Positions 1 through 64,000 of a stretch of 64,000 nucleotides of DNA are shown piece after piece. How positions within the stretch are numbered: position 1 is the first letter of the stretch; each line of letters opens with the position of its first letter. This DNA is from Cryobacterium adonitolivorans (GTDB taxonomy: Bacteria > Actinomycetota > Actinomycetes > Actinomycetales > Microbacteriaceae). Below the pieces are notes generated by a model. That model worked only from the letters and a program-made list of their open reading frames with translations, made no database searches and was not told where the DNA came from. The stretch lies in the NCBI RefSeq assembly GCF_004402695.1, contig NZ_SOFL01000033.1:65533-129532 (forward strand), read 5' to 3'. The translations under genes and the position numbers were made by a program.

Positions 1-740
1 AGGCATCGGGACTGAATGGCAAACCGGCCGTGCTAACCGGGTTGGAAAAACTGCCCTTGCTCAACGGTCTCTCTTTTGTTGAGCTACCTACAGACCTCCA
101 GGGGATTCTGGTTGACCGACCGGCCAAGGTCATCGTCCTCAACGACAAGAGTTCGAAGCAGGTCCGGTTCGACCTGTTCGAGAGACTGAACACCGGTGGC
201 CTGCGTTTGACGGATCAGGAGGTTCGGGAGTGTGTCTTCAGAGGCGACTTCATTAATTTCGTCACTGAAATGAGTGAATACAGATCGTTCAAGGCGGTCG
301 TGAACGTGCCAGCAAACAAACTGAAAGATGGCACGCCTCAGGAGTTCGTACTGCGGTTCTTTGCATATTTGGATACGTATCAAAACTTTGATCACTCTGT
401 GAAGAACTTTCTAAACGAGTATGCAGAAAAGGCTTCTGAGGGATTTCACGATTCGCCCAGTAGGGAGGCCGAGTTTCGCGGTACGTTCGACTTCCTCGCT
501 GAGAGCTTTCCGCAGGGCATCAGGCGCAACAATCGCCTCACAACTCCCGTCAACCTGTTCGAAGGAGTAGCGGTGGGCGCCGCCTTGGCGCTCAGACTTA
601 ATTCCGATGTCGCGCCGACGCGAAACCCGGATTGGGTTACGGGTGAGGCGATGACAGCGTCGACGACTGGGGCAACAAATTCGCGTGTCCAGGTTCGCAA
701 CCGGATTGAGTTCGCCCGTGACCGCTTCTTAGCTCGATGA
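1..740 (+). CDS. DUF262 domain protein, 5' end outside window
   Basis: The frame is open from the first bases of the window (first full codon at 3), so the true start lies upstream; a GTG at 30 is only an internal codon candidate. About 246 residues are visible. The segment RLNTGGLRLTDQEVR is the second conserved DUF262 (COG1479, ParB-like fold) motif, followed by the CVFRGDF segment typical of the family. DUF262 proteins include the GmrS half of the GmrSD modified-DNA endonuclease and are nucleotide-dependent. No DUF1524 HNH nuclease motif follows in this protein, so any nuclease activity probably comes from the partner gene, whose ATG overlaps this stop codon. Base composition is clearly AT-richer than the genes after 4.9 kb. 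Confidence 0.85.
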   Translation, partial: ASGLNGKPAVLTGLEKLPLLNGLSFVELPTDLQGILVDRPAKVIVLNDKSSKQVRFDLFERLNTGGLRLTDQEVRECVFRGDFINFVTEMSEYRSFKAVVNVPANKLKDGTPQEFVLRFFAYLDTYQNFDHSVKNFLNEYAEKASEGFHDSPSREAEFRGTFDFLAESFPQGIRRNNRLTTPVNLFEGVAVGAALALRLNSDVAPTRNPDWVTGEAMTASTTGATNSRVQVRNRIEFARDRFLAR

Positions 741-1405
741 GATCAGTTTCTGTCGTATCTATTCGTTCGGAATTCAACGCACAAATGGCACTAGCGAAGA
801 CCCTAGTCGTGGTGGGCGAAAGCACCGTGGCTGGCGGCAGTCTAGGGATCAGCCGGGAGTCGCGCGGTTTAGCGATGGTGGTGCTATTTGCGGCTTACGA
901 GAAATTGGTGCACTCCCTAGCGCGAGAATTGCTAGAAACAGCAGCGACCTATCGCGGAAAGCGCAAGAACTTGGCGCCGGGAATCAGGTTGTTGAGTATC
1001 TCTGGCGCCCTTTCCTCCGTTCAAAGCGCCTCGAAGAAGAACTTGTGGTCCAAATGCGGTCCAAAGGTATCCGAACACCTGGAGCTACCGGCATCAACGC
1101 TTGATACTGCGATCTTCCCGGACGACGGCAGTTTCATGGACGAGTCGCAAATCACCCTGTTCTGTGAGGTATTCGCCATCAGCGGGTGGGCCGCGACCTT
1201 GGGTAAGGCTTTCTTCCTGCTTCAGGAGGTTCGTGAAGGACGGAATGCCGTCGCTCACGGACGTATGACCGCTGAGGAGGTAGGGAAAAGCAAGACGTTC
1301 GGAGATACCATCAACAAGATCGGCGACTGGGACGAGGGGTGGAATCGGTTCTTAGATTCCGTTGAGGCGCTTGGCTCAGCTCGGTCACATTTTGTAGCCG
1401 CGTAA
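737..1405 (+). CDS. HEPN-domain nuclease (RiboL-PSP-HEPN / MAE_28990-like), 222 aa
   Basis: The ATG overlaps the stop of the preceding DUF262 gene (ATGA), indicating an operon with coupled translation. The protein is mostly helical and carries R169-N170-x3-H174 (REGRNAVAHG), the R-x4-H signature of HEPN ribonucleases. A HEPN of the RiboL-PSP/MAE_28990 type next to a DUF262 protein is a recurring pair in defence islands. I infer an RNase effector gated by the DUF262 partner. The family subtype is judged from the motif and pairing only. An inactive HEPN used as a binding domain cannot be excluded. Confidence 0.7.
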   Translation: MRSVSVVSIRSEFNAQMALAKTLVVVGESTVAGGSLGISRESRGLAMVVLFAAYEKLVHSLARELLETAATYRGKRKNLAPGIRLLSISGALSSVQSASKKNLWSKCGPKVSEHLELPASTLDTAIFPDDGSFMDESQITLFCEVFAISGWAATLGKAFFLLQEVREGRNAVAHGRMTAEEVGKSKTFGDTINKIGDWDEGWNRFLDSVEALGSARSHFVAA

Positions 1406-1420
1406 ATTCCCGCCAGACAA

Positions 1421-1613
1421 AAGCCGTTGACTCCTTCCTCGGCGAGCCGGGTGGCGGCGTCGATGGCCAGGGTGCACCTCGCTGCCGGTGGCGATGGTCG
1501 CCAGGTCGCCGCCGTCGCCGTGTTTCCAACGCAGGTATACGCCGGCCGTCACCCCGGCGGCGGTGAGGTCGGTGCTCGCCAGCACGGGCAGGTCCTGGCG
1601 GCGGCTGAGGATG
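1421..1613 (-). pseudogene. Transketolase gene fragment (relic)
   Basis: On the minus strand this roughly 190-bp stretch reads [15 protein letters not shown], then a degenerate match through ATGSEVH. It lines up with residues about 527-589 of the intact transketolase at 4954-7026. It has an extra Arg codon and a frameshift right after GSEVH, beyond which LAIDAATRLAEEGVN continues in another frame. The match to the intact copy is good but far from identical, so this is an old or foreign tkt copy rather than a recent duplication. It lies between the two DUF262 modules and has no ends of its own, consistent with rearrangement at this locus. Confidence 0.8.
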
Positions 1614-1798
1614 GAGGCTCCACGGCCTGGCGCATGCGTGGCACTGTCAATGCGTCGTTGGTGCCAGCGCGCCGCGGTGCACGGCCGCTGGAAACGCACT
1701 GTTGCCGTCATGGAACGGTCGTGTTCGAGGACAAGGAGTGAACTTGCCTAGGAGGTGACCAGCCCACTTGCATTATTTGGCGTTAACCCGGCTATGGA

Positions 1799-1859
1799 CA
1801 GTGAGAGTATTGGACGCCAGTAAATCACCTCTCACTAGGCTTTCCGGAATCAGTGAGAG
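1799..1859. promoter_or_regulatory. Three AGTGAGAG boxes upstream of the DUF262-DUF1524 gene
   Basis: AGTGAGAG occurs at 1800-1807, its complement CTCTCACT at 1829-1836, and AGTGAGAG again at 1852-1859. The last two form an inverted repeat with a 15-nt spacer. The set sits 30-90 nt before the TTG start of the next gene, where a promoter must be. An autoregulatory operator or a leader hairpin are both possible; the binding protein is unknown. Confidence 0.45.
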
Positions 1860-1890
1860 CAAGAGTCTCCGAGACTGAACAGGAATTCCA

Positions 1891-3894
1891 TTGAAAGCAA
1901 ACCCGATGTACTTGCTTGATTCTCTCTCGAATAATGACGTTACGTTCTTCATTCCTCCATATCAGCGAAATTACGAGTGGCTGACGGACAACTGCAGAGT
2001 TCTACTTTCCGACGTCAAGAAGGTCGCTGCGTCGAACCTGACAGACGTGAAGACAGAACATTTCTTTGGCAGCATTGTTTATGTAGTAGAAGAAGCAGGC
2101 TTCGGGCTTCCAGATAAATACGTACTTACTGACGGCCAGCAGCGTATTACAACCACGATGCTTCTGCTTATGGCGCTGCGGGACAGTATCGACGATCCCG
2201 CTTACCAAGAGACTATTCAAAGGCGCTACCTAGAGAATGACCGAGCTGACAATAGCGTCGAGTACAAGATCAAACTTAAGCAGGTCGAGACCGACTGGGA
2301 AGCCTACAAGCTCCTCGTTCTTCGAAGTGATGTGCCTGCAACGCTAAAAAACTCTGCCGTACACCAGAACTACTTGTTTTTCCGTAAGGCCATTGAGCCG
2401 CTCCCCGATGCGGAAAAGAAAAACCTCCTCGAGAAGGGCCTGATGAGATTCAGCATCATCTCGATACAGCTTGAACCAGATCGAAACCCGTGGGAGAACC
2501 CCCAAGAAATATTCGAGTCGATGAACTCGCTGGGCAAACCGCTCTCGCTTGCTGATCTAGTTCGCAACTATCTCTTGATGGGGAAAAGCACTGGCCAGCA
2601 GACTGCGCTCTATAACGGGTACTGGCTAACCCTAGAGAAGAGGCTGCCCGGAACTCTGTCCGAATTCATACGTGACTGGATGCAAGCAGATCAGCACAAG
2701 AGCTACAAAGTTGCACGCGAAAACAACTACAAGGAACTCTACGGAGCCTTCAAAGACATTGTGCGCGGGCGGAGTGTGGAGGCCCTCTTCGAGAGCTTCG
2801 TTCGCTTTTCGCACCCATACTCTATCGTGTGCGGACTCGAGTCCACCGGGCATCAAAGACTCGACCAGGTCATCTTCGACCTCAATGTAATCGGGGTCGC
2901 ACCTGCATATTCTTACCTAACTGAGGTGCTAGCCGCATGGGAAGCGGAAGCTTTAAATGATGCAGACGTCGTGACAGTACTAACTTGCGTCAGGACATAT
3001 TTGTTGCGTCGACGGGTTCTCGGCCTAACGCAGGCGGAAAACAAGTTTTATCCGGTCCTGGGCGGCCAATTATATGAGCTCACCAGCTCTCCGGACTTGT
3101 CGGATACCTTGTTTCGGCAGCTTTCTTCTCAGGAGTATGCCCTTCGCCTGCCTAACGATGACGAGATGGCATCTAAGCTCCGCGCGATGAACTTCTACAA
3201 CCTCGGGCGTTCTAGAAACTACCCTCGTCTGCTTCTTTCTATGGCGGAGGAGAGCCTTACGAAGGCTCGCCCGAAATGGGACGATCCTCGGTTGCAACTT
3301 GAGCACATCATGCCCCAGAAGATGAGCGCGGACTGGCGTCAAATGCTTGGGGAAGATCCCGAGGCAGTGCATCAGGAGTATGTGAACAACGTCGGAAACA
3401 TTACGCTGATTCGTCATAACCAGGAGCTGGGCAACAAGTCTTTTGGTGACAAGAAAGAGACGTACGCGGGTCAATCGGGTTTGCAAGTTACACAGAACCG
3501 AATCCTGGATCGAGACGTCTGGGATGCAGAGGCTATTCGACGTCGTCAGGATTACATCATTGATCTCATCACCGTGCATATTCTTGAGATTCCTAAGCGT
3601 TTCAGGCGTGCGAGCAATTGGAATCAGAACGACGGAGAGTCCGCGCAATTCGACTCTCGTAGGACTCTTAACCAGCTGATCGGAGAGACGATTGAGTACG
3701 TATCTAACCCCATGATCACCGCGAAGGTTATCAGCGACTCTCGGGTGTTATTTGAGAGCGATGAATGGGCGCTGGGACCATTGACCAAGGTGTTGAAAGA
3801 ACGGAGCGGCGCGACCGTGAGTAAAACGAGCAATTTCCATGGTGCGTCGAACTGGAGTTGGGATGGCACCAAGTTGGTTGACCTCGAACTCTAG
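1891..3894 (+). CDS. DUF262-DUF1524 nuclease, GmrSD/BrxU-like type IV restriction candidate, 667 aa
   Basis: The start is TTG with AGGAA about 8 nt upstream; the next ATG is only five codons in. The N-terminal DUF262 domain has IPPYQRNYEW at residues 21-30, DGQQRITT at 81-88 and IFESMNSLGKPLS near 210. A long helical middle leads to a DUF1524 His-Me-finger domain with LEHIMPQ (H472) and the NVGNITL box (N503) followed by LGNKSF. The last 100 residues form an extra domain I do not recognise. In characterised relatives DUF262 hydrolyses nucleotides and DUF1524 cuts DNA, often DNA with modified cytosine. All key motifs look intact. It stands alone, about 490 nt after the HEPN pair, and its codon use is AT-richer than the flanks. 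Confidence 0.88.
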   Translation: MKANPMYLLDSLSNNDVTFFIPPYQRNYEWLTDNCRVLLSDVKKVAASNLTDVKTEHFFGSIVYVVEEAGFGLPDKYVLTDGQQRITTTMLLLMALRDSIDDPAYQETIQRRYLENDRADNSVEYKIKLKQVETDWEAYKLLVLRSDVPATLKNSAVHQNYLFFRKAIEPLPDAEKKNLLEKGLMRFSIISIQLEPDRNPWENPQEIFESMNSLGKPLSLADLVRNYLLMGKSTGQQTALYNGYWLTLEKRLPGTLSEFIRDWMQADQHKSYKVARENNYKELYGAFKDIVRGRSVEALFESFVRFSHPYSIVCGLESTGHQRLDQVIFDLNVIGVAPAYSYLTEVLAAWEAEALNDADVVTVLTCVRTYLLRRRVLGLTQAENKFYPVLGGQLYELTSSPDLSDTLFRQLSSQEYALRLPNDDEMASKLRAMNFYNLGRSRNYPRLLLSMAEESLTKARPKWDDPRLQLEHIMPQKMSADWRQMLGEDPEAVHQEYVNNVGNITLIRHNQELGNKSFGDKKETYAGQSGLQVTQNRILDRDVWDAEAIRRRQDYIIDLITVHILEIPKRFRRASNWNQNDGESAQFDSRRTLNQLIGETIEYVSNPMITAKVISDSRVLFESDEWALGPLTKVLKERSGATVSKTSNFHGASNWSWDGTKLVDLEL

Positions 3895-4273
3895 GCGTGA
3901 ACCATATTGGGCCTCCTAACCGATGTGAGGTCTGAAAGCTTCACTACTCGCCTGGTCATGCCGTATTGACGGTATGGCGAGAGTTCAGCCCGGCCCGAGT
4001 CAGTGCTCGGAATGAATGTGACCACGCGGCCAAACTGATGATCTCGTAAAGTCCAGCATGGGGTGATTGGCCCCCCTTGGTCCCGAAGTCGCACCCGGCT
4101 TGATGCAGCCTGCGCTAGCAGGGGAACCGGGCGACAATCCCACATCGATTCTTCGGCCCTTTGCTGGCGCTATGCGCGAACTTATTTTCAAAGATCTAGC
4201 AGAGATGTTCATTATTCGGCGATCGCGGCAGAATGGTCGAGCACCAGGCAGATCGGATGCTCCGGGATGCGAC
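3895..4273. other. Gene-free stretch at the right edge of the AT-richer block
   Basis: About 380 bases with no convincing reading frame, RNA gene or repeat. Two short overlapping plus-strand frames (4063-4291) match nothing I recognise. Base composition shifts from mixed to GC-rich here, so one boundary of the transferred island probably lies in this stretch or in the damaged deoC beyond it. Confidence 0.5.
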
Positions 4274-4942
4274 TCATATTCCAGTAAGTAGGTGCCGAGC
4301 GGAGAGAAGCGCAGCGCTGCCGGAAACTCCGAGGCGTGTTGCGCCTGCTTCGACCATGGCAAGAGCATCGGCGAAGCTGCGCACGCCGCACGCCGCACGC
4401 CGCACGCCGCACGCCCCACGCCGCACGCCGCCCGACGCCTTCACCTGAGCCCGGTCGCCCACGGTCTGCTTCATCAGGCGCACCGCGTGCACTGTCGCAC
4501 CGCCGGCGGAGTGGAATCCGGTGGAGGTCTTGACGAAGTCGGCGCCCGCGCCCACGGCGGCCTCACAGACTGCGACGATCTCCGCATCGGTCAGCCGCGA
4601 TGTCGGCCTGCACGTCGGCGAAGCGGCCGGCCTTGGCGGCGCCGATGTCGATGACCATGTCGATCTCGTCGGCCCCCTGGGCGATGGCGAGAGCTGCCTC
4701 GACGGCCTTGATGGAGCTGTGGTGCTTGCCGCTGGGGGAGCCGTAGACGACGGCGACCTTGAGGTCGGCGCCGGCGGGATGGTGAGCGGCAGCATCGAGG
4801 GGGAGACGCAGACCGAGTAGGTGCCCAGCTCGATGGCCTCGTTGATGAGCGCGGTGACGTCGGCGGCGGTGGCCTCGGGCTTGAGCAAGGTGTGGTCGAT
4901 GAGGCGGGCGACGCTGGCGGCATCGGGGGCGAGGTGAGTCAT
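4274..4942 (-). pseudogene. deoC: Deoxyribose-phosphate aldolase, frameshifted and rearranged
   Basis: The ATG at 4942 follows AAGGA and lies 11 nt after tkt, so this was the second gene of a tkt-deoC operon. The N-terminus ([16 protein letters not shown]) is normal. A one-base loss near 4770 throws [16 protein letters not shown] and DMVIDIG into another frame. A deletion near 4600 removes about 20 codons, including the LKVI lysine region, and happens to restore frame. The C-terminal part keeps the Schiff-base region FVKTSTGF and KASGGV, but 14 residues encoded by a 7-bp repeat array are inserted straight after GGVR. The frame stays open yet about 60 residues are scrambled, including the catalytic DMVI aspartate, so the product cannot be an active aldolase. 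Confidence 0.85.
4381..4429. repeat. Heptanucleotide tandem repeat, 7 units of GCACGCC
   Basis: Seven units of GCACGCC (the sixth reads CCACGCC) run without gaps, and an eighth is degenerate. The array is inside deoC. Six units equal 42 nt, so the insertion keeps the reading frame and encodes an ACGVRRA-like peptide repeat. Arrays of units that are not multiples of three are prone to slippage. Confidence 0.9.
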
Positions 4943-4953
4943 GAAATCAGTCC

Positions 4954-7026
4954 TTAGTTGGTGACGAGTTCGGGGGCGCCGTGCGGCGCAGTAGGGGTGC
5001 CGGCGAGGGTGGCACGCGCGGCGGCGATGACCGCGTCGAGGTGGATGCCGCGGAGGCGCAGCACTTCGGGGCCGCTGCCGGACTCGCCGAACTCTTCGAC
5101 CGAGACGACTTGGCCGTCCAGGCCCACCCAGCGGTACCAGGCGTCGCCGCGGCCGGCCTCCACGGCCACCCGGGCACGCAGCGCGGCGGGCAGCACCGAC
5201 TCGCGGTAGTCGGCGCTCTGCTCGGCGAACCACTCGACGCAGGGCATCGAGACCACGCGAGCGTTGATGCCCTCCGAGGCGAGTTGGGTGGCGGCCTCGA
5301 TGGCGAGGTGCACCTCGCTGCCGGTGGCGAGGATCGCCAGGTCGTCGCCGTCGCCGTGCTGCCAGCGTGCGTAGCCGCCGGCGGTCACCCCGGCGATCGT
5401 GGTGTCGGTGCTGGCCAGCACAGGCAGGTCTTGTCGGCTGAGGATCAGGGCGACCGGGCGGTCGGGGGAGGCGAGGATGCGGCGCCAGGCGGCGACGACC
5501 TCCACGGAGTCGGCGGGGCGCACGACGTCCAGGCCCGGCACGGTGCGGAGCGACGCGATCTGCTCGACCGGCTGGTGGGTGGGGCCGTCTTCACCGACGG
5601 CGACGGAGTCGTGGGTGTAGACGTACACCGCGCCGAGCCCCATCAGGGCGGCCAGGCGGATGCTCGGGCGCATGTAGTCGCTGAATACCAGGTAGGTGGA
5701 AGCGAACGGGCGCCACGGGCCCTGCAACGCGATGCCGCTGAGGATCGCGGCCATGGCGTGCTCGCGGATGCCGAACCGGATGAACTCGCCGGCCGGGTTG
5801 GCGGCGGAAAACCGGGCGCCGTCGACCTCCACGGTGGTGGACCCGGCCAGGTCGGCCGAGCCGCCCCAGAGCGGGGCCTGGCCCTGCAGGGCGCGGAGCA
5901 CGGCGCCGTTGGTCTTGCGGGTGGCGATGAGGTCGCCGGGCTCGCCGAGCGTCACCGTGTCGAGGGCGGCGGTGTCGACCTCGCCACCGCGGAAGGCCCG
6001 CCAGCGGGCGGCGGCCTCGGGCTGACGGGTGGCCCAGGCGGCGAGGTCGGCCTCCCACGCGGTGTGCATCCGCTCGCCGCGGGTGAGGGCGCCGCGGGTG
6101 TGTTCGAGGGTCTCGGTGGAGACGAGGTCGTGCAGCGGGGCGTCGGGCGCGAAGCCGAGCGTGGTTTTCACGAGCGCGAGCTCGTCGGCGCCGAAACCGC
6201 CGGAGTGCGCGGCGGAGGTGCCGCCGAACTTCGCCGAGGGGGCGCCGATGACGGTGCGGAGGGCAACTAGGGTGGGCCGGCCGGTGCGGTCGGCGGCCTC
6301 GCGCAGGGTGGCCTCGAGGGCGTCGAGGTCGGTGGGGGTGTCGATCTCGAACACCCGCCATCCGTAGGCCCGGTACCGGGCGCGCACGTCTTCGGCGAAG
6401 GTCGCATCGGTGCTGGAGTCGATGGTGATGCCGTTGTCGTCCCAGATCAGAACCAGGTTGTCGAGGCCGAGGGTTCCGGCCAGGCTGGACGCCTCACCGG
6501 AGACGCCTTCCTGCAGGCAGCCGTCGCCGGCCAGCACCCAGGTGGTGTGGTCGAGCAGGGTGGAGCCGGGCGTGAACACGGCGCTCTCGTGCCGGGCGGC
6601 CATGGCCATGCCCACGGCGGAGGCGACGCCCTGGCCGAGCGGGCCGGTGCTCATCTCGACGCCGACGGTGTGGTGCAGCTCGGGGTGTCCGGGGGTCTTC
6701 GAGCCCAGCGTGCGGCTCTTGGCGAGGTCGTCGAGGGTGAGGCCGTAGCCGGTGAGAAACAGCTGGGTGTAGAGCAGAAGGCTGGCGTGACCGGCGGAAA
6801 GAACGAAGCGGTCTCGGGCGGGCCAGTCGGGGTGGGCGGGGGAGTGGCGCAGGACTCGGGAGAACAACACGTGGGACAATGGCGCCAATGCCATGGCGGT
6901 GCCGCCGTGTCCGTGTCCTTTGGCCTGCACCACGTGGGCGGCGAGGGCTTGGGCGCTCGCGACGGCGCGGGCGTCGAGGTCGATGGGTGTCGTCGTTGAC
7001 GGGAACTTCTTCGTTTCGGTAGCCAT
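4954..7026 (-). CDS. tkt: Transketolase, 690 aa
   Basis: Transfers two-carbon units between ketose and aldose phosphates in the non-oxidative pentose phosphate pathway, using thiamine diphosphate. It is full length: SAGHAS with His80, the GPLGQG loop, the thiamine diphosphate motif GDGCLQEG from residue 167, then the pyrimidine-binding and C-terminal domains ending in APELVTN. The chosen start is ATG 7026 (MATETKK). A TTG at 7047 would add seven residues but lies inside the operator-like palindrome. No Shine-Dalgarno precedes the ATG, so the message may be nearly leaderless. It is divergent from the ROK regulator and followed 11 nt later by the broken deoC. Its linkage to a PTS suggests a dedicated pentose-phosphate enzyme, and a second housekeeping tkt may exist elsewhere. 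Confidence 0.95.
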
Positions 7027-7032
7027 GCGAGA

Positions 7033-7058
7033 TACTTTGGTATACAAATGTACTTAAG
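7033..7058. promoter_or_regulatory. Operator-like palindrome in the tkt/ROK intergenic region
   Basis: TTTGGTATACAAA (7037-7049) is a symmetrical sequence lying 11 nt from the tkt ATG and about 70 nt from the ROK regulator start. The wider TACTTTGGTATAC block recurs as TACTTTGGTGCAC before the PTS operon at 8387. The shared sequence makes it a good candidate binding site for the ROK protein encoded between the two sites. Confidence 0.6.
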
Positions 7059-7120
7059 TCAACAAACACGTCGGGGCCCGCCCGCAGCGCTGACGGAATC
7101 AGCACGAAGATGGGAATTCA

Positions 7121-8305
7121 ATGGCACACGCTTTGTCCACCGGCTCGGGTGTGGTCTTGGACCTCATCCGCTCCGGCCGTGCCACCACCCGCACCGACCT
7201 CATCGACCAGCTCGGCTGGTCGCGCATCACCCTGGCCCGTCGGCTCGACGAGCTGCTGCACGCCTCGATCGTGATGAGCGTGGGCCAACTCGACTCCCGC
7301 GGCGGCCGCCCGCCCGAAGAATTCGCCGTGAACCCGGATGCCGGCCTGCTGCTGGCCGTGGACATCGGCGGATCGCACACCCGCCTGGCCATCACCGACC
7401 TGGTCTCCACCATCCTCAGCGAAGACGAGGCCGACATCGGCCTGAGCGAGGGGCCGGCGGAGATCTTCGAGTGGGCCGGCCAGGTCTTCGACCACATGCT
7501 CGACCGGCTCGGCAAGACCCGCGCCGACGTGGTGGGCATCGGCGTGGGCGTGCCCGGGCCGGTCGACTTCGTCTCCGGCCGGCTGGCCAGCCCGCAGGTG
7601 GACACCCAATGGGAGGGCGTGCTGGTGAAGGACTACTTCGCCGGCCGCTACGACCATGCCGTCTTCGCCGTGGACCGGGACGTGAACATCATGGCGCTCG
7701 CCGAGGCCCGCCGCGGCTGGAGCGAGTACCGGGACGTGGTGGTGCTCAAGGCCGGCATCGGCGTGGGACTCGCGTTCGTGCTGGACGGCTCGATTTACCG
7801 CGGCTCTCGCGGTGGCGCAGGGGCGCTCAGCGCGGTGCGCGCCGGGGGAGAGCGCACCGTGCGGCTCGAGAGCATCGCCAGTGGCGCGGTCATCCGCAGC
7901 GAACTGCTGAGCGCCGGCCGCCGCGTGCGCACCAGCAGCGACATCGTGAGCCTCGCCAACGACGGCGACCCCGCCGTGCTGCGCCTGCTCGCCGAGACCG
8001 GCACCGAGATCGGCCTGAGCCTGGCCCATGTGGTGGGGCTGCTCAACCCGCAGGCCGTCGTGATCGGCGGCAACCTGGCCCAGGCCGGCGAGCCCTTCCT
8101 CAGCGCCATCCGGCAGGCGATCTTCGCCGGCGCCCGGGACTTCGCGCTGCAGGGTCTCGTCGTGGAGAAGTCCCGACTCGGCCACATCGCCGGCGTCACC
8201 GGCGCCTCGCTCATCGCCCAGGATGCACTGTTCGAGGCCGACCGCATCAGCCGGCTCACCCGCGGCGGCGTCACCGGCGTCTCGCTGCACACGCAGCCGG
8301 CCTGA
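7121..8305 (+). CDS. ROK-family transcriptional regulator, 394 aa
   Basis: An N-terminal winged helix (about residues 5-65, with TRTDLIDQLGWSRITLARRL as recognition region) is joined to a ROK sugar-kinase-like domain (VDIGGSHTRLAI, then GIGVGVPGPVD). The usual ROK sugar/zinc signature (ExGH and CxCGxxGCxE) is absent: the equivalent stretch reads RGGAGALSAVRAGGERTVRLESIASG with no cysteine. The effector is therefore probably not a plain hexose and no zinc is expected. It sits between tkt and the PTS genes, with matching operator-like sites on both sides, and most likely represses them until the PTS substrate or a phosphorylated product accumulates. Confidence 0.88.
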   Translation: MAHALSTGSGVVLDLIRSGRATTRTDLIDQLGWSRITLARRLDELLHASIVMSVGQLDSRGGRPPEEFAVNPDAGLLLAVDIGGSHTRLAITDLVSTILSEDEADIGLSEGPAEIFEWAGQVFDHMLDRLGKTRADVVGIGVGVPGPVDFVSGRLASPQVDTQWEGVLVKDYFAGRYDHAVFAVDRDVNIMALAEARRGWSEYRDVVVLKAGIGVGLAFVLDGSIYRGSRGGAGALSAVRAGGERTVRLESIASGAVIRSELLSAGRRVRTSSDIVSLANDGDPAVLRLLAETGTEIGLSLAHVVGLLNPQAVVIGGNLAQAGEPFLSAIRQAIFAGARDFALQGLVVEKSRLGHIAGVTGASLIAQDALFEADRISRLTRGGVTGVSLHTQPA

Positions 8306-8386
8306 GTGCACCCGGAGCGACGGCGGGACTTTCGGCCGCCTCTCTCTGCGCGCGCGGATGGCGACGCCCGAATGGGCGTCCGAAAT

Positions 8387-8429
8387 TACTTTGGTGCACT
8401 TGTAGACAAAAGGTCGCTTAGGCTAATAC
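8387..8429 (+). promoter_or_regulatory. PTS operon promoter with ROK-type operator
   Basis: TACTTTGGTGCAC (from 8387) repeats the block found before tkt and is followed by a TTTG/CAAA inverted pair ending in GACAAAAG. TTGTAG (8400-8405) and TAATAC (8424-8429), 18 nt apart, could be the -35 and -10. The operator would then cover the -35, consistent with repression. Confidence 0.5.
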
Positions 8430-8487
8430 AGTCATCCCAGTCGCCCTCGCGGGCCGGCTGCACCGAAAACAACAAAGGAGTTCATTC

Positions 8488-8946
8488 GTGGCACTGAACC
8501 TGGCCGAAGCCCTCTCGTCGATTGACACCCGAGCGGAGGCCGCCGACTGGCGGGCCGCCATCCGTCTCGCGGGCGCGGGACTCGTGGCCGGCGGCGCCAC
8601 CACGGATGCCTACACCGACGAGATGATTGACGCCGTCGAGAAGCACGGCCCCTACATCGTGATCGCCCCGGGCGTCGCCCTGGCGCACTCCCGCCCGTCG
8701 CCCGCGGTTCTCACCGGAGGGCTCAGCTGGGTTAGCCTGGCCACCCCCGTCGAGTTCGGCAACAAGGCCAACGACCCCGTCACCCTCGTGATCGGGCTGG
8801 CCGCCACAGACCACGACGCACACCTCCAGGTGATGCAGGCGCTCGCCGGGGTGCTCTCCGACAGCGCCGCGATGACGCGCCTGACCGCCGCCGGCACCGC
8901 CGACGAGGTTCGCGCCGTGCTCGGCGAACTCGCCGTCGCCGCGTAA
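8488..8946 (+). CDS. PTS EIIA component, ascorbate (SgaA/UlaC) type, 152 aa
   Basis: Accepts phosphate from HPr and passes it to the EIIB encoded next. It matches the mannitol/ascorbate EIIA fold, with the phosphorylated histidine in APGVALAHSRP (His67). The chosen ATG follows AGGAG with correct spacing. It is the first gene of a three-gene operon (63 nt to EIIB, 45 nt to EIIC). In the Ula nomenclature the order is C, B, A. I do not assign a ula symbol because no ascorbate catabolic genes are present. Confidence 0.9.
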   Translation: MALNLAEALSSIDTRAEAADWRAAIRLAGAGLVAGGATTDAYTDEMIDAVEKHGPYIVIAPGVALAHSRPSPAVLTGGLSWVSLATPVEFGNKANDPVTLVIGLAATDHDAHLQVMQALAGVLSDSAAMTRLTAAGTADEVRAVLGELAVAA

Positions 8947-9009
8947 CGTGGCCACCCGCATCCACCCCTGATTTCTTTTCTTACGTCACACCCAATCGAA
9001 AGGCACCCC

Positions 9010-9282
9010 ATGAAGATCGTCGCCGTCTGTGGAATGGGCATTGGAACCTCAGTGCTGCTGAAAATGAACGCCGAGAAGGTTCTCGCCAAGCTCGGCATTG
9101 ATGCGGATGTTGAAGCCGCCGACATGGGCGTGGCCCGCGGCGCCGCGCAGACCGCCGAGATCGTGCTCACCAGCGAGGAGCTGGCCGAGGAACTCGGCGA
9201 TGTGCCCGCCGAGGTCATCGTCATCAAGAACTTCTTCGATCTCGACGAGATCACCGAGAAGCTCACCGCCGCAGTCGAGTAA
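9010..9282 (+). CDS. PTS EIIB component, lactose/ascorbate type, 90 aa
   Basis: A small cytoplasmic phosphocarrier. The active-site cysteine is Cys7 in VAVCGMGIGTS, the P-loop-like signature of SgaB/UlaB proteins. The length is normal for the family. AAAGGCA precedes the ATG. It receives phosphate from the EIIA upstream and phosphorylates the sugar brought in by the EIIC downstream. Confidence 0.93.
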   Translation: MKIVAVCGMGIGTSVLLKMNAEKVLAKLGIDADVEAADMGVARGAAQTAEIVLTSEELAEELGDVPAEVIVIKNFFDLDEITEKLTAAVE

Positions 9283-9327
9283 CCCCTTCACCCCCTCTCT
9301 CAACCACAGAATAAGGAGCATCACACA

Positions 9328-10854
9328 ATGGAGTGGCTCGTCGTCATCCTGAATTTCATTGGGCAGCAGATCCTCAATGTGCCCGCGTATCTGATCGGCA
9401 TCATCACGGCTATCGGGCTCATGGCGCTCAAGCGCAACTCCGGTCAGGTGATCGGCGGTGCCCTCAAGGCGGCCCTCGGCTTCCTGATCCTCGGCGCCGG
9501 CGCGAACGTAGTGGTGGGCTCGCTCGACCCGCTGGGCCGGTTGATTCTCGAGGTGACCGGCGCCCAGGGCGTCATCCCCACCAACGAGGTCATCACCGCC
9601 ATCGCGCAGGAGCAGTTCGGCGCGCAGAGCGCCTACGTGCTCACCCTCGGGTTCCTGGTGATGCTGGCGCTGGCCCGGTTCACTCCTCTTAAATACGTGT
9701 TCCTCACCGGGCACCACATGGTCTTCATGGCCACCATGCTCACCGTGGTGCTCTCCGTCGGCTTCGGCGACGGCGCCAGCTGGCTCGTGGTTCTCATCGG
9801 CGCGCTGCTGCTCGGCGTGATCATGGTGGTGATGCCCGCGTTCGTGCACCCGTGGACCAAGAAGATCACCGGCAACGACACCATCGCCATCGGCCACTTC
9901 GGCACCCTCGGCTACATCGCCGCCGGTGCCGCCGGCCAGGTCGTGGGCCGCAGCAGCAAGTCCACCGAAGAGATCAAGTTCCCGCAGGGACTCAAGTTTT
10001 TGCGCGACTCGATGGTGGCCACGTCGCTGTCGATGGTGCTCATCTACATGGTCTTCGCCGTGTGGGGCCTCATCGCCCTGCCGCTGCAGGATGCGCTCGA
10101 CATCTTCGGCTCCGCCGACGCCGGCGCGTTCATCATGGCCGCCTTCGCTCAGGCGTTGCAGTTCGGTGTGGGCGTTGCGGTCATCCTTTACGGTGTGCGC
10201 ACCGTGCTTGGTGAACTCGTCCCCGCGTTCCAGGGCATCGCCGAGAAGGTCGTACCCGGTGCGCGCCCCGCGCTCGACATCCCGATCGTGTTCCCGTTCG
10301 GCGCCAACGCCGTGCTGATCGGCTTTCTGAGCTCGTTCGCCGGTGGCCTCATCGCCCTCGGTGTGCTGGCGGTCTGGCTGAACCCGGTCTTCGGGCTCGC
10401 GCTGATTCTGCCCGGCATGGTGCCGCACTTCTTCACCGGTGGTGGAGCCGGTGTCTACGGCAACGCGACCGGCGGACGCCTGGGCGCGATGATCGGTGGT
10501 TTCGTCAATGGCGTGATCATCACCATCCTGCCCGCCATTCTGCTGCTGGTGCTCGGCGACTTCGGCTTCGCCAACAGCACCTTCGGCGACGCGGACTTCG
10601 GCTGGTTCGGCACCCTCGTGGGTGTCAGCGTGGGAGTGGGCGGCGGACTCGCGGTCGTTCTCGCGATTCTCATCGCCGTCGTGCTGGTCAGCGTCGCGAT
10701 CGTCTACCAGATCCGTGTTGTGGACAAGGGCTGGGTGCCCGGGGCCAAGCGGGACGTCTGGATCGCGGAGGAGAAGGCGGCCGAGAAGGCCGTGCTCGAC
10801 GCCGAGAAGGCTCGTCGCAGGGCGGAGAAGGAAGCGGCGGCCGAGGCCGTCTAG
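9328..10854 (+). CDS. PTS EIIC permease, SgaT/UlaA family, 508 aa
   Basis: A membrane transporter of the ascorbate/SgaT family with about 11-12 hydrophobic segments. Family-typical stretches include VPAYLIGIITAIGLMALKR near the N-terminus and MVPHFFTGGGAGVYGNATGGR in the C-terminal half, matching the substrate-binding region of UlaA. The last 45 residues form a charged Lys/Glu/Ala-rich cytoplasmic tail, longer than in enteric UlaA. AATAAGGAG lies before the ATG and a strong hairpin follows the stop, so the operon ends here. The substrate is unknown: tkt and deoC nearby argue for a five-carbon sugar or polyol, while the family name suggests ascorbate. Confidence 0.92.
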   Translation: MEWLVVILNFIGQQILNVPAYLIGIITAIGLMALKRNSGQVIGGALKAALGFLILGAGANVVVGSLDPLGRLILEVTGAQGVIPTNEVITAIAQEQFGAQSAYVLTLGFLVMLALARFTPLKYVFLTGHHMVFMATMLTVVLSVGFGDGASWLVVLIGALLLGVIMVVMPAFVHPWTKKITGNDTIAIGHFGTLGYIAAGAAGQVVGRSSKSTEEIKFPQGLKFLRDSMVATSLSMVLIYMVFAVWGLIALPLQDALDIFGSADAGAFIMAAFAQALQFGVGVAVILYGVRTVLGELVPAFQGIAEKVVPGARPALDIPIVFPFGANAVLIGFLSSFAGGLIALGVLAVWLNPVFGLALILPGMVPHFFTGGGAGVYGNATGGRLGAMIGGFVNGVIITILPAILLLVLGDFGFANSTFGDADFGWFGTLVGVSVGVGGGLAVVLAILIAVVLVSVAIVYQIRVVDKGWVPGAKRDVWIAEEKAAEKAVLDAEKARRRAEKEAAAEAV

Positions 10855-10871
10855 TTCCACTCCGTTTGTTT

Positions 10872-10912
10872 CGCCAGAGGGCGGCTCCGCGGTGCGGGGT
10901 CGCCCTCTGGCG
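10872..10912 (+). terminator. Strong hairpin after the PTS operon
   Basis: CGCCAGAGGGCG (10872-10883) pairs perfectly with CGCCCTCTGGCG (10901-10912) around a 17-nt loop, 18 nt after the EIIC stop. There is no T-run, which is usual in high-GC actinobacteria. It also lies just before the end of the convergent RidA gene and may serve both. Confidence 0.8.
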
Positions 10913-10933
10913 TGGGGGGCATCCGCGGGGCAG

Positions 10934-11347
10934 TTAGTCGAGGACCGCGTAGGCCTCGAGCTCGACGAGCACGTCGGGTTCGAAGAGGAAGTCAATGCCA
11001 ATCACCGACACCGGCGGCAGTGGCTGCGGCAGGCCCAGCTCCTGGGCGACGAGCTCGATGCCGGCCATGAAGTCGGCGAACCGGCCCGGGGCCGACGCGT
11101 CGGTGAGGAAGAAACGCAACCGCACGACATCCGCGAAGGTGGCGCCCGCGCCTGCCAGTCCGAGGGCGGTGTTGCGGAGCACCTGGGCGACCTGCCCGGT
11201 GAGGTCGCCGGTGGCGATGTGGGTGGCGTCACCGTCGCGGGAGATCTGGCCGGCAACGTGCACGTGGCGGGTGCCGGTGCCGATGGCGACGTGGTGATAC
11301 GGCACGGGCTGGAACAGGTTGGCGGGGGAGAAGGTTTCGACGCTCAT
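10934..11347 (-). CDS. RidA/YjgF-family protein, 137 aa
   Basis: The RidA family hydrolyses reactive enamine/imine intermediates; members outside the archetypal clade have varied or unknown roles. Family features are the N-terminal FSPANLFQP, HVHVAGQISRD in the first strands and VRLRFFLTD in the middle. The archetypal substrate-binding arginine near the C-terminus is not obvious, so a non-canonical RidA subfamily is likely. It is divergent from an HxlR regulator 81 nt away, a common arrangement for regulated RidA genes. Confidence 0.88.
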   Translation of the reverse strand: MSVETFSPANLFQPVPYHHVAIGTGTRHVHVAGQISRDGDATHIATGDLTGQVAQVLRNTALGLAGAGATFADVVRLRFFLTDASAPGRFADFMAGIELVAQELGLPQPLPPVSVIGIDFLFEPDVLVELEAYAVLD

Positions 11348-11428
11348 GAGGCTGCTTTCGTTGAAGTCGGTTGGTGGTATCTCCTGTCTACCTAGTGCAC
11401 GAAGGGAACTTCAACGAGACTAGGTGTC

Positions 11429-11812
11429 ATGAATGACACCTCTCCGGCCGGATCCGCACTCCTCCAGGTGGATGCGCCGCACCGCGAACTGCTCGACCAA
11501 GTGCTCGATAAGTGGTCGCTGCAGGTGCTCGATGTGCTCTGCGGCACGAATCTGCGCTTCAACGAGCTGCGCCGCGCGGTGCCGGCGATCGGGCAGAAGT
11601 CGCTAACCGCGTCACTGCGCCGACTCGAGCGCAACGGCATGATCGAACGGGTGGTGCTGCAGACCCGCCCGGTGGCGGTGGAATACCGGATCGCCCCGGT
11701 GGGCAACACGCTCAACGAGCTCGTTGATGCGCTGCTGCGGTGGACCACGGAGAACCTGCCCGAGGTTCAGCGAGCGCGGGACAAATTCGACGCCGAGGAA
11801 GAGTCGCGCTGA
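11429..11812 (+). CDS. HxlR-family winged-helix regulator, 127 aa
   Basis: A compact MarR-like winged helix: LDKWSLQVLDVLCGTNLRFNEL is the family-typical first part and IGQKSLTASLRRLERNGMIER the recognition helix. HxlR proteins often sense redox or electrophile stress through a cysteine; here Cys38 (LDVLCG) is the only candidate. It is divergent from the RidA gene, which it probably controls together with itself. Confidence 0.9.
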   Translation: MNDTSPAGSALLQVDAPHRELLDQVLDKWSLQVLDVLCGTNLRFNELRRAVPAIGQKSLTASLRRLERNGMIERVVLQTRPVAVEYRIAPVGNTLNELVDALLRWTTENLPEVQRARDKFDAEEESR

Positions 11813-11855
11813 GCTGGAACCGACGCGGTCGAACGGAGCGGAGTACCGTTGGAGG

Positions 11856-12422
11856 ATGACCGAGCAGCAGCCATACGAGGTGGTGTCGAGCTACGACGAC
11901 TTTGAGGTGCGCCGGTACCCGGAGCATGTCTTGGCCGAGGTCGTTGTCGACGGGGAATTCGAGGACGCCGGCAACCGTGCCTTCCGCTCCCTGTTCGCCT
12001 ACATCAGCGGTGAAAACGTGTCCCGAATCAAGGTCTCGATGACAGCGCCGGTGGTTCAGGATGGCCCGTCGACGAAGATCGAGATGACTGCCCCTGTCGT
12101 GCAGCAACCCGGCTCCGCGGCCGAGAACACGCACCGGGTAGGGTTCGTGCTGCCGGCCGGGCTCACCGAAGACACCGCGCCGCGGCCGACCAACTCAGCG
12201 GTTCAACTGCGCACGGTTGCCGAAAGCACGGTGGCGGCCATCCGCTACCGAGGGCGCTGGACCGAGGAGAGCTACACCAAGCACCTCGAGGAGCTACGGG
12301 CGGCAATGGCGGCGGAAGGGCTGACAGAGACGGGCGGCCCCCGGTTCGCCCGGTTCGACCCGCCGCTCAAGCCCCCGTTCCTGCGGCACAACGAGGTGCT
12401 GCTCGAGGTTCGGGCCGTCTAG
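11856..12422 (+). CDS. SOUL family heme-binding-like protein, 188 aa
   Basis: The protein begins MTEQQPYEVVSSYDDFEVRRYPE, the signature opening of the SOUL/HBP family, and keeps FRSLFAYISGEN and two copies of KIxMTAPV. The family binds porphyrins in eukaryotes; the bacterial role is unknown. The ATG at 11856 is preceded directly by GGAGG with almost no spacer, unusually tight, but no other in-frame start gives the family N-terminus. It is 43 nt after the HxlR gene on the same strand. Confidence 0.88.
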   Translation: MTEQQPYEVVSSYDDFEVRRYPEHVLAEVVVDGEFEDAGNRAFRSLFAYISGENVSRIKVSMTAPVVQDGPSTKIEMTAPVVQQPGSAAENTHRVGFVLPAGLTEDTAPRPTNSAVQLRTVAESTVAAIRYRGRWTEESYTKHLEELRAAMAAEGLTETGGPRFARFDPPLKPPFLRHNEVLLEVRAV

Positions 12423-12505
12423 ATTCGAGCGCTCGTCGGCTAGATCTTGCTCAGGCGTGAATCGGAATTGAAGCCCGGCCCGTTCCAGAGACGTTGGGCT
12501 TGCAT

Positions 12506-12625
12506 TCACGCAGACGACTTCTGTGCGGCGATGCAGCCGACCCAGACCCCATCGCGCGCACGCGTCACACCCACGAACAGCTCGCGGCGGTCGCGTTCGT
12601 CGCGTTCGATCTGAGAATCGGTCAA
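12506..12625 (-). pseudogene. C-terminal scrap of a UvrD/Rep-type helicase
   Basis: The last 39 codons of this minus-strand frame read IERDERDRRELFVGVTRARDGVWVG, which is motif VI of superfamily 1A DNA helicases, ending at a normal stop at 12506. Upstream the frame continues only as the shadow of the oxidoreductase gene on the other strand, so the rest of the helicase is gone. Confidence 0.7.
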
Positions 12626-12649
12626 ACACCCGGCCGATAAAGTCTCAGC

Positions 12650-12820
12650 ATGGACAGTCAGAGAACGACGCCGGAAGAGCTCGCGATTTCGCTTGGAATA
12701 AGTGGGCGCAGAATCCGCCGTTGGCTTCGAGCCGAATTTCCCAGGACCGGTTCGGAGCAGGGGCAACGGTGGTCTCTTACAGAGGAAATGGCCGCAGCGG
12801 CTCGAGCTCGTTTCAGCTGA
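12650..12820 (+). CDS. Small HTH protein, 56 aa
   Basis: ATG at 12650, TGA at 12818-12820. The sequence opens with TPEELAISLGISGRRIRRWLR, a helix-turn-helix pattern, followed by EQGQRWSLTEEMAAAARARF, the second half of a small actinobacterial DNA-binding domain that also occurs at the N-terminus of larger nuclease or regulator proteins. It may be a free-standing regulator or the severed start of a longer protein. Codon use is less GC-rich than in the neighbours, and it adjoins the helicase scrap, so both may come from the same lost insertion. Confidence 0.55.
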   Translation: MDSQRTTPEELAISLGISGRRIRRWLRAEFPRTGSEQGQRWSLTEEMAAAARARFS

Positions 12821-12886
12821 TTCGGAACCTTCGGAGAAGAAGCTCGCGCAGGGAAACATTCCGGTCCCACCGACGTTGCCTTCGAT

Positions 12887-13954
12887 ATGAAAGCCATTGT
12901 GTACAGCCAGACCGGTGACCCATCCGTGCTTCAGCTCGTGGATCGGCCGGTGGCCGAACCCGGTGCGGGCGAGGTGCGGGTGCGCATCGTGGTCAGTGGT
13001 GTGAACCCCACCGACTGGAAGTCGCGCCGCGGTTCGGCGCCGGGCGAGAAGCTGGCGTTCGACGACGTCGTGCCCGGTCAGGACGGCGCCGGCATCGTGG
13101 AAGCGGTCGGCGCGGGCGTGGAGCACGTCTCGGTGGGCGATCGGGTCTGGATGGCGCTCGCCGCGTACCAGCGGGCGAATAGCGGGTCCGCGCAGGAGCA
13201 GGCCGTCCTTCCCGCCGAGCGGGTCTTCAAGCTGCCGGCGACCGCGAGCTTCGACCAGGGCGCGAGCCTCGGAGTGCCGGCGATCACGGCGCACCGCGCG
13301 TTGACGGTTGCCGAGGACGGCCCGCGCCGGCTGCAACCGGGAGCGCTCGCGGGCAAGGTGGTGCTCGTGGCGGGTGGCGCAGGTGCAGTCGGGCACGCCG
13401 CGATTCAGCTGGCCCGGTGGGCCGGGGCATCCGTCATCACGACCGTGAGCTCGCCGGCGAAGGCGGCACTCGCCACGGCCGCGGGCGCGCAGCACGTGCT
13501 CACCTACACCGACCCGGACATCGTCGCCCAGATCCGGGCGATCGCACCGGAGGGTGTGGACCTGATCGTTGAGGTCGCGCCCGCCCAGAATGCGCCGCTC
13601 GACCTGGCGGTCATCCGCAATCGCGGGTCGATCGCGGTCTACGCCAACAACGGCGGCGACCAGATGACGCTCGACGTGCGCCAGCACTTCAGCCTCAACG
13701 TGCGCTACCAGTTCGTGCTGCTCTACACGGTGGGGATGGATGCGATTCGGGCGGCGGCCGAGGACATCAACGCGGCCCTCATCGACGGCGCACTCACCGT
13801 GGGGGAGGAAGCGGGGCTGCCCCTGCACCGCACCGATCTTGCCCACACGGCGGATGCCCACACCCTGATGGAGAGCGGCGTCGTGGGGAAGGTGCTGATC
13901 GACGTTTCGGTCGGCAAGCACGAGAGCGCGTCGACCGGGCATCCCGCAGGATAG
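12887..13954 (+). CDS. NADPH:quinone reductase-like MDR oxidoreductase, 355 aa
   Basis: A medium-chain dehydrogenase/reductase without structural-zinc cysteines. It has a GroES-like N-terminal half (PGQDGAGIVEAVGAGV, GDRVWMA) and a Rossmann half with VLVAGGAGAVGHAAIQLARWAGA (residues 159-181). This composition matches zeta-crystallin-type quinone reductases, which take electrons from NADPH. The C-terminus carries a 12-residue Ser/His-rich tail. The next gene starts 6 nt after the stop, so they are probably cotranscribed. Confidence 0.9.
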   Translation: MKAIVYSQTGDPSVLQLVDRPVAEPGAGEVRVRIVVSGVNPTDWKSRRGSAPGEKLAFDDVVPGQDGAGIVEAVGAGVEHVSVGDRVWMALAAYQRANSGSAQEQAVLPAERVFKLPATASFDQGASLGVPAITAHRALTVAEDGPRRLQPGALAGKVVLVAGGAGAVGHAAIQLARWAGASVITTVSSPAKAALATAAGAQHVLTYTDPDIVAQIRAIAPEGVDLIVEVAPAQNAPLDLAVIRNRGSIAVYANNGGDQMTLDVRQHFSLNVRYQFVLLYTVGMDAIRAAAEDINAALIDGALTVGEEAGLPLHRTDLAHTADAHTLMESGVVGKVLIDVSVGKHESASTGHPAG

Positions 13955-13959
13955 AAGGC

Positions 13960-14370
13960 ATGGCTCACCGTCAACGCACACCCGCCGATTCTGACGCCAC
14001 CGGCGATCGGGCGGAAAAGACCTGCACCTCGTGTGGGCGCCGCATTCAGTGGCGCGCGAAGTGGGCCGACAACTGGGACGCGGTGAAGTACTGCTCGGCC
14101 GCGTGCCGCTCACATGGCGTTGATCCGACAGACCTCCGGCTGGAGGAGACCATTGTGACGCTGCTGGGCGCGCGGGCGCAGGATGCCACGATCTGCCCGT
14201 CCGACGCGGCGCGCGCGATCGGCGGCGAGGAGTGGCGCGACCTCATGGAGCCGGCCCGACGGGCAGCCCGCCGCATGGTCGCCCGCGGCGAGCTGCAGAT
14301 CACGCAGGGCGGGAGCGTGGTCGATCCCTCGACAGCCAAGGGCCCGATCCGGTTGCGGCGGCCGCGCTAG
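13960..14370 (+). CDS. DUF2256/DUF3253 fusion protein, 136 aa
   Basis: The N-terminal zinc-ribbon-like DUF2256 part has Cys22, Cys25, Cys45 and Cys49 in CTSCGRRIQWRAKW ... VKYCSAACR. The C-terminal part (residues 58-136, ICPSDAARAIGGEEWRDLM) is a DUF3253 winged-helix-like domain. Both families have no established function. AGGA precedes the ATG. It lies 6 nt after the quinone reductase gene. Confidence 0.85.
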   Translation: MAHRQRTPADSDATGDRAEKTCTSCGRRIQWRAKWADNWDAVKYCSAACRSHGVDPTDLRLEETIVTLLGARAQDATICPSDAARAIGGEEWRDLMEPARRAARRMVARGELQITQGGSVVDPSTAKGPIRLRRPR

Positions 14371-14455
14371 CGCCGCCAGGTCAACGCGGAATGGCTAGGG
14401 ACGCCAGCCGGGAGCGGGCCCAGCAACTGGCTGTAGCCCGAGCTATAACCCCGGC

Positions 14456-14908
14456 ATGAGTACGCCAACCCGGATTCTCGACGCGCGCGCACGGGCCGGT
14501 CTCTCGCAGAGCCAGTTGGCCCTGCGCGCGGGAGTTTCGCAGCCCAATCTCTCCGCTTACGAGGCCGGCCGCGTGCAGCCGCGGCCCGAGACCCTCGCCC
14601 GCATTCTGGCCGCCACCGCTGAGCGGCCGTCGGTCGTGCTGCAGCGCGAGCGGGACCGCGTGCTCGAGCTGGCCGGCCACCGCGGGGCGGGCGCCGTGCG
14701 GGTCTTCGGCAGCATCGCCCGGGGCACGGATGCCGTCGGCAGCGACATCGACATCCTCGTCACCTTCGCCCCCGACGCCTCCATTCTCGATGCGGCCGGA
14801 CTCGTCCTCGACCTCGAGAACCTGCTCGGCGTGCACGTTAACGTGATGAGCGACCGCGCCGAGGGCGCCATCCGTGATCGCGCCGTCGCCGAGGCGGTAC
14901 CGCTTTGA
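14456..14908 (+). CDS. XRE-type HTH fused to MNT nucleotidyltransferase (MntA-like antitoxin), 150 aa
   Basis: Residues 8-55 are a Cro/CI-type helix-turn-helix (AGLSQSQLALRAGVSQPNLS). Residues 78-145 are a minimal nucleotidyltransferase with GSIARG (85-90) and the metal-binding pair Asp97/Asp99 in SDIDIL. MNT enzymes of MntA/HepT pairs block their HEPN toxin by adding AMP to its tyrosine. The fused HTH suggests the protein also represses its own operon. The partner gene downstream is reduced to a stub, so this antitoxin appears orphaned. Confidence 0.87.
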   Translation: MSTPTRILDARARAGLSQSQLALRAGVSQPNLSAYEAGRVQPRPETLARILAATAERPSVVLQRERDRVLELAGHRGAGAVRVFGSIARGTDAVGSDIDILVTFAPDASILDAAGLVLDLENLLGVHVNVMSDRAEGAIRDRAVAEAVPL

Positions 14909-14943
14909 GCAACGGCGTCCGCGGAAGCGCCGAACAGTGACGC

Positions 14944-15096
14944 ACGAATTCGACCGACCCGGACGTCGCTTGGGCCGAGCTGCGGGCCATGCGCAACTAT
15001 CTCGCCCGCGATTACGCGAACACCGACTATCAGATCATCTGGAATGCCCTCGTCACGGACTTTCCGCGGCTGCTGGTGCAGTTGGGGATTGCGTGA
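14944..15096 (+). pseudogene. HepT-like (DUF86) HEPN toxin remnant
   Basis: From 14956 the frame reads DPDVAWAELRAMRNYLARDYANTDYQIIWNALVTDFPRLL, matching the last third of HepT toxins. An in-frame stop at 14938-14940 closes the frame upstream and no N-terminal HepT sequence is found in any frame. The catalytic and AMPylation motif R-x4-H-x-Y has become R-x4-R-D-Y: the histidine is lost but the target tyrosine is kept. It directly follows the MntA-like gene, as expected for a toxin that has been inactivated. Confidence 0.72.
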
Positions 15097-15111
15097 GCTA
15101 CCGAGATGGGG

Positions 15112-16407
15112 CTAGAAACCGGCGCGGTCGAACGCCTGGATCAGGGTGGGCCGGCGGCGGTTCTCTTCGCGCAGCTCGACCATGATGAGCGGGAACCGCG
15201 CCGCGGCATCCGTCGCCTTCAACGCTCGGCGCAGCTGCCGTAGGCGGGCGACCGCGGACTTGTAGTTTTGCGGTTTAGAAATCTCCAGGTCGGTCTGGAT
15301 GAGTCGGATGAGCACCGGAACCACGGCGGCCGGATCGGTTTTCTCCCGCGCGGCGACGAGCGTGGTCCACAACCTCACATCCGTCGTGAGCCGCTCGGCT
15401 GACTCCCAGGCACGATCGACAAGCCCCCGGCCGAGCAGGGTGGCGATCAACTCACCCGGATGCTGCGTCTCGAGTTTCGCGTAGACCGGCTCGGCGAGGG
15501 AGCTCCATTCCACGTGGTTGTTCTCGTCGGCGGCCTGCGCGAGGGCCAGGGCATTCTTGGACGACGGCCACCGGTCGAAAACAACCTGCCGGGCTGCGAC
15601 CTCCTCGTGAGGGCGGTGCGCGTGCAGAAGCTCGCACCAGAAGTGGCCAGCATGCTCGGCCTGAAAACTGGTCTCGAGCAGGGTGGCCCGCTCGGCGTAC
15701 GCGAGGGCCTGGTCGACGGCGCCGACCTCATCCAGAGCCTTCGCCAGATCACGCATCCGGTACGAGCGGGTGAGGTCGCCGAAGCTGGCGATGACCGCGT
15801 CGGGGTCGCCGCTCGCGACGGCCAGCCGTTCCCGGTAGCGGCCGATCAACCAGCGGTTCGAGTCGTAAGGGTCGGTGCGTGGGGGAAGGGCCGCCTCGAG
15901 CTCATCCAGGCGATTGGCCAGCAGGGACAGGCCCGCCGCGCCGAGGGCATTCGCGTAGGCGGCGATATCGGGCTCGAAGTAGTCCTGGGTGCCGTCGAAG
16001 CGGAAGTCGATGAGCCAGGTGGCGAGCACGGTCGGCTTGGGCGGCGTGGCGTTACACAGCTCGGCGTGGAGGGCGAGAAGCTCGTAGGCGAGATCGCCGA
16101 TCTCGCCGTTGGAGTCATCGGCGCGCAACGCCACGGTGACCACGTTGGCGAGTGCCTTCTGTGTCGTGGGGATGAGGGCGGCGCTACCCCAGGTCTGCGC
16201 CGCTCTGCGGAGTTCGTGCACCCCAGCAAAGGCCTGGTTGGCGTATTCGGAGACCGCGTCCCACCGGATCAGTTCTCGCCGGGTGCGGAACATCGCCAGA
16301 CTGCGGGTGCGGGCCTGGGCGAGGGTGTCGGCGGATGCGTCGGCGGGCGAGGCGACGGAAGGCGCGTTGGGCTCGGTCGCGGGTCGTTCGAACTCTGACG
16401 GGTGCAT
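15112..16407 (-). CDS. DUF6880-like helical repeat protein, 431 aa
   Basis: Residues about 170-420 are a series of TPR-like helix pairs (IASFGDLTRSYRMRDLAKALDEVGAVDQALAYAERA) as in DUF6880 and in the C-terminal part of SWIM zinc-finger proteins. No SWIM CxCx(n)CxH motif is present. A disordered Ala/Pro/Ser-rich start precedes them. The function is unknown; such repeats usually bind other proteins. Confidence 0.7.
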   Translation of the reverse strand: MHPSEFERPATEPNAPSVASPADASADTLAQARTRSLAMFRTRRELIRWDAVSEYANQAFAGVHELRRAAQTWGSAALIPTTQKALANVVTVALRADDSNGEIGDLAYELLALHAELCNATPPKPTVLATWLIDFRFDGTQDYFEPDIAAYANALGAAGLSLLANRLDELEAALPPRTDPYDSNRWLIGRYRERLAVASGDPDAVIASFGDLTRSYRMRDLAKALDEVGAVDQALAYAERATLLETSFQAEHAGHFWCELLHAHRPHEEVAARQVVFDRWPSSKNALALAQAADENNHVEWSSLAEPVYAKLETQHPGELIATLLGRGLVDRAWESAERLTTDVRLWTTLVAAREKTDPAAVVPVLIRLIQTDLEISKPQNYKSAVARLRQLRRALKATDAAARFPLIMVELREENRRRPTLIQAFDRAGF

Positions 16408-16464
16408 GGCAGCAAGTCTTGCAGCTTCGGGTGAGCGCTGAGCCGACGCTGGCGGTTTTGAGGG

Positions 16465-16608
16465 TCACGCTGCCCGGCGCTGTGTCAGCGCGGCGTCCGC
16501 AGACAGACGGCCGGCACCGGCGAGAACCAGGGTGACGGCGCTGGCGGCCAGCACAAGAGTCAGCTCGTAGCCGCCCTCGGCAGCAAAAATGCCGAAGGAC
16601 AGGTGCAC
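16465..16608 (-). pseudogene. Truncated DoxX-family gene, C-terminal end only
   Basis: The frame reads HLSFGIFAAEGGYELTLVLAASAVTLVLAGAGRLSADAAL and stops at 16465. It matches the last transmembrane segment and the GPGRxSxD-like end of DoxX membrane proteins. Homology starts abruptly at 16608, exactly where the IS-like sequence at 16611 begins, so the 5' part was probably removed by insertion and deletion. Confidence 0.7.
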
Positions 16609-16610
16609 CA

Positions 16611-16657
16611 CTTGGGTTCAGGGGGTCGTTGCAACACCTGATTGATTCGAGGTGTTG
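16611..16657. repeat. Possible insertion-sequence end with inverted repeat
   Basis: GGGTTCAGGGGGTCGTTGCA is followed by CAACACCT (16632-16639) and, after 10 nt, AGGTGTTG (16650-16657). Ends of this style (GTCGTTGCAACACC) are known from IS30-like elements of actinobacteria. No transposase frame is left. It abuts the truncated doxX. Confidence 0.4.
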
Positions 16658-16839
16658 GGTGTGGGTGGTCGTGTTGGGTTGCCGCGTGAGGTTCACCGTC
16701 GGTAACCAAGTTCGATGGCATCCAGAAATTGGGTGGGTAGGCGCATCCCGCCATCCTGGTCAGCGATGTCAACGATCGCTGCGGGGCCGATCTGTTTCGC
16801 ACTGACCCATCGGATCACCATGCCCGCGGGTTGGGTCGA

Positions 16840-17772
16840 TCAGGGCCGTAAGCGCAACAGAATCGGACTGGACGGCGTCTTCTTGTCGAGCTCGACAACC
16901 GTGTGACGGGACCTGAGGAAATCCGAGAACTGACGGAATCCCAGGGTGCGCTCCTGGAACGACGGGTCCATGCGCTTCATTTGCTGCTTGAGGGTGGAGG
17001 CATGCTGCCAGTCCTGGTCATTCTTTGCGAGCAAGTCCATCGCCCGAACGAGCAGGGCGGTCGCTGCTTTCCGCGCGGCCGGGCTTGCGGCCTGGGTCTC
17101 CAGAGATTGGACGGTCGGTGTCGTGACGACTGCCGCCGAGGGCGCTGCCGCCGGCGCATCCGTCGACTCAAGCACGGGAGCGGTGAGCTGCGCCGCGCTC
17201 ACAATGCCGGGCAGGGAGTCGTAGTCGGCGAACTCGTGACAGGCCGCTGCCAGCGAGGTGCTCGTCGCGCCTGACACCCCAATGCCGATGACGTAACGGC
17301 CGAGCCTCTTGCAGCGTTGGGCGAGCGGGATGTAGTCCGAGTCCCCGGCGACGATGACGATGTGGGAGAGGTCCGCGAGACGGAACGAATCCTCCATGAC
17401 GTCGATGGCCAGGCGAATGTCCGCGCCATTCTTCAGCGAAGCCACTGTCGGAAACAGTTGGATGAGATCGACGGCGCGGTCGGTGAGCTGTCGCTGGTAG
17501 CGCGCGTTGACCGCGGCTGACCAGTCGGCGTAGGCGCGGCTGATGACGATGGCGCCGAACGAGGACGCGTAGTCCAGCACAGCACCAATGTCGATCATGG
17601 CGAGCTGGATGCGGGCGGTGACGGCTGGGTCGGCCTTGGCATGGCCGCTCGTGTGGTGGCGGGCCTTGTCCTTGGCGAACTGGTTGGGTCCGTGCAGCTG
17701 GTTGTAGCGGGAGATGACGATGTTGTCGAAGTCCAGGTAGACCCCGACTCGATCTTCAGACTGCTCGGCCAT
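16840..17772 (-). CDS. NYN-domain ribonuclease with C-terminal LOTUS/OST-HTH-like domain, 310 aa
   Basis: The NYN (PIN-like) nuclease domain spans about residues 8-190. Asp14 and Asp16 lie in VYLDFDN, Asp118 and Asp124 in NGADIRLAIDV, and Asp144 and Asp146 in VAGDSDY, giving a complete acidic metal site. A disordered Ala/Thr-rich linker (200-235) leads to a helical domain (MDLLAKNDQDWQHASTLKQQMKRMDPSF) resembling OST-HTH/LOTUS, which binds RNA. Between the Asp clusters residues 27-50 form a His/Lys-rich insertion. Bacterial NYN-LOTUS proteins are presumed RNases of unknown target. There is no obvious operon partner. Confidence 0.82.
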   Translation of the reverse strand: MAEQSEDRVGVYLDFDNIVISRYNQLHGPNQFAKDKARHHTSGHAKADPAVTARIQLAMIDIGAVLDYASSFGAIVISRAYADWSAAVNARYQRQLTDRAVDLIQLFPTVASLKNGADIRLAIDVMEDSFRLADLSHIVIVAGDSDYIPLAQRCKRLGRYVIGIGVSGATSTSLAAACHEFADYDSLPGIVSAAQLTAPVLESTDAPAAAPSAAVVTTPTVQSLETQAASPAARKAATALLVRAMDLLAKNDQDWQHASTLKQQMKRMDPSFQERTLGFRQFSDFLRSRHTVVELDKKTPSSPILLRLRP

Positions 17773-17895
17773 CCGGTGCTCCTCGTAAGTCGGTACCGGT
17801 GACGCGCACGCGTCCCCCTGTGGTCAGTCTCTCGGTTGAGGTGAGACTGCGCAATTCCGGGCTCGGACTGGGGGCGTGAGGTGACCGCACCGCTA

Positions 17896-18699
17896 TTACA
17901 GCGGGCCGTCCCATCCTCGAACGGAGTGGATGGAGGCGGACTTGGGGTACGCCCCGGCGGTGCTTGAGCGCGGGCCGATCTCGAATAGGTCCAGCATGAG
18001 AAGCAGCGGGTAGTCCGGTGCCCATTGGGAACGTTTGACGACGACTCCCTCGCAGCCGATCACGGTTCCCTCCGGCCCCCAGATCACCGACCAGGTATGC
18101 GGACGGGACGCATCCACCGGAACCACGACCTCGACCATGTCGGTCACCAGCGCATCGTCCCCGTGAGCTTTTAGTCCGGTCCGCGCTCGGGTTTCGGACT
18201 TGCCGATTGCGGTGGCGTCGATCTCGAAGATGCAGATCTCGCCGCTGTGCTGCGGCGAGAGGTTCTCGGCCCCGACGAGCCAGGCGGCGAGCATGCATCC
18301 GTCGTCGACGCTCGCGCTGACCGTGACGTCGATCCTTCCCGACGACGGCGCCCACAGCAACCGCCCCGGAGTCTCGGTGCGAACCGTCAGACCATCGGGG
18401 CGGTGTCGGTGTGTTCCCCGCTCGGACCCGACAGGCCCCGAGAAGACGCCCGTCTGCAGGTTGGACACGCGCAGCGGCGCATCCTCCTCGCGCCAATCCG
18501 GTTGGTCTTGTTCGATCAGCAGCCGAAGCCCGGCCGCTCCGGCCAGTTCATACCGGGCCCGGGATCGCTCTGGCGTCGTCCAGTGGGGGAGGTAGTCAGC
18601 CACCCAGAGATCCTGGCGAAGGGTTGGCGCGGAGAAGTTGTCCTCCACGTCGGGCACGCGTTCGGGCTTCTCCGGCAACAACTCCACGGCATCGATCAC
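17896..18699 (-). CDS. Concanavalin-like (GH16-type fold) hypothetical protein, about 267 aa
   Basis: DNFSAPTLRQDLWVADYLPHW, GLRLLIEQDQPDW, APLRVSNLQTGVFSG and HTWSVIWGPEGTVIGCEGVVVKR follow the strand pattern of the jelly-roll GH16/lectin fold. The catalytic ExDxxE motif of true GH16 enzymes is not evident: GEICIFEIDATAIG is the nearest segment. I chose GTG at 18699 because AAGGA lies about 9 nt before it; an in-frame start at 18762 would add 21 low-complexity residues. No signal peptide is seen, so it probably acts inside the cell. Confidence 0.6.
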   Translation of the reverse strand: MIDAVELLPEKPERVPDVEDNFSAPTLRQDLWVADYLPHWTTPERSRARYELAGAAGLRLLIEQDQPDWREEDAPLRVSNLQTGVFSGPVGSERGTHRHRPDGLTVRTETPGRLLWAPSSGRIDVTVSASVDDGCMLAAWLVGAENLSPQHSGEICIFEIDATAIGKSETRARTGLKAHGDDALVTDMVEVVVPVDASRPHTWSVIWGPEGTVIGCEGVVVKRSQWAPDYPLLLMLDLFEIGPRSSTAGAYPKSASIHSVRGWDGPL

Positions 18700-18771
18700 G
18701 GCACCATTGTCCTTGAATCGTCCGTCGCCCCGGAAGCGCTGTGCGGCGCCTGACCCGCGCACCTCGGCTGG

Positions 18772-19164
18772 TTACCCGAAAAGATCCTCGTAGGGTGCGA
18801 TCGGCACCAGCAGCTGGCCGGCCAGGCGGTCGTCCTCTGCCACGAGGGCATCGGCCTGGAGGGTGGCCACGGCGAGGTACTCCGCCGGCCCGATATCGTC
18901 CCAGCCGAGCTCGGTCGCGATCTTCCAGGCGGTGGACCGGGACACCCGATCGGCTAACAGGCGGATCTTCAGGCCGGCGAGGCCGTCGAGTTGCTTGCGC
19001 GCCACGGCGTCGTCGAGGCGGCCCGCGCGCACCTCGCGGTACAGCCGGGACAGGACCTCCGAGCGCAGCCCGGCAGGAGCCACGAGCTGATGGTGGTCGG
19101 GCACGCGCTGGCCGTCCCGGATCAGGCGGAGGGCGACTGCAGCGTCGATGGCGAACCGTGTCAT
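18772..19164 (-). CDS. PIN-domain protein (VapC-like), 130 aa
   Basis: A short PIN nuclease with Asp7 (FAIDAAVAL), Glu36 (LRSEVL), Glu95 and Asp111 (VAEDDRL) forming the usual acidic pocket. The length is typical of VapC toxins. No VapB-type antitoxin frame is visible in the 170 nt upstream or in the 70 nt downstream, so the toxin appears orphaned or is controlled in trans. Confidence 0.75.
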   Translation of the reverse strand: MTRFAIDAAVALRLIRDGQRVPDHHQLVAPAGLRSEVLSRLYREVRAGRLDDAVARKQLDGLAGLKIRLLADRVSRSTAWKIATELGWDDIGPAEYLAVATLQADALVAEDDRLAGQLLVPIAPYEDLFG

Positions 19165-19338
19165 GGGTTGATCGTGGCACCCGGATTGGACTGGGGACAA
19201 GAATCTGGCTCGATTTGCGCCTGCGAGACCAGAGCAGGGGGTGCGAGTGTGAGCGCGGCGGATCTCGACAGGCTCGATCAACGGGGTGGCTGGGTCGGTG
19301 GGTTGGCTCGGGTTCGATCGACGCGGGTGGAGGCTCGG

Positions 19339-21393
19339 TTAGCGGGCGGGGAGGGCCGCCTTGAGGCCGTGCAGGGTGATGTCGCCGACGATGGCGGGGG
19401 TGATCGGGGTGGAGGTGACCTCGCCGGTGGTGGGGTCCGGAGAGAGTCCGAGCACGGTGCCGAGCACCGAGATCGCGGCGGCGGCCGACCAGGCCTGCGG
19501 GCGGCAGGCGGCCGGGTAGGCGCCAGCCGCGGTGACGGCGGTGGCGGCGTCGCCGGAGTGCAGCTCGGGCATCCGGTAGTCGAAGGACTCGGCGGCGGCG
19601 AGCAGGCCGGTGATCAGGATGCCCGCCTCGGCGCCGAAGCCGGAGCGGCCGAGGCCGGCGATCGCGATGGCGGTGTCGTGGGTCCAGACCGACCCGCCGT
19701 GGTAGCTCACCGGCCAGTAGCCGGCGGAGTCGGTTGACATGGTGCGCAGGCCGAAGCCGGAGTTGAGCTCGGGGGAGACCAGCCGGGCGGCGACGAGAGC
19801 GGATTCCTCGGCGGAGAGCAGGCCGGTGCCGAGGAGGTGGCCGATGTTGCTGGTCACGGTGTCGACCGGGCGCTTGAACGCATCCAGGGCCACGGCCGGG
19901 TAGCGGCCCTCGGCGGAGTCGATCCAGAAGGCTTCGCGGAACCGGGTCTTCAGTGCCTCGGCCCAGGCACGCCAGGTGTCGCCGCCGGGCCGGCCGAACG
20001 CGTCGAGCAGGTCGGCGCCGCCGATGGCGGCCTGGTAGGCGTAGGCCTGCACCTCGCAGAGGGCGATGGGGCCGTCGGCGAGGCTGCCGTCCCGCCATTG
20101 GATCGAGTCGCCGGAGTCCTTCCAGCCCTGGTTCGCCAGGCCGTGGCCGGTGCTGTCGACGTATTCGAGGAACCCGTCACCGTCGCTGTCACCGAAGTCA
20201 CGCATCCAGGCCAGGGCCGCCTCGAGGTGCGGGAGCAGGGCCTCGACCTCGGCGTCGGCCATGCCCCAGCGGTGGGCGTCGGCCAGCAGGCAGATCCACA
20301 GGGGAGTGGCGTCGACGGTGCCGTAGTACAACGGCGGCAGCGACACGTCTTCGCCGGGGATGGTGAACGCGGCCGGCCTCAGCTCGTGCATGATCTTGCC
20401 GGGCTGCTCCGCCGTGTCGGCGTTGTTCTGGGTGCCTTGCAGCTGGGCGAGCAGCCGCAGCGTGGAGGCCGCGAGCTCGGTGCCCAGCGGGAGCAGGAAT
20501 CGGGCCGCCCAGAGCGAGTCCCGGCCGAAGAGGGTGAAGAACCAGGGGGCGCCTGCGGCCAGGAACGGGTCATCCGGCCGGGCGGTTGTGGCCATCCGCA
20601 GCCCGGAGAGGTCCTCGAGCGCGCGCTGCACCCAGTGGCCGAGGCGGGCGTCGCCGGACGTGACGGATACGCCGGCCCACTCGGGCAGCCCGGCGGCGGC
20701 CTGCACCACGGTGGCCGAGTGCTCGACGTCCACGGTCCACTGCACGGTGACGCTGCCACGGGCGGGCACGGTCACCGACCAGTCGGCGGTGACGGTGTCG
20801 GCGGTCGCGTCAGCCGTCGTGCCGGTTTCGGTGCTCAGCACGCCGTCGCCACTCACGCGCACGAGCGCCGCCACCGACGCGGTGGCCAGGCGGATGCCCG
20901 CGCCCGTATTCTGCACCTCGATGACCGGAGTGTCGGCCAAGTCGACCGCCGGGAACGCGGCCCGGTTGGCCGCGCTGGCCAGGCCCGCCTTGACGACCTG
21001 CATGTCGGAGAAGTCCGGCACCAGGCGCACCGACACCGTGGTGTCGATCTGGTGTTGCAGACCGGAGACCAGCGTGATGCTCTCGGTCAGCTGCCCGGCC
21101 GTGACCGTGCGGGTGACCTCGAGCCGCAGCCGAGGGTCGGCGGTGCGGTCGTCGAGGTGGCGCAGCAGCGAGCTGAACGTCATCTCGCCGGCGCCGCGCG
21201 CGGCCGAGCCGATCGGTTCGCCCGCGGCACCACCGACCAGCAGGCTCCAGCCGGAGAGGACCCGGGTGTCGGAGTGGTACAGGCCGTGGATCGGCAGGCT
21301 CGTGCGCCCGTCGGACCCGGACCACGCCTGGGTGGGCGCCGCCAGAACGATGGCGGAATCATGGAGCAGCGGCTGGACGGGGTGGGAAAGCAT
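19339..21393 (-). CDS. Glycogen-debranching/amylo-alpha-1,6-glucosidase-like protein, 684 aa
   Basis: An N-terminal glycogen debranching (GDE_N_bis-like) beta domain (residues 1-240, HDSAIVLAAPTQAW and HGLYHSDTRVLSGW) is joined to an (alpha/alpha)6 barrel. Typical barrel segments are PWFFTLFGRDSLWAARF, NQGWKDSGDSIQWRDG and SVWTHDTAIAIAGL, including the Trp-Lys-Asp-Ser box of the family. It has no signal peptide, so it would act on oligosaccharides already imported. As the last gene of the malE-malF-malG-like operon, it probably hydrolyses the substrate taken up by the ABC transporter. Confidence 0.87.
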   Translation of the reverse strand: MLSHPVQPLLHDSAIVLAAPTQAWSGSDGRTSLPIHGLYHSDTRVLSGWSLLVGGAAGEPIGSAARGAGEMTFSSLLRHLDDRTADPRLRLEVTRTVTAGQLTESITLVSGLQHQIDTTVSVRLVPDFSDMQVVKAGLASAANRAAFPAVDLADTPVIEVQNTGAGIRLATASVAALVRVSGDGVLSTETGTTADATADTVTADWSVTVPARGSVTVQWTVDVEHSATVVQAAAGLPEWAGVSVTSGDARLGHWVQRALEDLSGLRMATTARPDDPFLAAGAPWFFTLFGRDSLWAARFLLPLGTELAASTLRLLAQLQGTQNNADTAEQPGKIMHELRPAAFTIPGEDVSLPPLYYGTVDATPLWICLLADAHRWGMADAEVEALLPHLEAALAWMRDFGDSDGDGFLEYVDSTGHGLANQGWKDSGDSIQWRDGSLADGPIALCEVQAYAYQAAIGGADLLDAFGRPGGDTWRAWAEALKTRFREAFWIDSAEGRYPAVALDAFKRPVDTVTSNIGHLLGTGLLSAEESALVAARLVSPELNSGFGLRTMSTDSAGYWPVSYHGGSVWTHDTAIAIAGLGRSGFGAEAGILITGLLAAAESFDYRMPELHSGDAATAVTAAGAYPAACRPQAWSAAAAISVLGTVLGLSPDPTTGEVTSTPITPAIVGDITLHGLKAALPAR

Positions 21394-21460
21394 GAGGACG
21401 GTACGACTCCAGAGGTGTTGTGGTGCGGGTCTAAGGAACGGGCGAATAGAGGAGGAGGGG

Positions 21461-22369
21461 CTACTCCTTCACGGCGCCGTCGGTGGTGTTCATGATGCGT
21501 TTTTGGAAGATGAAGAACATCACCGCGACCGGGATGGTCATGATCGCCGCCGCGGCCAGCTTGAGCGGGTACTGGGTGCCTTGGCTCAGCTGCCCGGAGG
21601 CCAGCGAGGCCACGCCCTTGGTGAGCGTGGTCAGCTCGGACGATTGGGTGGCCACGATGAAGTGCGACAGCTCGTTCCAGGAACCCTGGAACGACAGGAT
21701 GATGATGGTCACCAGCGCCGGCCGGGCCATCGGCAGCACGATCGACCAGAACACCCGGAAGGTGCCGGCCCCGTCGATTCGGGCCTGCTCCTCGACGCTG
21801 GCGGGGATCGACTCGAAGAAGTTCTTCATGATGAACACGCCCGCGGCGTCGGTGAGCAGCGGCACGACCATGGCCACGTAGGTGTCGTAGATGCCCAACT
21901 GGTTGATGACCAGGAACTTCGGGATCAGCAGCACGACACCGGGCACGCTCATCACGGCGATGAGCAGCGCGAAGATCACGTTGCGGCCACGGAAGTGCAG
22001 CCGGGCCAGGGCGTAGCCGGCGAGGGAGTTGAAGAACACCCGGCCAAGCGTGACGAAGACCGTCACGATCGCGGAGTTCTGAAACCAGACCGGGAAGTCC
22101 GAGTTGAGGAACAACCTCTCGTACGCGGCCGTGGACCAGGTCTGCGGAATCAGCGACATCGGATTGCTGGCGGCATCGCCATCCGTTTTGAAGGAGGTGG
22201 CGACCTGCACCAGGAACGGGGCGACGTAGATGGTCGCGAGCACGATCAGGATCGCGTAGAGCAGCGACCTGCCGGCGATAGCCCGGGACGGCAGTTGCTC
22301 CCGGCTCAGGTTGCGCAGGCGCTGGGAGGGGGTGCGGGGGCGCACGCGGGACCTCACGGTGGTGCTCAT
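21461..22369 (-). CDS. Carbohydrate ABC transporter permease (MalG type), 302 aa
   Basis: An inner-membrane permease of the CUT1 family with six predicted membrane segments and the ATPase-docking EAA loop (EEQARIDGAGTFRVFWSIVLPMARPAL, residues about 193-219). Its ATG overlaps the stop of the MalF-type gene (ATGA). The C-terminal QKRIMNTTDGAVKE end is typical of MalG proteins. No ATPase gene is in the operon, so a shared MsiK-like ATPase elsewhere is expected, as is common in actinobacteria. Confidence 0.95.
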   Translation of the reverse strand: MSTTVRSRVRPRTPSQRLRNLSREQLPSRAIAGRSLLYAILIVLATIYVAPFLVQVATSFKTDGDAASNPMSLIPQTWSTAAYERLFLNSDFPVWFQNSAIVTVFVTLGRVFFNSLAGYALARLHFRGRNVIFALLIAVMSVPGVVLLIPKFLVINQLGIYDTYVAMVVPLLTDAAGVFIMKNFFESIPASVEEQARIDGAGTFRVFWSIVLPMARPALVTIIILSFQGSWNELSHFIVATQSSELTTLTKGVASLASGQLSQGTQYPLKLAAAAIMTIPVAVMFFIFQKRIMNTTDGAVKE

Positions 22370-23460
22370 CGGGAGCCTCCGGACGTCGGGGTCTGCAGAT
22401 ATGGGCGCATCCGCCGCACGGACACCTTGCGTTCGGCCAAGAGCCAGCGTTGGAACAGCGTGAAGACCACGATGATCACGAACAGGATGAACGCGATCGC
22501 GGCGCCCTGGCCCCAGGCCTGGTTGGTGAAGGCGGTCTGGTAGGAGAGGTACGCCGGGGTGAGCGTGGTCTTGCCCGGCCCGCCTTGGGTGCCGGTGTAG
22601 ATCTGGTCGAAGACCTGCCAGGCGCCGATCAGGCCCAGGGTGAGCACGGTGAACAGGGTCGGCCGCAGCTGGGGGAGGGTGACCCGCCAGAACCGTTGCC
22701 AACCGTTGGCGCCGTCCATCATGGCGGCCTCGACGACGTCGCCGCTGAGGTTCTGCAGCGCGGCGATGAACAGCAGCATGAACGTGCCGCTGGTGGTGAA
22801 CACGGCCATCAGGATGAAAGCACTCATGGCAACGGATGGCCCGGCGAGCCATTCCCAGAAGGAGATGCCCAGGAACGAGTTGTCGGTGAGCGCGGCCGGG
22901 CCGGTTTGCACGCCGAACACGCCGAGGATGTTGTGCAGCACGCCGCTGGGGTCGTTGAACCAATTCGGCCCGTTGACGCCGACGAAGGCGAGCAGCTTTT
23001 TGACGGCACCGGTAGCGCTGAACAGGAACAGCCAGAGCACCGTGATCGCGACCGAGCTGGTGACCGACGGGAAGTAGAACGCGGTGCGGAAGAAGCCGCG
23101 GCCGCGCAGGATCTGCCGGTTCACCAGCACCGCCAGGAACAGGGACAGCATGGTCTGGATCGGGACGACCAGGAGCACGTACCAGGCGTTGTTGCGCAGG
23201 GCCGTGCCGAAGTCCTGCTCGGCCAGGCCGCCGCCGCCGACCAGGGCGGAGTAGTTGTCGAGGCCCACAAACGACACCGAGCCGGAGAAGGGGCTGCCGC
23301 GGCCGTTCCAGTCGGAGAAGCTGACCCAGAGGGCCATCAGCACCGGAATGACCAGGAACATGCCGAGCAGGATGATCATCGGGGCGGTGAAGAGCCACCC
23401 CGAGGCGGCCTCGCCGCCCCGGATTCCGGAGCGGCGAGACGTGCGTGCGGGCGTCGACAT
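22366..23460 (-). CDS. Carbohydrate ABC transporter permease (MalF type), 364 aa
   Basis: The partner permease of the CUT1 transporter, with six or more hydrophobic segments and the EAA loop VVEAAMMDGANGWQRFWRVTLPQLRP. It is longer than the usual 300 aa because of an extracytoplasmic insertion (roughly residues 100-150, GPNWFNDPSGVLHNILGVF). The start is ATG 23460, five nt after the binding-protein gene. It is translationally coupled to the MalG-type gene. Confidence 0.94.
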   Translation of the reverse strand: MSTPARTSRRSGIRGGEAASGWLFTAPMIILLGMFLVIPVLMALWVSFSDWNGRGSPFSGSVSFVGLDNYSALVGGGGLAEQDFGTALRNNAWYVLLVVPIQTMLSLFLAVLVNRQILRGRGFFRTAFYFPSVTSSVAITVLWLFLFSATGAVKKLLAFVGVNGPNWFNDPSGVLHNILGVFGVQTGPAALTDNSFLGISFWEWLAGPSVAMSAFILMAVFTTSGTFMLLFIAALQNLSGDVVEAAMMDGANGWQRFWRVTLPQLRPTLFTVLTLGLIGAWQVFDQIYTGTQGGPGKTTLTPAYLSYQTAFTNQAWGQGAAIAFILFVIIVVFTLFQRWLLAERKVSVRRMRPYLQTPTSGGSR

Positions 23461-23465
23461 GGGGA

Positions 23466-24725
23466 CTACTTCAGCAGGGCTTCGAGGTTCTGCTGCGTGG
23501 AGTCGAGGATGGCTGTCGCGTCCCCGGTCTTGAGCGACTCGAGCTGCGCGTTCAGGTCGCTCACGACATCCGCGGCGCCCTGCACGTTGGGCACGCCCTT
23601 GGCGTAGTCCGCTCCGTTGAGGAAGGCCACCAGGGTGGGGTTGGAGATCTTCCACTCTTCGGCGGCGGACTGGATCGAGGGCATCGGGCCGAACTCCTCG
23701 GAGAAGGTCAGCTGGGCGTCCTTGCTGGTGAGCTGTTCGACGAGCTCGAGCGCGGCGGCCTGGTTGGGGCTGTCGGCGGCGATGCCCCAGCAGTTGGTGA
23801 ACTGCATGGTGCCCTTGCCCTCGGGGCCTTCCGGCAACTCGGCGACGGTGTACTTGACGTCGGGGAAGTCGTTTTTCATCGCGCCGGTGATCCAGTTGCC
23901 CTCGATGGTCATCGCGGACAACTGCTTACCGAACGCCTCTCCGCCCCAGCCGGCACCGATCTCGCTGGCGTAGCTCATCACACCGTCGTTGAGGAGGGTC
24001 TGCGCGTATTCGAGGCCCGCGACGTTCTCCGCGCTGTTCGCGGTGGCCTCGGTGCTGTCCTCGTTCATCAGGCTGCCGCCGGCCTCGGCCATGAACGCGC
24101 CCAGCCGGGCGTATTCGCCGCCGATGGCGAGCCCGACGCGTTCGGGCGTGGTGAGGGTCTTGCTCACGGCCGCGAGCTCGTCCCAGGTGGTGGGGATGTC
24201 GGCATCCGTGAGCCCGGCCTGGGCCCAGAGGTCGGTGTTGATGATCAGCTGCAGCGTGGAGAAGTCCTTCGGGGCGCAGTAGAACTCGCCGTCGTAGGTG
24301 AAGGAGCTGACCAGGCTCGGGTAGAAGTCGTCCTTGTTGGCCAGCTCGTCGCCGTAGGCGAGCAGCGAGCCGTTCGACGCGTAGCCGGCGAGGGCATCCG
24401 TGGAGAGGTAGAAGACGTCGGCGGGCTTCTGGGCGGCGAAGCCCTGGGCGAGCTGCTGGTTGAGGTCGCTGGCGACGCTGACCTTGGCGTCGGTGCCGGA
24501 CTCTTCGGACCAGGCGGCCACCGCGGCGTTGACGGAGGCGGTCTCGGCGTCGCCGCTGGAGCCGATGAGGATGTTCAGGCCCTGGGAGGAGTCGCTGGTG
24601 AGTTCGCCGCCGGTCGCTGCGGTGTCGCCGCCGAAGCCGGATCCGGAACCACACGCGCTGAGGGTGAGGGCGCCGGCCACGGTGAGGCCTGCGCCGATCA
24701 GCCAGCGGGAGTTGCGTCGTTGCAT
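23466..24725 (-). CDS. Sugar-binding lipoprotein of the ABC transporter, 419 aa
   Basis: A signal peptide with lipobox TLSAC (Cys25) is followed by an extracellular solute-binding protein family 1 fold (residues 45-415, GLNILIGSSGDAETASVNA and TTWDELAAVSKTL). It is anchored outside the membrane and delivers the sugar to the two permeases. GGAG precedes the ATG at 24725. The promoter region carries three palindromic operators shared with the divergent LacI gene. The substrate is probably an alpha-glucoside or other oligosaccharide, given the debranching-type enzyme in the operon. Confidence 0.94.
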   Translation of the reverse strand: MQRRNSRWLIGAGLTVAGALTLSACGSGSGFGGDTAATGGELTSDSSQGLNILIGSSGDAETASVNAAVAAWSEESGTDAKVSVASDLNQQLAQGFAAQKPADVFYLSTDALAGYASNGSLLAYGDELANKDDFYPSLVSSFTYDGEFYCAPKDFSTLQLIINTDLWAQAGLTDADIPTTWDELAAVSKTLTTPERVGLAIGGEYARLGAFMAEAGGSLMNEDSTEATANSAENVAGLEYAQTLLNDGVMSYASEIGAGWGGEAFGKQLSAMTIEGNWITGAMKNDFPDVKYTVAELPEGPEGKGTMQFTNCWGIAADSPNQAAALELVEQLTSKDAQLTFSEEFGPMPSIQSAAEEWKISNPTLVAFLNGADYAKGVPNVQGAADVVSDLNAQLESLKTGDATAILDSTQQNLEALLK

Positions 24726-24789
24726 CTTGGTGCTCCTTCTGTCGCGCTTCGGTGCGCTTTTGCTTGTGTAGTGGTCACAGTAGCGGAAT

Positions 24790-24890
24790 CTATTTGATCG
24801 ATCAAATAGTTTCTTTGATCGATCCAAATTTGAGCCCTTTTGTGGTCGCAAACGCGGTATTCTGTGGGGGATCGGTGTTGGATCGATCCA
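24790..24890. promoter_or_regulatory. Three LacI-type operators between the sugar operon and its regulator
   Basis: All three centre on GATCGATC. The first is CTATTTGATCGATCAAATAG (24790-24809), a perfect 20-bp palindrome. The second is TTTGATCGATCCAAA (24814-24828), 22 nt on. The third is TGGATCGATCCA (24879-24890), close to the regulator start. The first two fall on the same helix face about two turns apart, allowing cooperative binding, and the third could support looping or autorepression. Confidence 0.85.
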
Positions 24891-24925
24891 GTCGCGGGCA
24901 GTGCCTGCGTGGGGGAGGAGCGGCT

Positions 24926-25975
24926 ATGGCTGCATTGCCGACGGTGACGGATGTCGCCCTGGCGGCCGGCGTCTCCCGCCAGACCGTCTCGAACGTGATG
25001 AACTCGCCCGGCATCGTGCGCGCCGACACCCGGGAGCGGGTCGAGGCCGCGATCGCCCAGTTGGGCTACCGTCCGCACGCCTCGGCGCGGCGGCTGCGCA
25101 CCCGGCGGAGCTCTACCATCGGCATTCGGTTGGACCCGATGATCGACGGCATCTCCGGGTCGGTGCTGGACCGGTTTCTGCACGCCCTCACCGAGCAGGC
25201 CGACAAGCGGGGCCTGCGAGTGCTGCTATTCACCGCCACCAGCCCCGAAGACGAGATCACCCAGCTGCAACGCCTGAACGACGGCGCCGACGTGGACGGC
25301 TTCGTGCTCACCTCCACCTTTGCCGGAGACCCCCGCACGAAGTGGCTGATCGAGAACGGGATCTCTTTCGTGACCTTCGGGCGTCCGTGGGGCAGCAATG
25401 ACATGGACGACCCGCAGCACCTCTGGGTGGATGTGGACGGCTGGGCTGGGCTGCACCAAGCCACCCGGGCGGCTCAGGAGGCCGGAGCGCGGCGCGTCGG
25501 CTACATCGGCTGGCCCAGCCCCTCGGGCACCGGCGAGGACCGCCGGCGGGGCTGGCGCGACGCGATGCTCGAGCGCGGCGACGTGTCGGAGGACGACCTG
25601 GCCGCGCTCGAGGTGGTCACCGTCGACGGTGTGGCCGAGGGCACCGCGGCGATGCAACAGCTGCGCCGCACTGTGGGCATCCTGGACGCGGTGCTCTGCG
25701 CGAGCGACTCGCTGGCCCTGGGCGCCATGATCGCCAACCCCGATCGGGTACCGGTGACCGGCTACGACAACACGCCTATCGCCGCGGCGATCGGGCTGTC
25801 GAGCGTCGACCAGTCGGTGGAAGAGGTCGCCGCCGGGGTGCTCGACCTGCTGACGGGGGAGTTCAACGGCCGCGTGCACGGCTCACCGGAATCGCTTGAG
25901 CCCCGGCACCGGATGGTCAAGCCCCGGCTGGTGTTGCGCGAATTCGCTGCGATCCCGATGGACGAGTCGGCGTAA
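24926..25975 (+). CDS. LacI-family transcriptional regulator, 349 aa
   Basis: The N-terminal LacI helix-turn-helix (TVTDVALAAGVSRQTVSNVMN, hinge YRPHASARRLRTRRS) is followed by a periplasmic-binding-protein-like effector domain ending near residue 340. The start is ATG 24926 with GGGGAGGAG just before. It is divergent from the binding protein-permease-glycosidase operon and separated from it by three matching palindromes, so it most likely represses both directions until the imported sugar binds. Confidence 0.95.
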   Translation: MAALPTVTDVALAAGVSRQTVSNVMNSPGIVRADTRERVEAAIAQLGYRPHASARRLRTRRSSTIGIRLDPMIDGISGSVLDRFLHALTEQADKRGLRVLLFTATSPEDEITQLQRLNDGADVDGFVLTSTFAGDPRTKWLIENGISFVTFGRPWGSNDMDDPQHLWVDVDGWAGLHQATRAAQEAGARRVGYIGWPSPSGTGEDRRRGWRDAMLERGDVSEDDLAALEVVTVDGVAEGTAAMQQLRRTVGILDAVLCASDSLALGAMIANPDRVPVTGYDNTPIAAAIGLSSVDQSVEEVAAGVLDLLTGEFNGRVHGSPESLEPRHRMVKPRLVLREFAAIPMDESA

Positions 25976-26030
25976 GCGCTGGGCTCGGCTCGGCGGTGGG
26001 CGTGTGCTGAGGTCGGGGTCATGACGCGTT

Positions 26031-26098
26031 GTGCGGGCAAGGCGCCGGTATGCGGGTGGCGCGCGCCACCCGCATACTGGCGCGGGACCCGCATATTG
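26031..26098. repeat. Dispersed 64-bp palindrome, copy A
   Basis: TGCGGG-CAAGGCGCCGGTATGCGGGTGGCGC reads back on the other strand as GCGCCACCCGCATACTGGCGC-CCCGCA, with a 2-bp insertion at the centre. The copy lies between the convergent LacI and MFS genes, where it could end transcription from both sides. Confidence 0.8.
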
Positions 26099-26135
26099 CG
26101 CCTGGTGGCGACCTCAAGGCGGCGGCGGCGGCGGC

Positions 26136-27437
26136 TCAGGCGCCGGTCGTCTGTCCCGGCTGCCGCTCCATCTGGCGCCAGGCGCCTCCGGTGAGCGGGC
26201 TCAGTGTGACGAGCGTGTAGGCGACGGCGATGATGCCGAAGGACACCGCCAGGCCGATGGTGTCGGCGGCGATGCCGCCGAGCAGGGCGCCGAAGGGCAC
26301 GCCGGCCCAGGCGCCGGCGTTGATCAGGCCGAACACCCGGCCGCGCATGTGCTCGGGAACCCGTTCCAGCTCCACGGTGCCCAGGATCGGGTTGATCGCT
26401 CCGGCGGCCAGGCCGGAGAGTGCGGTCATGGCAACCAGCACGGGGAGCGGCGCACCGAGGGCGAAGGCCGCGCTTGACGGCCCGCCGGCCAGGGCGAAGC
26501 ACACCGTAAACGTCAGTCGGCGGGGAACGCGGTGGGCGACAAAACCGAAGGCGACGTTGCCCACCAGGGCGCATCCGCCCATGACCGCGACCAGGAGACC
26601 TAGCGAGGCCGCGCCGCCCAGGCGGTCGTTCGCGTAGAGGGGCAGCAGGGTTGCACCGCGGGCGGCGTCGAACAGATTGGTGATCAGAACCAGGCCCACG
26701 ATCAACCGCATCAGCGGGTCATGGATGACAAAACGGAAGCCCTCGGCCAGGTCGGCCCAGTAGGTGGTTCGGGGCGCGTCGGAGCGGTCCGGGCATGCTG
26801 GCTGGCGGGTGGCGGCGGGCATGGCGGCCACGAAGACCCAGGTGAGCAGCGCCGACACCGCGAAGGTGGCGGCGTTGACGAAGAGGGCCGCCATCGGCCC
26901 CACCAGTGCGACGAGCAGCCCGGCGACGGAGGCGCCGATCAGCCTCGCGAAGCGCTCCGACCCGTCGAGTAGACCGACGCTCCGCTCGAGGCGCACGCCC
27001 GCCCGGGCCGTGAGGCCCGGCAACATCACTCGCCGGGCGGTCTGCCCGGGGGTGTCGAGCAGGCCGCCGGCGAATACCAGCAGGAGAAGCGCCCAGAACG
27101 GCAGGCCGACGGTGAGCGCAAGCACTGGAATACTCAGCACGGTCGCTCCGCTCACCAGGTCGGCGACGATGGCCGCGCGGCGGTGGCCGACCCGGTCGAC
27201 GACGACCCCGCCGAGCGCGCCGCCGATCACCACCGGGGCGGTGGCGAAGAACGCGGCGATGCCCACCTCGACTCCCGAGCCGCCCAGGCCGAGCACGTAG
27301 AAGGGGATCGCGAACGCGGTGACCACGTTGCCCGTTTGGGAGATGGCGTGCGCGGTGAGCAGCGCCGAGAGGGAGCGAGTGGCGCGGCGGTCGCGCGGGG
27401 GCGCATCCGCGCTGGGCTTGGTCATCGGTGGGCCCAT
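26136..27437 (-). CDS. MFS transporter, 433 aa
   Basis: A twelve-segment major facilitator with the loop 2-3 motif GGVVVDRVGHRRAAIV and the helix-8/9 copy HRVPRRL. It resembles drug-efflux (DHA1, MFS_3/enterobactin exporter-like) members. Its ATG overlaps the stop of the ArsR-type regulator (TGATG), so the two are one operon and the transporter's substrate is probably the regulator's ligand. Confidence 0.9.
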   Translation of the reverse strand: MGPPMTKPSADAPPRDRRATRSLSALLTAHAISQTGNVVTAFAIPFYVLGLGGSGVEVGIAAFFATAPVVIGGALGGVVVDRVGHRRAAIVADLVSGATVLSIPVLALTVGLPFWALLLLVFAGGLLDTPGQTARRVMLPGLTARAGVRLERSVGLLDGSERFARLIGASVAGLLVALVGPMAALFVNAATFAVSALLTWVFVAAMPAATRQPACPDRSDAPRTTYWADLAEGFRFVIHDPLMRLIVGLVLITNLFDAARGATLLPLYANDRLGGAASLGLLVAVMGGCALVGNVAFGFVAHRVPRRLTFTVCFALAGGPSSAAFALGAPLPVLVAMTALSGLAAGAINPILGTVELERVPEHMRGRVFGLINAGAWAGVPFGALLGGIAADTIGLAVSFGIIAVAYTLVTLSPLTGGAWRQMERQPGQTTGA

Positions 27438-28024
27438 CAGGGGCGCCGGTAGGCCTGGTAGACCAGCACCACGGGTTCGGCGCCGTCGGTGCCGGCGGGG
27501 TCGTGGGCGGCACTCGTCTCAAGCCATCGGTCGACAAACGTCTCGAGCTCCGCGCGCATGGCGGTGAGTTCGGCGACGGTGAGACGAAGGCTGCGGTCGC
27601 CGCTAGTGGCGGCCCCCACCCATTCACGCGGCAGGGTCGGCGTCGCGTCGATGTAGTCGGTGTACCGGGCGGCATAGGCCTGGGCGATCGACTTCTGCAG
27701 GCTGGCCGACGCGGCGAGCTTGTCGGGATCGTCGAGCAGTTCGACGGGCTCCCAGCTGGTGAGCGCGGTGGTGGCCTGCCACCAGCGTTCGCGCTGGTCG
27801 CTGCTCTGCGCTTCGGCGGGCTCGATCAGGGCGATGGACGCCAGTTTGCCGAGGTGGTAGCTGATGGTGCCGGGGGCCTCGTCGATGACGTCGCCGAGTT
27901 GCGCCGCGGTCTGTGGTCCGCGCTCGCGCAGCAATCCCAGCAGGCGCAGCCGGGTCGGATGCGCGAGCACGCGCATGGAGGCGGCCGACGTGAGCGTGGT
28001 TCGCTGGGTGTCGCGGGGAGTCAT
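27437..28024 (-). CDS. ArsR/HTH_20-type winged-helix regulator, 195 aa
   Basis: The winged helix (residues about 10-85) has MRVLAHPTRLRLLGLLRERGPQTAAQLGDVIDEAPGTISYHL, the standard ArsR-type layout. No metal-binding cysteines are present. The C-terminal half is helical and may bind a small ligand. I placed the start at ATG 28024 (MTPRDTQR) because this gives the usual N-terminus. It is coupled to the MFS gene downstream. Confidence 0.85.
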   Translation of the reverse strand: MTPRDTQRTTLTSAASMRVLAHPTRLRLLGLLRERGPQTAAQLGDVIDEAPGTISYHLGKLASIALIEPAEAQSSDQRERWWQATTALTSWEPVELLDDPDKLAASASLQKSIAQAYAARYTDYIDATPTLPREWVGAATSGDRSLRLTVAELTAMRAELETFVDRWLETSAAHDPAGTDGAEPVVLVYQAYRRP

Positions 28025-28160
28025 GGTCCCGACAATATGAGAACAACGACCGTTGCGCAACACTTCTTGTGCAGTTGCCGACGGCTAGCGGCAGGTGCTC
28101 GCCGGGGCCGACGGGCTCGCACAAACAGCCAGTCCAGGGCGCGAGAGCTGAGGATAACTC

Positions 28161-28195
28161 TTGACTCCGCGGAACTTAACCGGTTTAGTTAACGG
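28161..28195 (+). promoter_or_regulatory. Promoter for the secreted protein, leaderless type, with inverted repeat
   Basis: TTGACT (28161-28166) and TTTAGT (28184-28189) are 17 nt apart. The start codon at 28196 is only 7 nt past the -10, so the transcript would begin at or very near the ATG. TTAAC (28176-28180) and GTTAA (28188-28192) form an inverted repeat across the -10, a possible operator. Confidence 0.55.
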
Positions 28196-30358
28196 ATGAC
28201 GTACAACGATGTTCGATCAGGCTCCTGTCCACCCACTCACTCACGGTCGGGCCGGTTCGCCCTGGCCGCGACCCTGTCGGTCGCCCTTGTCGGCACCGGC
28301 GCCCTGGCCGTCGCCCCCGCGTCGGCGGTCACCGCCACCGCCGGCAGCACCCCGTCGGCCCTACGGGCCGCCGAGGCATCCGCCCCGCTCACCAACCTCA
28401 GCCACCTCAACTTTCTCCTCGCCGAGGTGCCCCTGCCGGTCATTGCCGGGCACACCACCTACCAGGCCACGGAGAATCCGGTCGTCGAGGCTCCTTGGAC
28501 CTACGCCGACAAGAACGACGACGGCAGCTACAGCCGCATCGGCGGCGGCACGCTCGACCCGGCCACCGGCTACTACGGCCAGGGCGCGTTCAACGCCGAC
28601 GACACGTCGCGCGCGGCCGTGGTCTACCTGCGGCACTGGCAGCAGACCGGCGACCCGACGAGCCGTGACCACGCGTTCCAAACCCTGCGCTCGCTCACCT
28701 ACCTACAGACCACCGAGGGGCCCAATGCCGGCAATGTGGTGCTCTGGCAGCAGGTCGACGGAACCCTGAACCCGAGTGCCGAGCCCGTCGAGCTGCCCGA
28801 TCCAAGCGACTCGGCCGAGTCGTACTGGCTCGCCCGCACCGTCTGGGCGCTCGGTGAGGGCTACGCCGCGTTCGCCGATGAAGACCCGGAGTTCGCCGCG
28901 TTCCTGGAGGAGCGCCTCAACCTCAGCCTGGCCGCCCTCAACGCCGGGTCGCTCGGCGACTACCCCAACTTTGACGTCGCCGACGGCGACCCGGTGCCGG
29001 CCTGGCTGATCGCCGACGGCGCGGATGCGTCGGCCGAGGCCGTGCTCGGCCTCGCCGCCTACCTGCAAGCCGAACCCGCCGGCCCCACCGCGGCCATCGC
29101 CGAAACCGCGCTCAGCCAGCTGAGCGAGGGCATCGCGGCGATGTCGACGGTGGAGGGCGCCAGCGGCGACTGGCCGTTCGGCGCGATTATGCCCTGGACG
29201 AAGTCGCCCAGCCTGTGGCACGCCTGGGGCGGACTGGCCCCGGCGGCCGTGGCGACGGCATCCGAGGTGCTCGACGACCCCGCGCTGCTGACGGCCGCGG
29301 TGCAGGACAGCGCGCAGTTCTCCCCGCAGCTGCTCGCCGCGGGTGGACCGGACAACGCCTGGTCGCCGACCCCCGGCGAGGCGCAGATCGCCTACGGCGT
29401 CGACTCCCGGCTGCAGAGCCTGGTGGCCACCGCCGACGCCGCCGATGCCCCCGGGCTGCTCAACATCGCGGCCATCACCGCCGGCTGGTACTTCGGCGCA
29501 AACCGCAGCGGCCTGCCCGCGTACGACCCGGCGACGGGCACCGCGATCGACGGCATCGAACGGGACGGCCGGGTGAACCCCAACTCCGGCGCCGAGTCGA
29601 CCATCCACGCGCTGCTCTCGATGCTCACCCTGGACGCCAACCCCGACCTCAAGGCCGCGGCCCTCGGCGTCACCGCCACGGTGGCCACGCACGGGCTGAG
29701 CGTGGTCGAGGCCGAGTCCGGGATTATCACCGGCGGCACCGTGACCACGCCGGAGTCGTCCTGGACCGGTGAGGCCAACTGGTCCGGCGGCGCCTACGTC
29801 GACCTGGCCGCGGGCGGCACGCTGCGCATCACCGTCCCCACCGATGACCAGGCCCGCCGCGTGCACCCGATCGTGAACCAGGTCGTCGACCCGTCGGGCA
29901 CCACCACGTGGACCACCGGGACGAGCCGGCCGGGCACGGGCAAGCAGCTGTTGCTCGGCACCACCGCCAACGGCGGCGCCGGCGAGCAGGGCGTCACCGA
30001 GGCGCCCGGCCAGCTGTTGCCGCTCCCGCTGGCCAACACCCTGCCGGCGCGGGCGACCGAGGTCGTCGGCACGACGGATGCCGCGGCGCAGCTTGACGCG
30101 CTGCTCATCCAGCCGCTGATCTCCACGGTCGCGGTGACCGGGCCGGCCGGCGACTCGACGCTGTTCGTGAGCGCCGACGTGGCCGACACGCAGCGTCGCG
30201 TCGACGTGCCGCGCGGGCAGCAGCTCGTGCAGCAGGCGTTCGACGCCACCGGCCAGCCCGTCGCCGACTCGCACAAGGGCACGGGCGACAAGCGCAGCGG
30301 CAAGGTGTTCATCGCCGCCGGCGGATTCACCCAGGTGTGGTTCGAGTCCAAGAGGTAG
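28196..30358 (+). CDS. Secreted six-hairpin-fold protein, 720 aa
   Basis: A Sec signal peptide (hydrophobic residues about 21-38, cleavage near APASA-V) precedes an all-helical domain (residues 60-500) with repeated helix pairs (GYYGQGAFNADDTSRAAVVYLRHW, ESYWLARTVWALGEGYAAF) typical of (alpha/alpha)6 glycoside hydrolases or lyases. A C-terminal beta-rich part (505-720) may be a carbohydrate-binding or sandwich domain. The DD and E residues in FNADDTSR and SAESYWLA are possible active-site residues. The exact family is not recognised. The promoter and ATG suggest a leaderless message, and no Shine-Dalgarno is present. Confidence 0.75.
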   Translation: MTYNDVRSGSCPPTHSRSGRFALAATLSVALVGTGALAVAPASAVTATAGSTPSALRAAEASAPLTNLSHLNFLLAEVPLPVIAGHTTYQATENPVVEAPWTYADKNDDGSYSRIGGGTLDPATGYYGQGAFNADDTSRAAVVYLRHWQQTGDPTSRDHAFQTLRSLTYLQTTEGPNAGNVVLWQQVDGTLNPSAEPVELPDPSDSAESYWLARTVWALGEGYAAFADEDPEFAAFLEERLNLSLAALNAGSLGDYPNFDVADGDPVPAWLIADGADASAEAVLGLAAYLQAEPAGPTAAIAETALSQLSEGIAAMSTVEGASGDWPFGAIMPWTKSPSLWHAWGGLAPAAVATASEVLDDPALLTAAVQDSAQFSPQLLAAGGPDNAWSPTPGEAQIAYGVDSRLQSLVATADAADAPGLLNIAAITAGWYFGANRSGLPAYDPATGTAIDGIERDGRVNPNSGAESTIHALLSMLTLDANPDLKAAALGVTATVATHGLSVVEAESGIITGGTVTTPESSWTGEANWSGGAYVDLAAGGTLRITVPTDDQARRVHPIVNQVVDPSGTTTWTTGTSRPGTGKQLLLGTTANGGAGEQGVTEAPGQLLPLPLANTLPARATEVVGTTDAAAQLDALLIQPLISTVAVTGPAGDSTLFVSADVADTQRRVDVPRGQQLVQQAFDATGQPVADSHKGTGDKRSGKVFIAAGGFTQVWFESKR

Positions 30359-30367
30359 CGCAGTGAA

Positions 30368-30395
30368 GGGCGCCGGGGGATTCCACCCGGCGCCC
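30368..30395 (+). terminator. Hairpin terminator after the secreted protein
   Basis: GGGCGCCGGG (30368-30377) pairs perfectly with CCCGGCGCCC (30386-30395) around an 8-nt loop, 10 nt after the stop codon. No T-run is present. Confidence 0.75.
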
Positions 30396-30621
30396 GTCGC
30401 GGCCTGCTCTGTGCGTCGTTCGGGACGACTGCGCCTCGTCTGGCCGAATGCGCCAGCTATAGAGGGCGCACCGGGCCGCACGGGGCGCACTCAGCCCGCC
30501 CGACGCGGCGCGGCGGCGGCGAGCCGTGCCCTGATGGCGTACAGCTCGGGATTACGCCAGGGAGTCGTTCGGCCCGGTGCTGGAGCAGCCGGCGATGCGC
30601 CTGCGTAGTATCGTCGGAACA

Positions 30622-32094
30622 ATGACGAAGATCACGGAGCCCGACTCAGGCACCCCTCAGGACGACCACCGATTCTTCGGTCAGCCTCGTGCGCTGGCCA
30701 GCATTTTTGGTGTCGAGATGTGGGAGCGCTTCTCGTTCTACGGAATGCAAGGCATCCTGCTGCTCTATTTGTACTACTCCGCGGCAGACGGCGGCCTCGG
30801 TATCCCGCAGGCCACGGCGGCGGGCATCGTCGGTGCGTATGGCGGAGCGGTCTACCTCTCCACCATCCTGGGCGCCTGGCTCGCCGACCGGCTGGCCGGC
30901 TCTGAACGGGTGCTCTACGTCAGCGCGGTCGTCATCATGGTCGGGCATATCGCCCTGGCCCTGATCCCTGGCGTGGCAGGGGTCATTGTCGGCCTGATCC
31001 TGATCGCGCTCGGCAGTGGTGGCCTCAAGGCCAACGCGACCTCCGTGGTCGGCAGCCTGTACCGCAAGGACGATCCCCGGCGCGACGCCGGTTTCTCCCT
31101 GTTCTACCTCGGCATCAACCTGGGCGCGTTCTTCGGCCCGATCCTCACCGGACTGCTCCAGTCGACCATCGGCTTCCACTACGGATTCGGCCTGGCCGCC
31201 GTGGGAATGGCGATCGGTCTGACCCAGTACTCGTTCGGACGCAAGCGCCTGCCCGACTCCTCCCGCGAGGTACCCGACCCGCTGCCGCGCAGCCGGTACC
31301 TGCCGTACGCACTGATCGCGGCCGCGTTCATCGTGCTCATCGTGGTGCTGGTGCTCATGGGCGTCATCACCGCAACGAACCTGGTGACCATCGTGATCGG
31401 CGTCACGATCGTGGCGTCCGTGTCGTACTTCATCGTGATCCTCAGCAACCGGCACATCTCGACGGTGGAACGGAGGCGCGTGTACGCGTTCATCCCGCTC
31501 TTCATCGCGAGTGTGGCGTTCTGGTCGCTGTACCAGCAGCAGTTCACCGTCGTGACGATCTACTCGGACCTGCGACTTGACCGCACCCTCCTCGGCTGGG
31601 AAATGCCGGTGTCGTGGGTGCAGTCGATCAACCCGGTGTTCATCATCGTCTTGTCGGGCGTCTTCGCCGCGCTGTGGACCAAGTGGGGTTCGCGCCAGCC
31701 GTCAACACCGGTGAAATTTGCCTTCGGCACCGCGATCATGGGCGTGGGCTTCCTCTTGTTCCTGCCGTTTGCCGGGGGACCAGCGAACTCGACCCCGTTG
31801 CTGGCGATGATCGGCATTCTGCTGGTCTTCACCATCGCCGAGCTGTTGCTCTCACCGGTCGGGCTGTCGGTCTCGACGAAGCTCGCGCCCGAGCTGTTCA
31901 AGACCCAGATGGTGGCGCTGTTCTTCCTCTCGGTCGCCCTCGGCACCGCCATTTCCGGTCTGCTTGCCGAGTGGTACGCGACCGCCCCCGAACAGCTGTA
32001 CTTCGGAGTGCTCGGCGGCATCGCCATCGTGCTCGGTGTCATCCTGGCGCTGTTCGCCCGGCCGATCCTGCGGCTGATGAGCGGGGTTCGCTAG
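30622..32094 (+). CDS. POT/PTR2-family peptide transporter, 490 aa
   Basis: Proton-coupled uptake of di- and tripeptides. The family signature ExxERFxYY appears as EMWERFSFYGMQ near the N-terminus. The second signature GINLGAFFGPILTG lies mid-protein, and SPVGLSVSTKLAPELFKTQMVALFFL is the conserved helix-10 region. About 13-14 hydrophobic segments are visible. The start is ATG 30622. TAGTAT (30606-30611) could be a -10 placing the transcript start at or next to the ATG. The gene stands alone. Confidence 0.93.
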   Translation: MTKITEPDSGTPQDDHRFFGQPRALASIFGVEMWERFSFYGMQGILLLYLYYSAADGGLGIPQATAAGIVGAYGGAVYLSTILGAWLADRLAGSERVLYVSAVVIMVGHIALALIPGVAGVIVGLILIALGSGGLKANATSVVGSLYRKDDPRRDAGFSLFYLGINLGAFFGPILTGLLQSTIGFHYGFGLAAVGMAIGLTQYSFGRKRLPDSSREVPDPLPRSRYLPYALIAAAFIVLIVVLVLMGVITATNLVTIVIGVTIVASVSYFIVILSNRHISTVERRRVYAFIPLFIASVAFWSLYQQQFTVVTIYSDLRLDRTLLGWEMPVSWVQSINPVFIIVLSGVFAALWTKWGSRQPSTPVKFAFGTAIMGVGFLLFLPFAGGPANSTPLLAMIGILLVFTIAELLLSPVGLSVSTKLAPELFKTQMVALFFLSVALGTAISGLLAEWYATAPEQLYFGVLGGIAIVLGVILALFARPILRLMSGVR

Positions 32095-32132
32095 CCCGCC
32101 ACTGTCCCCAACCGCGAAGTGCCGTTCTCTAC

Positions 32133-32603
32133 TCAGAACAGCGGGCGTCTAGTCCACTCGACGAAGAGGGCAAACGCGGGAGTCGCGAACACCGCGAAGA
32201 CGACCAGGTTCACGATCACGCTTGCCCAGAAGGCCGACCGGAAGCTGGCCTTCTGGGTCTTGTGCCGCAGAGTCTGCTGGGCGACGATGGCGCCCGGCCA
32301 GCCGCCGGCGACGCCCCACAGGAGCAGGGTCGTCTCCGACACCCGCCAGCGGTTCTTGGTGGCCGCGGACTTGTCGACCGCGTAAAAGACGAAGCAGACG
32401 ATGCTGACGACGAGGTAAACGCCGGCGACCCACAGGGGGATCGGCCAGAGCGCGTTCACGACGAGGTAGCCGATCACGAAGAGGACGATCGGAACGTACC
32501 GTGCGGCGCCCGCTCTGTTCCTTGAGGTGGGGCGGCGCGCCGGAGTTCGCTGCCCCGGCTTCTGCGGTTGAGTGCCGTGCACACGCTCAGTTCGGGTAGC
32601 CAT
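32133..32603 (-). CDS. DUF1294 small membrane protein, 156 aa
   Basis: A basic N-terminal region (residues 1-35) precedes four hydrophobic segments with YAVDKSAATKNRWRVSETTLLLWGVAGGWPGA and QQTLRHKTQKASFR, the hallmark DUF1294 sequences. Some family members carry a cold-shock domain in front; this one does not. The function is unknown. The start is ATG 32603. Confidence 0.88.
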   Translation of the reverse strand: MATRTERVHGTQPQKPGQRTPARRPTSRNRAGAARYVPIVLFVIGYLVVNALWPIPLWVAGVYLVVSIVCFVFYAVDKSAATKNRWRVSETTLLLWGVAGGWPGAIVAQQTLRHKTQKASFRSAFWASVIVNLVVFAVFATPAFALFVEWTRRPLF

Positions 32604-32710
32604 GGCTCGAGCGTAACGGCCCCGCCGGCGGGCCTTGCCGTTTGGTGAGGTCTGGGTGTCAATTGGTGCAACGGTACGCACAGTTGAGACGACGACGTCG
32701 GGAGTTGCTC

Positions 32711-34891
32711 ATGACGGGCAAAGGCACACAGGATTCGTCGAAAGGCACGGGCCGGGGCGGTGCGGAACAACGCAAGGCCGCGGCGTCGTCGGGCCCTCCG
32801 GCAAGTCAGCCCGAGAAGATCCGCAATGTGGCCCTGGTCGGCCGGTCCGGCTCCGGTAAGACCCTGCTCGCCGAAGCACTGCTGGCGGCCACGGGAGTGA
32901 TCACGCGGATGGGCACGATCGACGGCGGCAGCACGGTGAGCGACTCGGACCCGTCCGAGATCCACCAGCAACGCTCCGTGACGCTCTCGGTGCTGCCGCT
33001 GATGCTTGGTGAGGTGAAGGTGAACCTGCTCGACACCCCGGGCTACGCCGATTTTGTCGGCGACCTTCGGGCCGGGTTGCGGGCGGCGGATGCGGCGCTG
33101 TTCGTGGTTTCGGCCGTTGACGGTGTGGACGCGGCAACCACGACACTGTGGGCCGAGTGCGAGAGCGTCGGGATGCCGCGGGCCGTGGTGATCAACCGGA
33201 TCGATCATCCCCGGGCCGGGTACGAGGCGGTCCTGGCGGCATGCCAGGAGAACTTCGGCGCATCCGTGCTGCCGCTGGCCGTGCCGATCCGCAACAACGG
33301 GGCCATCACCGGCCTGCTGGGGCTGCTCTCCGGCATCGTCTCGGACTACAGCGCGGGAGGGACAAGTCCCACCCAACGCCCGGCCAGCGAGGCCGAACAC
33401 GCCGACGCGGAGCCGGCCCGGGCCACACTGATCGAGGGGATCATCGCCGAGAGCGAGGACGAAACCCTGATGGAGCGCTACCTCGGCGGCGCCGAGATCG
33501 ACCGGGACAGCCTCACCACCGACCTGGAGATCGCCGTGGTGCGCGGCTCGTTCTTTCCGGTGCTGGCGACCTCCGCGGAGACCGGAGTGGGCATGACGGA
33601 ACTGCTGGAGGTGCTCACCGGTGCGTTCCCCTCGCCGGTGGAGCGGGCGCTGCCGTCAGTGACGGACCTGGACGGCAAGCCGGTGGGGCCACTGACCTGC
33701 GACCCGGACGGGCCGCTGGTGGGCGAGGTCGTGCGCACCACCATCGATTCGTTCCTCGGCCGGGTTTGCCTGGTCCGCATCTTCTCCGGCACGCTGCGGG
33801 AGGACTCCATCGTGCACATCGGCGGCCACGGTCTCACCGACCGGGGCCATCAGGACCACGACAGCGACGAACGCATCACGCACCTGCAATCCCCGCTGGG
33901 GGCCACCCTGCGGCCGGTGCCGTATTGCGTTGCCGGGGACATCTGCGCGCTCACCCGGCTGACGGACGCCGAGACCGGAGACACCGTCTCCGACCGGGAG
34001 GCGCCGTTGCTGGTCGAGGCGTGGGAGATGCCGGAGCCGCTGATGCCGGTGGCGGTGCAAGGCGCGGCGCGCACCGATGATGACGCGCTGGCCAAGAACC
34101 TCGGCAAGATCGTGGCCGTCGATCCGACGCTCCGGGTGGAGCACAATGCCGAAACCCACCAGCTGGTGTTGTGGTGCATGGGGGAGGCGCACGCCGAGGT
34201 TGTGCAGGACCGGCTGCGCGCCCAGGGTGTGAAGTTGGAGACCGTCGAGGTGATCACGCCGCTGCGGGAGACGTTCGCCGCGCCCGCCGCCGCCCGGGGC
34301 CGGTACGTCAAGCAATCCGGCGGGCACGGCCAATACGCCATCTGCGAGATCGAGGTCGAACCCCTCCACCGTGGGGCGGGCTTCGAGTTCGTGAACAAGA
34401 TCGTCGGCGGGGTGATTCCCGGGCACTACATCGCCTCGGTGGAGAAGGGCGTGCAGGCGCAGATGCAGCGCGGCGTCTCGGCGGGGTTCCCGGTCGTGGA
34501 CATCCGGGTGACGCTGGTGGGCGGCAAGACCCACAGTGTCGATTCGTCGGATGCCGCGTTCCAGGCCGCCGGGGCTCTGGCGCTGCGGGAGGCCGCCGCG
34601 GGGACCCGGATCCAGCTGCTCGAACCCGTCTCTGCGGTCACGATCACCGTTCCGGACGCCTCCGTGGGCACGGTGATGACCGACCTGTCCACCCGCCGGG
34701 GCCACATGACCGGCACCACCTCGGTCGCCGATGAGCGCACGGAGATCAACGCCGAGATCCCGGATGCTGAGCTGCTGCGTTACGCGATCGAGCTCCGGGC
34801 GTTGACGGCGGGGAGCGGTCTGTTCCGCCGCAGCTACCTGCGGCACGAACCGGTGCCGCCTCATGTGGTGCCGGCGGCCGTGAGCGTCTGA
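32711..34891 (+). CDS. Elongation factor G-like GTPase (EF-G2 type), 726 aa
   Basis: The actinobacterial EF-G-like paralogue. The P-loop reads GRSGSGKT (residues 44-51) instead of the GHIDAGKT of true EF-G, and is followed by the G3 motif DTPGYADF (108-115) and G4 NRID. Domains II-V follow in order, with the domain IV segment QSGGHGQYAICEIEVEP and the final GHMTGT loop. A 35-residue charged extension precedes the GTPase. GGGAG lies 9 nt before the ATG. EF-G2 of mycobacteria binds GTP but does not replace EF-G; its role is unsettled. No ribosomal genes are nearby, so this is not the str-operon fusA. Confidence 0.9.
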   Translation: MTGKGTQDSSKGTGRGGAEQRKAAASSGPPASQPEKIRNVALVGRSGSGKTLLAEALLAATGVITRMGTIDGGSTVSDSDPSEIHQQRSVTLSVLPLMLGEVKVNLLDTPGYADFVGDLRAGLRAADAALFVVSAVDGVDAATTTLWAECESVGMPRAVVINRIDHPRAGYEAVLAACQENFGASVLPLAVPIRNNGAITGLLGLLSGIVSDYSAGGTSPTQRPASEAEHADAEPARATLIEGIIAESEDETLMERYLGGAEIDRDSLTTDLEIAVVRGSFFPVLATSAETGVGMTELLEVLTGAFPSPVERALPSVTDLDGKPVGPLTCDPDGPLVGEVVRTTIDSFLGRVCLVRIFSGTLREDSIVHIGGHGLTDRGHQDHDSDERITHLQSPLGATLRPVPYCVAGDICALTRLTDAETGDTVSDREAPLLVEAWEMPEPLMPVAVQGAARTDDDALAKNLGKIVAVDPTLRVEHNAETHQLVLWCMGEAHAEVVQDRLRAQGVKLETVEVITPLRETFAAPAAARGRYVKQSGGHGQYAICEIEVEPLHRGAGFEFVNKIVGGVIPGHYIASVEKGVQAQMQRGVSAGFPVVDIRVTLVGGKTHSVDSSDAAFQAAGALALREAAAGTRIQLLEPVSAVTITVPDASVGTVMTDLSTRRGHMTGTTSVADERTEINAEIPDAELLRYAIELRALTAGSGLFRRSYLRHEPVPPHVVPAAVSV

Positions 34892-34951
34892 CCGGCCCGA
34901 CCCGACGGCGGCCGTCGTATGGTGACCCTGGCGAATGGGAGTGATCGACAA

Positions 34952-35548
34952 ATGAGCACAGTGACCTGCGACATCACAATCTCCACCGACGGCTACGCGG
35001 CCGGTCCGGATCAGAGCCTGGAGCATCCGCTCGGTGAAGGCGGCGAACGATTACACCGCTGGATGTTCGAGCAGCCCGATGAGAACGCCGCGGAGATCGC
35101 GGCGATCCTGGAGTCGGGCGCCTACATCATGGGACGCAACATGTTCGGTCCCGGCCGAGGCGAGTGGGACGACGCGTGGACGGGGTGGTGGGGTGACGAG
35201 CCGCCGTACCACGCGCCGGTGTTCGTGCTGACGCACTCCCCGCGAGCGCCGCTGACCTTGGCGGGAGGCACGACGTTCACGTTCGTCACCGACGGCATCG
35301 AGTCGGCGATGGAGCAGGCGCGCGCCGCGGCGGGGGAGAAGAGCGTAGCGGTCGCCGGCGGGGCCTCGACGGTGCGGCAATACCTCGCGGCCGGGCTGAT
35401 CGGCGAACTGCGGCTGCACATCGCGCAGGTGGTGCAGGGCGCGGGGGAGCTGTTGTTAGAGGGATTGGACGACGTGAGGCTGGAACAGGTCAGCTCGGTA
35501 GAGAACGAGTTGGTCACCCATGTCGTCTACCGGGTGGCGCTGGGCTGA
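34952..35548 (+). CDS. Dihydrofolate reductase / RibD C-terminal family protein, 198 aa
   Basis: MSTVTCDITISTDGYAAGPDQSLEHPLGEGGERLHRW is the standard N-terminus of RibD_C-type DHFR-fold reductases. GAYIMGRNMFGPGRGEW and VAVAGGASTVRQYLAAGLIGELRLHIAQVVQG complete the NADPH-binding fold. The physiological substrate is not known; the family includes pyrimidine reductases and general NADPH oxidoreductases. GGGAG lies about 9 nt before ATG 34952. Confidence 0.88.
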   Translation: MSTVTCDITISTDGYAAGPDQSLEHPLGEGGERLHRWMFEQPDENAAEIAAILESGAYIMGRNMFGPGRGEWDDAWTGWWGDEPPYHAPVFVLTHSPRAPLTLAGGTTFTFVTDGIESAMEQARAAAGEKSVAVAGGASTVRQYLAAGLIGELRLHIAQVVQGAGELLLEGLDDVRLEQVSSVENELVTHVVYRVALG

Positions 35549-35595
35549 GGTTCTGGGCGGGGGCGGTGCTCCTCTGCCCGGGTGATGCGCGGGCG

Positions 35596-35660
35596 GTATG
35601 CGGGTGCCGCGCCGTTATGCGCCTGGCGCGCCACCCGCAGAGCGGCGCGTAGCCCGCACA
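35596..35660. repeat. Dispersed 64-bp palindrome, copy B (divergent)
   Basis: GTATGCGGGTG and GGCGCGCCACCCGCA match the core of the family, but the left arm is rearranged with a partial second copy of the arm (GCGCCGTTATGCG). It lies between the convergent RibD-like gene and the small minus-strand gene at 35715. Confidence 0.6.
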
Positions 35661-35714
35661 GCTCGCCAGCCGAGGCCGAGACAGCGATAGCCCATGCCCG
35701 GCCGGATCCCCGCG

Positions 35715-36023
35715 TCAGCGAAGGCCCGGTGCCCAGGCTTGTGGGCTGTCGTACTCGCCCAGGGCGTAGCGCAGCTGTTGGTTGAGGTCGTTGAGCGCCT
35801 GGCGCAGGTGGAAGCCAGGGTCTTCGCCCTCGCCCAGCGGAGAGGCAATGCCATCGCTCTCGAGCCGGCGCAGGAGTGTCTGCACGGCGTGATCTTCGAG
35901 GCCAGCGACCAGGACCAGCCCTTCGAGGCTGGCTAGCACGCCGACGAGAGCGGCGGCATCGCGGGTACTGAGGGGGTGAGGGCAGTTGATGTCAGGCACA
36001 CGGGCAGTTTCATCCGCAATCAC
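35715..36023 (-). CDS. Hypothetical protein, 102 aa
   Basis: Not recognised. An all-helical pattern with LSTRDAAALVGVLASLEGLVLVAG and LRQALNDLNQQLRYALGEYDSP is consistent with a small soluble protein. It lies 21 nt downstream of the DUF6578-like gene on the same strand and may be cotranscribed with it. Codon bias is normal for the genome. Confidence 0.5.
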   Translation of the reverse strand: MIADETARVPDINCPHPLSTRDAAALVGVLASLEGLVLVAGLEDHAVQTLLRRLESDGIASPLGEGEDPGFHLRQALNDLNQQLRYALGEYDSPQAWAPGLR

Positions 36024-36044
36024 GATGAGGGCAATCCCCAGTCT

Positions 36045-36956
36045 CTACGAGCTGGTCCAGGGGCCGTACCGGTGTTCCCCGCGTTGCACCCGGGCCCACA
36101 ACAGTCCAGGCATCGCCACCACGCCACCGGCCGCGAACGGTCGAAACTCGATGGTCGCGGTCCAGCTCCGGCCATCCGTCGCGAGCACCTCGGTCTCGAG
36201 GCGCTGCGGGGCCCCGGCGGGCCTGACGTGCTCCTCAACCGACCCGGTCACGGCGGCGTCGAGGAACACCCGCACGAGGGCCGCATCGTCGGGGGAGGCC
36301 GGGAAGCGCCACCGGCCGTCGCCGACCTGCACGGTGATCCCATCGTTGCCTTCGTCACTGCTGCGGGACCAACTGATCGCGGCGGCATCCGTGCGGTGCG
36401 GTTCGAGCGTGAGCGCCGACTTGTCGGTGGCGCGGATGGCGCGCGCCAGGTCGGCGTAGCGACGCTGTGCGTCATCGGCGAGAGCCTCGAGCAGAAGGCC
36501 CACCTCATCGGTCATCCGCTGCCGGTTGCGTTGTGTGGTGCGCGCCTCGCGGTCCAGCTGCGCGGTCTTCTCGGCACCGAGCATGTGGGCGGGCAGGTCC
36601 GTGCCGTCGGGAACCTCGAGGACCACCCAGTACTCGCTGAAGTTGTCCTCCGGGCGGGCGCCCACGGCGCTGAGCTCGTGCGGCTGGGGCGCAGAGGTGT
36701 CCCCGGTGTAGGTGCCTGCCATTCCCGGCACCAGGATGCGGGGGTAGCTAATACCGGTGATGGCCACGACGGTGCCGGTGACACGCCAGTGCGGCACATC
36801 GGGCGGGATCTGGTCGTGGCTGTCCGCCACGAACCGGGGCAGGGTGCCGGGCTCCGGGGCGATGGCTTGCAGTGGCCAGGTGGCCGGACCGCCCAGCGCG
36901 AATGGCTTGCCGCAGCAACCTTGCTCCCAGCCCACGATGACGACCTCGATCTGCAT
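36045..36956 (-). CDS. DUF6578-like hypothetical protein, 303 aa
   Basis: The N-terminus MQIEVVIVGWEQGCCGKPFALGG with its paired cysteines resembles DUF6578, an actinobacterial family of unknown function. A beta-rich first half (residues 1-130) is followed by a second part (190-300, ISWSRSSDEGNDGITVQVGDGRWRFPA, WTATIEFRPFAAGGVVAMPG). No catalytic motif is apparent. Confidence 0.55.
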   Translation of the reverse strand: MQIEVVIVGWEQGCCGKPFALGGPATWPLQAIAPEPGTLPRFVADSHDQIPPDVPHWRVTGTVVAITGISYPRILVPGMAGTYTGDTSAPQPHELSAVGARPEDNFSEYWVVLEVPDGTDLPAHMLGAEKTAQLDREARTTQRNRQRMTDEVGLLLEALADDAQRRYADLARAIRATDKSALTLEPHRTDAAAISWSRSSDEGNDGITVQVGDGRWRFPASPDDAALVRVFLDAAVTGSVEEHVRPAGAPQRLETEVLATDGRSWTATIEFRPFAAGGVVAMPGLLWARVQRGEHRYGPWTSS

Positions 36957-37018
36957 GCCTCCAGACTAGGGACCATCGGCGATCGGACGCGGTGCTTGCA
37001 GGACGTTGTCTGCGCGGA

Positions 37019-37429
37019 TTACCCAGTGACCGGGCGGCCATCCTCTGGCTGGGCGGATGCGGCGAACCCGGCTTGCCAGATGACGCGCAGCACGTCGATG
37101 ACATCGTCGGCGTCGGCGCCGACCGATTCCGCCTCGGCCACGAGGTCGCGGATGCGTTTGACGACCGATCGGGGCAGCACTGCCGCCGCCTCGGCCACCC
37201 GCGTGCCGGCCGCGGTGCGGGTCACCACGAGTCCGTCGCGCTCGAGCAGCTTGTAGGCCCGCGCTGCAGTACCGGGCGCCACGCCGAGGTCGCTCGCGGT
37301 CTGGCGCACGGTGGGCAGGCGCTCGCCGGCGCCGAGCTGGCCCGAGACAATCAGGCCCCGGAACTGGCGGTAGATGTCGAGGGCGGGGCTGGACTCGTCC
37401 GTCAGCGGCAGGATCGGCCCGGCGCTCAT
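37019..37429 (-). CDS. GntR-family regulator, YtrA type, 136 aa
   Basis: Short GntR protein: winged helix at residues 13-80 (IYRQFRGLIVSGQLGAGERLPTVRQTASDLGVAPGTAARAYKLLERDG) and only a 45-residue helical tail, as in the YtrA subfamily. Its ATG overlaps the stop of the membrane protein gene upstream (ATGA). YtrA regulators control the membrane or ABC genes they are cotranscribed with. An operator-like TTGTGT/ACACAA repeat lies before the operon. Confidence 0.92.
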   Translation of the reverse strand: MSAGPILPLTDESSPALDIYRQFRGLIVSGQLGAGERLPTVRQTASDLGVAPGTAARAYKLLERDGLVVTRTAAGTRVAEAAAVLPRSVVKRIRDLVAEAESVGADADDVIDVLRVIWQAGFAASAQPEDGRPVTG

Positions 37430-38472
37430 CGCACGGTCTCCGGCTGGGTGCTGGGCTGCGGGCGCGGGTGCTGGCGCTCCGGGGCCGGTCGGCGAAGCAG
37501 CCGGATCGCGACGAACAGCAGCAGCGCGAACCCGGTGATCTCCAGAGCCGGAGCCAGCCAGTGGGCCGCGGCCGCGAACTCCGCGTACTGCCAGGTCATG
37601 TCGTAGGTGGTGCCGGCGCCATCGTTCCCAACCGTCAGTTGCGACATCGAGCCGTACCGGCCGATGAACCTGAACGCGCCGCCGAGGGCGAGCAGCGTGG
37701 CGGCCGTCGTGATGGCCACGGCACCGGAGGCGACCTGGGCGCGCGCGGTGCGCTCGGCGGTGACGGTCTCGGGCCGGAGGTAGGGTCGCAGCGCGTTGCT
37801 GCGCAGGGTCGCCCAGGTCACCAGAACCAGGGCGGCGAGGCAGATCAGCACCGGCACGCCGAAGTCCCAGCCGTAGAACCAGGGGCGAAGCGGTTCGAGC
37901 TGCGTATTCGGCACCGTGATTTCGAGATAGATGAAGCGCCCACGCTCGTCGGCCGACGAGGCCAGGCCGGCCGCGATGGTCGTGGCAAGGAGGGCGACCA
38001 GCGCGACTGCCCCGCCGAAAAGGCCGGCGCGGGGGCCGAAGCTCAGCGAGGTGCGGCGGGCGGTCGGCACCACTGGCTGCTCGGGCTTGGGGTTGCCCCT
38101 GACCACGATGAGCGCCAGGCCGACAGCGAGGCAGAGTACTGCCGCGAAGACCGGGGTCGCGTACTGCCACCACTCGACGATGTCGACGAGGTTGAGAAGG
38201 TAGCCGCGGACGATGTTTTCGGCCGCGTAGACCACGATGACCGCGATCGCGCCGATGCCGAAGGCCCGGTGCTCGGGCCGGTAGCGGGCCGGGACCGCCG
38301 GCAGCGGGGTGCCGCTGGGCGCCTCAGGGCCACCGTGCCGCTGGCGCAACCGCCCCAAGAAGAGGGCGCAGACGACGATGAGTGCGGCGAGGACCAGCGA
38401 GAACAGTGGAAGCGAGAACGCCGCCGCCGCCAGATCCATAGGGCCGATCGGCGTGCGGGTGTTCAGTGACAT
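37426..38472 (-). CDS. Multi-pass membrane protein, 348 aa
   Basis: About eight hydrophobic segments, for example MDLAAAAFSLPLFSLVLAALIVVCALFL and the helix ending NIVRGYLLNLV, separated by short basic loops. No known domain is recognised. GAGG precedes the ATG at 38472. It is followed, with a 4-nt overlap, by a YtrA-type GntR regulator, an arrangement typical of cell-envelope stress operons in Gram-positive bacteria. Confidence 0.8.
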   Translation of the reverse strand: MSLNTRTPIGPMDLAAAAFSLPLFSLVLAALIVVCALFLGRLRQRHGGPEAPSGTPLPAVPARYRPEHRAFGIGAIAVIVVYAAENIVRGYLLNLVDIVEWWQYATPVFAAVLCLAVGLALIVVRGNPKPEQPVVPTARRTSLSFGPRAGLFGGAVALVALLATTIAAGLASSADERGRFIYLEITVPNTQLEPLRPWFYGWDFGVPVLICLAALVLVTWATLRSNALRPYLRPETVTAERTARAQVASGAVAITTAATLLALGGAFRFIGRYGSMSQLTVGNDGAGTTYDMTWQYAEFAAAAHWLAPALEITGFALLLFVAIRLLRRPAPERQHPRPQPSTQPETVR

Positions 38473-38490
38473 GTGCGCCTCTTTCAGATG

Positions 38491-38512
38491 TTGTGTCACA
38501 TGTCTAACACAA
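38491..38512. promoter_or_regulatory. GntR/YtrA-type operator candidate
   Basis: TTGTGT (38491-38496), 10 nt, then ACACAA (38507-38512): a perfect inverted repeat 19 nt upstream of the membrane protein ATG. The size and position suit binding by the YtrA-like regulator encoded in the same operon, giving autorepression. Confidence 0.6.
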
Positions 38513-38589
38513 GTTGTAGCATCCTGCGAGTACAAGTTTTGTTCCGCCGTCGAACCTGGGCCCGGACGTGGTGGACGGTCTAGCCCTGG

Positions 38590-39048
38590 TTAAGCCGGGA
38601 TGTCGCCGTCACCGGTGGGGTGCTCCTCGGCGTCGAGCTCCTGGAAGAGGGTGATCTGGAGGCCGGCCGGCGCATCCATTCGCGAGTTGATCGAGCGCCA
38701 CGGAGTTTCGCGGGGTGTGGCGGTGAGCACGGCGCCGGCGTCGACGAGGCGGTCGGTGGTTGCCGCGGTGTCGTCGACCTCGAAGGCGACCCGGAGGCGG
38801 GCGCTGGGCTGACCGTCGGCCTCGACCCGATCGATCAGCCGCACCTGGGCGGGATTGGACAGCTCGAGGGTGGCGATCCCGGCGCTGAGGATCACGACCC
38901 GGGCGTCGTCCTCGCCTTCGTAGGACTCCGCCTCTGGCAGGCCGAGAACATCGCGGTAGAAGGAGAGGGCGGCATCAAAATCCTCGGTCTCGACGACGAG
39001 GCGCAGCTGTCGGACCGGGGCGGGGCGGGGGTTCGTGGGTTCGCTCAT
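38590..39048 (-). CDS. Glyoxalase/VOC-family protein, 152 aa
   Basis: Two beta-alpha-beta-beta-beta modules: QLRLVVETEDFDAALSFYRDVLGLPE in the first and RVAFEVDDTAATTDRLVDAGAV in the second, ending GLQITLFQEL. The metal ligands of glyoxalase I are not all present (no His in the first strand), so it may be a resistance-type or metal-free VOC protein. The start is ATG 39048. Confidence 0.85.
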   Translation of the reverse strand: MSEPTNPRPAPVRQLRLVVETEDFDAALSFYRDVLGLPEAESYEGEDDARVVILSAGIATLELSNPAQVRLIDRVEADGQPSARLRVAFEVDDTAATTDRLVDAGAVLTATPRETPWRSINSRMDAPAGLQITLFQELDAEEHPTGDGDIPA

Positions 39049-39090
39049 GCTGTGGATGGTAGCCGCGGTGGGTGTCTGTGCGTAGAGCGC

Positions 39091-39154
39091 TGCGCGGGTG
39101 CGGCGCCGTTGTGCGGGTGGCACGCCACCCGCGTAACGGCGCCTACCCCGCATA
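39091..39154. repeat. Dispersed 64-bp palindrome, copy C
   Basis: GCGGCGCCGTTGTGCGGGTGGCACGCCACCCGCGTAACGGCGCC is nearly self-complementary and is flanked by TGCGCGGG and CCCCGCATA. It lies between two minus-strand genes, 43 nt upstream of the VOC gene start. Confidence 0.8.
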
Positions 39155-39292
39155 TCGGCTGGTCCGCCGGCTGGCACGCCGGAGTCACTGCGGTCCCTCC
39201 ACCCCGTGGATGAGAGCCGCGCGGCGCATACGGTCAGCCGGTGGCTCCGGGAGAACCCGCCGGCCTGACGCCGCATCCGTTCGCTGGTGGGA

Positions 39293-39589
39293 CTACTTGC
39301 GCTTGCCGAGCAGTGCGCCGAGGCCGGTCACCGCGGCGACGGCGACGGAGCCGAGCGTGATGACCAGGGTGGGGTTGCGCTTGTAGGCGTCGGAGAGCTT
39401 GTCGAACGTGTCGGTCGCGAACTCCCGCGCCGAGGCGATGGCTGCGGAGGTATCGATCTCGCGCAAGGCCGCGGTGGCGGTGGCGACGGTGTCGTCGACG
39501 GCGTGGCGGGCCTGATCGGCGAGCTCGCCGGCCTTGGCGACGGTGTCCTCGACGAGGTCGTGGGCCTGCTGTGTGGTGTTGTCGGTCAT
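39293..39589 (-). CDS. Membrane-anchored helical protein, 98 aa
   Basis: Residues 1-70 are amphipathic helix rich in Ala, Asp and Thr (HDLVEDTVAKAGELADQARHAVDDTVATA). Residues 73-93 are a single membrane segment (LVITLGSVAVAAVTGLGALLG) ending in KRK. It resembles YqjD/ElaB-like or DUF3618-type proteins in layout only. GAAAGGAAT precedes the ATG. Function unknown. Confidence 0.7.
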   Translation of the reverse strand: MTDNTTQQAHDLVEDTVAKAGELADQARHAVDDTVATATAALREIDTSAAIASAREFATDTFDKLSDAYKRNPTLVITLGSVAVAAVTGLGALLGKRK

Positions 39590-39770
39590 GGGATTCCTTT
39601 CGAGAGGGGGAGTGTGGAGGTTAGCGGTGAACGACCGTGGTGACCGTCTTCGCGTTACGGCGGATGACTCGCTCTACCTATGAGTGGCGCGAAACCGGTA
39701 ATTCGTCACAGAATCCACCATTTCGGGGGCAGCCAGAGCAGAATGGCAGAATCCGACGAAGGGAGCCGCC

Positions 39771-40631
39771 GTGGCCTCGAAATCCGCTCCCATCTGGACG
39801 GACGCATCCAGCGACCTGCTCAAGGTCACCCGCGGATTCGTCCTCGGCACCGTCGACCCCGGCTCGACTCCCGGCTTCACCGGCGACAAAACGGATGCCC
39901 AGACCGTCGGCCGCACCGCCGCGGAGTCGCTCGCGCACCAGCAGGAGATGCTCTTCGCCAACAGTCGGGAGGGCGACCAACGCAAGGTCCTGCTCATCCT
40001 GCAGGGGATGGACACCTCCGGCAAGGGCGGCATCGTGCGCCACGTATTGGGCGCCGTCGACCCCCAGGGCGTCAGCCACGTGGCGTTCAAGGCGCCCACA
40101 GCGGCCGAGCTGCGGCACGACTTTCTCTGGCGTATCCGCCGGCAATTGCCCGTCGCCGGCATGATCGGCGTCTTCGACCGGTCGCACTACGAAGACGTGT
40201 TGATTGGGCGGGTCAGGCAGCTCGCCCCGCCCGAGGAGATCGAAAAACGCTACGACCTGATCAACGCGTTCGAGCAGGAGCTTGTCGACGACGACACCAC
40301 CGTGATCAAGGTGATGCTGCACATCAGCGCCGGCGAGCAGAAGAAGCGCCTGCTCGAGCGGCTCGACCGGCCCGACAAGTACTGGAAGTTCAACCCGGGT
40401 GACATCGACGAGCGGATGCTCTGGCCCGGCTACCAGGCGGCGTACCAGACCGCGCTCAAGCGCACCTCCACGGCGTTCGCGCCCTGGCACGTCGTGCCCG
40501 CCGACCGCAAGTGGTTCGCCCGTCTCGCGGTGCAGCAACTGCTGCTCAAGGCGCTGGACGACATGGTGCTCACCTGGCCCCCCGCGGATTTCGACGTGCT
40601 CGCCGAGCGTGCCAGGCTGGCCGCATCCTGA
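39771..40631 (+). CDS. Polyphosphate kinase 2 family (polyphosphate:nucleotide phosphotransferase), 286 aa
   Basis: Transfers phosphate between polyphosphate and nucleotides. Walker A reads GMDTSGKGG (residues 79-87), Walker B and lid region DRSHYEDV (136-143), and the lid helix KKRLLERLDRPDKYWKFNPGD, all matching PPK2. The start is GTG 39771 with GGGAG 7 nt upstream. Length and motifs fit the PPK2_rel_1 subfamily. A Nudix hydrolase follows 18 nt later, so both may deal with phosphorylated nucleotides. Confidence 0.94.
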   Translation: MASKSAPIWTDASSDLLKVTRGFVLGTVDPGSTPGFTGDKTDAQTVGRTAAESLAHQQEMLFANSREGDQRKVLLILQGMDTSGKGGIVRHVLGAVDPQGVSHVAFKAPTAAELRHDFLWRIRRQLPVAGMIGVFDRSHYEDVLIGRVRQLAPPEEIEKRYDLINAFEQELVDDDTTVIKVMLHISAGEQKKRLLERLDRPDKYWKFNPGDIDERMLWPGYQAAYQTALKRTSTAFAPWHVVPADRKWFARLAVQQLLLKALDDMVLTWPPADFDVLAERARLAAS

Positions 40632-40649
40632 GGGGTGGGTCGATCGCAC

Positions 40650-41135
40650 ATGGTGGTGTTGAGCGCGGGCATCCTGCTCTATCGGTTGACGGATGCGGCG
40701 GAGCCCGAAGTGTGGATCGCGCACATGGGTGGCCCGTTCTGGGCGCGCAAGGATGCCGCGGCCTGGTCGATCCCCAAGGGGGAGTACCGGCTGGAAGAGG
40801 ATCCGTTCGCGGCTGCGCGGCGGGAGTTCGAGGAGGAGATCGGGGTGCCGGCTCCGGCGGCCGACTATGTCGAGCTGGGCGCGTTCCGGCAACCGTCCGG
40901 CAAGGTCGTGACGGTGTTCGCGGCGGAGGCCGACGTCGCGGTCGACGCGGTGGCGAGCAACACGTTTGAACTGGAATGGCCGAAGGGGTCCGGGCAGATG
41001 CGGTCCTTTCCGGAGGTGGATGATGCCCGGTGGGTTGGGCTTGAGCAGGCCCGGGTGCAGCTGGTGCGCGGGCAGGTGCCGGTGCTGGATGCCCTGGTGG
41101 AGCTGCTGCGCGCTCGGGGGCGGTTCGGGCGGTAG
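40650..41135 (+). CDS. Nudix hydrolase, 161 aa
   Basis: A complete Nudix box: Gly44, five residues, Glu50, seven residues, Arg58-Glu59-Phe-x-Glu62-Glu63-x-Gly65-Val66. VVLSAGILLYRL and WIAHMGGPFW are strands of the fold, resembling diadenosine-polyphosphate or NTP hydrolases. ATG 40650 is preferred; a GTG at 40635 lies too close to AGGGG. It is downstream of PPK2 on the same strand. Confidence 0.9.
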   Translation: MVVLSAGILLYRLTDAAEPEVWIAHMGGPFWARKDAAAWSIPKGEYRLEEDPFAAARREFEEEIGVPAPAADYVELGAFRQPSGKVVTVFAAEADVAVDAVASNTFELEWPKGSGQMRSFPEVDDARWVGLEQARVQLVRGQVPVLDALVELLRARGRFGR

Positions 41136-41140
41136 TGCGG

Positions 41141-41165
41141 GGCTGCGGGGCTGCGGGGCTGCGGG
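41141..41165. repeat. Short tandem repeat GCTGCGGGG
   Basis: Just under three units of the 9-mer follow the Nudix stop codon, continuing into a GC-rich stretch without a reading frame before palindrome copy D. Confidence 0.7.
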
Positions 41166-41248
41166 TGCGACTGCGGGAGGGGGCGCGGGTGCCGGGTGCC
41201 CGCTCCGGGGCGTCGCGCGGGCACGGGTGCCGGATGTTCCCTGGGCGT

Positions 41249-41312
41249 TGCGCGGGCAAGGCGCCGGTATGCGGGTGGCGCGCCACCCGCATAGCGGCGC
41301 CTACCCCGCATA
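41249..41312. repeat. Dispersed 64-bp palindrome, copy D
   Basis: AAGGCGCCGGTATGCGGGTG followed by GCGCGCC and the mirror CACCCGCATAGCGGCGCCT, with outer arms TGCGCGGG and CCCCGCATA. It is one of the best preserved copies and lies after the Nudix gene. Confidence 0.85.
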
Positions 41313-41359
41313 CCGCGATCCACGTCGATCGGGCGCGGGGGATCGGGGTCCGGCAGGGC

Positions 41360-41614
41360 TCAGCGAGCCACCAGCTGGGGCCGCCGGGCGGCGACCTCCG
41401 TGCCGGCGTGGTCCGGCATCCGCCACGCTTCGACCGCGGGCAACACCAGCAGCACGGCCAGCACCGCGAACGCCCAGCGGTAGCCGAGCTCGGTCGCACC
41501 GCGGTGCACCAGTACCGCGCCGGCCGTGGTGGCCCGAACGATGAGAGCGGCCACGGCCTCGGTGGCGCTGGCGCGACGGTGCCGCCCGCCGCTACCGGCG
41601 CGCCGTGAGCACAA
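41360..41614 (-). pseudogene. C-terminal fragment of an MFS-type transporter
   Basis: VRATTAGAVLVHRGATELGYRWAFAVLAVLLVLPAVEAWRMPD reads like the last membrane helix and tail of an MFS protein. Upstream of about 41545 the frame loses membrane character, and it runs into the end of the 95-bp inverted-repeat element at 41609. There is no proper start, so I read it as a relic cut off at the element. Confidence 0.55.
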
Positions 41615-41701
41615 CTCCTGCTATTTCTATAACGGACAGGTCAGCGGTCCCGGAATTCCGGGCATCCGTTGATGGCAGAACAGAAACAGCAGGAGTTATG
41701 C
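41609..41701. repeat. Inverted-repeat element (GCAGGAGTTATGC ends), copy 1
   Basis: The left end GCACAACTCCTGCTATTTCT (41609-41628) and right end AGAAACAGCAGGAGTTATGC (41682-41701) are inverted matches at 18 of 20 positions. The inside holds the perfect palindrome CCCGGAATTCCGGG and a further AACGGA/TCCGTT pair. Each end reads AGGAGTT(A/G)TG outwards. Confidence 0.8.
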
Positions 41702-41782
41702 ACGGGGTGGTGCGGTTCGGGTCAAATGCGTGACGAATGGGACTACCGGCGACAACAGATGTCAGCCGCAGGCTGAACCGCC

Positions 41783-42214
41783 CTAGGTCGCGTCGGGCGT
41801 GACCCGGGCGGCGTCCTGGAGCATGGCGCGGAACGCATCCAGCTCGAGGGCGTCGACAGACGCGAAGGTGAGCGCGGCGGAACCGACCTTGACCTTGCCG
41901 AGCCGGCTCTTGTACTGCTGAGCCAGGTTCTTGCCGTCTTCGGCCGCGTTGACGTAGACGCTGAGGTTGTTCTTCTGCCGGGCGAGGCCCACCACGAACC
42001 ACTCCACGGTGGGCTTGCCCGGCCGAGCGATCACGACGTGGCCGTAGCCGATGATCTGCTGCTCCGTGCCACCCCAGAAGATGCCCTCCCACAGCTCACG
42101 GGTGACTCCGGAGAAGACCTCGGCGATGATGGCGTCGAGCGCGCGCATCGAGTCGGCACCGGGGCCGTCCAGGGTCGCGAGGAACTCGTCGACGTTCCGA
42201 CCGGTCAGCTCCAT
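41783..42214 (-). CDS. DUF1801-family protein, 143 aa
   Basis: An alpha/beta YdhG-like fold: DAIIAEVFSGVTRELWEGIFWGGTEQQIIGYG and PTVEWFVVGLARQKNNLSVYVN match DUF1801 members, and KVKVGSAALTFASVDALELDAF is the C-terminal signature. The function is unknown; members resemble small-molecule-binding or iron-chaperone-like proteins. The start is ATG 42214 with GGAG upstream. Confidence 0.82.
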   Translation of the reverse strand: MELTGRNVDEFLATLDGPGADSMRALDAIIAEVFSGVTRELWEGIFWGGTEQQIIGYGHVVIARPGKPTVEWFVVGLARQKNNLSVYVNAAEDGKNLAQQYKSRLGKVKVGSAALTFASVDALELDAFRAMLQDAARVTPDAT

Positions 42215-42462
42215 GGTGATCTCCTTCGTGTCGGGTGGTGGGTATGGGTGAGGCTCCTGTCACGATCGTAGGTGCGGCGCGGTGCCCGCGCACCTCCTGC
42301 AACCTCGTCCAGCCGGCGCAGGCGCGCTATCGTCGGTGAATGCCGAATAGGCCCCCTGGCCAGGGTTCGGGCAGCTGCTGCGGCCACCTGGCCTGGACTC
42401 GGATGGGCTCGATTCCCCGCGGCGCGCATGCTGGCTCGGGCAGCTTTGGTCAGCTGGGCCTG

Positions 42463-42499
42463 AGGTGGCGCCACCTGTATAGCGCCTGACCCGCATACC
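42463..42499. repeat. Dispersed palindrome, copy E (half)
   Basis: GGTGGCGCCACCTGTATAGCGCCTGACCCGCATACC matches the centre and right arm only; the left arm has decayed. It lies in the 383-nt gap between divergent genes, which otherwise shows no gene. Confidence 0.6.
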
Positions 42500-42597
42500 G
42501 GCCGAAGCGCCCTGGCGGGTACGGATGTGGCTACCCCTTGAAGGGCAGCCGCCACGTGGATACGGTTCCAACGTGCACGTCCGACGAAGGAGGCCCC

Positions 42598-43308
42598 ATG
42601 CCCGCCACATCGCTCCCGTCCAGCGGCGAGAACCCCGACGACGGCACCGGTATCCCCTCGGGCGCCACCAAGATTTGCGACGCCCGCGGCATGGCCGAGA
42701 TCCATCGGATGTTCCGGGCCGGCTTCGGTGAGGGCCCGGCGCTGATCGGCGGGGTGCCCGACACCGACGCGGACCAGGCTGACATCGTCGGTGACTTCTT
42801 GGCGATGCTCTCCACCGGGCTGCACGCGCATCACGAAGGCGAAGACACGCTGCTGTGGGGACGCCTCGAGACCCGGGCTCCCTCGTGTGCCGTCCATGTG
42901 ACCCGGATGAAGGAGCAGCACGCGCAGATGCTCGTGCACCTCGAGGAGCTCGACGCGAGCCTGCCGGCCTGGCGAGCGAGCGGCCGGGCGACGGATGCCG
43001 CATCCGTTGCCACCGCCCTGGCCGGCATCAACGCGGCGCTCGCCGTGCACCTGCCCGACGAGGAGGCGCACATCGTGCCGGTGATGGAGACCGTCATCAC
43101 GCCGAGGGAGGTCGACGAGCTCTCCGAACACGGGCGGAAGGCCACGCCCAAGGGCAAGATGTTCGTTCAGCTGGGCACGATTCTCGCCGCGCAACCGGAC
43201 GGCGGCGAGGACTGGCAACACGAGCACCTGCCCGCTCCGGTGCGGCTGCTCTGGCGGCTGGTGGGCAAGTCGAAGTACGAGCGGTACCGGGCGACGCTGG
43301 TGAAGTAG
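42598..43308 (+). CDS. Hemerythrin-like HHE domain protein, 236 aa
   Basis: A four-helix bundle with the iron-ligand pattern of hemerythrin-like proteins: STGLHAHHEGEDTLLWGRLE, HVTRMKEQHAQML and LAVHLPDEEAHIVPVM. It may bind a di-iron centre that senses or carries oxygen or nitric oxide. AGGAGG precedes ATG 42598. The 50-residue C-terminal part (LPAPVRLLWRLVGKSKYERYRATL) is shared with actinobacterial members. Confidence 0.9.
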   Translation: MPATSLPSSGENPDDGTGIPSGATKICDARGMAEIHRMFRAGFGEGPALIGGVPDTDADQADIVGDFLAMLSTGLHAHHEGEDTLLWGRLETRAPSCAVHVTRMKEQHAQMLVHLEELDASLPAWRASGRATDAASVATALAGINAALAVHLPDEEAHIVPVMETVITPREVDELSEHGRKATPKGKMFVQLGTILAAQPDGGEDWQHEHLPAPVRLLWRLVGKSKYERYRATLVK

Positions 43309-43327
43309 ACGCCTTTTGCGAGGGTGG

Positions 43328-43579
43328 CTACAGGCCTGAAAGGTTCGGAAACAGCATCTGCGGCAGGTACGGCCAGAGGAGCGTGAGGGCCAGGGCGACC
43401 GGGGCCAGCACGATCACCAGGATGCCCAGCGCGAACGAGTAGCTGAGGATCACAGCCATCAGCTGCAACCCGACGAAGGCGACGGGCTCGTCGCGCACCT
43501 CGTGCACGTCGTCGAAAATCAACAGCCCGTCGGCCTCCGGCGTGTTCTGCTCTGTCGCGTCGTACTCAGTCGTGTTCAT
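43328..43579 (-). CDS. Small membrane protein, 83 aa
   Basis: An acidic N-terminus (residues 1-33) is followed by two hydrophobic stretches (VGLQLMAVILSYSFALGILVIVLAPVALAL and a shorter one). No family is recognised. The start ATG at 43579 has a weak ribosome-binding sequence (GGGGGTCAC). It is convergent with the hemerythrin gene, 19 nt apart. Confidence 0.55.
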   Translation of the reverse strand: MNTTEYDATEQNTPEADGLLIFDDVHEVRDEPVAFVGLQLMAVILSYSFALGILVIVLAPVALALTLLWPYLPQMLFPNLSGL

Positions 43580-43851
43580 CTGTGACCCCCGGGGTGAAGA
43601 CTACCGGTGCGTGGAGTGGTGCGGGCGATTCGACAAGTGACCCGCGGCCGGGGGACGCGCCTCGGGTTGCGGCTTTCAGATCGTACGGTTGTCCACCGTC
43701 CGGTGCGGCAACGGAGGTCCTGCCGACCGCAATCGCGGCCGGTGCGATGTTGCGTTTACGGTACCCCCGGCATGGGTGGGGTGCAACGGTGGGCGGAGGC
43801 TGGGTGCGGCGGCGGCGGTTGCGGCGGGGCTTGGGAGGCGGGGAGTTGCGT

Positions 43852-43915
43852 TGTGCGGGTCAGGCGCCGCTGTGCTGGTGGCGCGCCACCCGCATAACGG
43901 CGCCCGACCCGCGCA
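43852..43915. repeat. Dispersed 64-bp palindrome, copy F, inside a 635-nt gene-free stretch
   Basis: GTCAGGCGCCGCTGTGCTGG and GGCGCGCCACCCGCATAACG with outer TGTGCGGGT and ACCCGCGCA. The whole interval 43580-44214 holds no other credible feature: it is GC-rich, with imperfect GCGGG and GCGTAGCG repeats and only shadow frames. Confidence 0.75.
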
Positions 43916-44214
43916 GCTCGGCAGGCGGCATCCGCCCGGCACGGATGGCGGATGGTCGGGAGGCTTCGGGCGAGGACAATGCAGCAGGCGTAGCGGCCGC
44001 GCGCGATGCAGGCGTTGCGGGCGCCCGCGGCTCAGGCGTAGCGTGGATCGGAAGGCTTGGGCGCAGCGCGAAGCGGGGCAGAGGCGCGGGCACGGCGAGG
44101 CGCGGGCACAACGGGGGACGCTGGGATGGAATGCGGCCGCGGCATCGCGTCGGGCGCGGCTGGTGCCGGTCGGGTGCGCGTCTCGCGGAGGCCGGCGCTC
44201 GAGGAGGAGCTGAG

Positions 44215-44697
44215 ATGGCCGTCAGGGAGGCTTTCACAGCCGAGGAATGGCAGGCCGTGGGGGCCGCGCCGTTTCTCGTGGGCCTGTACCTGGTGGGGGC
44301 GGCTCCCATGGAGCCGATGGTGATCGTGAGGGAGATGCTGGCCGCGGAGAAGGCCGTGACTCTTGAGGCGCACCAACCGGACGCTCTGCCCATCGTGAAG
44401 GAGATCGACGCCGACCTGGTGGCCGAGGTGCTCACCCGCGACCTGGGCGTGATCAACGGCGCTGCCGACGAGCAGGCCCGGGTGCTCGGTGAACTGGCGC
44501 GGGCGGTGGCTCTGGTCGAGGCACAGGCGCCGGCGATGGACTCGGCCTTCCGGGCCTGGCTGTTCCGGGTGGCCGAGCACGTGGCGCGCACTACCGCCGA
44601 GCGCGCGCCGGCGGGAGCCGGGAGCAGGCACATTGGCGGCGAGGTGGCCGCGGCGCTGAGGACGTTGGCGCAGATGCTTGGGGTGCCGCAACGATGA
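44215..44697 (+). CDS. Hypothetical protein, 160 aa
   Basis: ATG 44215 is preceded by a very strong GAGGAGGAG. The protein is helical, with a start MAVREAFTAEEWQAVGAAPFLVGLYL followed by VIVREMLAAEKAV and ARTTAERAPAGAGSRHIGGEVAAALRTLAQMLG. I do not recognise the family. Long frames extending upstream to 43582 are shadows of the repeat-rich gap. Confidence 0.65.
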   Translation: MAVREAFTAEEWQAVGAAPFLVGLYLVGAAPMEPMVIVREMLAAEKAVTLEAHQPDALPIVKEIDADLVAEVLTRDLGVINGAADEQARVLGELARAVALVEAQAPAMDSAFRAWLFRVAEHVARTTAERAPAGAGSRHIGGEVAAALRTLAQMLGVPQR

Positions 44698-44724
44698 GAC
44701 CCCCAGCGCGGAGGGCCGCGAGGG

Positions 44725-44997
44725 CTAGACGGTGCCGAGCTCGGTGAGCTTCGCGCGCACGTCGGCGTCGCTGGGTTCGACCATGTGGGTGTCGTCGGGG
44801 AACACGATCACGGGGATCTGGGTGCGGCCGCTGATGGCTTTGGCCCGGTCGGCACCGTTGGACACGGTTTCCAGGTCGACGTAGTCGTAGACCACGCCGA
44901 GTCCGTCGAGCAGCTTCTTCGAGCGACGGCAGTCGCGGCACCACTCGGCGCCGAACATGGTGATGGCGGCGGCGGTGGGTTCGGCGAGTGTGCTCAT
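44725..44997 (-). CDS. Glutaredoxin-like/mycoredoxin-like protein, 90 aa
   Basis: A thioredoxin fold with active site Cys20-Arg-Asp-Cys23 (FGAEWCRDCRRSKKLLD) and cis-Pro region TQIPVIVFPD. Actinobacterial proteins of this type reduce mycothiol mixed disulfides or act in reductase relays. Length and motif positions are standard. Confidence 0.9.
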   Translation of the reverse strand: MSTLAEPTAAAITMFGAEWCRDCRRSKKLLDGLGVVYDYVDLETVSNGADRAKAISGRTQIPVIVFPDDTHMVEPSDADVRAKLTELGTV

Positions 44998-45195
44998 CCG
45001 TCGAGTTTAGGCAGGTGTCGGCTGGGCAGATGCCGTGTGCCGGGGTCGCGGATCGGCCCGCACGTGCGGCAGCGGGAAACAATTCCCTGACCAGAGCGAA
45101 ATTGTGCTTGACTCAGTTGAGGATCCACCCAATGGAGTACCCGACGAAGCGCCAGAACGCCTCTGTGATCGGTCTGGTCGTTACCGCGGCCGCGG

Positions 45196-46452
45196 TCAGG
45201 GTGCCGTCGTGGCGGCAGCCGCGGTGCGGCCGCGCACCCGGGTGGCCAGCACCGGCGCGAAGAACACCACGAGCAGGCCTGCCAGCGGCACGAGGAGCAG
45301 CCCGTAGCGCAACTGGGAAAGGTCGGCGATGGCGCCGATGATGGGCGGCGAGAACAGGAAACCCAGCCGCAGCAGCCAGGCAACGATGGTCAGACCGGTG
45401 CCGGCACGGAAGCCGGGCAACTCGTCCGCGGCGTGCATTGCGGCCGGGATCAGTGTGGCGACGCCGAAGCCGGCCAGGCCGAAGCCCACGATGGTGCCCG
45501 GGATCGACGGGAACGCCAGGGCCGTGCCCATGCCCAGGAACACGATCGCGCCGCCGGTACGGGCCACGGCGCGCTGGCCGAACCTGTCGACGAGGCCGTC
45601 GCCGAGCAGCCGGCCGATGAATTGCATGCCCTGCAGGGCGATGAAGCCGAGACCGGCCACCAAAGCGGATGCGCTGAGCGCGTCGGAGAGGTAGATGGCC
45701 GACCACGACGCTCCGGCGTCCTCGACGACAGCGCCAGAGGCGGCGATCACCACGAGCGCGCCGAGCACCAGCCACTTTCCCCACCGGCCGCGGGAGAGGG
45801 TGGGCGTGGCAGCGTGCTGCTGGGGGGCGGTGGCCTCGGGTTCGAGGGGTTCGGGTCCAGCCAGGAGGAACCGGTAGCTATACAGCGCGAACAGGCTGAA
45901 GGTCACGGCGGACACGATGAGGTGCTGGCCGCGCGGCACATCAAGCTGGGCGGCCGCGGCGCCGAGGAGTCCGCCGGTGACAGCGCCGATGCTCCACACC
46001 GCGTGGAAGGAGTTAAGGATGGAGCGTTTGTAGAGCCGCTGCACGCGCAGGCCGTGCGAGTTCTGGGCGACGTCGGTGATGGAGTCCATCGCACCGGCGA
46101 GGAAGATGCCGGCGGCCAGGGCAGCCCAGCTGGGGGCGATTCCGGCCAGGATCAGGCCCACCGCGGTGAGCATCGTGGAGACCACGGCGACCCGCGACGA
46201 GCGGAACCGGCGGATGAGCATGCCCGCGGCGAGCCCGGCGATGAGGGCGCCGAGCGGGAACGCGGCGACGGCAAAACCGAATTCGGCGTTGCTGAGCCCG
46301 AGCTCGGATTTGATCCCGGGATACCGGGGGATCAGGTTGGCGAACAGGGCGCCGTTCGTGAAGAACAGCATGGCCACGGCGAAACGCGCGCGGCGCACGG
46401 CCACGTCGGGGCGGTCTGCGGTGCGTTCTGCGGAGCGGGCGGGAGGCGTCAT
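45196..46452 (-). CDS. MFS transporter (YbjJ-like), 418 aa
   Basis: Twelve hydrophobic segments, with ARFAVAMLFFTNGALFANLIPRYPGIKSELGLSNAEFG at the start and GLAAGMLIRRFRSSRVAVVST as the loop 2-3 motif. It resembles the YbjJ/fucose-permease-like group. The start is ATG 46452 (MTPPARS); the frame upstream to 46659 lacks membrane or family features. The substrate is unknown. Confidence 0.88.
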   Translation of the reverse strand: MTPPARSAERTADRPDVAVRRARFAVAMLFFTNGALFANLIPRYPGIKSELGLSNAEFGFAVAAFPLGALIAGLAAGMLIRRFRSSRVAVVSTMLTAVGLILAGIAPSWAALAAGIFLAGAMDSITDVAQNSHGLRVQRLYKRSILNSFHAVWSIGAVTGGLLGAAAAQLDVPRGQHLIVSAVTFSLFALYSYRFLLAGPEPLEPEATAPQQHAATPTLSRGRWGKWLVLGALVVIAASGAVVEDAGASWSAIYLSDALSASALVAGLGFIALQGMQFIGRLLGDGLVDRFGQRAVARTGGAIVFLGMGTALAFPSIPGTIVGFGLAGFGVATLIPAAMHAADELPGFRAGTGLTIVAWLLRLGFLFSPPIIGAIADLSQLRYGLLLVPLAGLLVVFFAPVLATRVRGRTAAAATTAP

Positions 46453-46607
46453 TGCGTCAGCGGACTTTCTGGTGTGGCGGTCGGTCGTGAGAGACCCGCC
46501 GGATCGGCGGGCGTGAGGCACGGGTTTCAAGCTTGGCACGGATGCCGGTGGCGGCGCACCCCGGCGGGCACGCTCGGGCATCCGGTTCGGTGGTGCAAGG
46601 ACCGAGC

Positions 46608-47162
46608 TCAGCCGACGGGCAGCTCGAAGATGGTTTCCAGGCCGTCCTCGTCGTCCCACTGCTCGCCCACCTCGACGAAGCCGAACTGGGTGATGAGGGC
46701 GCGGGAGGGGAGGTTGTCTGGACGGATGGTGGCCCGAACTACCGTGACGGACAGTTCGATGCGGGCGCGTTCGAGGAGCGCGGTGAGTGCGGCGCGGGCG
46801 TATCCCTGCCGACGGTATGCGGCATCCACGGCGTAGCCCACCTCGACCATGCCGGCGTCGTCCGGGGGTCCGTGGTAGCCGGCCTGGCCGACCGCGAGGT
46901 GCCGCGTCGGGTCGTAGATGACCCTCGTGACCCAGCTGGCGTCACCGGGAGTGACGGCGAGCTGCCGACTGCGGTAGCGCCAGGTGTTGGCGTTGACCGG
47001 TTCAATGAAGAAAGGGCTCAGCTCCACCGCGGCCTGCTCGTTGGCCAGGTCGAGGTCCTCCTCGGCGAGGGCGTCGATCGTGGCTGGGCTCAGCTGCACG
47101 AGGTGCACGGTGGGCGCCACAGTGGATGGCCATGGGTCGTCGAGCGGGGAGTTCGAGATCAA
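46608..47162 (-). CDS. GNAT-family N-acetyltransferase, 184 aa
   Basis: The acetyl-CoA-binding segment VGYAVDAAYRRQGYARAALTALLERAR contains the R/QxxGxG/A pattern, followed by VVRATIRPDNLPSRALITQFGFVEVG. It is of the RimJ/RimL-like subgroup. The start is unclear: TTG 47162 is preferred because AAGGA lies just before it, and a GTG further in (VAPTVHLVQL) is possible. Confidence 0.85.
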   Translation of the reverse strand: MISNSPLDDPWPSTVAPTVHLVQLSPATIDALAEEDLDLANEQAAVELSPFFIEPVNANTWRYRSRQLAVTPGDASWVTRVIYDPTRHLAVGQAGYHGPPDDAGMVEVGYAVDAAYRRQGYARAALTALLERARIELSVTVVRATIRPDNLPSRALITQFGFVEVGEQWDDEDGLETIFELPVG

Positions 47163-47559
47163 TGGGTCCTTCGAGAGGGTGCCGGATAGGGCTGATGGTG
47201 GTCGGGCCACGTGAGGTGCTGGTGGCGACCGCAGTGTCGGAAGCAGCCGTGGGCCGCTCTGAGCACGCGCACTTGAGGCTACTGCTCTGAGGGCACGTTT
47301 CTCGAGGAAATCCCCGAGTTCGCCCAAGCGTGCACCGGTGTGTCGGACCTCGCACCCCTCGCGACCCAGCCGGGCACCCACCGTGGCGCAACCGTGCAGG
47401 CGCCCTACCCGGATGCATCGCGGCCCACCCGCCTCCCCTCCGCGGCCCATCCGGCCCACCCGCCGGGCCTTCCCCCGAGCGGACGGGCTGCCTATGCTGG
47501 CAGCGTCGTTGACCGGCCGTCGTAGACGGCGGCCGCCGTCGGCATCGGGAGGAGCGACC
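47163..47559. other. Gene-free interval between divergent GNAT and monooxygenase genes
   Basis: About 400 bases without a convincing frame, repeat family member or RNA. It must hold the promoters of both flanking genes, but no clear -35/-10 pair was found. Confidence 0.5.
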
Positions 47560-47673
47560 ATGAGGAGCGAGAAACCGCCCCTTCCACTGGGCCCGACAGC
47601 GCTGGGCCTCCTCTCGTTCGCCGACGGCCACAATCTCCACGGGCTGCACACGGGCATGCGCGAACCCGCATGA
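47560..47673 (+). CDS. Short ORF coupled to the monooxygenase, 37 aa
   Basis: ATG 47560 follows a strong GGGAGGAG. The frame (MRSEKPPLPLGPTALGLLSF to GMREPA) ends with TGA overlapping the monooxygenase ATG by 4 nt. The monooxygenase has no Shine-Dalgarno of its own, so this ORF probably delivers ribosomes to it. It may be a leader or a real small protein; no family is recognised. Confidence 0.5.
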   Translation: MRSEKPPLPLGPTALGLLSFADGHNLHGLHTGMREPA

Positions 47674-49355
47674 CCGATTTCGACGTTGACCTTCTTGTCG
47701 TGGGGGCCGGCACCACCGGGCTCACCCTGGCGCTGCAGGCGGTCGACCACGGAGCCCGGGTGCGCATCGTCGAACGCCGGCCGGAGGCGTTCCGGCCGTC
47801 GCGGGCGATGGTGATGCATCCGCGCACCCTCGAACTGTTGCGTCCGCTGGGGGTGACGGATGCTCTGCTCGCGCTCGGCGACCCCTCACCGTCGGTGCAG
47901 CTGCACGTGCGCTCTCGGGTGGTGCCGGTGTCAGTCGAGAACCTCGATCTGCCCGGCACCGCGTTTCCCCACCTGCTGCTGGTTCGGCAGTCCGACGTGG
48001 AGTCGGTGCTGGCCGCGGCGCTCGCCGAGCGCGGAGTGGTGGTGCAGCGCGGTGCGGAGGTGGTGCGGCTGGCGCGGCTGCGGCAGGGCGGTGCCCGGGC
48101 CGTGCTGCGCACCACGGATGATGAGCCGGACGAAGACGTGCTGTGCCGGTACCTGGCCGGCTGCGACGGGCCCGCGAGCTTGGTGCGCCGGTCGGTCGGC
48201 GGCTTTCTCGGCGGCGACTACGACCAGGAAGTGGTGCTCGCGGACGTGGATCTGGGGCCCGCGGGCGCCGGGTCACGTGCGGGGGCGCCGGTGATGCTCG
48301 AGGCCGGGGTCGCCCATGTGGTCGTCGGGCGGCGCGGACTGGTGTTCCTCTTCAACATCGGCGAACGGGCCAGTTGGCGGATGCTCGCCACCCGACGGGC
48401 GGGCGACGATCGGCAGCCGTTCGGTCAGGCTGGGCCGCCGGTGCCGCAGGAGCAGCTGCAGCAGCTGTTCGACGAGGCCGGGCTGCCCGCGCAGATCACC
48501 GAGGTGGCCTGGTCGGCCCGGGTACGGCTGCAGCACCGGATCGCCAGCAGGTTCAGCCGCGGTCCGCTCTTCGTGGTCGGCGATGCCGCCCATGTGCACT
48601 CGCCGGCGGGCGCTCAGGGCATGAACGCCGGCATCCACGACGCCGTCAACCTCGGTTGGAAGCTGGCATTCGCCGCCGCGGCCGGCCAGCGGCTCCCCGA
48701 GGCGCCGGGCCCGGCGGGTGCCACTGTCCCGGCCGGCCCGCCCGGGACGCGAGCCGCGTTCCCCGGTTCGGCACTACTGGACTCCTACGCTCTGGAGCGT
48801 CGCCCCGCCGACCGGGCCCTGCTGCGCCTGACGCACACCATGTACTGGGCCGAGGCGAGCCTGCATCCGTTGGCGCAGCTCAGCCGGGCCGTGCTGGTGC
48901 CGCTGGCCGCGCCGCTGCTGCCGTGGTTCACCCGGCAACGTCGGCTCACCGCGGCGGGCATCCGTACCCTCTCGCAATTTCGGCTGCGGTACACGCACAG
49001 TCCGCTGTCGATGGAGGTGCGCGCGTCGCTCACCCCGGTGCGCGGCGGGCTGGCCAGGCGGGTGCTGCGGCCGGGCTCGAGGGTGGCCGACACCCTGGTG
49101 CGCTGCGAGGGACGCCGGGTGCGCCTGCACGAGTTGCTCGCGCGGCCGGGGGTGCACATCCTGCTGCAGGCCGATGCGCGAGAGGTGCCCGAGCGGATGC
49201 TGGGCACGCTGGTGCACAGCTATCGGCTTGACGACCGGCCCGGCACCGGCATGCTCGTCGTGCGGCCCGACGGCTACGTGGGGCTGCGGGCTCCGGTGCT
49301 CGACGAACAGCACCTCGCCGCCTGGTTGCGCCTGGTGGGGCTTCCCGTACGTTGA
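47670..49355 (+). CDS. FAD-dependent aromatic monooxygenase (PHBH/PheA-TfdB family), 561 aa
   Basis: The FAD-binding dinucleotide fold begins at residue 8 (LLVVGAGTTGLTLAL, Gly12-x-Gly14-x-x-Gly17). The second FAD motif GDAAHVHSPAGAQGMN is at 304-319, followed by NLGWKLAF. The C-terminal 110 residues form the thioredoxin-like domain found in phenol hydroxylase-type enzymes (LVVRPDGYVGLRAP). It hydroxylates aromatic or polyketide-like substrates using NAD(P)H and oxygen. A 37-codon ORF overlaps its start. Confidence 0.92.
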   Translation: MTDFDVDLLVVGAGTTGLTLALQAVDHGARVRIVERRPEAFRPSRAMVMHPRTLELLRPLGVTDALLALGDPSPSVQLHVRSRVVPVSVENLDLPGTAFPHLLLVRQSDVESVLAAALAERGVVVQRGAEVVRLARLRQGGARAVLRTTDDEPDEDVLCRYLAGCDGPASLVRRSVGGFLGGDYDQEVVLADVDLGPAGAGSRAGAPVMLEAGVAHVVVGRRGLVFLFNIGERASWRMLATRRAGDDRQPFGQAGPPVPQEQLQQLFDEAGLPAQITEVAWSARVRLQHRIASRFSRGPLFVVGDAAHVHSPAGAQGMNAGIHDAVNLGWKLAFAAAAGQRLPEAPGPAGATVPAGPPGTRAAFPGSALLDSYALERRPADRALLRLTHTMYWAEASLHPLAQLSRAVLVPLAAPLLPWFTRQRRLTAAGIRTLSQFRLRYTHSPLSMEVRASLTPVRGGLARRVLRPGSRVADTLVRCEGRRVRLHELLARPGVHILLQADAREVPERMLGTLVHSYRLDDRPGTGMLVVRPDGYVGLRAPVLDEQHLAAWLRLVGLPVR

Positions 49356-49367
49356 GCGGCCGACGGG

Positions 49368-49796
49368 TCAGCTGCGAACCGGTGCTTCGCAGGCTTCCAG
49401 CCGGAATATCGGGTGGTCGACCAGATCCGGCAGCTCGGCCAGGAACGGGCCGGCCCGACGGCCCAACTTCTCGAGGTAGTCGGCGGCGACCTGGTCGTGT
49501 TCGAGGCCACGCAGCTCGGTAGTCCGATACGGGTGGCGGCGCCATCGGACGCGCAGCTCGCAGCGTCCGGCGACCCGGAGGTTGCGCACCCACTGGGTTT
49601 CGCCGCGGCCGGCGATGACGTACCGCTCACCCTCGAATCGGAACGGTGCGACCGGGGTTCCGATCTCCCGGCCGCTGATGCGACCCCGCACGATGAGGGT
49701 GGGGGCACCGCAGGCCCGGGCGACCGGGTTGACGACGTGCACCATGAAGCGACTGGGCGGCAGATAACCGCGGCGGCGGGTGGGCGTGCTGCTCAA
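49368..49796 (-). CDS. Deazaflavin-dependent nitroreductase family (DDN-like), 142 aa
   Basis: A split beta-barrel of the DUF385/DDN type: VARACGAPTLIVRGRISGREIGTPVAPF and ERYVIAGRGETQWVRNLRVAGRCELRVR are the standard motifs. It would bind F420 and reduce quinones or nitro compounds. It is convergent with the monooxygenase, 12 nt apart. Confidence 0.9.
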   Translation of the reverse strand: MSSTPTRRRGYLPPSRFMVHVVNPVARACGAPTLIVRGRISGREIGTPVAPFRFEGERYVIAGRGETQWVRNLRVAGRCELRVRWRRHPYRTTELRGLEHDQVAADYLEKLGRRAGPFLAELPDLVDHPIFRLEACEAPVRS

Positions 49797-50105
49797 GGTG
49801 GGCCTCCGTTCAGTGTCCTCGGTGAGGCGCGCATCTGCCTCACGCCAGACACGGTACTGCCGCCGCCGGGACTGGGGAAGGTGCCCGTTGGGTCCACCAG
49901 TACCCCGCGCAAAATAGCCCGATCGGGGGTATAACTCGAGCAGACCTGTGCGCGGTCAGCGCTGCGCGGCAGCGAGGGGGCGGGTCACCGTGCAGGGGGT
50001 AGCGTCGGGGTCCGAGTGGATTTTCACTGCCGTCGCTGTGTAGGGTCATTCTCCACCGGCGTGCCTCACTCGCGCACAGACACCTGCACCACCCGAAAGG
50101 ACACC

Positions 50106-50147
50106 ATGCGCCGACGCATCCGAATCTCGATCGGGCAGCAAGAATGA
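50106..50147 (+). CDS. Leader ORF of 13 codons before the PAP2 gene
   Basis: ATG 50106 has AAAGGA at ideal spacing. The peptide MRRRIRISIGQQE ends in TGA overlapping the PAP2 ATG (ATGA). The PAP2 gene itself has only AGCAAGA before its ATG, so initiation there probably depends on ribosomes finishing this leader. Confidence 0.45.
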   Translation: MRRRIRISIGQQE

Positions 50148-50932
50148 GCGCCCCCTCGAATACCACGCGGGATCGCTTGCGTGCCCTGCACGAGAAGTTC
50201 ATCGTGCAGGACCGCTGGCGCACGGCCCGTGAACGCACGACTCTCTACCTGATGGCGGTGGCGCTCGTCGTCATCGGCGTGGCCGGCTTCCTCGTGATAC
50301 TCGCCGACGTCGTGCAGCGTGATGACGTGGCGAGCATCGATTCCCCTGTCAACGCCTGGCTCATGCAGAGCCGCACCGGAACCGTGACCGCGATCATGAT
50401 CGGGCTCGCGATCGGGTTCGGGCCGGTCGCGCTGCCCGTGGTGATTCTGGCAACCATCGTCCTGTGGTCATACCTCGCCAAGCACCTCTGGCGGCCGCTG
50501 CTGCTGGCGCTGGGCACGCTCACCGGGCTGGTTCTCGTTCAGGTGATCACCCGTCTCGTCGAACGCACCCGACCGCCCGTTGACCTCATGCTCTTCGGCG
50601 TCGACACCACCTATTCGTTTCCGTCCGGGCATGTGTCGGGTGCCACGAACTTCCTCCTGCTGCTCACCTATCTCATCTACTCGCGTCGAGCGGCGCGCCG
50701 GCGGGTGGCTGTGCTGGTGGGCGTGATTCTGGTGGTCGCCATCGGGCTGGCCGCGATCAGTCGGGTCTACCTGGGCTACCACTGGCCGACGGATGCGCTC
50801 GCATCGGTCTGCCTGGCTCTCGCGGTTCTCGGCGGGGTGATCGCGCTGGACACCTGGCGCACCGTGCGGGTGCGACCGAGCGGACGCGATGATGCCGCCG
50901 GGACGGACAGGCGCGAGGCGACGGCAGCGTAA
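50144..50932 (+). CDS. PAP2-superfamily membrane phosphatase, 262 aa
   Basis: The acid phosphatase/lipid phosphatase signature is complete: ERTRPPVDL, then SFPSGH, then SRVYLGYHWPTD, with six membrane segments. It likely dephosphorylates undecaprenyl diphosphate or phosphatidate at the outer face of the membrane. A basic N-terminal helix (residues 1-30) precedes the first membrane segment. Confidence 0.93.
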   Translation: MSAPSNTTRDRLRALHEKFIVQDRWRTARERTTLYLMAVALVVIGVAGFLVILADVVQRDDVASIDSPVNAWLMQSRTGTVTAIMIGLAIGFGPVALPVVILATIVLWSYLAKHLWRPLLLALGTLTGLVLVQVITRLVERTRPPVDLMLFGVDTTYSFPSGHVSGATNFLLLLTYLIYSRRAARRRVAVLVGVILVVAIGLAAISRVYLGYHWPTDALASVCLALAVLGGVIALDTWRTVRVRPSGRDDAAGTDRREATAA

Positions 50933-50934
50933 CC

Positions 50935-51324
50935 TCAGGGGGCGAGCCAGGCACGAACGACGTCGACGGCCGCGTCCCGTTTGTGCGCCAGGTCAGCCAG
51001 ATCGGTCACGAGCAGGCTCGCCCGAATATCGGAGTGCCAGGTGAGCAGGCCGTGCGGGTCGCCGGTGAAAGCGGATGCGGCATCCCTGTTCTCGGTGGTA
51101 GTCGCTCCCCGGTGCAGCACCAGTCGGACGCCGTCCTTACCCTGCGCGCTGATCGTGGCTTGATCGACCCCGTCAATCACGTAGCTGGGGGAGTTCCACT
51201 TGATGTGCTCCTGCACGGCGGGGTTGGCCTCGTGCACGAGCCGGCGCAGCGCCTCGATCACCGCCAGGCGCTCTGCGGGCTGCGCGGCGAGGAACTCCCG
51301 CACGGAGCGATGTCGATCGACCAT
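50935..51324 (-). CDS. DUF1801-family protein, 129 aa
   Basis: VIEALRRLVHEANPAVQEHIKWNSPSYVIDG and VRLVLHRGATTTE are the DUF1801 (YdhG/YdeI-like) core. It is only distantly like the DUF1801 member at 41783. Its stop lies 2 nt from the PAP2 stop (convergent). Function unknown. Confidence 0.85.
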   Translation of the reverse strand: MVDRHRSVREFLAAQPAERLAVIEALRRLVHEANPAVQEHIKWNSPSYVIDGVDQATISAQGKDGVRLVLHRGATTTENRDAASAFTGDPHGLLTWHSDIRASLLVTDLADLAHKRDAAVDVVRAWLAP

Positions 51325-51514
51325 GAACGGAGCGTACCGCCCGGGTGCATCCGCCGGCCCGGCCGTCCGGAAAAGGCATCATCCGTGCCCAGACATTTGA
51401 CGGCGGTGCACCCAAGCGAGTAGACACGAAGGAGCGGGCCGGGGCCCTAAGATTCGCAACACGGGCAGCGGCGCAGGCTTCCAGACTGCTCGGCTTCGCG
51501 ACGAAGGGAACCCC

Positions 51515-52492
<978 letters not shown>

Positions 52493-52532
52493 GCGTCCAC
52501 TTCGACGCCGCCTCGCCCCTGCCGACCGGCGG

Positions 52533-52629
52533 GTGGCATAACTCCTGCAATCGTCTCGGCTTCCGCCGGCCGGCCCCTAAATCCGCGGCGGCTCATCCGA
52601 TGCGTCAGAAATTGCAGGAGTTATGCCAC
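52533..52629. repeat. Inverted-repeat element (GCAGGAGTTATGC ends), copy 2
   Basis: GTGGCATAACTCCTGCAAT (52533-52551) and ATTGCAGGAGTTATGCCAC (52611-52629) are a perfect 19-bp inverted repeat around 59 nt. It shares the GCATAACTCCTGC ends and overall size with copy 1. It starts 41 nt after the aldo/keto reductase stop. Confidence 0.88.
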
Positions 52630-52799
52630 TCACGGACGGTCGCCAAGCGGTGAACAGTGTTCCGGCACGAGCGCGCAGCCTGCGAGGTGGCGACTATCGG
52701 CACCGGCAGAGTTTCTCCGGCGGATCCTTCGGTGGTGGGTTCTCCGGCGGAGGAGGCGGTGGTGGTGGCGGTGGCGGTGGTGGTGGTGCTGGCCGCTAG
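52623..52799 (+). pseudogene. Glycine-rich C-terminal fragment, 58 codons, starting inside the repeat element
   Basis: The right arm of the element supplies AGGAG and an in-frame ATG (52623). The frame ends SFSGGSFGGGFSGG plus a long glycine run and AGR, like the tails of TPM-domain or DUF2207 membrane proteins. The rest of such a protein is missing. The stop overlaps the convergent GNAT stop, so the 3' end is native. Most likely a truncated gene, possibly still translated from the element's start site. Confidence 0.5.
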
Positions 52800-53305
52800 A
52801 GCGGCTTGACCATCTCGATCTCCATGGCGCTGGAGTCCAGGACGTACTCCACCCGGTGCCCGGTCTCGGTGAAGCCCCGGCGCAGGTAGGCGGCGCGGGC
52901 GCGGGAATTGTCCTCGTGCACGTGCAGCGTCAGGCGGTCGCCCTCGCTGCGGGCCCACTCCTGGATCGCGAAGAGCAGCGCGTCGAAGATCCCTGCCGCG
53001 TGGCCGCGGTGGTCGGGCGACACGTACACGCCCACCAACAGTGCGCCGGTGGTCGCATCCGGAACGTAACCGCCCATGGTGCCCACCCAGCGTCCCGCAG
53101 CGTCGATCGCGACGAGGGCGATGCCGTGTTCGGCGGTGCCGCGGGCGGCGCGCATCCGCCATTCGCTGTCGGTGTGGCCGAGGGCGTCCTGCAGGGTCTC
53201 GCCGAACGCGATCGGGGTGTCCTCCAGCATCTCCAGGCGCAGCGCCCGAACCTCACGCCAGTCGTCCACCTGGGTGGCGCGGATGCTGAACCCCTCTGTC
53301 ATCAT
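52796..53305 (-). CDS. GNAT-family N-acetyltransferase, 169 aa
   Basis: The motif A region GALLVGVYVSPDHRGHAAGIFDALLFAIQEWA carries the acetyl-CoA loop, followed by HVHEDNSRARAAYLRRGFTETG. The N-terminus IRATQVDDWREVRALRLEMLED is typical of GNATs acting on small amines or protein N-termini. It is convergent with the glycine-rich fragment. Confidence 0.92.
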   Translation of the reverse strand: MMTEGFSIRATQVDDWREVRALRLEMLEDTPIAFGETLQDALGHTDSEWRMRAARGTAEHGIALVAIDAAGRWVGTMGGYVPDATTGALLVGVYVSPDHRGHAAGIFDALLFAIQEWARSEGDRLTLHVHEDNSRARAAYLRRGFTETGHRVEYVLDSSAMEIEMVKPL

Positions 53306-53348
53306 TCGCCGAGCTTACCCAGTCGCGCGCACGACGCCGAGGCAGGAG

Positions 53349-54083
53349 CTATGCCGCCCCGCGGGTGCTGACGGGGCGGGTGCTCGGGTAGCGGAACGAG
53401 AGCAGGTCGGGCAGGTCGAGCACCGAGCTGACCCGGCGGCTCTCCGGCACACCGTCGCGCGGAGCCGCCGCAACGAGAACGGCTTCCATGCCGTGTGCTC
53501 GGGGGCCGTCGAAGTCGGCGTCCCAGGTGTCGCCGACGAAGATGACCCGCGCCGGATCCGCATCCGCCCGGTCGAGGGCCGCCCGGTAGATCGCCGAGTG
53601 GGGCTTGCGAAACCCCACCTCGAGCGACGTCACGATATTGGCGATGAGGTCGGTGGCGCCCATGGCCGCCAGTTGGCGGGGCACGACGGATGCGCTGTGC
53701 GTGTTCGACACGATGGTGAGTGTGAAGGTCTGGCCCAGTTCCCTCAGCGTCAGGGCCATGCCGGGGATCAGCACCACCCCGCGCTCCCAGTCCGCCATGT
53801 TGCTCTCGGCGCCGGCGGCGATCTCGGTGGCGTCGGGTTCGCGGCCGAGCAGCCGCACGATGGCGCGCCGCGACAGCTCCTCCATGGTGAACTCGCGGTG
53901 GTCGACGTCGGACTCGGCGTTGAGCTGGTGGAAGGCGTCCAGCCAGGCGTCGGCGGTGTCCTGCTCGGTGCCGGCCGCACCGAAGGACCGCATGCTCGCG
54001 TGAGTGTCGGCGTAGCCCTGCCCGGCCCGGGAGTCCGCATAGTTGACCAGGGTGCCGAAGAAGTCTAGGAACAGATGCCGCAT
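53349..54083 (-). CDS. HAD-superfamily hydrolase, 244 aa
   Basis: A Rossmann-like HAD fold with nucleophile Asp7 in LDFFGTLV, the motif II Ser/Thr in IVSNTHS, Lys in GFRKPHSAIY and motif IV VGDTWDADFDG. The residue two after the nucleophile is Phe rather than Asp, as in haloacid dehalogenases (DAYGT) and unlike phosphatases. A helical cap lies between residues 15 and 90. The start is ATG 54083; an ATG two codons earlier is equally possible. Confidence 0.88.
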   Translation of the reverse strand: MRHLFLDFFGTLVNYADSRAGQGYADTHASMRSFGAAGTEQDTADAWLDAFHQLNAESDVDHREFTMEELSRRAIVRLLGREPDATEIAAGAESNMADWERGVVLIPGMALTLRELGQTFTLTIVSNTHSASVVPRQLAAMGATDLIANIVTSLEVGFRKPHSAIYRAALDRADADPARVIFVGDTWDADFDGPRAHGMEAVLVAAAPRDGVPESRRVSSVLDLPDLLSFRYPSTRPVSTRGAA

Positions 54084-54220
54084 GACCACAGCTTGGCAGG
54101 GTGTGGGGCATCGTCCGGTTAACGACCCGGTGCGGCCTCCGCAATCGGCGGGGGTCAGGCGCGGTGGTGAGTCCGCAGATCCGCGGGCAGGCGCCGTTGC
54201 GATGCGGGGGAGCGTGCCGT

Positions 54221-54284
54221 TGTGCGGGTCAGGCGCCGCTATGCGGGTGGCGCGCCAGGCGCATAACGGCGCCTACCCCGCACA
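54221..54284. repeat. Dispersed 64-bp palindrome, copy G
   Basis: GTCAGGCGCCGCTATGCGGG then TGGCGCGCCA and GGCGCATAACGGCGCCTACC, outer arms TGTGCGGG and CCCGCACA. A partial left arm (GCGGGCAGGCGCCGTTGCGATGC style) lies just before it at 54184-54208. It sits between divergent HAD and LLM genes. Confidence 0.85.
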
Positions 54285-54405
54285 TCCCCTCCCCACCTCC
54301 GCAGCCCCCCCTTGGCCCTCCGCCCTTCGGCTCGCCGCCCGTCCGCGGCATTGAACCGCGGATGAGGTCGGGAATACGCCACCGCATGGCTACGCTGCAC
54401 GAACT

Positions 54406-55425
54406 ATGAAAAAGATCGGGTTCCTCTCCTTCGGCCACTACCAGGCGGTGCCGGGCTCGCTCGTGCGCACCGCGGCGGATGCCCTGCTGCAGACCGTGGA
54501 ACTCGCGGTGGCGGCCGAGGAGCTCGGTGTGGACGGCGCATCCGTGCGGGTGCATCACTTCGCCCCGCAACTCGCCTCGCCGTTTCCGCTGCTGGCCGCG
54601 ATGGCCGCCCGCACCAGCCGGATCGAGCTGGGCACCGGCGTGATCGACATGCGCTACGAGAACCCGCTGTACATGGCCGAGGAGGCCGCGATCACCGACC
54701 TGATCAGCAACGGGCGGCTGCAGCTTGGCCTCAGCCGGGGCTCGCCCGAGACCGCGTTGAGCGGCGCCGAGGCGTTCGGCCACCTGCCGGCGCCGGGCCG
54801 GAGCGACGCGGATGACGCCCGCGAGCGCACCGCACAGTTCCGTCGTGCCATCAGCGGGGTCGGCGTCGTCGCCGCGAACCCGCAGATCACCGGGCACAGC
54901 AACCTCCTCGCCATCCAGCCGCAGTCGCCGGGCCTGGCAGAGCGCATCTGGTGGGGCTCCGGCAGCCGCGCCACCGCGAAGTGGACCGGCGAGCAGGGCA
55001 TGAACCTGATGAGCTCCACCCTGCTCACCGAAGACACCGGCGCCGACTTCGGCGACCTGCAGGCCGAGCAGATCGCGATCTTCCGCCGGGCGTGGGCGGA
55101 CGCCGGGCACCACGGTAGCCCGCGGGTGTCGGTGAGTCGCAGCATCATGCCGCTGGTCACCGATCAGGACCGTCGCTACTTCGGCTTGCGCGCGCAAGCC
55201 GACAACCGCGACCAGGTCGGCCACCTCGACGGCGGCCTGGCCAGGTTCGGCAAGAGCTACATCGGCGAACCCGACCTTCTCATCAAACAGTTGGCGCAGG
55301 ACGCCGCGGTGGCCGCTGCCGACACGGTGCTGCTCACCGTGCCCAACCAGCTCGGCGTGGACTACAACGCCCGGCTGCTCGACTCCGTGCTCCGCTTCGT
55401 GGCCCCCGGCCTCGGCTGGCGCTGA
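54406..55425 (+). CDS. LLM-class flavin-dependent oxidoreductase, 339 aa
   Basis: A bacterial luciferase-like TIM barrel: ELAVAAEELGVDGASVRVHHF, LAAMAARTSRIELGTGVIDMRYENPLYMAEEAAITDLISNGR and LAERIWWGSGSRATAKW are family motifs. It would use FMN or F420 for oxidation of an unknown substrate. It is a single gene, ahead of the GGDEF gene. Confidence 0.93.
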   Translation: MKKIGFLSFGHYQAVPGSLVRTAADALLQTVELAVAAEELGVDGASVRVHHFAPQLASPFPLLAAMAARTSRIELGTGVIDMRYENPLYMAEEAAITDLISNGRLQLGLSRGSPETALSGAEAFGHLPAPGRSDADDARERTAQFRRAISGVGVVAANPQITGHSNLLAIQPQSPGLAERIWWGSGSRATAKWTGEQGMNLMSSTLLTEDTGADFGDLQAEQIAIFRRAWADAGHHGSPRVSVSRSIMPLVTDQDRRYFGLRAQADNRDQVGHLDGGLARFGKSYIGEPDLLIKQLAQDAAVAAADTVLLTVPNQLGVDYNARLLDSVLRFVAPGLGWR

Positions 55426-55665
55426 CCATCGTCAGGGGTGCTCGTCCAGGCCTGACCAGTTGGAATCACCCGTGAACGGGGGATCAGGAGAGTGCGTGAG
55501 CGCCCTGTCGGCCGGTGCGACGCTGCTAGGTTCAAGGGACGAGCAGTTTGGGGACTGAGCCGTGAACGTACCAGGCGTACCATCACAGCACTTCCTGCTG
55601 AGGGGAGCGGGCAGTGCGCTCAGCCTGTCTGCCATCGGTCCTCGCTCCCTTGCCGGTGACGCGCC

Positions 55666-57537
55666 ATGACAGACTTCGATGACCTGGTGGCCCCCCTCCC
55701 GGCCGGCGCCACGGTGCCGTCACAGCCGCCGACAGCCGACGCCCTGCCGGCCGCCGTCGATTCGGTGGCCGATGGCATCGCCGACCTGAGTCAGGCCGAC
55801 GGCGGGCGCGACCTCACCCTGCCCGGCGGTTTCGTGGAGCTCGCCGACCTGCCGAGCCCCGCCATAGACGGTGACCTGCACAAAAGTGCACACGCGCCCG
55901 GCCTCGCAGCCTCGCTCGCCCGTCAGGCCACGATCGAGAAGCTGCTCGACGAGAGCGCCCAGGCCAACCGGGACGGCCAGCACCACACCGGAGCCGCGCA
56001 GGCCGAACAGGTGCTCACCGACCCCTTCATCACGCCCGGCCAGGAGGCCCGCGCCCGACAGCTGCTCTCCGGCCACCGGCTGCGGTTGGGCGAGTTCGAG
56101 GCTTCAGTGCGGCACGGCCTGCTCGCCCTTGAGTACCTCGCCGCCAGCGGCGACCAGCTCGGCCAGTCGATGGTGCACTGCACCCTCGCCCTGGCGTTCC
56201 ACGAGACCGCGCTGGAAGAACCCGCGCTCGGCCACGTGCTCGGCGCCCTTGAAGCCGCGCGTGCCTGCGGCAGCCGCACCGCGGAGTTCTGGGCGCTGTC
56301 GCGCTCGTCGATGGTGCATCAGGCTCTCGGCGACGCCGACCGCAGCATCGTTCTGGGCCGGCAGGCCCTGGCCCTGGCCGACACCCTCGGCGACCCCCAG
56401 GCCGAGTTCGCGGCGCGGAACAACCTGGGCGACAGCTACCTGGAAATCGCCCGGGCCCAGCGGGCCAAGGGCGAGGACGCGCAGGTGGCGCTGCGCGACG
56501 GGATCGACATCATTCGCGCCGCCGTGGTGCGGTCGGTCAAACAGCGCCACGCGTTCGACGAGACCATCGCGCGCACCAACCTCGTCGGGTTCCTCATCGA
56601 GCGCGGCGAATACGCCGAAGCGCGCCGGCAGGCAGGCCGGTCCAAGACCATCGCCATCACCAACGGCTACCGCAACCTGGCGGTGAACAACGACGCCCAA
56701 CTGGCCGAGGTGGCCCGGGCCGAGGGCCGAATTGATCTGGCCTGCACCATGATGAACGCCCAGCTCGCCGACCCGTCGGTGGCCGAGGACGCGGCCCTGA
56801 ACGTGACACTGCACAGGTCGCTCTACGAGATGCACCGGGCCGCCGGCCGGTTCGAACAGGCCCTGGAGCACCACGAACAGCTGCACGTTCTGATCCTCGT
56901 ACTCACCAGGCAGACCGCCGGGCTGCAGTCGCGGATGCTGATCAACTCGCTGGAAATCGAGCAGGCCCGCCACGAGGCGCAGCGCTCCCAGCTGGAAGCC
57001 GAAATGCAGCGCGTCCGCGCCGAGGAACTCGACCAGCAGGCACACACCGACCCGCTCACCCGGCTGCCCAACCGCCGGGCCCTCGACCGGCAGCTGCCCG
57101 AGATGATGCGCACCGCCAGGGAACGGTCGGAACCACTGTGCGCGGTGATGATCGACATGGACCACTTCAAGAAGGTCAACGACGAGCACGGCCACGCGAC
57201 CGGCGACCGGGTGCTCACGACCATGGCCGCGATCCTCGGCGACGCCACCCGCGACAGCGACCTCGCGGTGCGGGTCGGCGGCGAAGAGTTCCTGCTGGTG
57301 CTCGGCAACACCACCACCGACCAGGCCGTGCAGATCTGCGAGCGCCTGCTCGGCAAGGTGCGCAATCATCCGTGGGGCGTGGTCACCGCGGGGCTCCGAT
57401 GCACAGCCAGTGTCGGTGTCGCCCTGCTCAAGCAGGGGGAGAGCGTCTCCCGCTGGCTCGGCCGTGCCGATGCCGCCCTGTACGAGGCCAAGGCCTCCGG
57501 CCGCGACCGAGTCGAGCTGGCCGCGTCGCGGGCCTAA
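55666..57537 (+). CDS. Diguanylate cyclase with N-terminal TPR region, 623 aa
   Basis: The C-terminal GGDEF domain (residues about 455-620) has LTRLPNRRALDRQLP, the metal site MIDMDHFKKVNDEHGHATGD and the active-site loop GGEEF at 538-542. An RxxD product-inhibition site (R529-D532) lies five residues before it. Residues 85-420 are TPR helix pairs (GDSYLEIARAQRAKGEDAQ), then a coiled linker (430-455). The protein is cytoplasmic, so it probably makes cyclic di-GMP in response to a protein partner or ligand bound by the TPR part. No EAL domain is present. Confidence 0.93.
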   Translation: MTDFDDLVAPLPAGATVPSQPPTADALPAAVDSVADGIADLSQADGGRDLTLPGGFVELADLPSPAIDGDLHKSAHAPGLAASLARQATIEKLLDESAQANRDGQHHTGAAQAEQVLTDPFITPGQEARARQLLSGHRLRLGEFEASVRHGLLALEYLAASGDQLGQSMVHCTLALAFHETALEEPALGHVLGALEAARACGSRTAEFWALSRSSMVHQALGDADRSIVLGRQALALADTLGDPQAEFAARNNLGDSYLEIARAQRAKGEDAQVALRDGIDIIRAAVVRSVKQRHAFDETIARTNLVGFLIERGEYAEARRQAGRSKTIAITNGYRNLAVNNDAQLAEVARAEGRIDLACTMMNAQLADPSVAEDAALNVTLHRSLYEMHRAAGRFEQALEHHEQLHVLILVLTRQTAGLQSRMLINSLEIEQARHEAQRSQLEAEMQRVRAEELDQQAHTDPLTRLPNRRALDRQLPEMMRTARERSEPLCAVMIDMDHFKKVNDEHGHATGDRVLTTMAAILGDATRDSDLAVRVGGEEFLLVLGNTTTDQAVQICERLLGKVRNHPWGVVTAGLRCTASVGVALLKQGESVSRWLGRADAALYEAKASGRDRVELAASRA

Positions 57538-57565
57538 GAGCGCAGAGCGCGGCCGCGGCGCGGGC

Positions 57566-58543
57566 TCAGGGCACCAGCACGATCTTGCCCACGTGGGCGG
57601 ATGCCTCCAACCGGCGATGCGCATCCGCCGCGTCGGCGAACGAGAACCTGCTGTCGACCACCGGGCGCAATGCGCCGGATTCGAGCCACGGCCACACCCG
57701 GGTGAGCAGCTCGGCCATGATGGCCGCCTTCTCCACGGCGGGCCGGGCGCGCAACGTGGTGCCCCAGTAGCGGCCGCGTTTCTGCATGAGGTGGAACGGG
57801 TTGAAGACGGCATCCTTACCACTCTGGTTCGCGATCACCATGATGGTGCCGCCCAGGGCGAGCGCGGCCACATTGCGGGCGGCGTAGGAGCCGCCCATGA
57901 TGTCCAGGATCACGTCGGCGCCGTGCCCGCCGGTCGCGGCGAGCACCTCCGCCACGAAGTCCTGCTCGCGGTAGTTGATCAGCACCTCCGCGCCGAGCTG
58001 TCCGCACACGGCCAGCTTCTCGGCGGAGCCGGCCGTCACCATGACCCGGGCGTCGGCCAGCCGGGCCAGTTGGATTGCGGTGGTGCCGATGCCGCTGGCG
58101 CCGCCGTGCACGAGCAGGGTCTGGCCGGCGCGCAGGCCCGCGCTCATGAAGACGTTCGACCACACCGTGGCCAGCGCTTCCGGCAGGGCGGCGGCGTCGG
58201 CCAGATCAACGTGCAGGGGAACGGGCAGGGCGAGGTCCTGGTGCACCACTGCCTCGGTGGCGTAACCGCCGCCGGCCAGCAGAGCGCAGACCCTGTCGCC
58301 GACGGCAAAGCGGGTGACGGCGATCCCGGTCTCGGTGACGATGCCGGAAACCTCCAGGCCGGGCCATTGCGGCGCTCCCGCGGGAGACGGGTAGAGGCCC
58401 TGGCGTTGCTGCACATCGGCCCGGTTCACGCCGGCCGCGGCAACCTCGATTCGGATGTCGCCGGCGCCGACGACCAGGTCGGGCACGGTATCGAGGGTGA
58501 GGGCGTCCGGGCCGCCTGGGGTGTGAACCACGAGTGCACGCAT
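57566..58543 (-). CDS. NAD(P)H quinone oxidoreductase, PIG3 family, 325 aa
   Basis: MDR fold without zinc cysteines. GVNRADVQQRQGLYPSPAGAPQWPGLEVSG is the PIG3-family signature and LLVHGGASGIGTTAIQLARLADARV the NADPH-binding Rossmann motif. YWGTTLRARP near residue 255 is also typical. It is convergent with the GGDEF gene. A different MDR protein is at 12887. Confidence 0.94.
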   Translation of the reverse strand: MRALVVHTPGGPDALTLDTVPDLVVGAGDIRIEVAAAGVNRADVQQRQGLYPSPAGAPQWPGLEVSGIVTETGIAVTRFAVGDRVCALLAGGGYATEAVVHQDLALPVPLHVDLADAAALPEALATVWSNVFMSAGLRAGQTLLVHGGASGIGTTAIQLARLADARVMVTAGSAEKLAVCGQLGAEVLINYREQDFVAEVLAATGGHGADVILDIMGGSYAARNVAALALGGTIMVIANQSGKDAVFNPFHLMQKRGRYWGTTLRARPAVEKAAIMAELLTRVWPWLESGALRPVVDSRFSFADAADAHRRLEASAHVGKIVLVP

Positions 58544-58580
58544 AGCGCCATCTTAGAAGCGTGCCCGGCGAGCCGGAGGC

Positions 58581-59582
58581 CTAGCCGACGATCCAGTCGA
58601 GCGTCTGTCCGTGCGGGCCGCACCGGGCGACCGGTCGGCCGTCGAGCGAGACGATGAAGTCGCCCGGCACGGGTGTCTCCGGCAGCAGCGCGTCGACCCG
58701 GGGCAGCACGCCGACGCCGTCGAGCGAGATCCAGCGGCCGAAGCCGGTCACCGCATCCGCGAAGGCCGCCCGCTGTTCGGGAGCCAGGTACACCAGGACC
58801 GCGGGGCTGACGATGACCAGCGGCACCCCCTGCGGCGCGCGTGCGACCAGCGCCTCGAGATCCACGACGGCGTCGCCGGCTACAAGCAGCGGCGGATCCC
58901 GACGAGCGATCGACATCGCCGCGTCCAGGCGACGGCGGCGCTCGGCCTGCTCGGGCCAGACGAGCGTCTGAAGCCACCTCACGTCCTCAGGGTTGTGCAC
59001 ATCCAGCGGGTTCAGATCGAGGCCGGCACGCCAGACGACTTCGGGCGGATGCTTCGGCAGCGGCACCGAACCGGTGGTCTCGGCAGAGAGCAGCACCGGG
59101 CTGGGTCCGTCGGCCGGATCCACCCGTCGACCGGAGTAGTCGTAGCTGTACCGGTCCGGATAGAGACAGAGTCCCGCGCTGGCGCCGACCTCGATCAGGG
59201 CCACCCGCGGGCCGATCGACGCGAGGATCGGCATGACCGCGGTGAGGCGGCGCGGCTCGTTGGTCTGGGTGGCCCGCACCCGCGCCTCGGCGGCGACCGC
59301 CGGCCAGTGTTCGACGAGCCACCGGCGGAAGATCCGATAGCCAGCCAGCGGTGCTCCGAGCAGGCGCGCACAGGCGAAAACGAGATTCGGCTGGCGCTTG
59401 GGCCGCGGCAGCCCGATGATCAGGGCCAGGACCTCGGCATCGCTCTGGACCCCGCCGGCCCAGTCGGCGTACAGCTCGGACTGGCCTGGTGTCTCGAACA
59501 GCCGGAAGCGCCGGTACCAGTCGGCAGTCTTCTCCAGGTCCAGGGCGCGCTGCTCGGCGGCCATAGCGGAGGAATCAGACAC
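58581..59582 (-). CDS. DUF2332-family protein, 333 aa
   Basis: TADWYRRFRLFETPGQSELYADWAGGVQSDAEVL, VALIEVGASAGLCLYPDRYSYDY and LDLNPLDVHNPEDVRWLQTLVWPEQAERRRRL are DUF2332 hallmarks. The EVGASAGL segment resembles an AdoMet-binding methyltransferase loop. I favour GTG 59582, which overlaps the end of the 71-codon gene upstream by 8 nt; ATG 59564 is possible. Confidence 0.87.
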   Translation of the reverse strand: MSDSSAMAAEQRALDLEKTADWYRRFRLFETPGQSELYADWAGGVQSDAEVLALIIGLPRPKRQPNLVFACARLLGAPLAGYRIFRRWLVEHWPAVAAEARVRATQTNEPRRLTAVMPILASIGPRVALIEVGASAGLCLYPDRYSYDYSGRRVDPADGPSPVLLSAETTGSVPLPKHPPEVVWRAGLDLNPLDVHNPEDVRWLQTLVWPEQAERRRRLDAAMSIARRDPPLLVAGDAVVDLEALVARAPQGVPLVIVSPAVLVYLAPEQRAAFADAVTGFGRWISLDGVGVLPRVDALLPETPVPGDFIVSLDGRPVARCGPHGQTLDWIVG

Positions 59583-59790
59583 CGGTGCGGATGCGCTCCA
59601 GGAGCAGGGCGAACAGCAAGGTGGAGCGCTGCTCGTCGTTGATGATGTCGATGAGCTCGAGCACGGCTGCCCGGTCGGGTTCGGGGGAGTTGGCGACGTC
59701 CACGTCGTTGATGCTCTCGATGGCCGCGATAAGGCGGTCGGCGCTGGTGGGACCTGAGTCGGTCTGCGGGATCTGGTCTGAAATGGGCAT
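59575..59790 (-). CDS. Small hypothetical protein, 71 aa
   Basis: ATG 59790, stop 59575. It is acidic and helical (ADRLIAAIESINDVDVANSPEPDRAAVLELIDIINDEQRST). The coding end overlaps the DUF2332 start, so the two are translationally coupled. No family is recognised. Confidence 0.6.
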   Translation of the reverse strand: MPISDQIPQTDSGPTSADRLIAAIESINDVDVANSPEPDRAAVLELIDIINDEQRSTLLFALLLERIRTGV

Positions 59791-60057
59791 CTTTTTACGG
59801 TACCCCCAGAAGACGGTTGCCGCTCTCCATGACCCAGGGGTCGAATGGCCTGCTGGCCGGGCGTTATGACGGTCAAATCGGTGCAATCCGGGCCGTTGTG
59901 CGAGTCCGTTCACATGGATTTGGCAGGAAAAAGTGAGGTTCCGTTCAGGTAGCTTGGGCAGACTAGGCGGCTTGCCTGCGCCGCTTCCGCGCGCGTGGGC
60001 CCAACGATCAGTGAACGTGCCGCCACAGAGCGCACCCCTCACACGACCTGGAAGTCT

Positions 60058-60918
60058 ATGCGCCCCGATAATTCCCTGAACTCCACGCCCGAAATCCCCA
60101 GCGCCTCCAGCTCCCTCAGCACTCGCGCCGAGCGCAAGACCCGCCGCTCCCGCAGCAAACGCTTCACCCTGCTCGCCGGTGGCCTCGTGCTCGCCGGGGT
60201 CGTGGCCGGCACCGGTTTCACCGTGCAGTCGGCCGTCGCCGACCAGCAGCAGCAGGCCCAGCAGGAGCGTGACGACCGAGCCGCCGCCAAGGCCGCGGCC
60301 ATCAGCAAGACCCACTTCGCCGCATCCGTGGCCCTTGTGGACGCCGACACCGCGCTCGACGCCGCCGTGAACAAGGTGGATGCGTCCGCCCTGTCGGCCA
60401 CGTCCAGCACGCTGGCCGGCTACATCTCGATGCCGCTCACCGAGGTGAGCGAGCTCACCTCGCAGGCCAAGGAGCAGACCGCGGCCGTGCAGGCCGCCGC
60501 CGTTGAAGCCGACCGGGTGGCCATGGAGGCCGCGGCCGCACAGGCCGCCGCCGACGCCCAGGCGGCCGCTGAGGCCCAGGCCGCGGCCGAGGCCGTCGCC
60601 GCCGGCAACACCCCGGCCGGTGCGAAGGCCACCGCCGCGAGCCTGGCCTCGTCGCGTTACGGCTGGGGCGCATCGCAGTTCTCCTGCCTGGCTCAGCTGT
60701 GGGAGAAAGAATCCAACTGGTCGTACACGGCCTATAACGGCGACGGCGGAGCCACGGGCATCCCGCAGGCGCTGCCCGGCAGCAAGATGGCCTCGGCCGG
60801 ATCGGACTGGGCCACGAACGCCAGCACCCAGATCGCCTGGGGACTCGAGTACATCAACGGCTCCTACGGCACCCCGTGCGCAGCCTGGTCGCACTCGCAG
60901 GCGATGAACTGGTACTGA
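60058..60918 (+). CDS. Secreted or anchored lytic-transglycosylase-like protein, 286 aa
   Basis: A basic start and a single hydrophobic stretch (LLAGGLVLAGVVAGTGFTVQ, residues about 36-55) point to export. An Ala/Gln-rich helical region follows (60-190). The last 90 residues have ASQFSCLAQLWEKESNWSYTAYNGDGGATGIPQALPGSKMAS, the SLT-like fold with catalytic Glu218 (or its neighbour) in WEKESNW and the GIPQALPG loop. Such proteins trim peptidoglycan. I used ATG 60058; GTG 59995 is an alternative without a better ribosome site. I looked for and did not see a cyclic di-AMP riboswitch upstream. Confidence 0.85.
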   Translation: MRPDNSLNSTPEIPSASSSLSTRAERKTRRSRSKRFTLLAGGLVLAGVVAGTGFTVQSAVADQQQQAQQERDDRAAAKAAAISKTHFAASVALVDADTALDAAVNKVDASALSATSSTLAGYISMPLTEVSELTSQAKEQTAAVQAAAVEADRVAMEAAAAQAAADAQAAAEAQAAAEAVAAGNTPAGAKATAASLASSRYGWGASQFSCLAQLWEKESNWSYTAYNGDGGATGIPQALPGSKMASAGSDWATNASTQIAWGLEYINGSYGTPCAAWSHSQAMNWY

Positions 60919-60934
60919 CCAGCCCCACCCCGGG

Positions 60935-61004
60935 CGAGTTGCCCCGGTACGGTCGAGTTGCCCCGGCGCACCGGGGCACCTCGTTCGCAGAGGGGCAACT
61001 TGCC
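60935..61004. terminator. Bidirectional hairpin with GAGTTGCCCCGG repeats
   Basis: CGAGTTGCCCCGG occurs at 60935-60947 and 60954-60966. The second copy pairs both locally (CCCCGG...CCGGGG) and with AGGGGCAACTTG near 60991. It lies between two convergent genes and can serve as a terminator for both. Confidence 0.6.
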
Positions 61005-61014
61005 ACAGCGCCGG

Positions 61015-61347
61015 TCAGGTCCAGTAGTTGTTCTGGTACAGGAAGATGACCACGCCCAACTCCAGCGCCAGCAACAGGTAGCCCACCCACAGGGCCGCGT
61101 AGGCGAACGTTCGCCCGCTGGCCTCTCCGCGCGCGATGCGGGACAGGGTGACATGCCCCAGCACCACCCCCACCACCGGCAGGATCAGCGCCAGCACGAA
61201 GCTGAGCACGGCCAGGGCGCCCGTCGCATCCGGGTTCGGGTCGACGGCGGCAGCGGCGGCGTTCTGGCGGATGCCGAAGCGCAACAGGAAGACCAGCGCG
61301 ATCGCGCCGCCCACGATGAGCACGATGGTGATCGGATATGTGCCCAT
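61015..61347 (-). CDS. DUF4190-containing membrane protein, 110 aa
   Basis: Three hydrophobic segments. ALAVLSFVLALILPVVGVVLGHVTLSRIARGEASGRTFAYAALWVGY is the DUF4190 signature. Function unknown. It lies 13 nt downstream of the META lipoprotein gene on the same strand. Confidence 0.85.
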   Translation of the reverse strand: MGTYPITIVLIVGGAIALVFLLRFGIRQNAAAAAVDPNPDATGALAVLSFVLALILPVVGVVLGHVTLSRIARGEASGRTFAYAALWVGYLLLALELGVVIFLYQNNYWT

Positions 61348-61360
61348 GGGATGTCTCTCC

Positions 61361-62086
61361 TCAGCGGGCCGTCAATTGGCCGAGAACGGTGCCGTCTGCG
61401 GACTGCAACGTCATCACGCCGGCCCGCACCCGGCCCTGGGTGGCCTGGTTCAACCACTGGTCCACGCCCTCGCAGGCCATCAGGGTCGTCACGCCGCCGG
61501 TGAGGAGAACCGCCTCGTCATCGGCCTGCTCCCACGAACCGATGAGCACGTTGCAGCCGTCATTTCCGGAGTAGCTGCCGTCGGCCTGGATTGACAGGAA
61601 CGGCGCCGTCGGAGTGTTCGACTCCACCCAGTAGCCGATCGGAAGGCCCTCCGGGCCGACGGTGCTGTTGGTGGAGCGCACCAGGGTGGTCTCGGTCGAA
61701 TCGAACGAACTGTGGATGACCAGGGTGTCGCCGTCGACCTCCACCCGGGTGCCGCGGCTGACCGCCAGCGGCAGCTGGGCACCGTCGCAGGCCATCATCG
61801 TCTGCGGCCCGGAGGTCGTGGTGAGGGCGCCATCGGCGCCGACCTCCCAGGTGCCCTGCACTCGGTTGCAGCCGTCAGAGGCGCTCCAGGTGTTGTCCTG
61901 CACGAAGGAGATGAACGGCTGCTCCGGGCTGTCGAAGGTCCGGTCGAGCACCCAGGTTCCCACGAGGGCGCCGGGCTGCACGGTACCCGAAGGGGAGGCC
62001 GAGTTCGGTGTTTGGATGGTGCAGCCGGCCAGGACCAGCAGGATGGCCGCGGCGGCCAGGATCCGGGCGGAGGGAGGGGGTGCCAT
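61361..62086 (-). CDS. META-domain lipoprotein, 241 aa
   Basis: Signal peptide with lipobox LAGC (Cys22). Two META-like repeats follow: GTWVLDRTFDSPEQPFISFVQDNTWSASDGCNRVQGTWEV and GYWVESNTPTAPFLSIQADGSYSGNDGCNVLIGSWE, each with the DGCN box. META proteins (HslJ type) are linked to envelope stress. It is exported and lipid-anchored. Confidence 0.9.
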   Translation of the reverse strand: MAPPPSARILAAAAILLVLAGCTIQTPNSASPSGTVQPGALVGTWVLDRTFDSPEQPFISFVQDNTWSASDGCNRVQGTWEVGADGALTTTSGPQTMMACDGAQLPLAVSRGTRVEVDGDTLVIHSSFDSTETTLVRSTNSTVGPEGLPIGYWVESNTPTAPFLSIQADGSYSGNDGCNVLIGSWEQADDEAVLLTGGVTTLMACEGVDQWLNQATQGRVRAGVMTLQSADGTVLGQLTAR

Positions 62087-62171
62087 GTCGTGTTACCTCT
62101 CGGCTGGAGCGTGCTGCTGTGCTGCTCACTATGGAGGCAGCGTGAGCTCGGCAGGGGAAGCTGACGCGGAA

Positions 62172-63152
62172 TCACGCATCTCGAGGCGCGGAATTGCGCT
62201 CGCCGGTCGGAACCAGACGGTCGCTCCGAAACTCCGACGGAAGCATGGCATACCGGGCCTTGAACCCGGCCCGTAACTCGAAGGTGGAACTGTACCCGGC
62301 CCTGGCCGCCACATCCGCAATCGTCAGGCCCGTGGAATGCGGCATCGTCAGCAGCACCGCGGCCGATTCGGCCCGGGCGCGAGCGATCTCGTGGGCCACG
62401 GTGATGCCGCTGCCCTCGAAGGCCCGCTGCAGGTGCCGCAACGAGACGCCGAGATGCGCGGCCAGGGTCGCCGGGGTGAGGTCGGGGTCCCGGTGCTGCG
62501 CATCGATCTGGGTGCGCGCCCGCACCCGCAGGCCCGTGCGCAGATCCTCACTGTCCATCGCATACCCGTCACTCTCGAGCAGCAGGCCCACTACGAGGTC
62601 CTCGATGGTGCGTTCCACCATCAGGGTGCCCACGCCGCTTGGCGACCAGGCGGTGTCGACGATCGACAGCGCGAACAGCCGCAACGGCAGGCTGAGCGAG
62701 CCGGAGTCATCGATCGGCTGGTGGTCGCTGCGCACGCGCACCCCGCGTTCGGCGAGCCGGGACTGCGGCACCTGGATGGCCAGCCCTCGGGTCATCTCGG
62801 TGCTCTCCAGCGTCATGTCGTCCCAACCCGGCACCGTGTAACCGCTGATCGGTCGCAGGGTGCGCACCGGGCCGCCGCCGATCCGGATGCCCATCCGCCC
62901 GTTGAGCAGGAACGCCACGTGCAGCACACCGGGGGTCACCTCGGTGCTGCCGTCGAACCGGAACGGCGACTGCGTGGAGAGGGTCACCGAGGTCTGACCG
63001 ATCACGCGTTTCTTCGCGGAGAAGTGGAACACCGTGGACTCCGGCACGAAGAACCGCCGGGCCAGGGCGGCCACCACCCGGTCGGGCAGCGGCACGGGAC
63101 CGGCCTGGGCAATGATGTGCTGCATGGCTCCCGCGGCAATCGGTACCCACAT
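62172..63152 (-). CDS. AraC-family transcriptional regulator, 326 aa
   Basis: The C-terminal double helix-turn-helix (residues about 215-312) has LAAHLGVSLRHLQRAFEGSGITVAHEIARARAESAAVLL and IADVAARAGYSSTFELRAGFKARY. The N-terminal part resembles the AraC-binding-like domain of AraC regulators that sense small aromatic or fatty compounds. It is divergent from the MFS gene at 63392, which it probably controls. Confidence 0.92.
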   Translation of the reverse strand: MWVPIAAGAMQHIIAQAGPVPLPDRVVAALARRFFVPESTVFHFSAKKRVIGQTSVTLSTQSPFRFDGSTEVTPGVLHVAFLLNGRMGIRIGGGPVRTLRPISGYTVPGWDDMTLESTEMTRGLAIQVPQSRLAERGVRVRSDHQPIDDSGSLSLPLRLFALSIVDTAWSPSGVGTLMVERTIEDLVVGLLLESDGYAMDSEDLRTGLRVRARTQIDAQHRDPDLTPATLAAHLGVSLRHLQRAFEGSGITVAHEIARARAESAAVLLTMPHSTGLTIADVAARAGYSSTFELRAGFKARYAMLPSEFRSDRLVPTGERNSAPRDA

Positions 63153-63391
63153 GGTGAACCCCCGGTTGGTCTGGTCAGCGCCGCGAGCGGCGGCACTGGG
63201 CGTGGCGTGAATTCACGCAGCACGGTAGTGCGAGACGCCGGTGCCGGCAACGCCGGATGCCGAATTGGGGCAATTTTGCGCCAGCATCTGAGCAGACTCG
63301 CGCCAAATCTCGCGTCGGCCGAACTCCCGGTCTTAGGGTGACTTTCATTCAGACCGGGTGAGCGACCGGGTGAGCGAGGGGATCGACAGCC

Positions 63392-64000
63392 ATGGCCGCA
63401 TACACCCTGCCGGAGAACCGGACGGCACCACCCCCGACGGCCTCCTGGCTGCCGCTGATCGTGGTGGTGCTCACCCAGATCCAGGCCTCGTTCGCCGTGA
63501 ACGCGCTCACTGTGTCGATGCAGGGCATCACCACCGACCTCGACACACCGGCCACGAGCGTCGGTACGGCGATCACCGCCGGCACCTTCGCGATGGCGGC
63601 GTTCATCCTGCTCGGCGCCAAGGTCGGCGCGAAGTTCGGCTCCCGCCGGGTGTTCCAGATCGCCGTGGTCATCCACGGCCTGGCGATGGCCGCCGTGGCA
63701 CTGAGCGTGTCCCCGGCCATGCTCTTCGTGGCCCAGGCCGCCTCGGGCGCGGTGATCGCCCTCATCGCCCCGGCGCTGGTGGTGTTCATCGCGGCGAACT
63801 TCCACGGTAACCAGCAGGCCAAGGCGATCGGTTACCTAGCCGCCGCCATCCCGGCTGCCGGAGTGCTCGCCCTGCTCATCGCCGGAACCTTCGCATCGAC
63901 CATCGGCTGGCGGTACTCCTTCGCCCTCATCGTTGTGCTCGCGGGGGTGAACCTGCTGCTCAGCTTCCGCCTCAAGGTGGTGCCGCCGCAGACGGAGGTC
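63392..64000 (+). CDS. MFS transporter (DHA2-like), 3' end outside window
   Basis: ATG 63392 with GAGGGG about 11 nt upstream. 203 codons are visible and the frame is open to the last base. Six hydrophobic segments are seen, with LLGAKVGAKFGSRRVFQIAVV as the loop 2-3 motif and GYLAAAIPAAGVLALLIAG. The start TASWLPLIVVVLTQIQASFAVNALTVSMQGI is typical of DHA2 drug transporters. It is divergent from the AraC-type regulator, 239 nt apart. Confidence 0.88.
   Translation, partial: MAAYTLPENRTAPPPTASWLPLIVVVLTQIQASFAVNALTVSMQGITTDLDTPATSVGTAITAGTFAMAAFILLGAKVGAKFGSRRVFQIAVVIHGLAMAAVALSVSPAMLFVAQAASGAVIALIAPALVVFIAANFHGNQQAKAIGYLAAAIPAAGVLALLIAGTFASTIGWRYSFALIVVLAGVNLLLSFRLKVVPPQTEV

What the first reader, a model, noticed from the sequence alone, without database searches (positions are those of the whole stretch)
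26031..54284. Family of seven dispersed 64-bp GC-rich palindromes
Copies A-G (26031, 35596, 39091, 41249, 42463, 43852, 54221) share arms reading TGCGGG..AGGCGCCG.TATGCGGGTGGCGC and their mirror image. All are between genes, in convergent, tandem and divergent contexts alike, so termination alone does not explain them. Arms vary by paired substitutions in places (for example GTTGTGCGGG opposite CCCGCGTAAC in copy C), hinting at selection for pairing. They behave like REP elements, but no RAYT-type transposase is in the window and none follows the usual actinobacterial repeat families I know.
Basis: seen in the sequence. Interest (0 to 1): 0.75.

Follow-up and report, generated by a model that had tools for sequence, protein, structure and literature searches.

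The report
Four-box palindromes scattered between bacterial genes
Cryobacterium and related bacteria carry many 72-letter mirror-image DNA sites between their genes, each built from four copies of one short word whose spelling differs between families, which looks like a repeat class with an unknown partner protein rather than a classical REP element.

Summary
The repeat is real. Six of the seven copies are intact ~72-bp near-palindromes; the seventh (42463) is a decayed half element. The host is Cryobacterium. The own genome has at least 14 full copies; 30 of 37 same-genus genomes have hits and 0 of 23 genomes of other families. The cited 'paired substitution' in copy C is two single changes, and 13 own copies show no covariation; across species covariation is strong. 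There is no RAYT (0 of 57 same-genus genomes), no GTAG/CGTC tag, no consistent target duplication, no T-tract. A sequence-blind palindrome scan showed several families sharing one design: each 36-bp arm holds a ~7-bp box twice, 19 bp apart, and is then mirrored. Box spelling differs between families and genera, while boxes within one element mostly agree. A second family (~49 copies in this genome) sits mostly just after stop codons. G-T and A-C mismatches are equal on the transcribed strand, so constraint seems to act on DNA; old orthologous copies keep their boxes (partly circular). Best reading: REP-like dispersed sites for an unidentified tetrameric DNA-binding protein, probably transposase-derived.

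The parts
26026..26099 (.). Copy A, family I palindrome (74 bp, two extra bases at the centre)
   Evidence: N22 and zongtaii have an element next to the same right-hand gene, the left flank differs
35593..35664 (.). Copy B, family I palindrome
   Evidence: absent at the orthologous gap of N22 and zongtaii
39087..39158 (.). Copy C, family I palindrome
   Evidence: N22 and zongtaii have an element after the same left flank, but the right flank differs and the zongtaii one is not the closest copy
41245..41316 (.). Copy D, family I palindrome
   Evidence: copies between the same two genes in N22, zongtaii and lactosi
42463..42502 (.). Copy E: decayed right half only, not a full element
   Evidence: better kept half at the orthologous gap of N22
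43848..43919 (.). Copy F, family I palindrome
   Evidence: copy between the same genes in zongtaii, absent in N22, lactosi and G007
54217..54288 (.). Copy G, family I palindrome, between HAD-hydrolase and luciferase-like genes
   Evidence: one to three elements at this site in all six genomes compared
30424..30495 (.). Family III palindrome (TGCGCC boxes), same 72-bp four-box design, 25 of 36 paired
60933..61004 (.). Fourth type (GTTGCCCC boxes), 28 of 36 paired, same design; single copy in the sequence scanned

Best explanation
These are REP-like interspersed DNA elements with a four-box design: one ~7-bp box twice in direct orientation 19 bp apart, then the mirror image, 72 bp in all. Shown: the design, its repetition with different box words in several families and genera, intergenic placement, shared presence at orthologous sites of some species, and boxes that stay constant while spacers vary. 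Inferred: the boxes are contacted four at a time by a tetramer (or two dimers) of a sequence-specific DNA-binding protein whose specificity differs between families; the elements spread in the past as minimal 'two ends back to back' units mobilised by that protein or its transposase ancestor; surviving copies are now kept at gene ends, plausibly as bound roadblocks or insulators between neighbouring transcription units. The acting protein and the present function are not identified.
For: Best self-match offset within arms is exactly 19 in family I (0.60, control 0.34), II (0.53, 0.26), III (0.58, 0.29) and in 18 loci from 17 genomes of other genera (0.52, 0.28). Box 1 matches its own box 2 at 70.1% against 45.7 +- 1.9% for box 2 of other elements, 72 representatives. 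A hairpin alone does not need a direct repeat. Between 24 orthologous pairs high-information columns differ at 13 of 912 letters, low-information columns at 131 of 432. Element identity 0.89 against flank 0.50. G-T to A-C mismatches on the transcribed strand 47:46 (family I, 30 tandem copies) and 47:58 (family II, 30 tandem copies), so no sign of RNA-strand wobble tolerance. 0 of 91 in genes. Family II: 21 convergent, 21 tandem, 1 divergent of 43; 53 of 63 stop distances under 50 nt. Copies between the same two genes are each other's closest copies in 7 of 7 pairs among own genome, N22 and zongtaii and in 5 of 7 between G007 and lactosi. Copy number runs from none found to about 50 per genome.
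Against: No cognate protein was found. The column contrast is partly circular: columns were sorted by conservation in the same 78 copies, and random non-orthologous pairs also differ little there (2.0% against 55%). The 24 orthologous pairs were chosen from 105 as mutual best and at least 60/72, which favours conservation, and they share sites; over all 40 two-flank pairs only 17 rank first, and 0 of 8 with G023. Lost or indel-bearing copies are under-counted by ungapped scans (A and E were missed by the full scan). No clean insertion was caught and no consistent target duplication exists, so past mobility is inference. Family I placement is only weakly biased to gene ends. In family I an offset of 26 scores nearly as high as 19 (0.56). 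Some elements break the box rule, e.g. L117 and L119. 7 of 37 same-genus genomes have no family I hit, so it is not essential.
Confidence: 0.5

Rival explanations
1. Bidirectional RNA terminators or mRNA 3'-end hairpins: the transcribed palindrome folds into a very stable hairpin that ends transcription or protects mRNA ends.
For: Hairpins of -43 to -61 kcal/mol for the six intact copies; family II mostly within 50 nt of stop codons and 21 of 43 between convergent genes; family I enriched between convergent genes.
Against: No T-run after the elements: TTTT within 20 nt in 1 of 30 tandem family I copies, TTT within 15 nt in 0 of 30 tandem family II copies; no excess of G-T over A-C on the transcribed strand; direct box repetition and family-specific box words are not needed for a hairpin; 25 of 91 family I copies lie between divergent genes.
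Confidence: 0.25
2. Remnants of a non-autonomous transposon (minimal MITE: two 36-bp ends back to back), now neutral.
For: Variable copy number; local multiplication (1 to 3 copies at site G; two neighbours 71 of 72 alike in G007); dispersed; different families per genome; decayed halves exist (copy E).
Against: Boxes kept in old copies (partly circular); in 464 kb 51 places score 45 bits or more and 7 are weaker (my grouping; half elements are under-counted); no target duplication; no gene flanked by solitary inverted arms in 1.66 Mb (my reading).
Confidence: 0.11
3. Regulon operators: sites of an ordinary transcription factor (one paralogue per family).
For: Palindromic, box-conserved, DNA-level symmetry.
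Against: Placement is not promoter-biased: convergent pairs are enriched for family I, and family II has 1 divergent site of 43. 72 bp with four boxes is long for an operator (general knowledge).
Confidence: 0.08
4. Recombination or module-exchange sites (dif-module or attC-like) that delimit mobile gene blocks.
For: DNA alignments of the window with relatives end at copies A and C. Pooled over the 12 comparisons, broken adjacencies with gaps of at least 90 bp carry an element in 11 of 51.
Against: In the same pool conserved adjacencies carry one in 38 of 276 and one-orthologue adjacencies in 50 of 346, so the excess is small and the rows are not independent (my sums).
Confidence: 0.04
5. Classical REP/REPIN elements moved by a RAYT (Y1) transposase.
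For: Intergenic palindromes, many copies.
Against: PF01797: 0 of 57 same-genus genomes and 0 of 36; no GTAG or CGTC end.
Confidence: 0.02

Closest known systems
REP / BIME elements (GTAG-tagged, RAYT-associated)
   Same: Dispersed, extragenic, palindromic, many copies, often near genes
   Different: 72 bp rather than 20-40 bp (size from the PMC3733652 abstract in the listing), four direct/inverted boxes at 19 bp, no GTAG tag, no Y1 transposase in 57 genomes
CGTC-tagged REPs
   Same: Palindromic repeats without a dedicated transposase (PMC3733652, passages)
   Different: No CGTC end; stems of 8-9 bp there against 30+ bp here; the five host phyla named in the passages do not include Actinobacteria
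REPINs (recalled; PMC3116915 seen in listing only)
   Same: Unit made of two inverted halves; populations inside genomes
   Different: No two copies identical in the regions compared; top pair 63 of 72 in the own genome, mean 56-60 of 72; no RAYT
MITEs
   Same: Short inverted-repeat elements between genes
   Different: No internal sequence, no consistent target duplication, no parent transposon seen in 1.66 Mb
Intrinsic terminators
   Same: GC-rich hairpin after stop codons (family II especially)
   Different: No T-tract, no wobble preference, direct box duplication

Membership tests
REP (RAYT-associated) | Y1/HUH (PF01797) transposase in the genome or genus | tested here: not met
   0 of 57 same-genus genomes; controls positive in 5 of 14
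REP (RAYT-associated) | Conserved GTAG (or CGTC) tetranucleotide at one end | tested here: not met
   End columns G/C/G/variable in 78 copies, no such tag
REP (RAYT-associated) | Extragenic, many copies, palindromic | tested here: met
REPIN | Abundant identical master sequence within a genome | tested here: not met
   78 family I copies in six genomes: no identical pair; the closest (71 of 72) are neighbours in G007. Only parts of those genomes were held
MITE | Target-site duplication of fixed length | tested here: not met
   77 copies, no offset/length stands out; best z-scores rest on 2-3 copies
MITE | Related autonomous element with the same ends | tested here: inconclusive
Intrinsic terminator | T-tract after the stem | tested here: not met
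   generic scan of 35000-54500 lists none at the copies
Intrinsic terminator | Position downstream of genes | tested here: inconclusive
   Family II mostly met; family I weak, 25 of 91 divergent
Known Rfam RNA | Match at the gathering score | tested here: not met
   No match in the window
attC / dif modules | Sites delimit exchanged gene blocks | tested here: inconclusive
   11 of 51 broken, 38 of 276 conserved, 50 of 346 one-orthologue gaps carry an element, pooled and not independent

The most novel reading that the evidence does not exclude
A Microbacteriaceae-wide class of dispersed four-box palindromes, in which one box word is used four times per element and differs between families and genera, read by a diversifying family of tetrameric DNA-binding proteins: a REP-like system without RAYT that marks and insulates gene ends at the DNA level.
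Probability: 0.35. Interest if true: 0.82.

Novelty: new variant of a known kind. Interest (0 to 1): 0.62.

Why it matters
REP-type repeats are usually explained by RAYT transposases. Here is a class in one actinobacterial family with another architecture, no RAYT in the genus, and box words that change while the geometry stays fixed. It points to an unknown protein family with swappable specificity and gives a natural series of site/protein pairs to test. RepRanger's default palindrome maximum of 32 nt (PMC12306157, passage) would, as I read it, not take in such elements.

Tried and rejected
Module-exchange idea: window-to-relative alignments end at copies A and C. Pooled over 12 comparisons, broken gene adjacencies carry elements slightly more often than conserved ones (11 of 51 against 38 of 276, gaps of at least 90 bp, my sums), too little to build on. 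On re-checking I raised this rival from 0.02 to 0.04 and lowered two others by 0.01 each. RAYT: none. Target duplications: none consistent. Clean empty sites: copy B is absent in N22 and zongtaii, copy F in N22, lactosi and G007, but the gaps differ by 81-417 bp, more than the element (the output was cut and I saw part of it). Compensatory change: none over shuffles within own copies; between 24 orthologous pairs 5 pairs changed on both sides keeping Watson-Crick against 58 broken on one side, about 2.7 expected by chance. The 15-bp core with up to 2 mismatches is no commoner in the own genome than its reversed control (58+51 against 50+53), so loose patterns are useless; in G024 and G031 the 22-bp core is no commoner than control although the model finds many copies. 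Origin/terminus pattern: in the closed genome G007, whose first ORF I read as dnaA (no family search), the listed core sites leave about 0.54-2.68 Mb nearly empty (two sites) and are dense at 2.79-2.87 Mb; listed family II sites of G023 are spread round the chromosome. I did not build on it. Parent transposon: no gene flanked by solitary arms. Samples of G016 and G017 (360 kb, no family I hit) gave no palindrome family, one single palindrome. Literature: searches listed no paper that I recognised as describing these repeats (only the listed rows and abstract starts seen); passages seen in PMC3733652, PMC7381226 and PMC12306157. Most subscription papers are not held.

Rows dropped before counts: copy A (74 nt) left out of A2 (13 of 14 own copies) and of the TSD test; E left out of all alignments but; A3 holds 32 chosen loci, of which one search used the 28 of the genus (L052 there is one base out of register); L068 and L070 left out of A3; family II model 11 of 12 cluster members, family III model 8 of 11; searches used 24 of 105 orthologous pairs. 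The 40 stretches behind one search were chosen from top-scoring family II hits of the own genome and G023, or round family I copies; the 12 family II sites found earlier were 9 tandem, 2 divergent, 1 convergent. Species representatives are best model hits, which favours pairing and perhaps the 19-bp design. Only 150 of 7541 first-look candidates were scored, 82 per genome, 124, so copy numbers and tallies are lower bounds. The gene caller is my own codon-bias script; contexts of copies B and F differ.
Full report
Observation. The repeat exists at the stated places. Six copies (A, B, C, D, F, G) are intact palindromes of 72-74 bp, somewhat longer than the 64 bp given. Copy E is a decayed right half; N22 has a better kept half in the gap between the same two orthologous genes. 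Consensus arm: GCGnTATGCGGGTnAGGCGCCGTTATGCGGGTGGCG, then its mirror image.

Host and spread. Named Cryobacterium loci (sp. N22, C. zongtaii, C. lactosi) align with the window at about 80-93% over stretches of 1 to 8 kb; contig lengths identify handles G073, G079 and G070 with them. That the other same-genus handles are Cryobacterium follows from this. The own genome has at least 14 full copies on 5 of 58 contigs. Of 60 genomes searched 30 have hits: 30 of 37 of the genus (two only near E 0.001), 0 of 23 in other families. The exact 22-bp core occurs in 22 stretches of the GTDB r220 collection, all from those three Cryobacterium (the tool may leave out records near the window). In a draw of 249 Microbacteriaceae genomes 10 have hits: two Cryobacterium and 8 genomes of 7 other genera, the latter weaker than the own copies.

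Pairing. Within the 13 aligned own copies 82.4% of pair cells are standard pairs, no more than after shuffling (83.3%). Five of 13 break the same two inner pairs. Across one best copy from each of 28 genomes Watson-Crick pairing is 79.3%, against 65.7 +- 0.9% shuffled and 24-40% when slid. So symmetry is kept over long times but not copy by copy.

DNA or RNA. In copies between tandem genes, oriented by transcription, G-T and A-C mismatches are equal (47:46). A functional RNA hairpin should tolerate G-U better than A-C. Family II gives 47:58. There is no T-tract. This argues for constraint on double-stranded DNA, with the reservation that it rests on about 100 mismatches per family.

Four-box design. 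A sequence-blind scan for 72-bp palindromes (at least 24 of 36 pairs) in 1.56 Mb found 129, against 3 in shuffled sequence. Besides family I (74) there were family II (12; arm AACTGTTGCC..CGGACAATTGCGCCCGGCG), family III (11; TGCGCCCCGTGTGGCTGGATGCGCCAGCTA) and a single further type in the window. In each family the arm matches itself best at an offset of exactly 19, as in 18 loci of other genera, and box 1 of an element agrees with its own box 2 much better than with box 2 of other elements (70.1% against 45.7 +- 1.9%; L117 and L119 are exceptions). Conserved columns stand at similar registers in families I to III. A model of family II finds 17 of 25 genomes of the genus and 1 of 15 of other families, with about 49 copies in the own genome (98 matches on both strands), and 41 of 249 Microbacteriaceae genomes (two of them Cryobacterium) in 24 of 85 genera. 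Family III: 17 of 25 of the genus, 0 of 15 others.

Place. Family I: 91 full or half elements in six genomes, none inside a called gene; convergent gaps are over-represented (30 against 18.5 expected). Median distance to a stop is 90 nt, to a start 172 nt. Family II: of 43 sites 21 convergent, 21 tandem, 1 divergent, with 53 of 63 stop distances under 50 nt; with 12 earlier sites the total is 22 convergent, 30 tandem, 3 divergent of 55.

Age and constraint. Copies between the same two genes are each other's closest copies in 7 of 7 pairs among the own genome, N22 and zongtaii and in 5 of 7 between G007 and lactosi, but in 17 of 40 such pairs overall and 0 of 8 with G023. Site G holds one to three elements in all six genomes. 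In 24 selected orthologous pairs high-information columns differ at 1.4% and low-information columns at 30%; since columns were ranked on the same copies this shows that spacers had time to change while boxes did not, but it is not an independent test. Element identity is 0.89, flank 0.50. Matrix scores are bimodal, with no full-length hit between 15 and 45 bits. A gapped search of 464 kb has 51 places at 45 bits or more and 7 weaker ones (my grouping). Ungapped scans miss copies with indels, as A and E show, so decay is under-counted. No two copies are identical; the closest pair (71 of 72) are neighbours in G007, so the last multiplication seen is local.

Mechanism. Repetition of one box in direct and inverted orientation with fixed spacing, box words that differ between families, and constant boxes point to a tetrameric, sequence-specific DNA-binding protein. 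Variable copy number, local multiplication and absence in some species point to an originally mobile element; two transposase ends back to back would look like this. Persistence of old copies points to a present role, most likely at gene ends. The protein, the mobility and the role are inferred. Contradicted or weakened: RAYT REPs and plain intrinsic terminators. Module-exchange sites get little support.

Known or new. It resembles REP elements in habit but fails two defining features tested here (Y1 transposase, GTAG/CGTC tag). CGTC REPs also lack a dedicated transposase according to PMC3733652 (passages), but are short and tagged. I file it as a new variant of REP-like repeats, not as a REP family member.

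Noticed in passing
window 30424-30495: Family III four-box palindrome (TGCGCC boxes), a different sequence family from the reported one.
   Followed up: yes
window 60933-61004: A fourth type with GTTGCCCC boxes, between convergent gene calls, single copy in the sequence scanned.
   Followed up: partly
L028 / own genome C32:38053-38175: Several 19-bp family I units in direct tandem leading into a palindrome, suggesting that the 19-bp unit can multiply.
   Followed up: partly
G007:C1, listed core sites: Family I nearly absent from about 0.54 to 2.68 Mb and dense at 2.79-2.87 Mb, whereas the family II sites listed for G023 are spread round the chromosome.
   Followed up: partly
own genome, family II (e.g. 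C35:102419, C25:45650, C48:75665): About 49 copies of family II, mostly placed right after stop codons in the sites examined.
   Followed up: yes
window 42226-42535 and N22 (G073:C38): A half element (copy E) is shared with N22 between the same divergent genes, better kept in N22; whether half sites are functional is open.
   Followed up: partly
window 32642-34891: EF-G-like GTPase (749 aa; Pfam EFG_III, EFG_IV, EFG_C).
   Followed up: no
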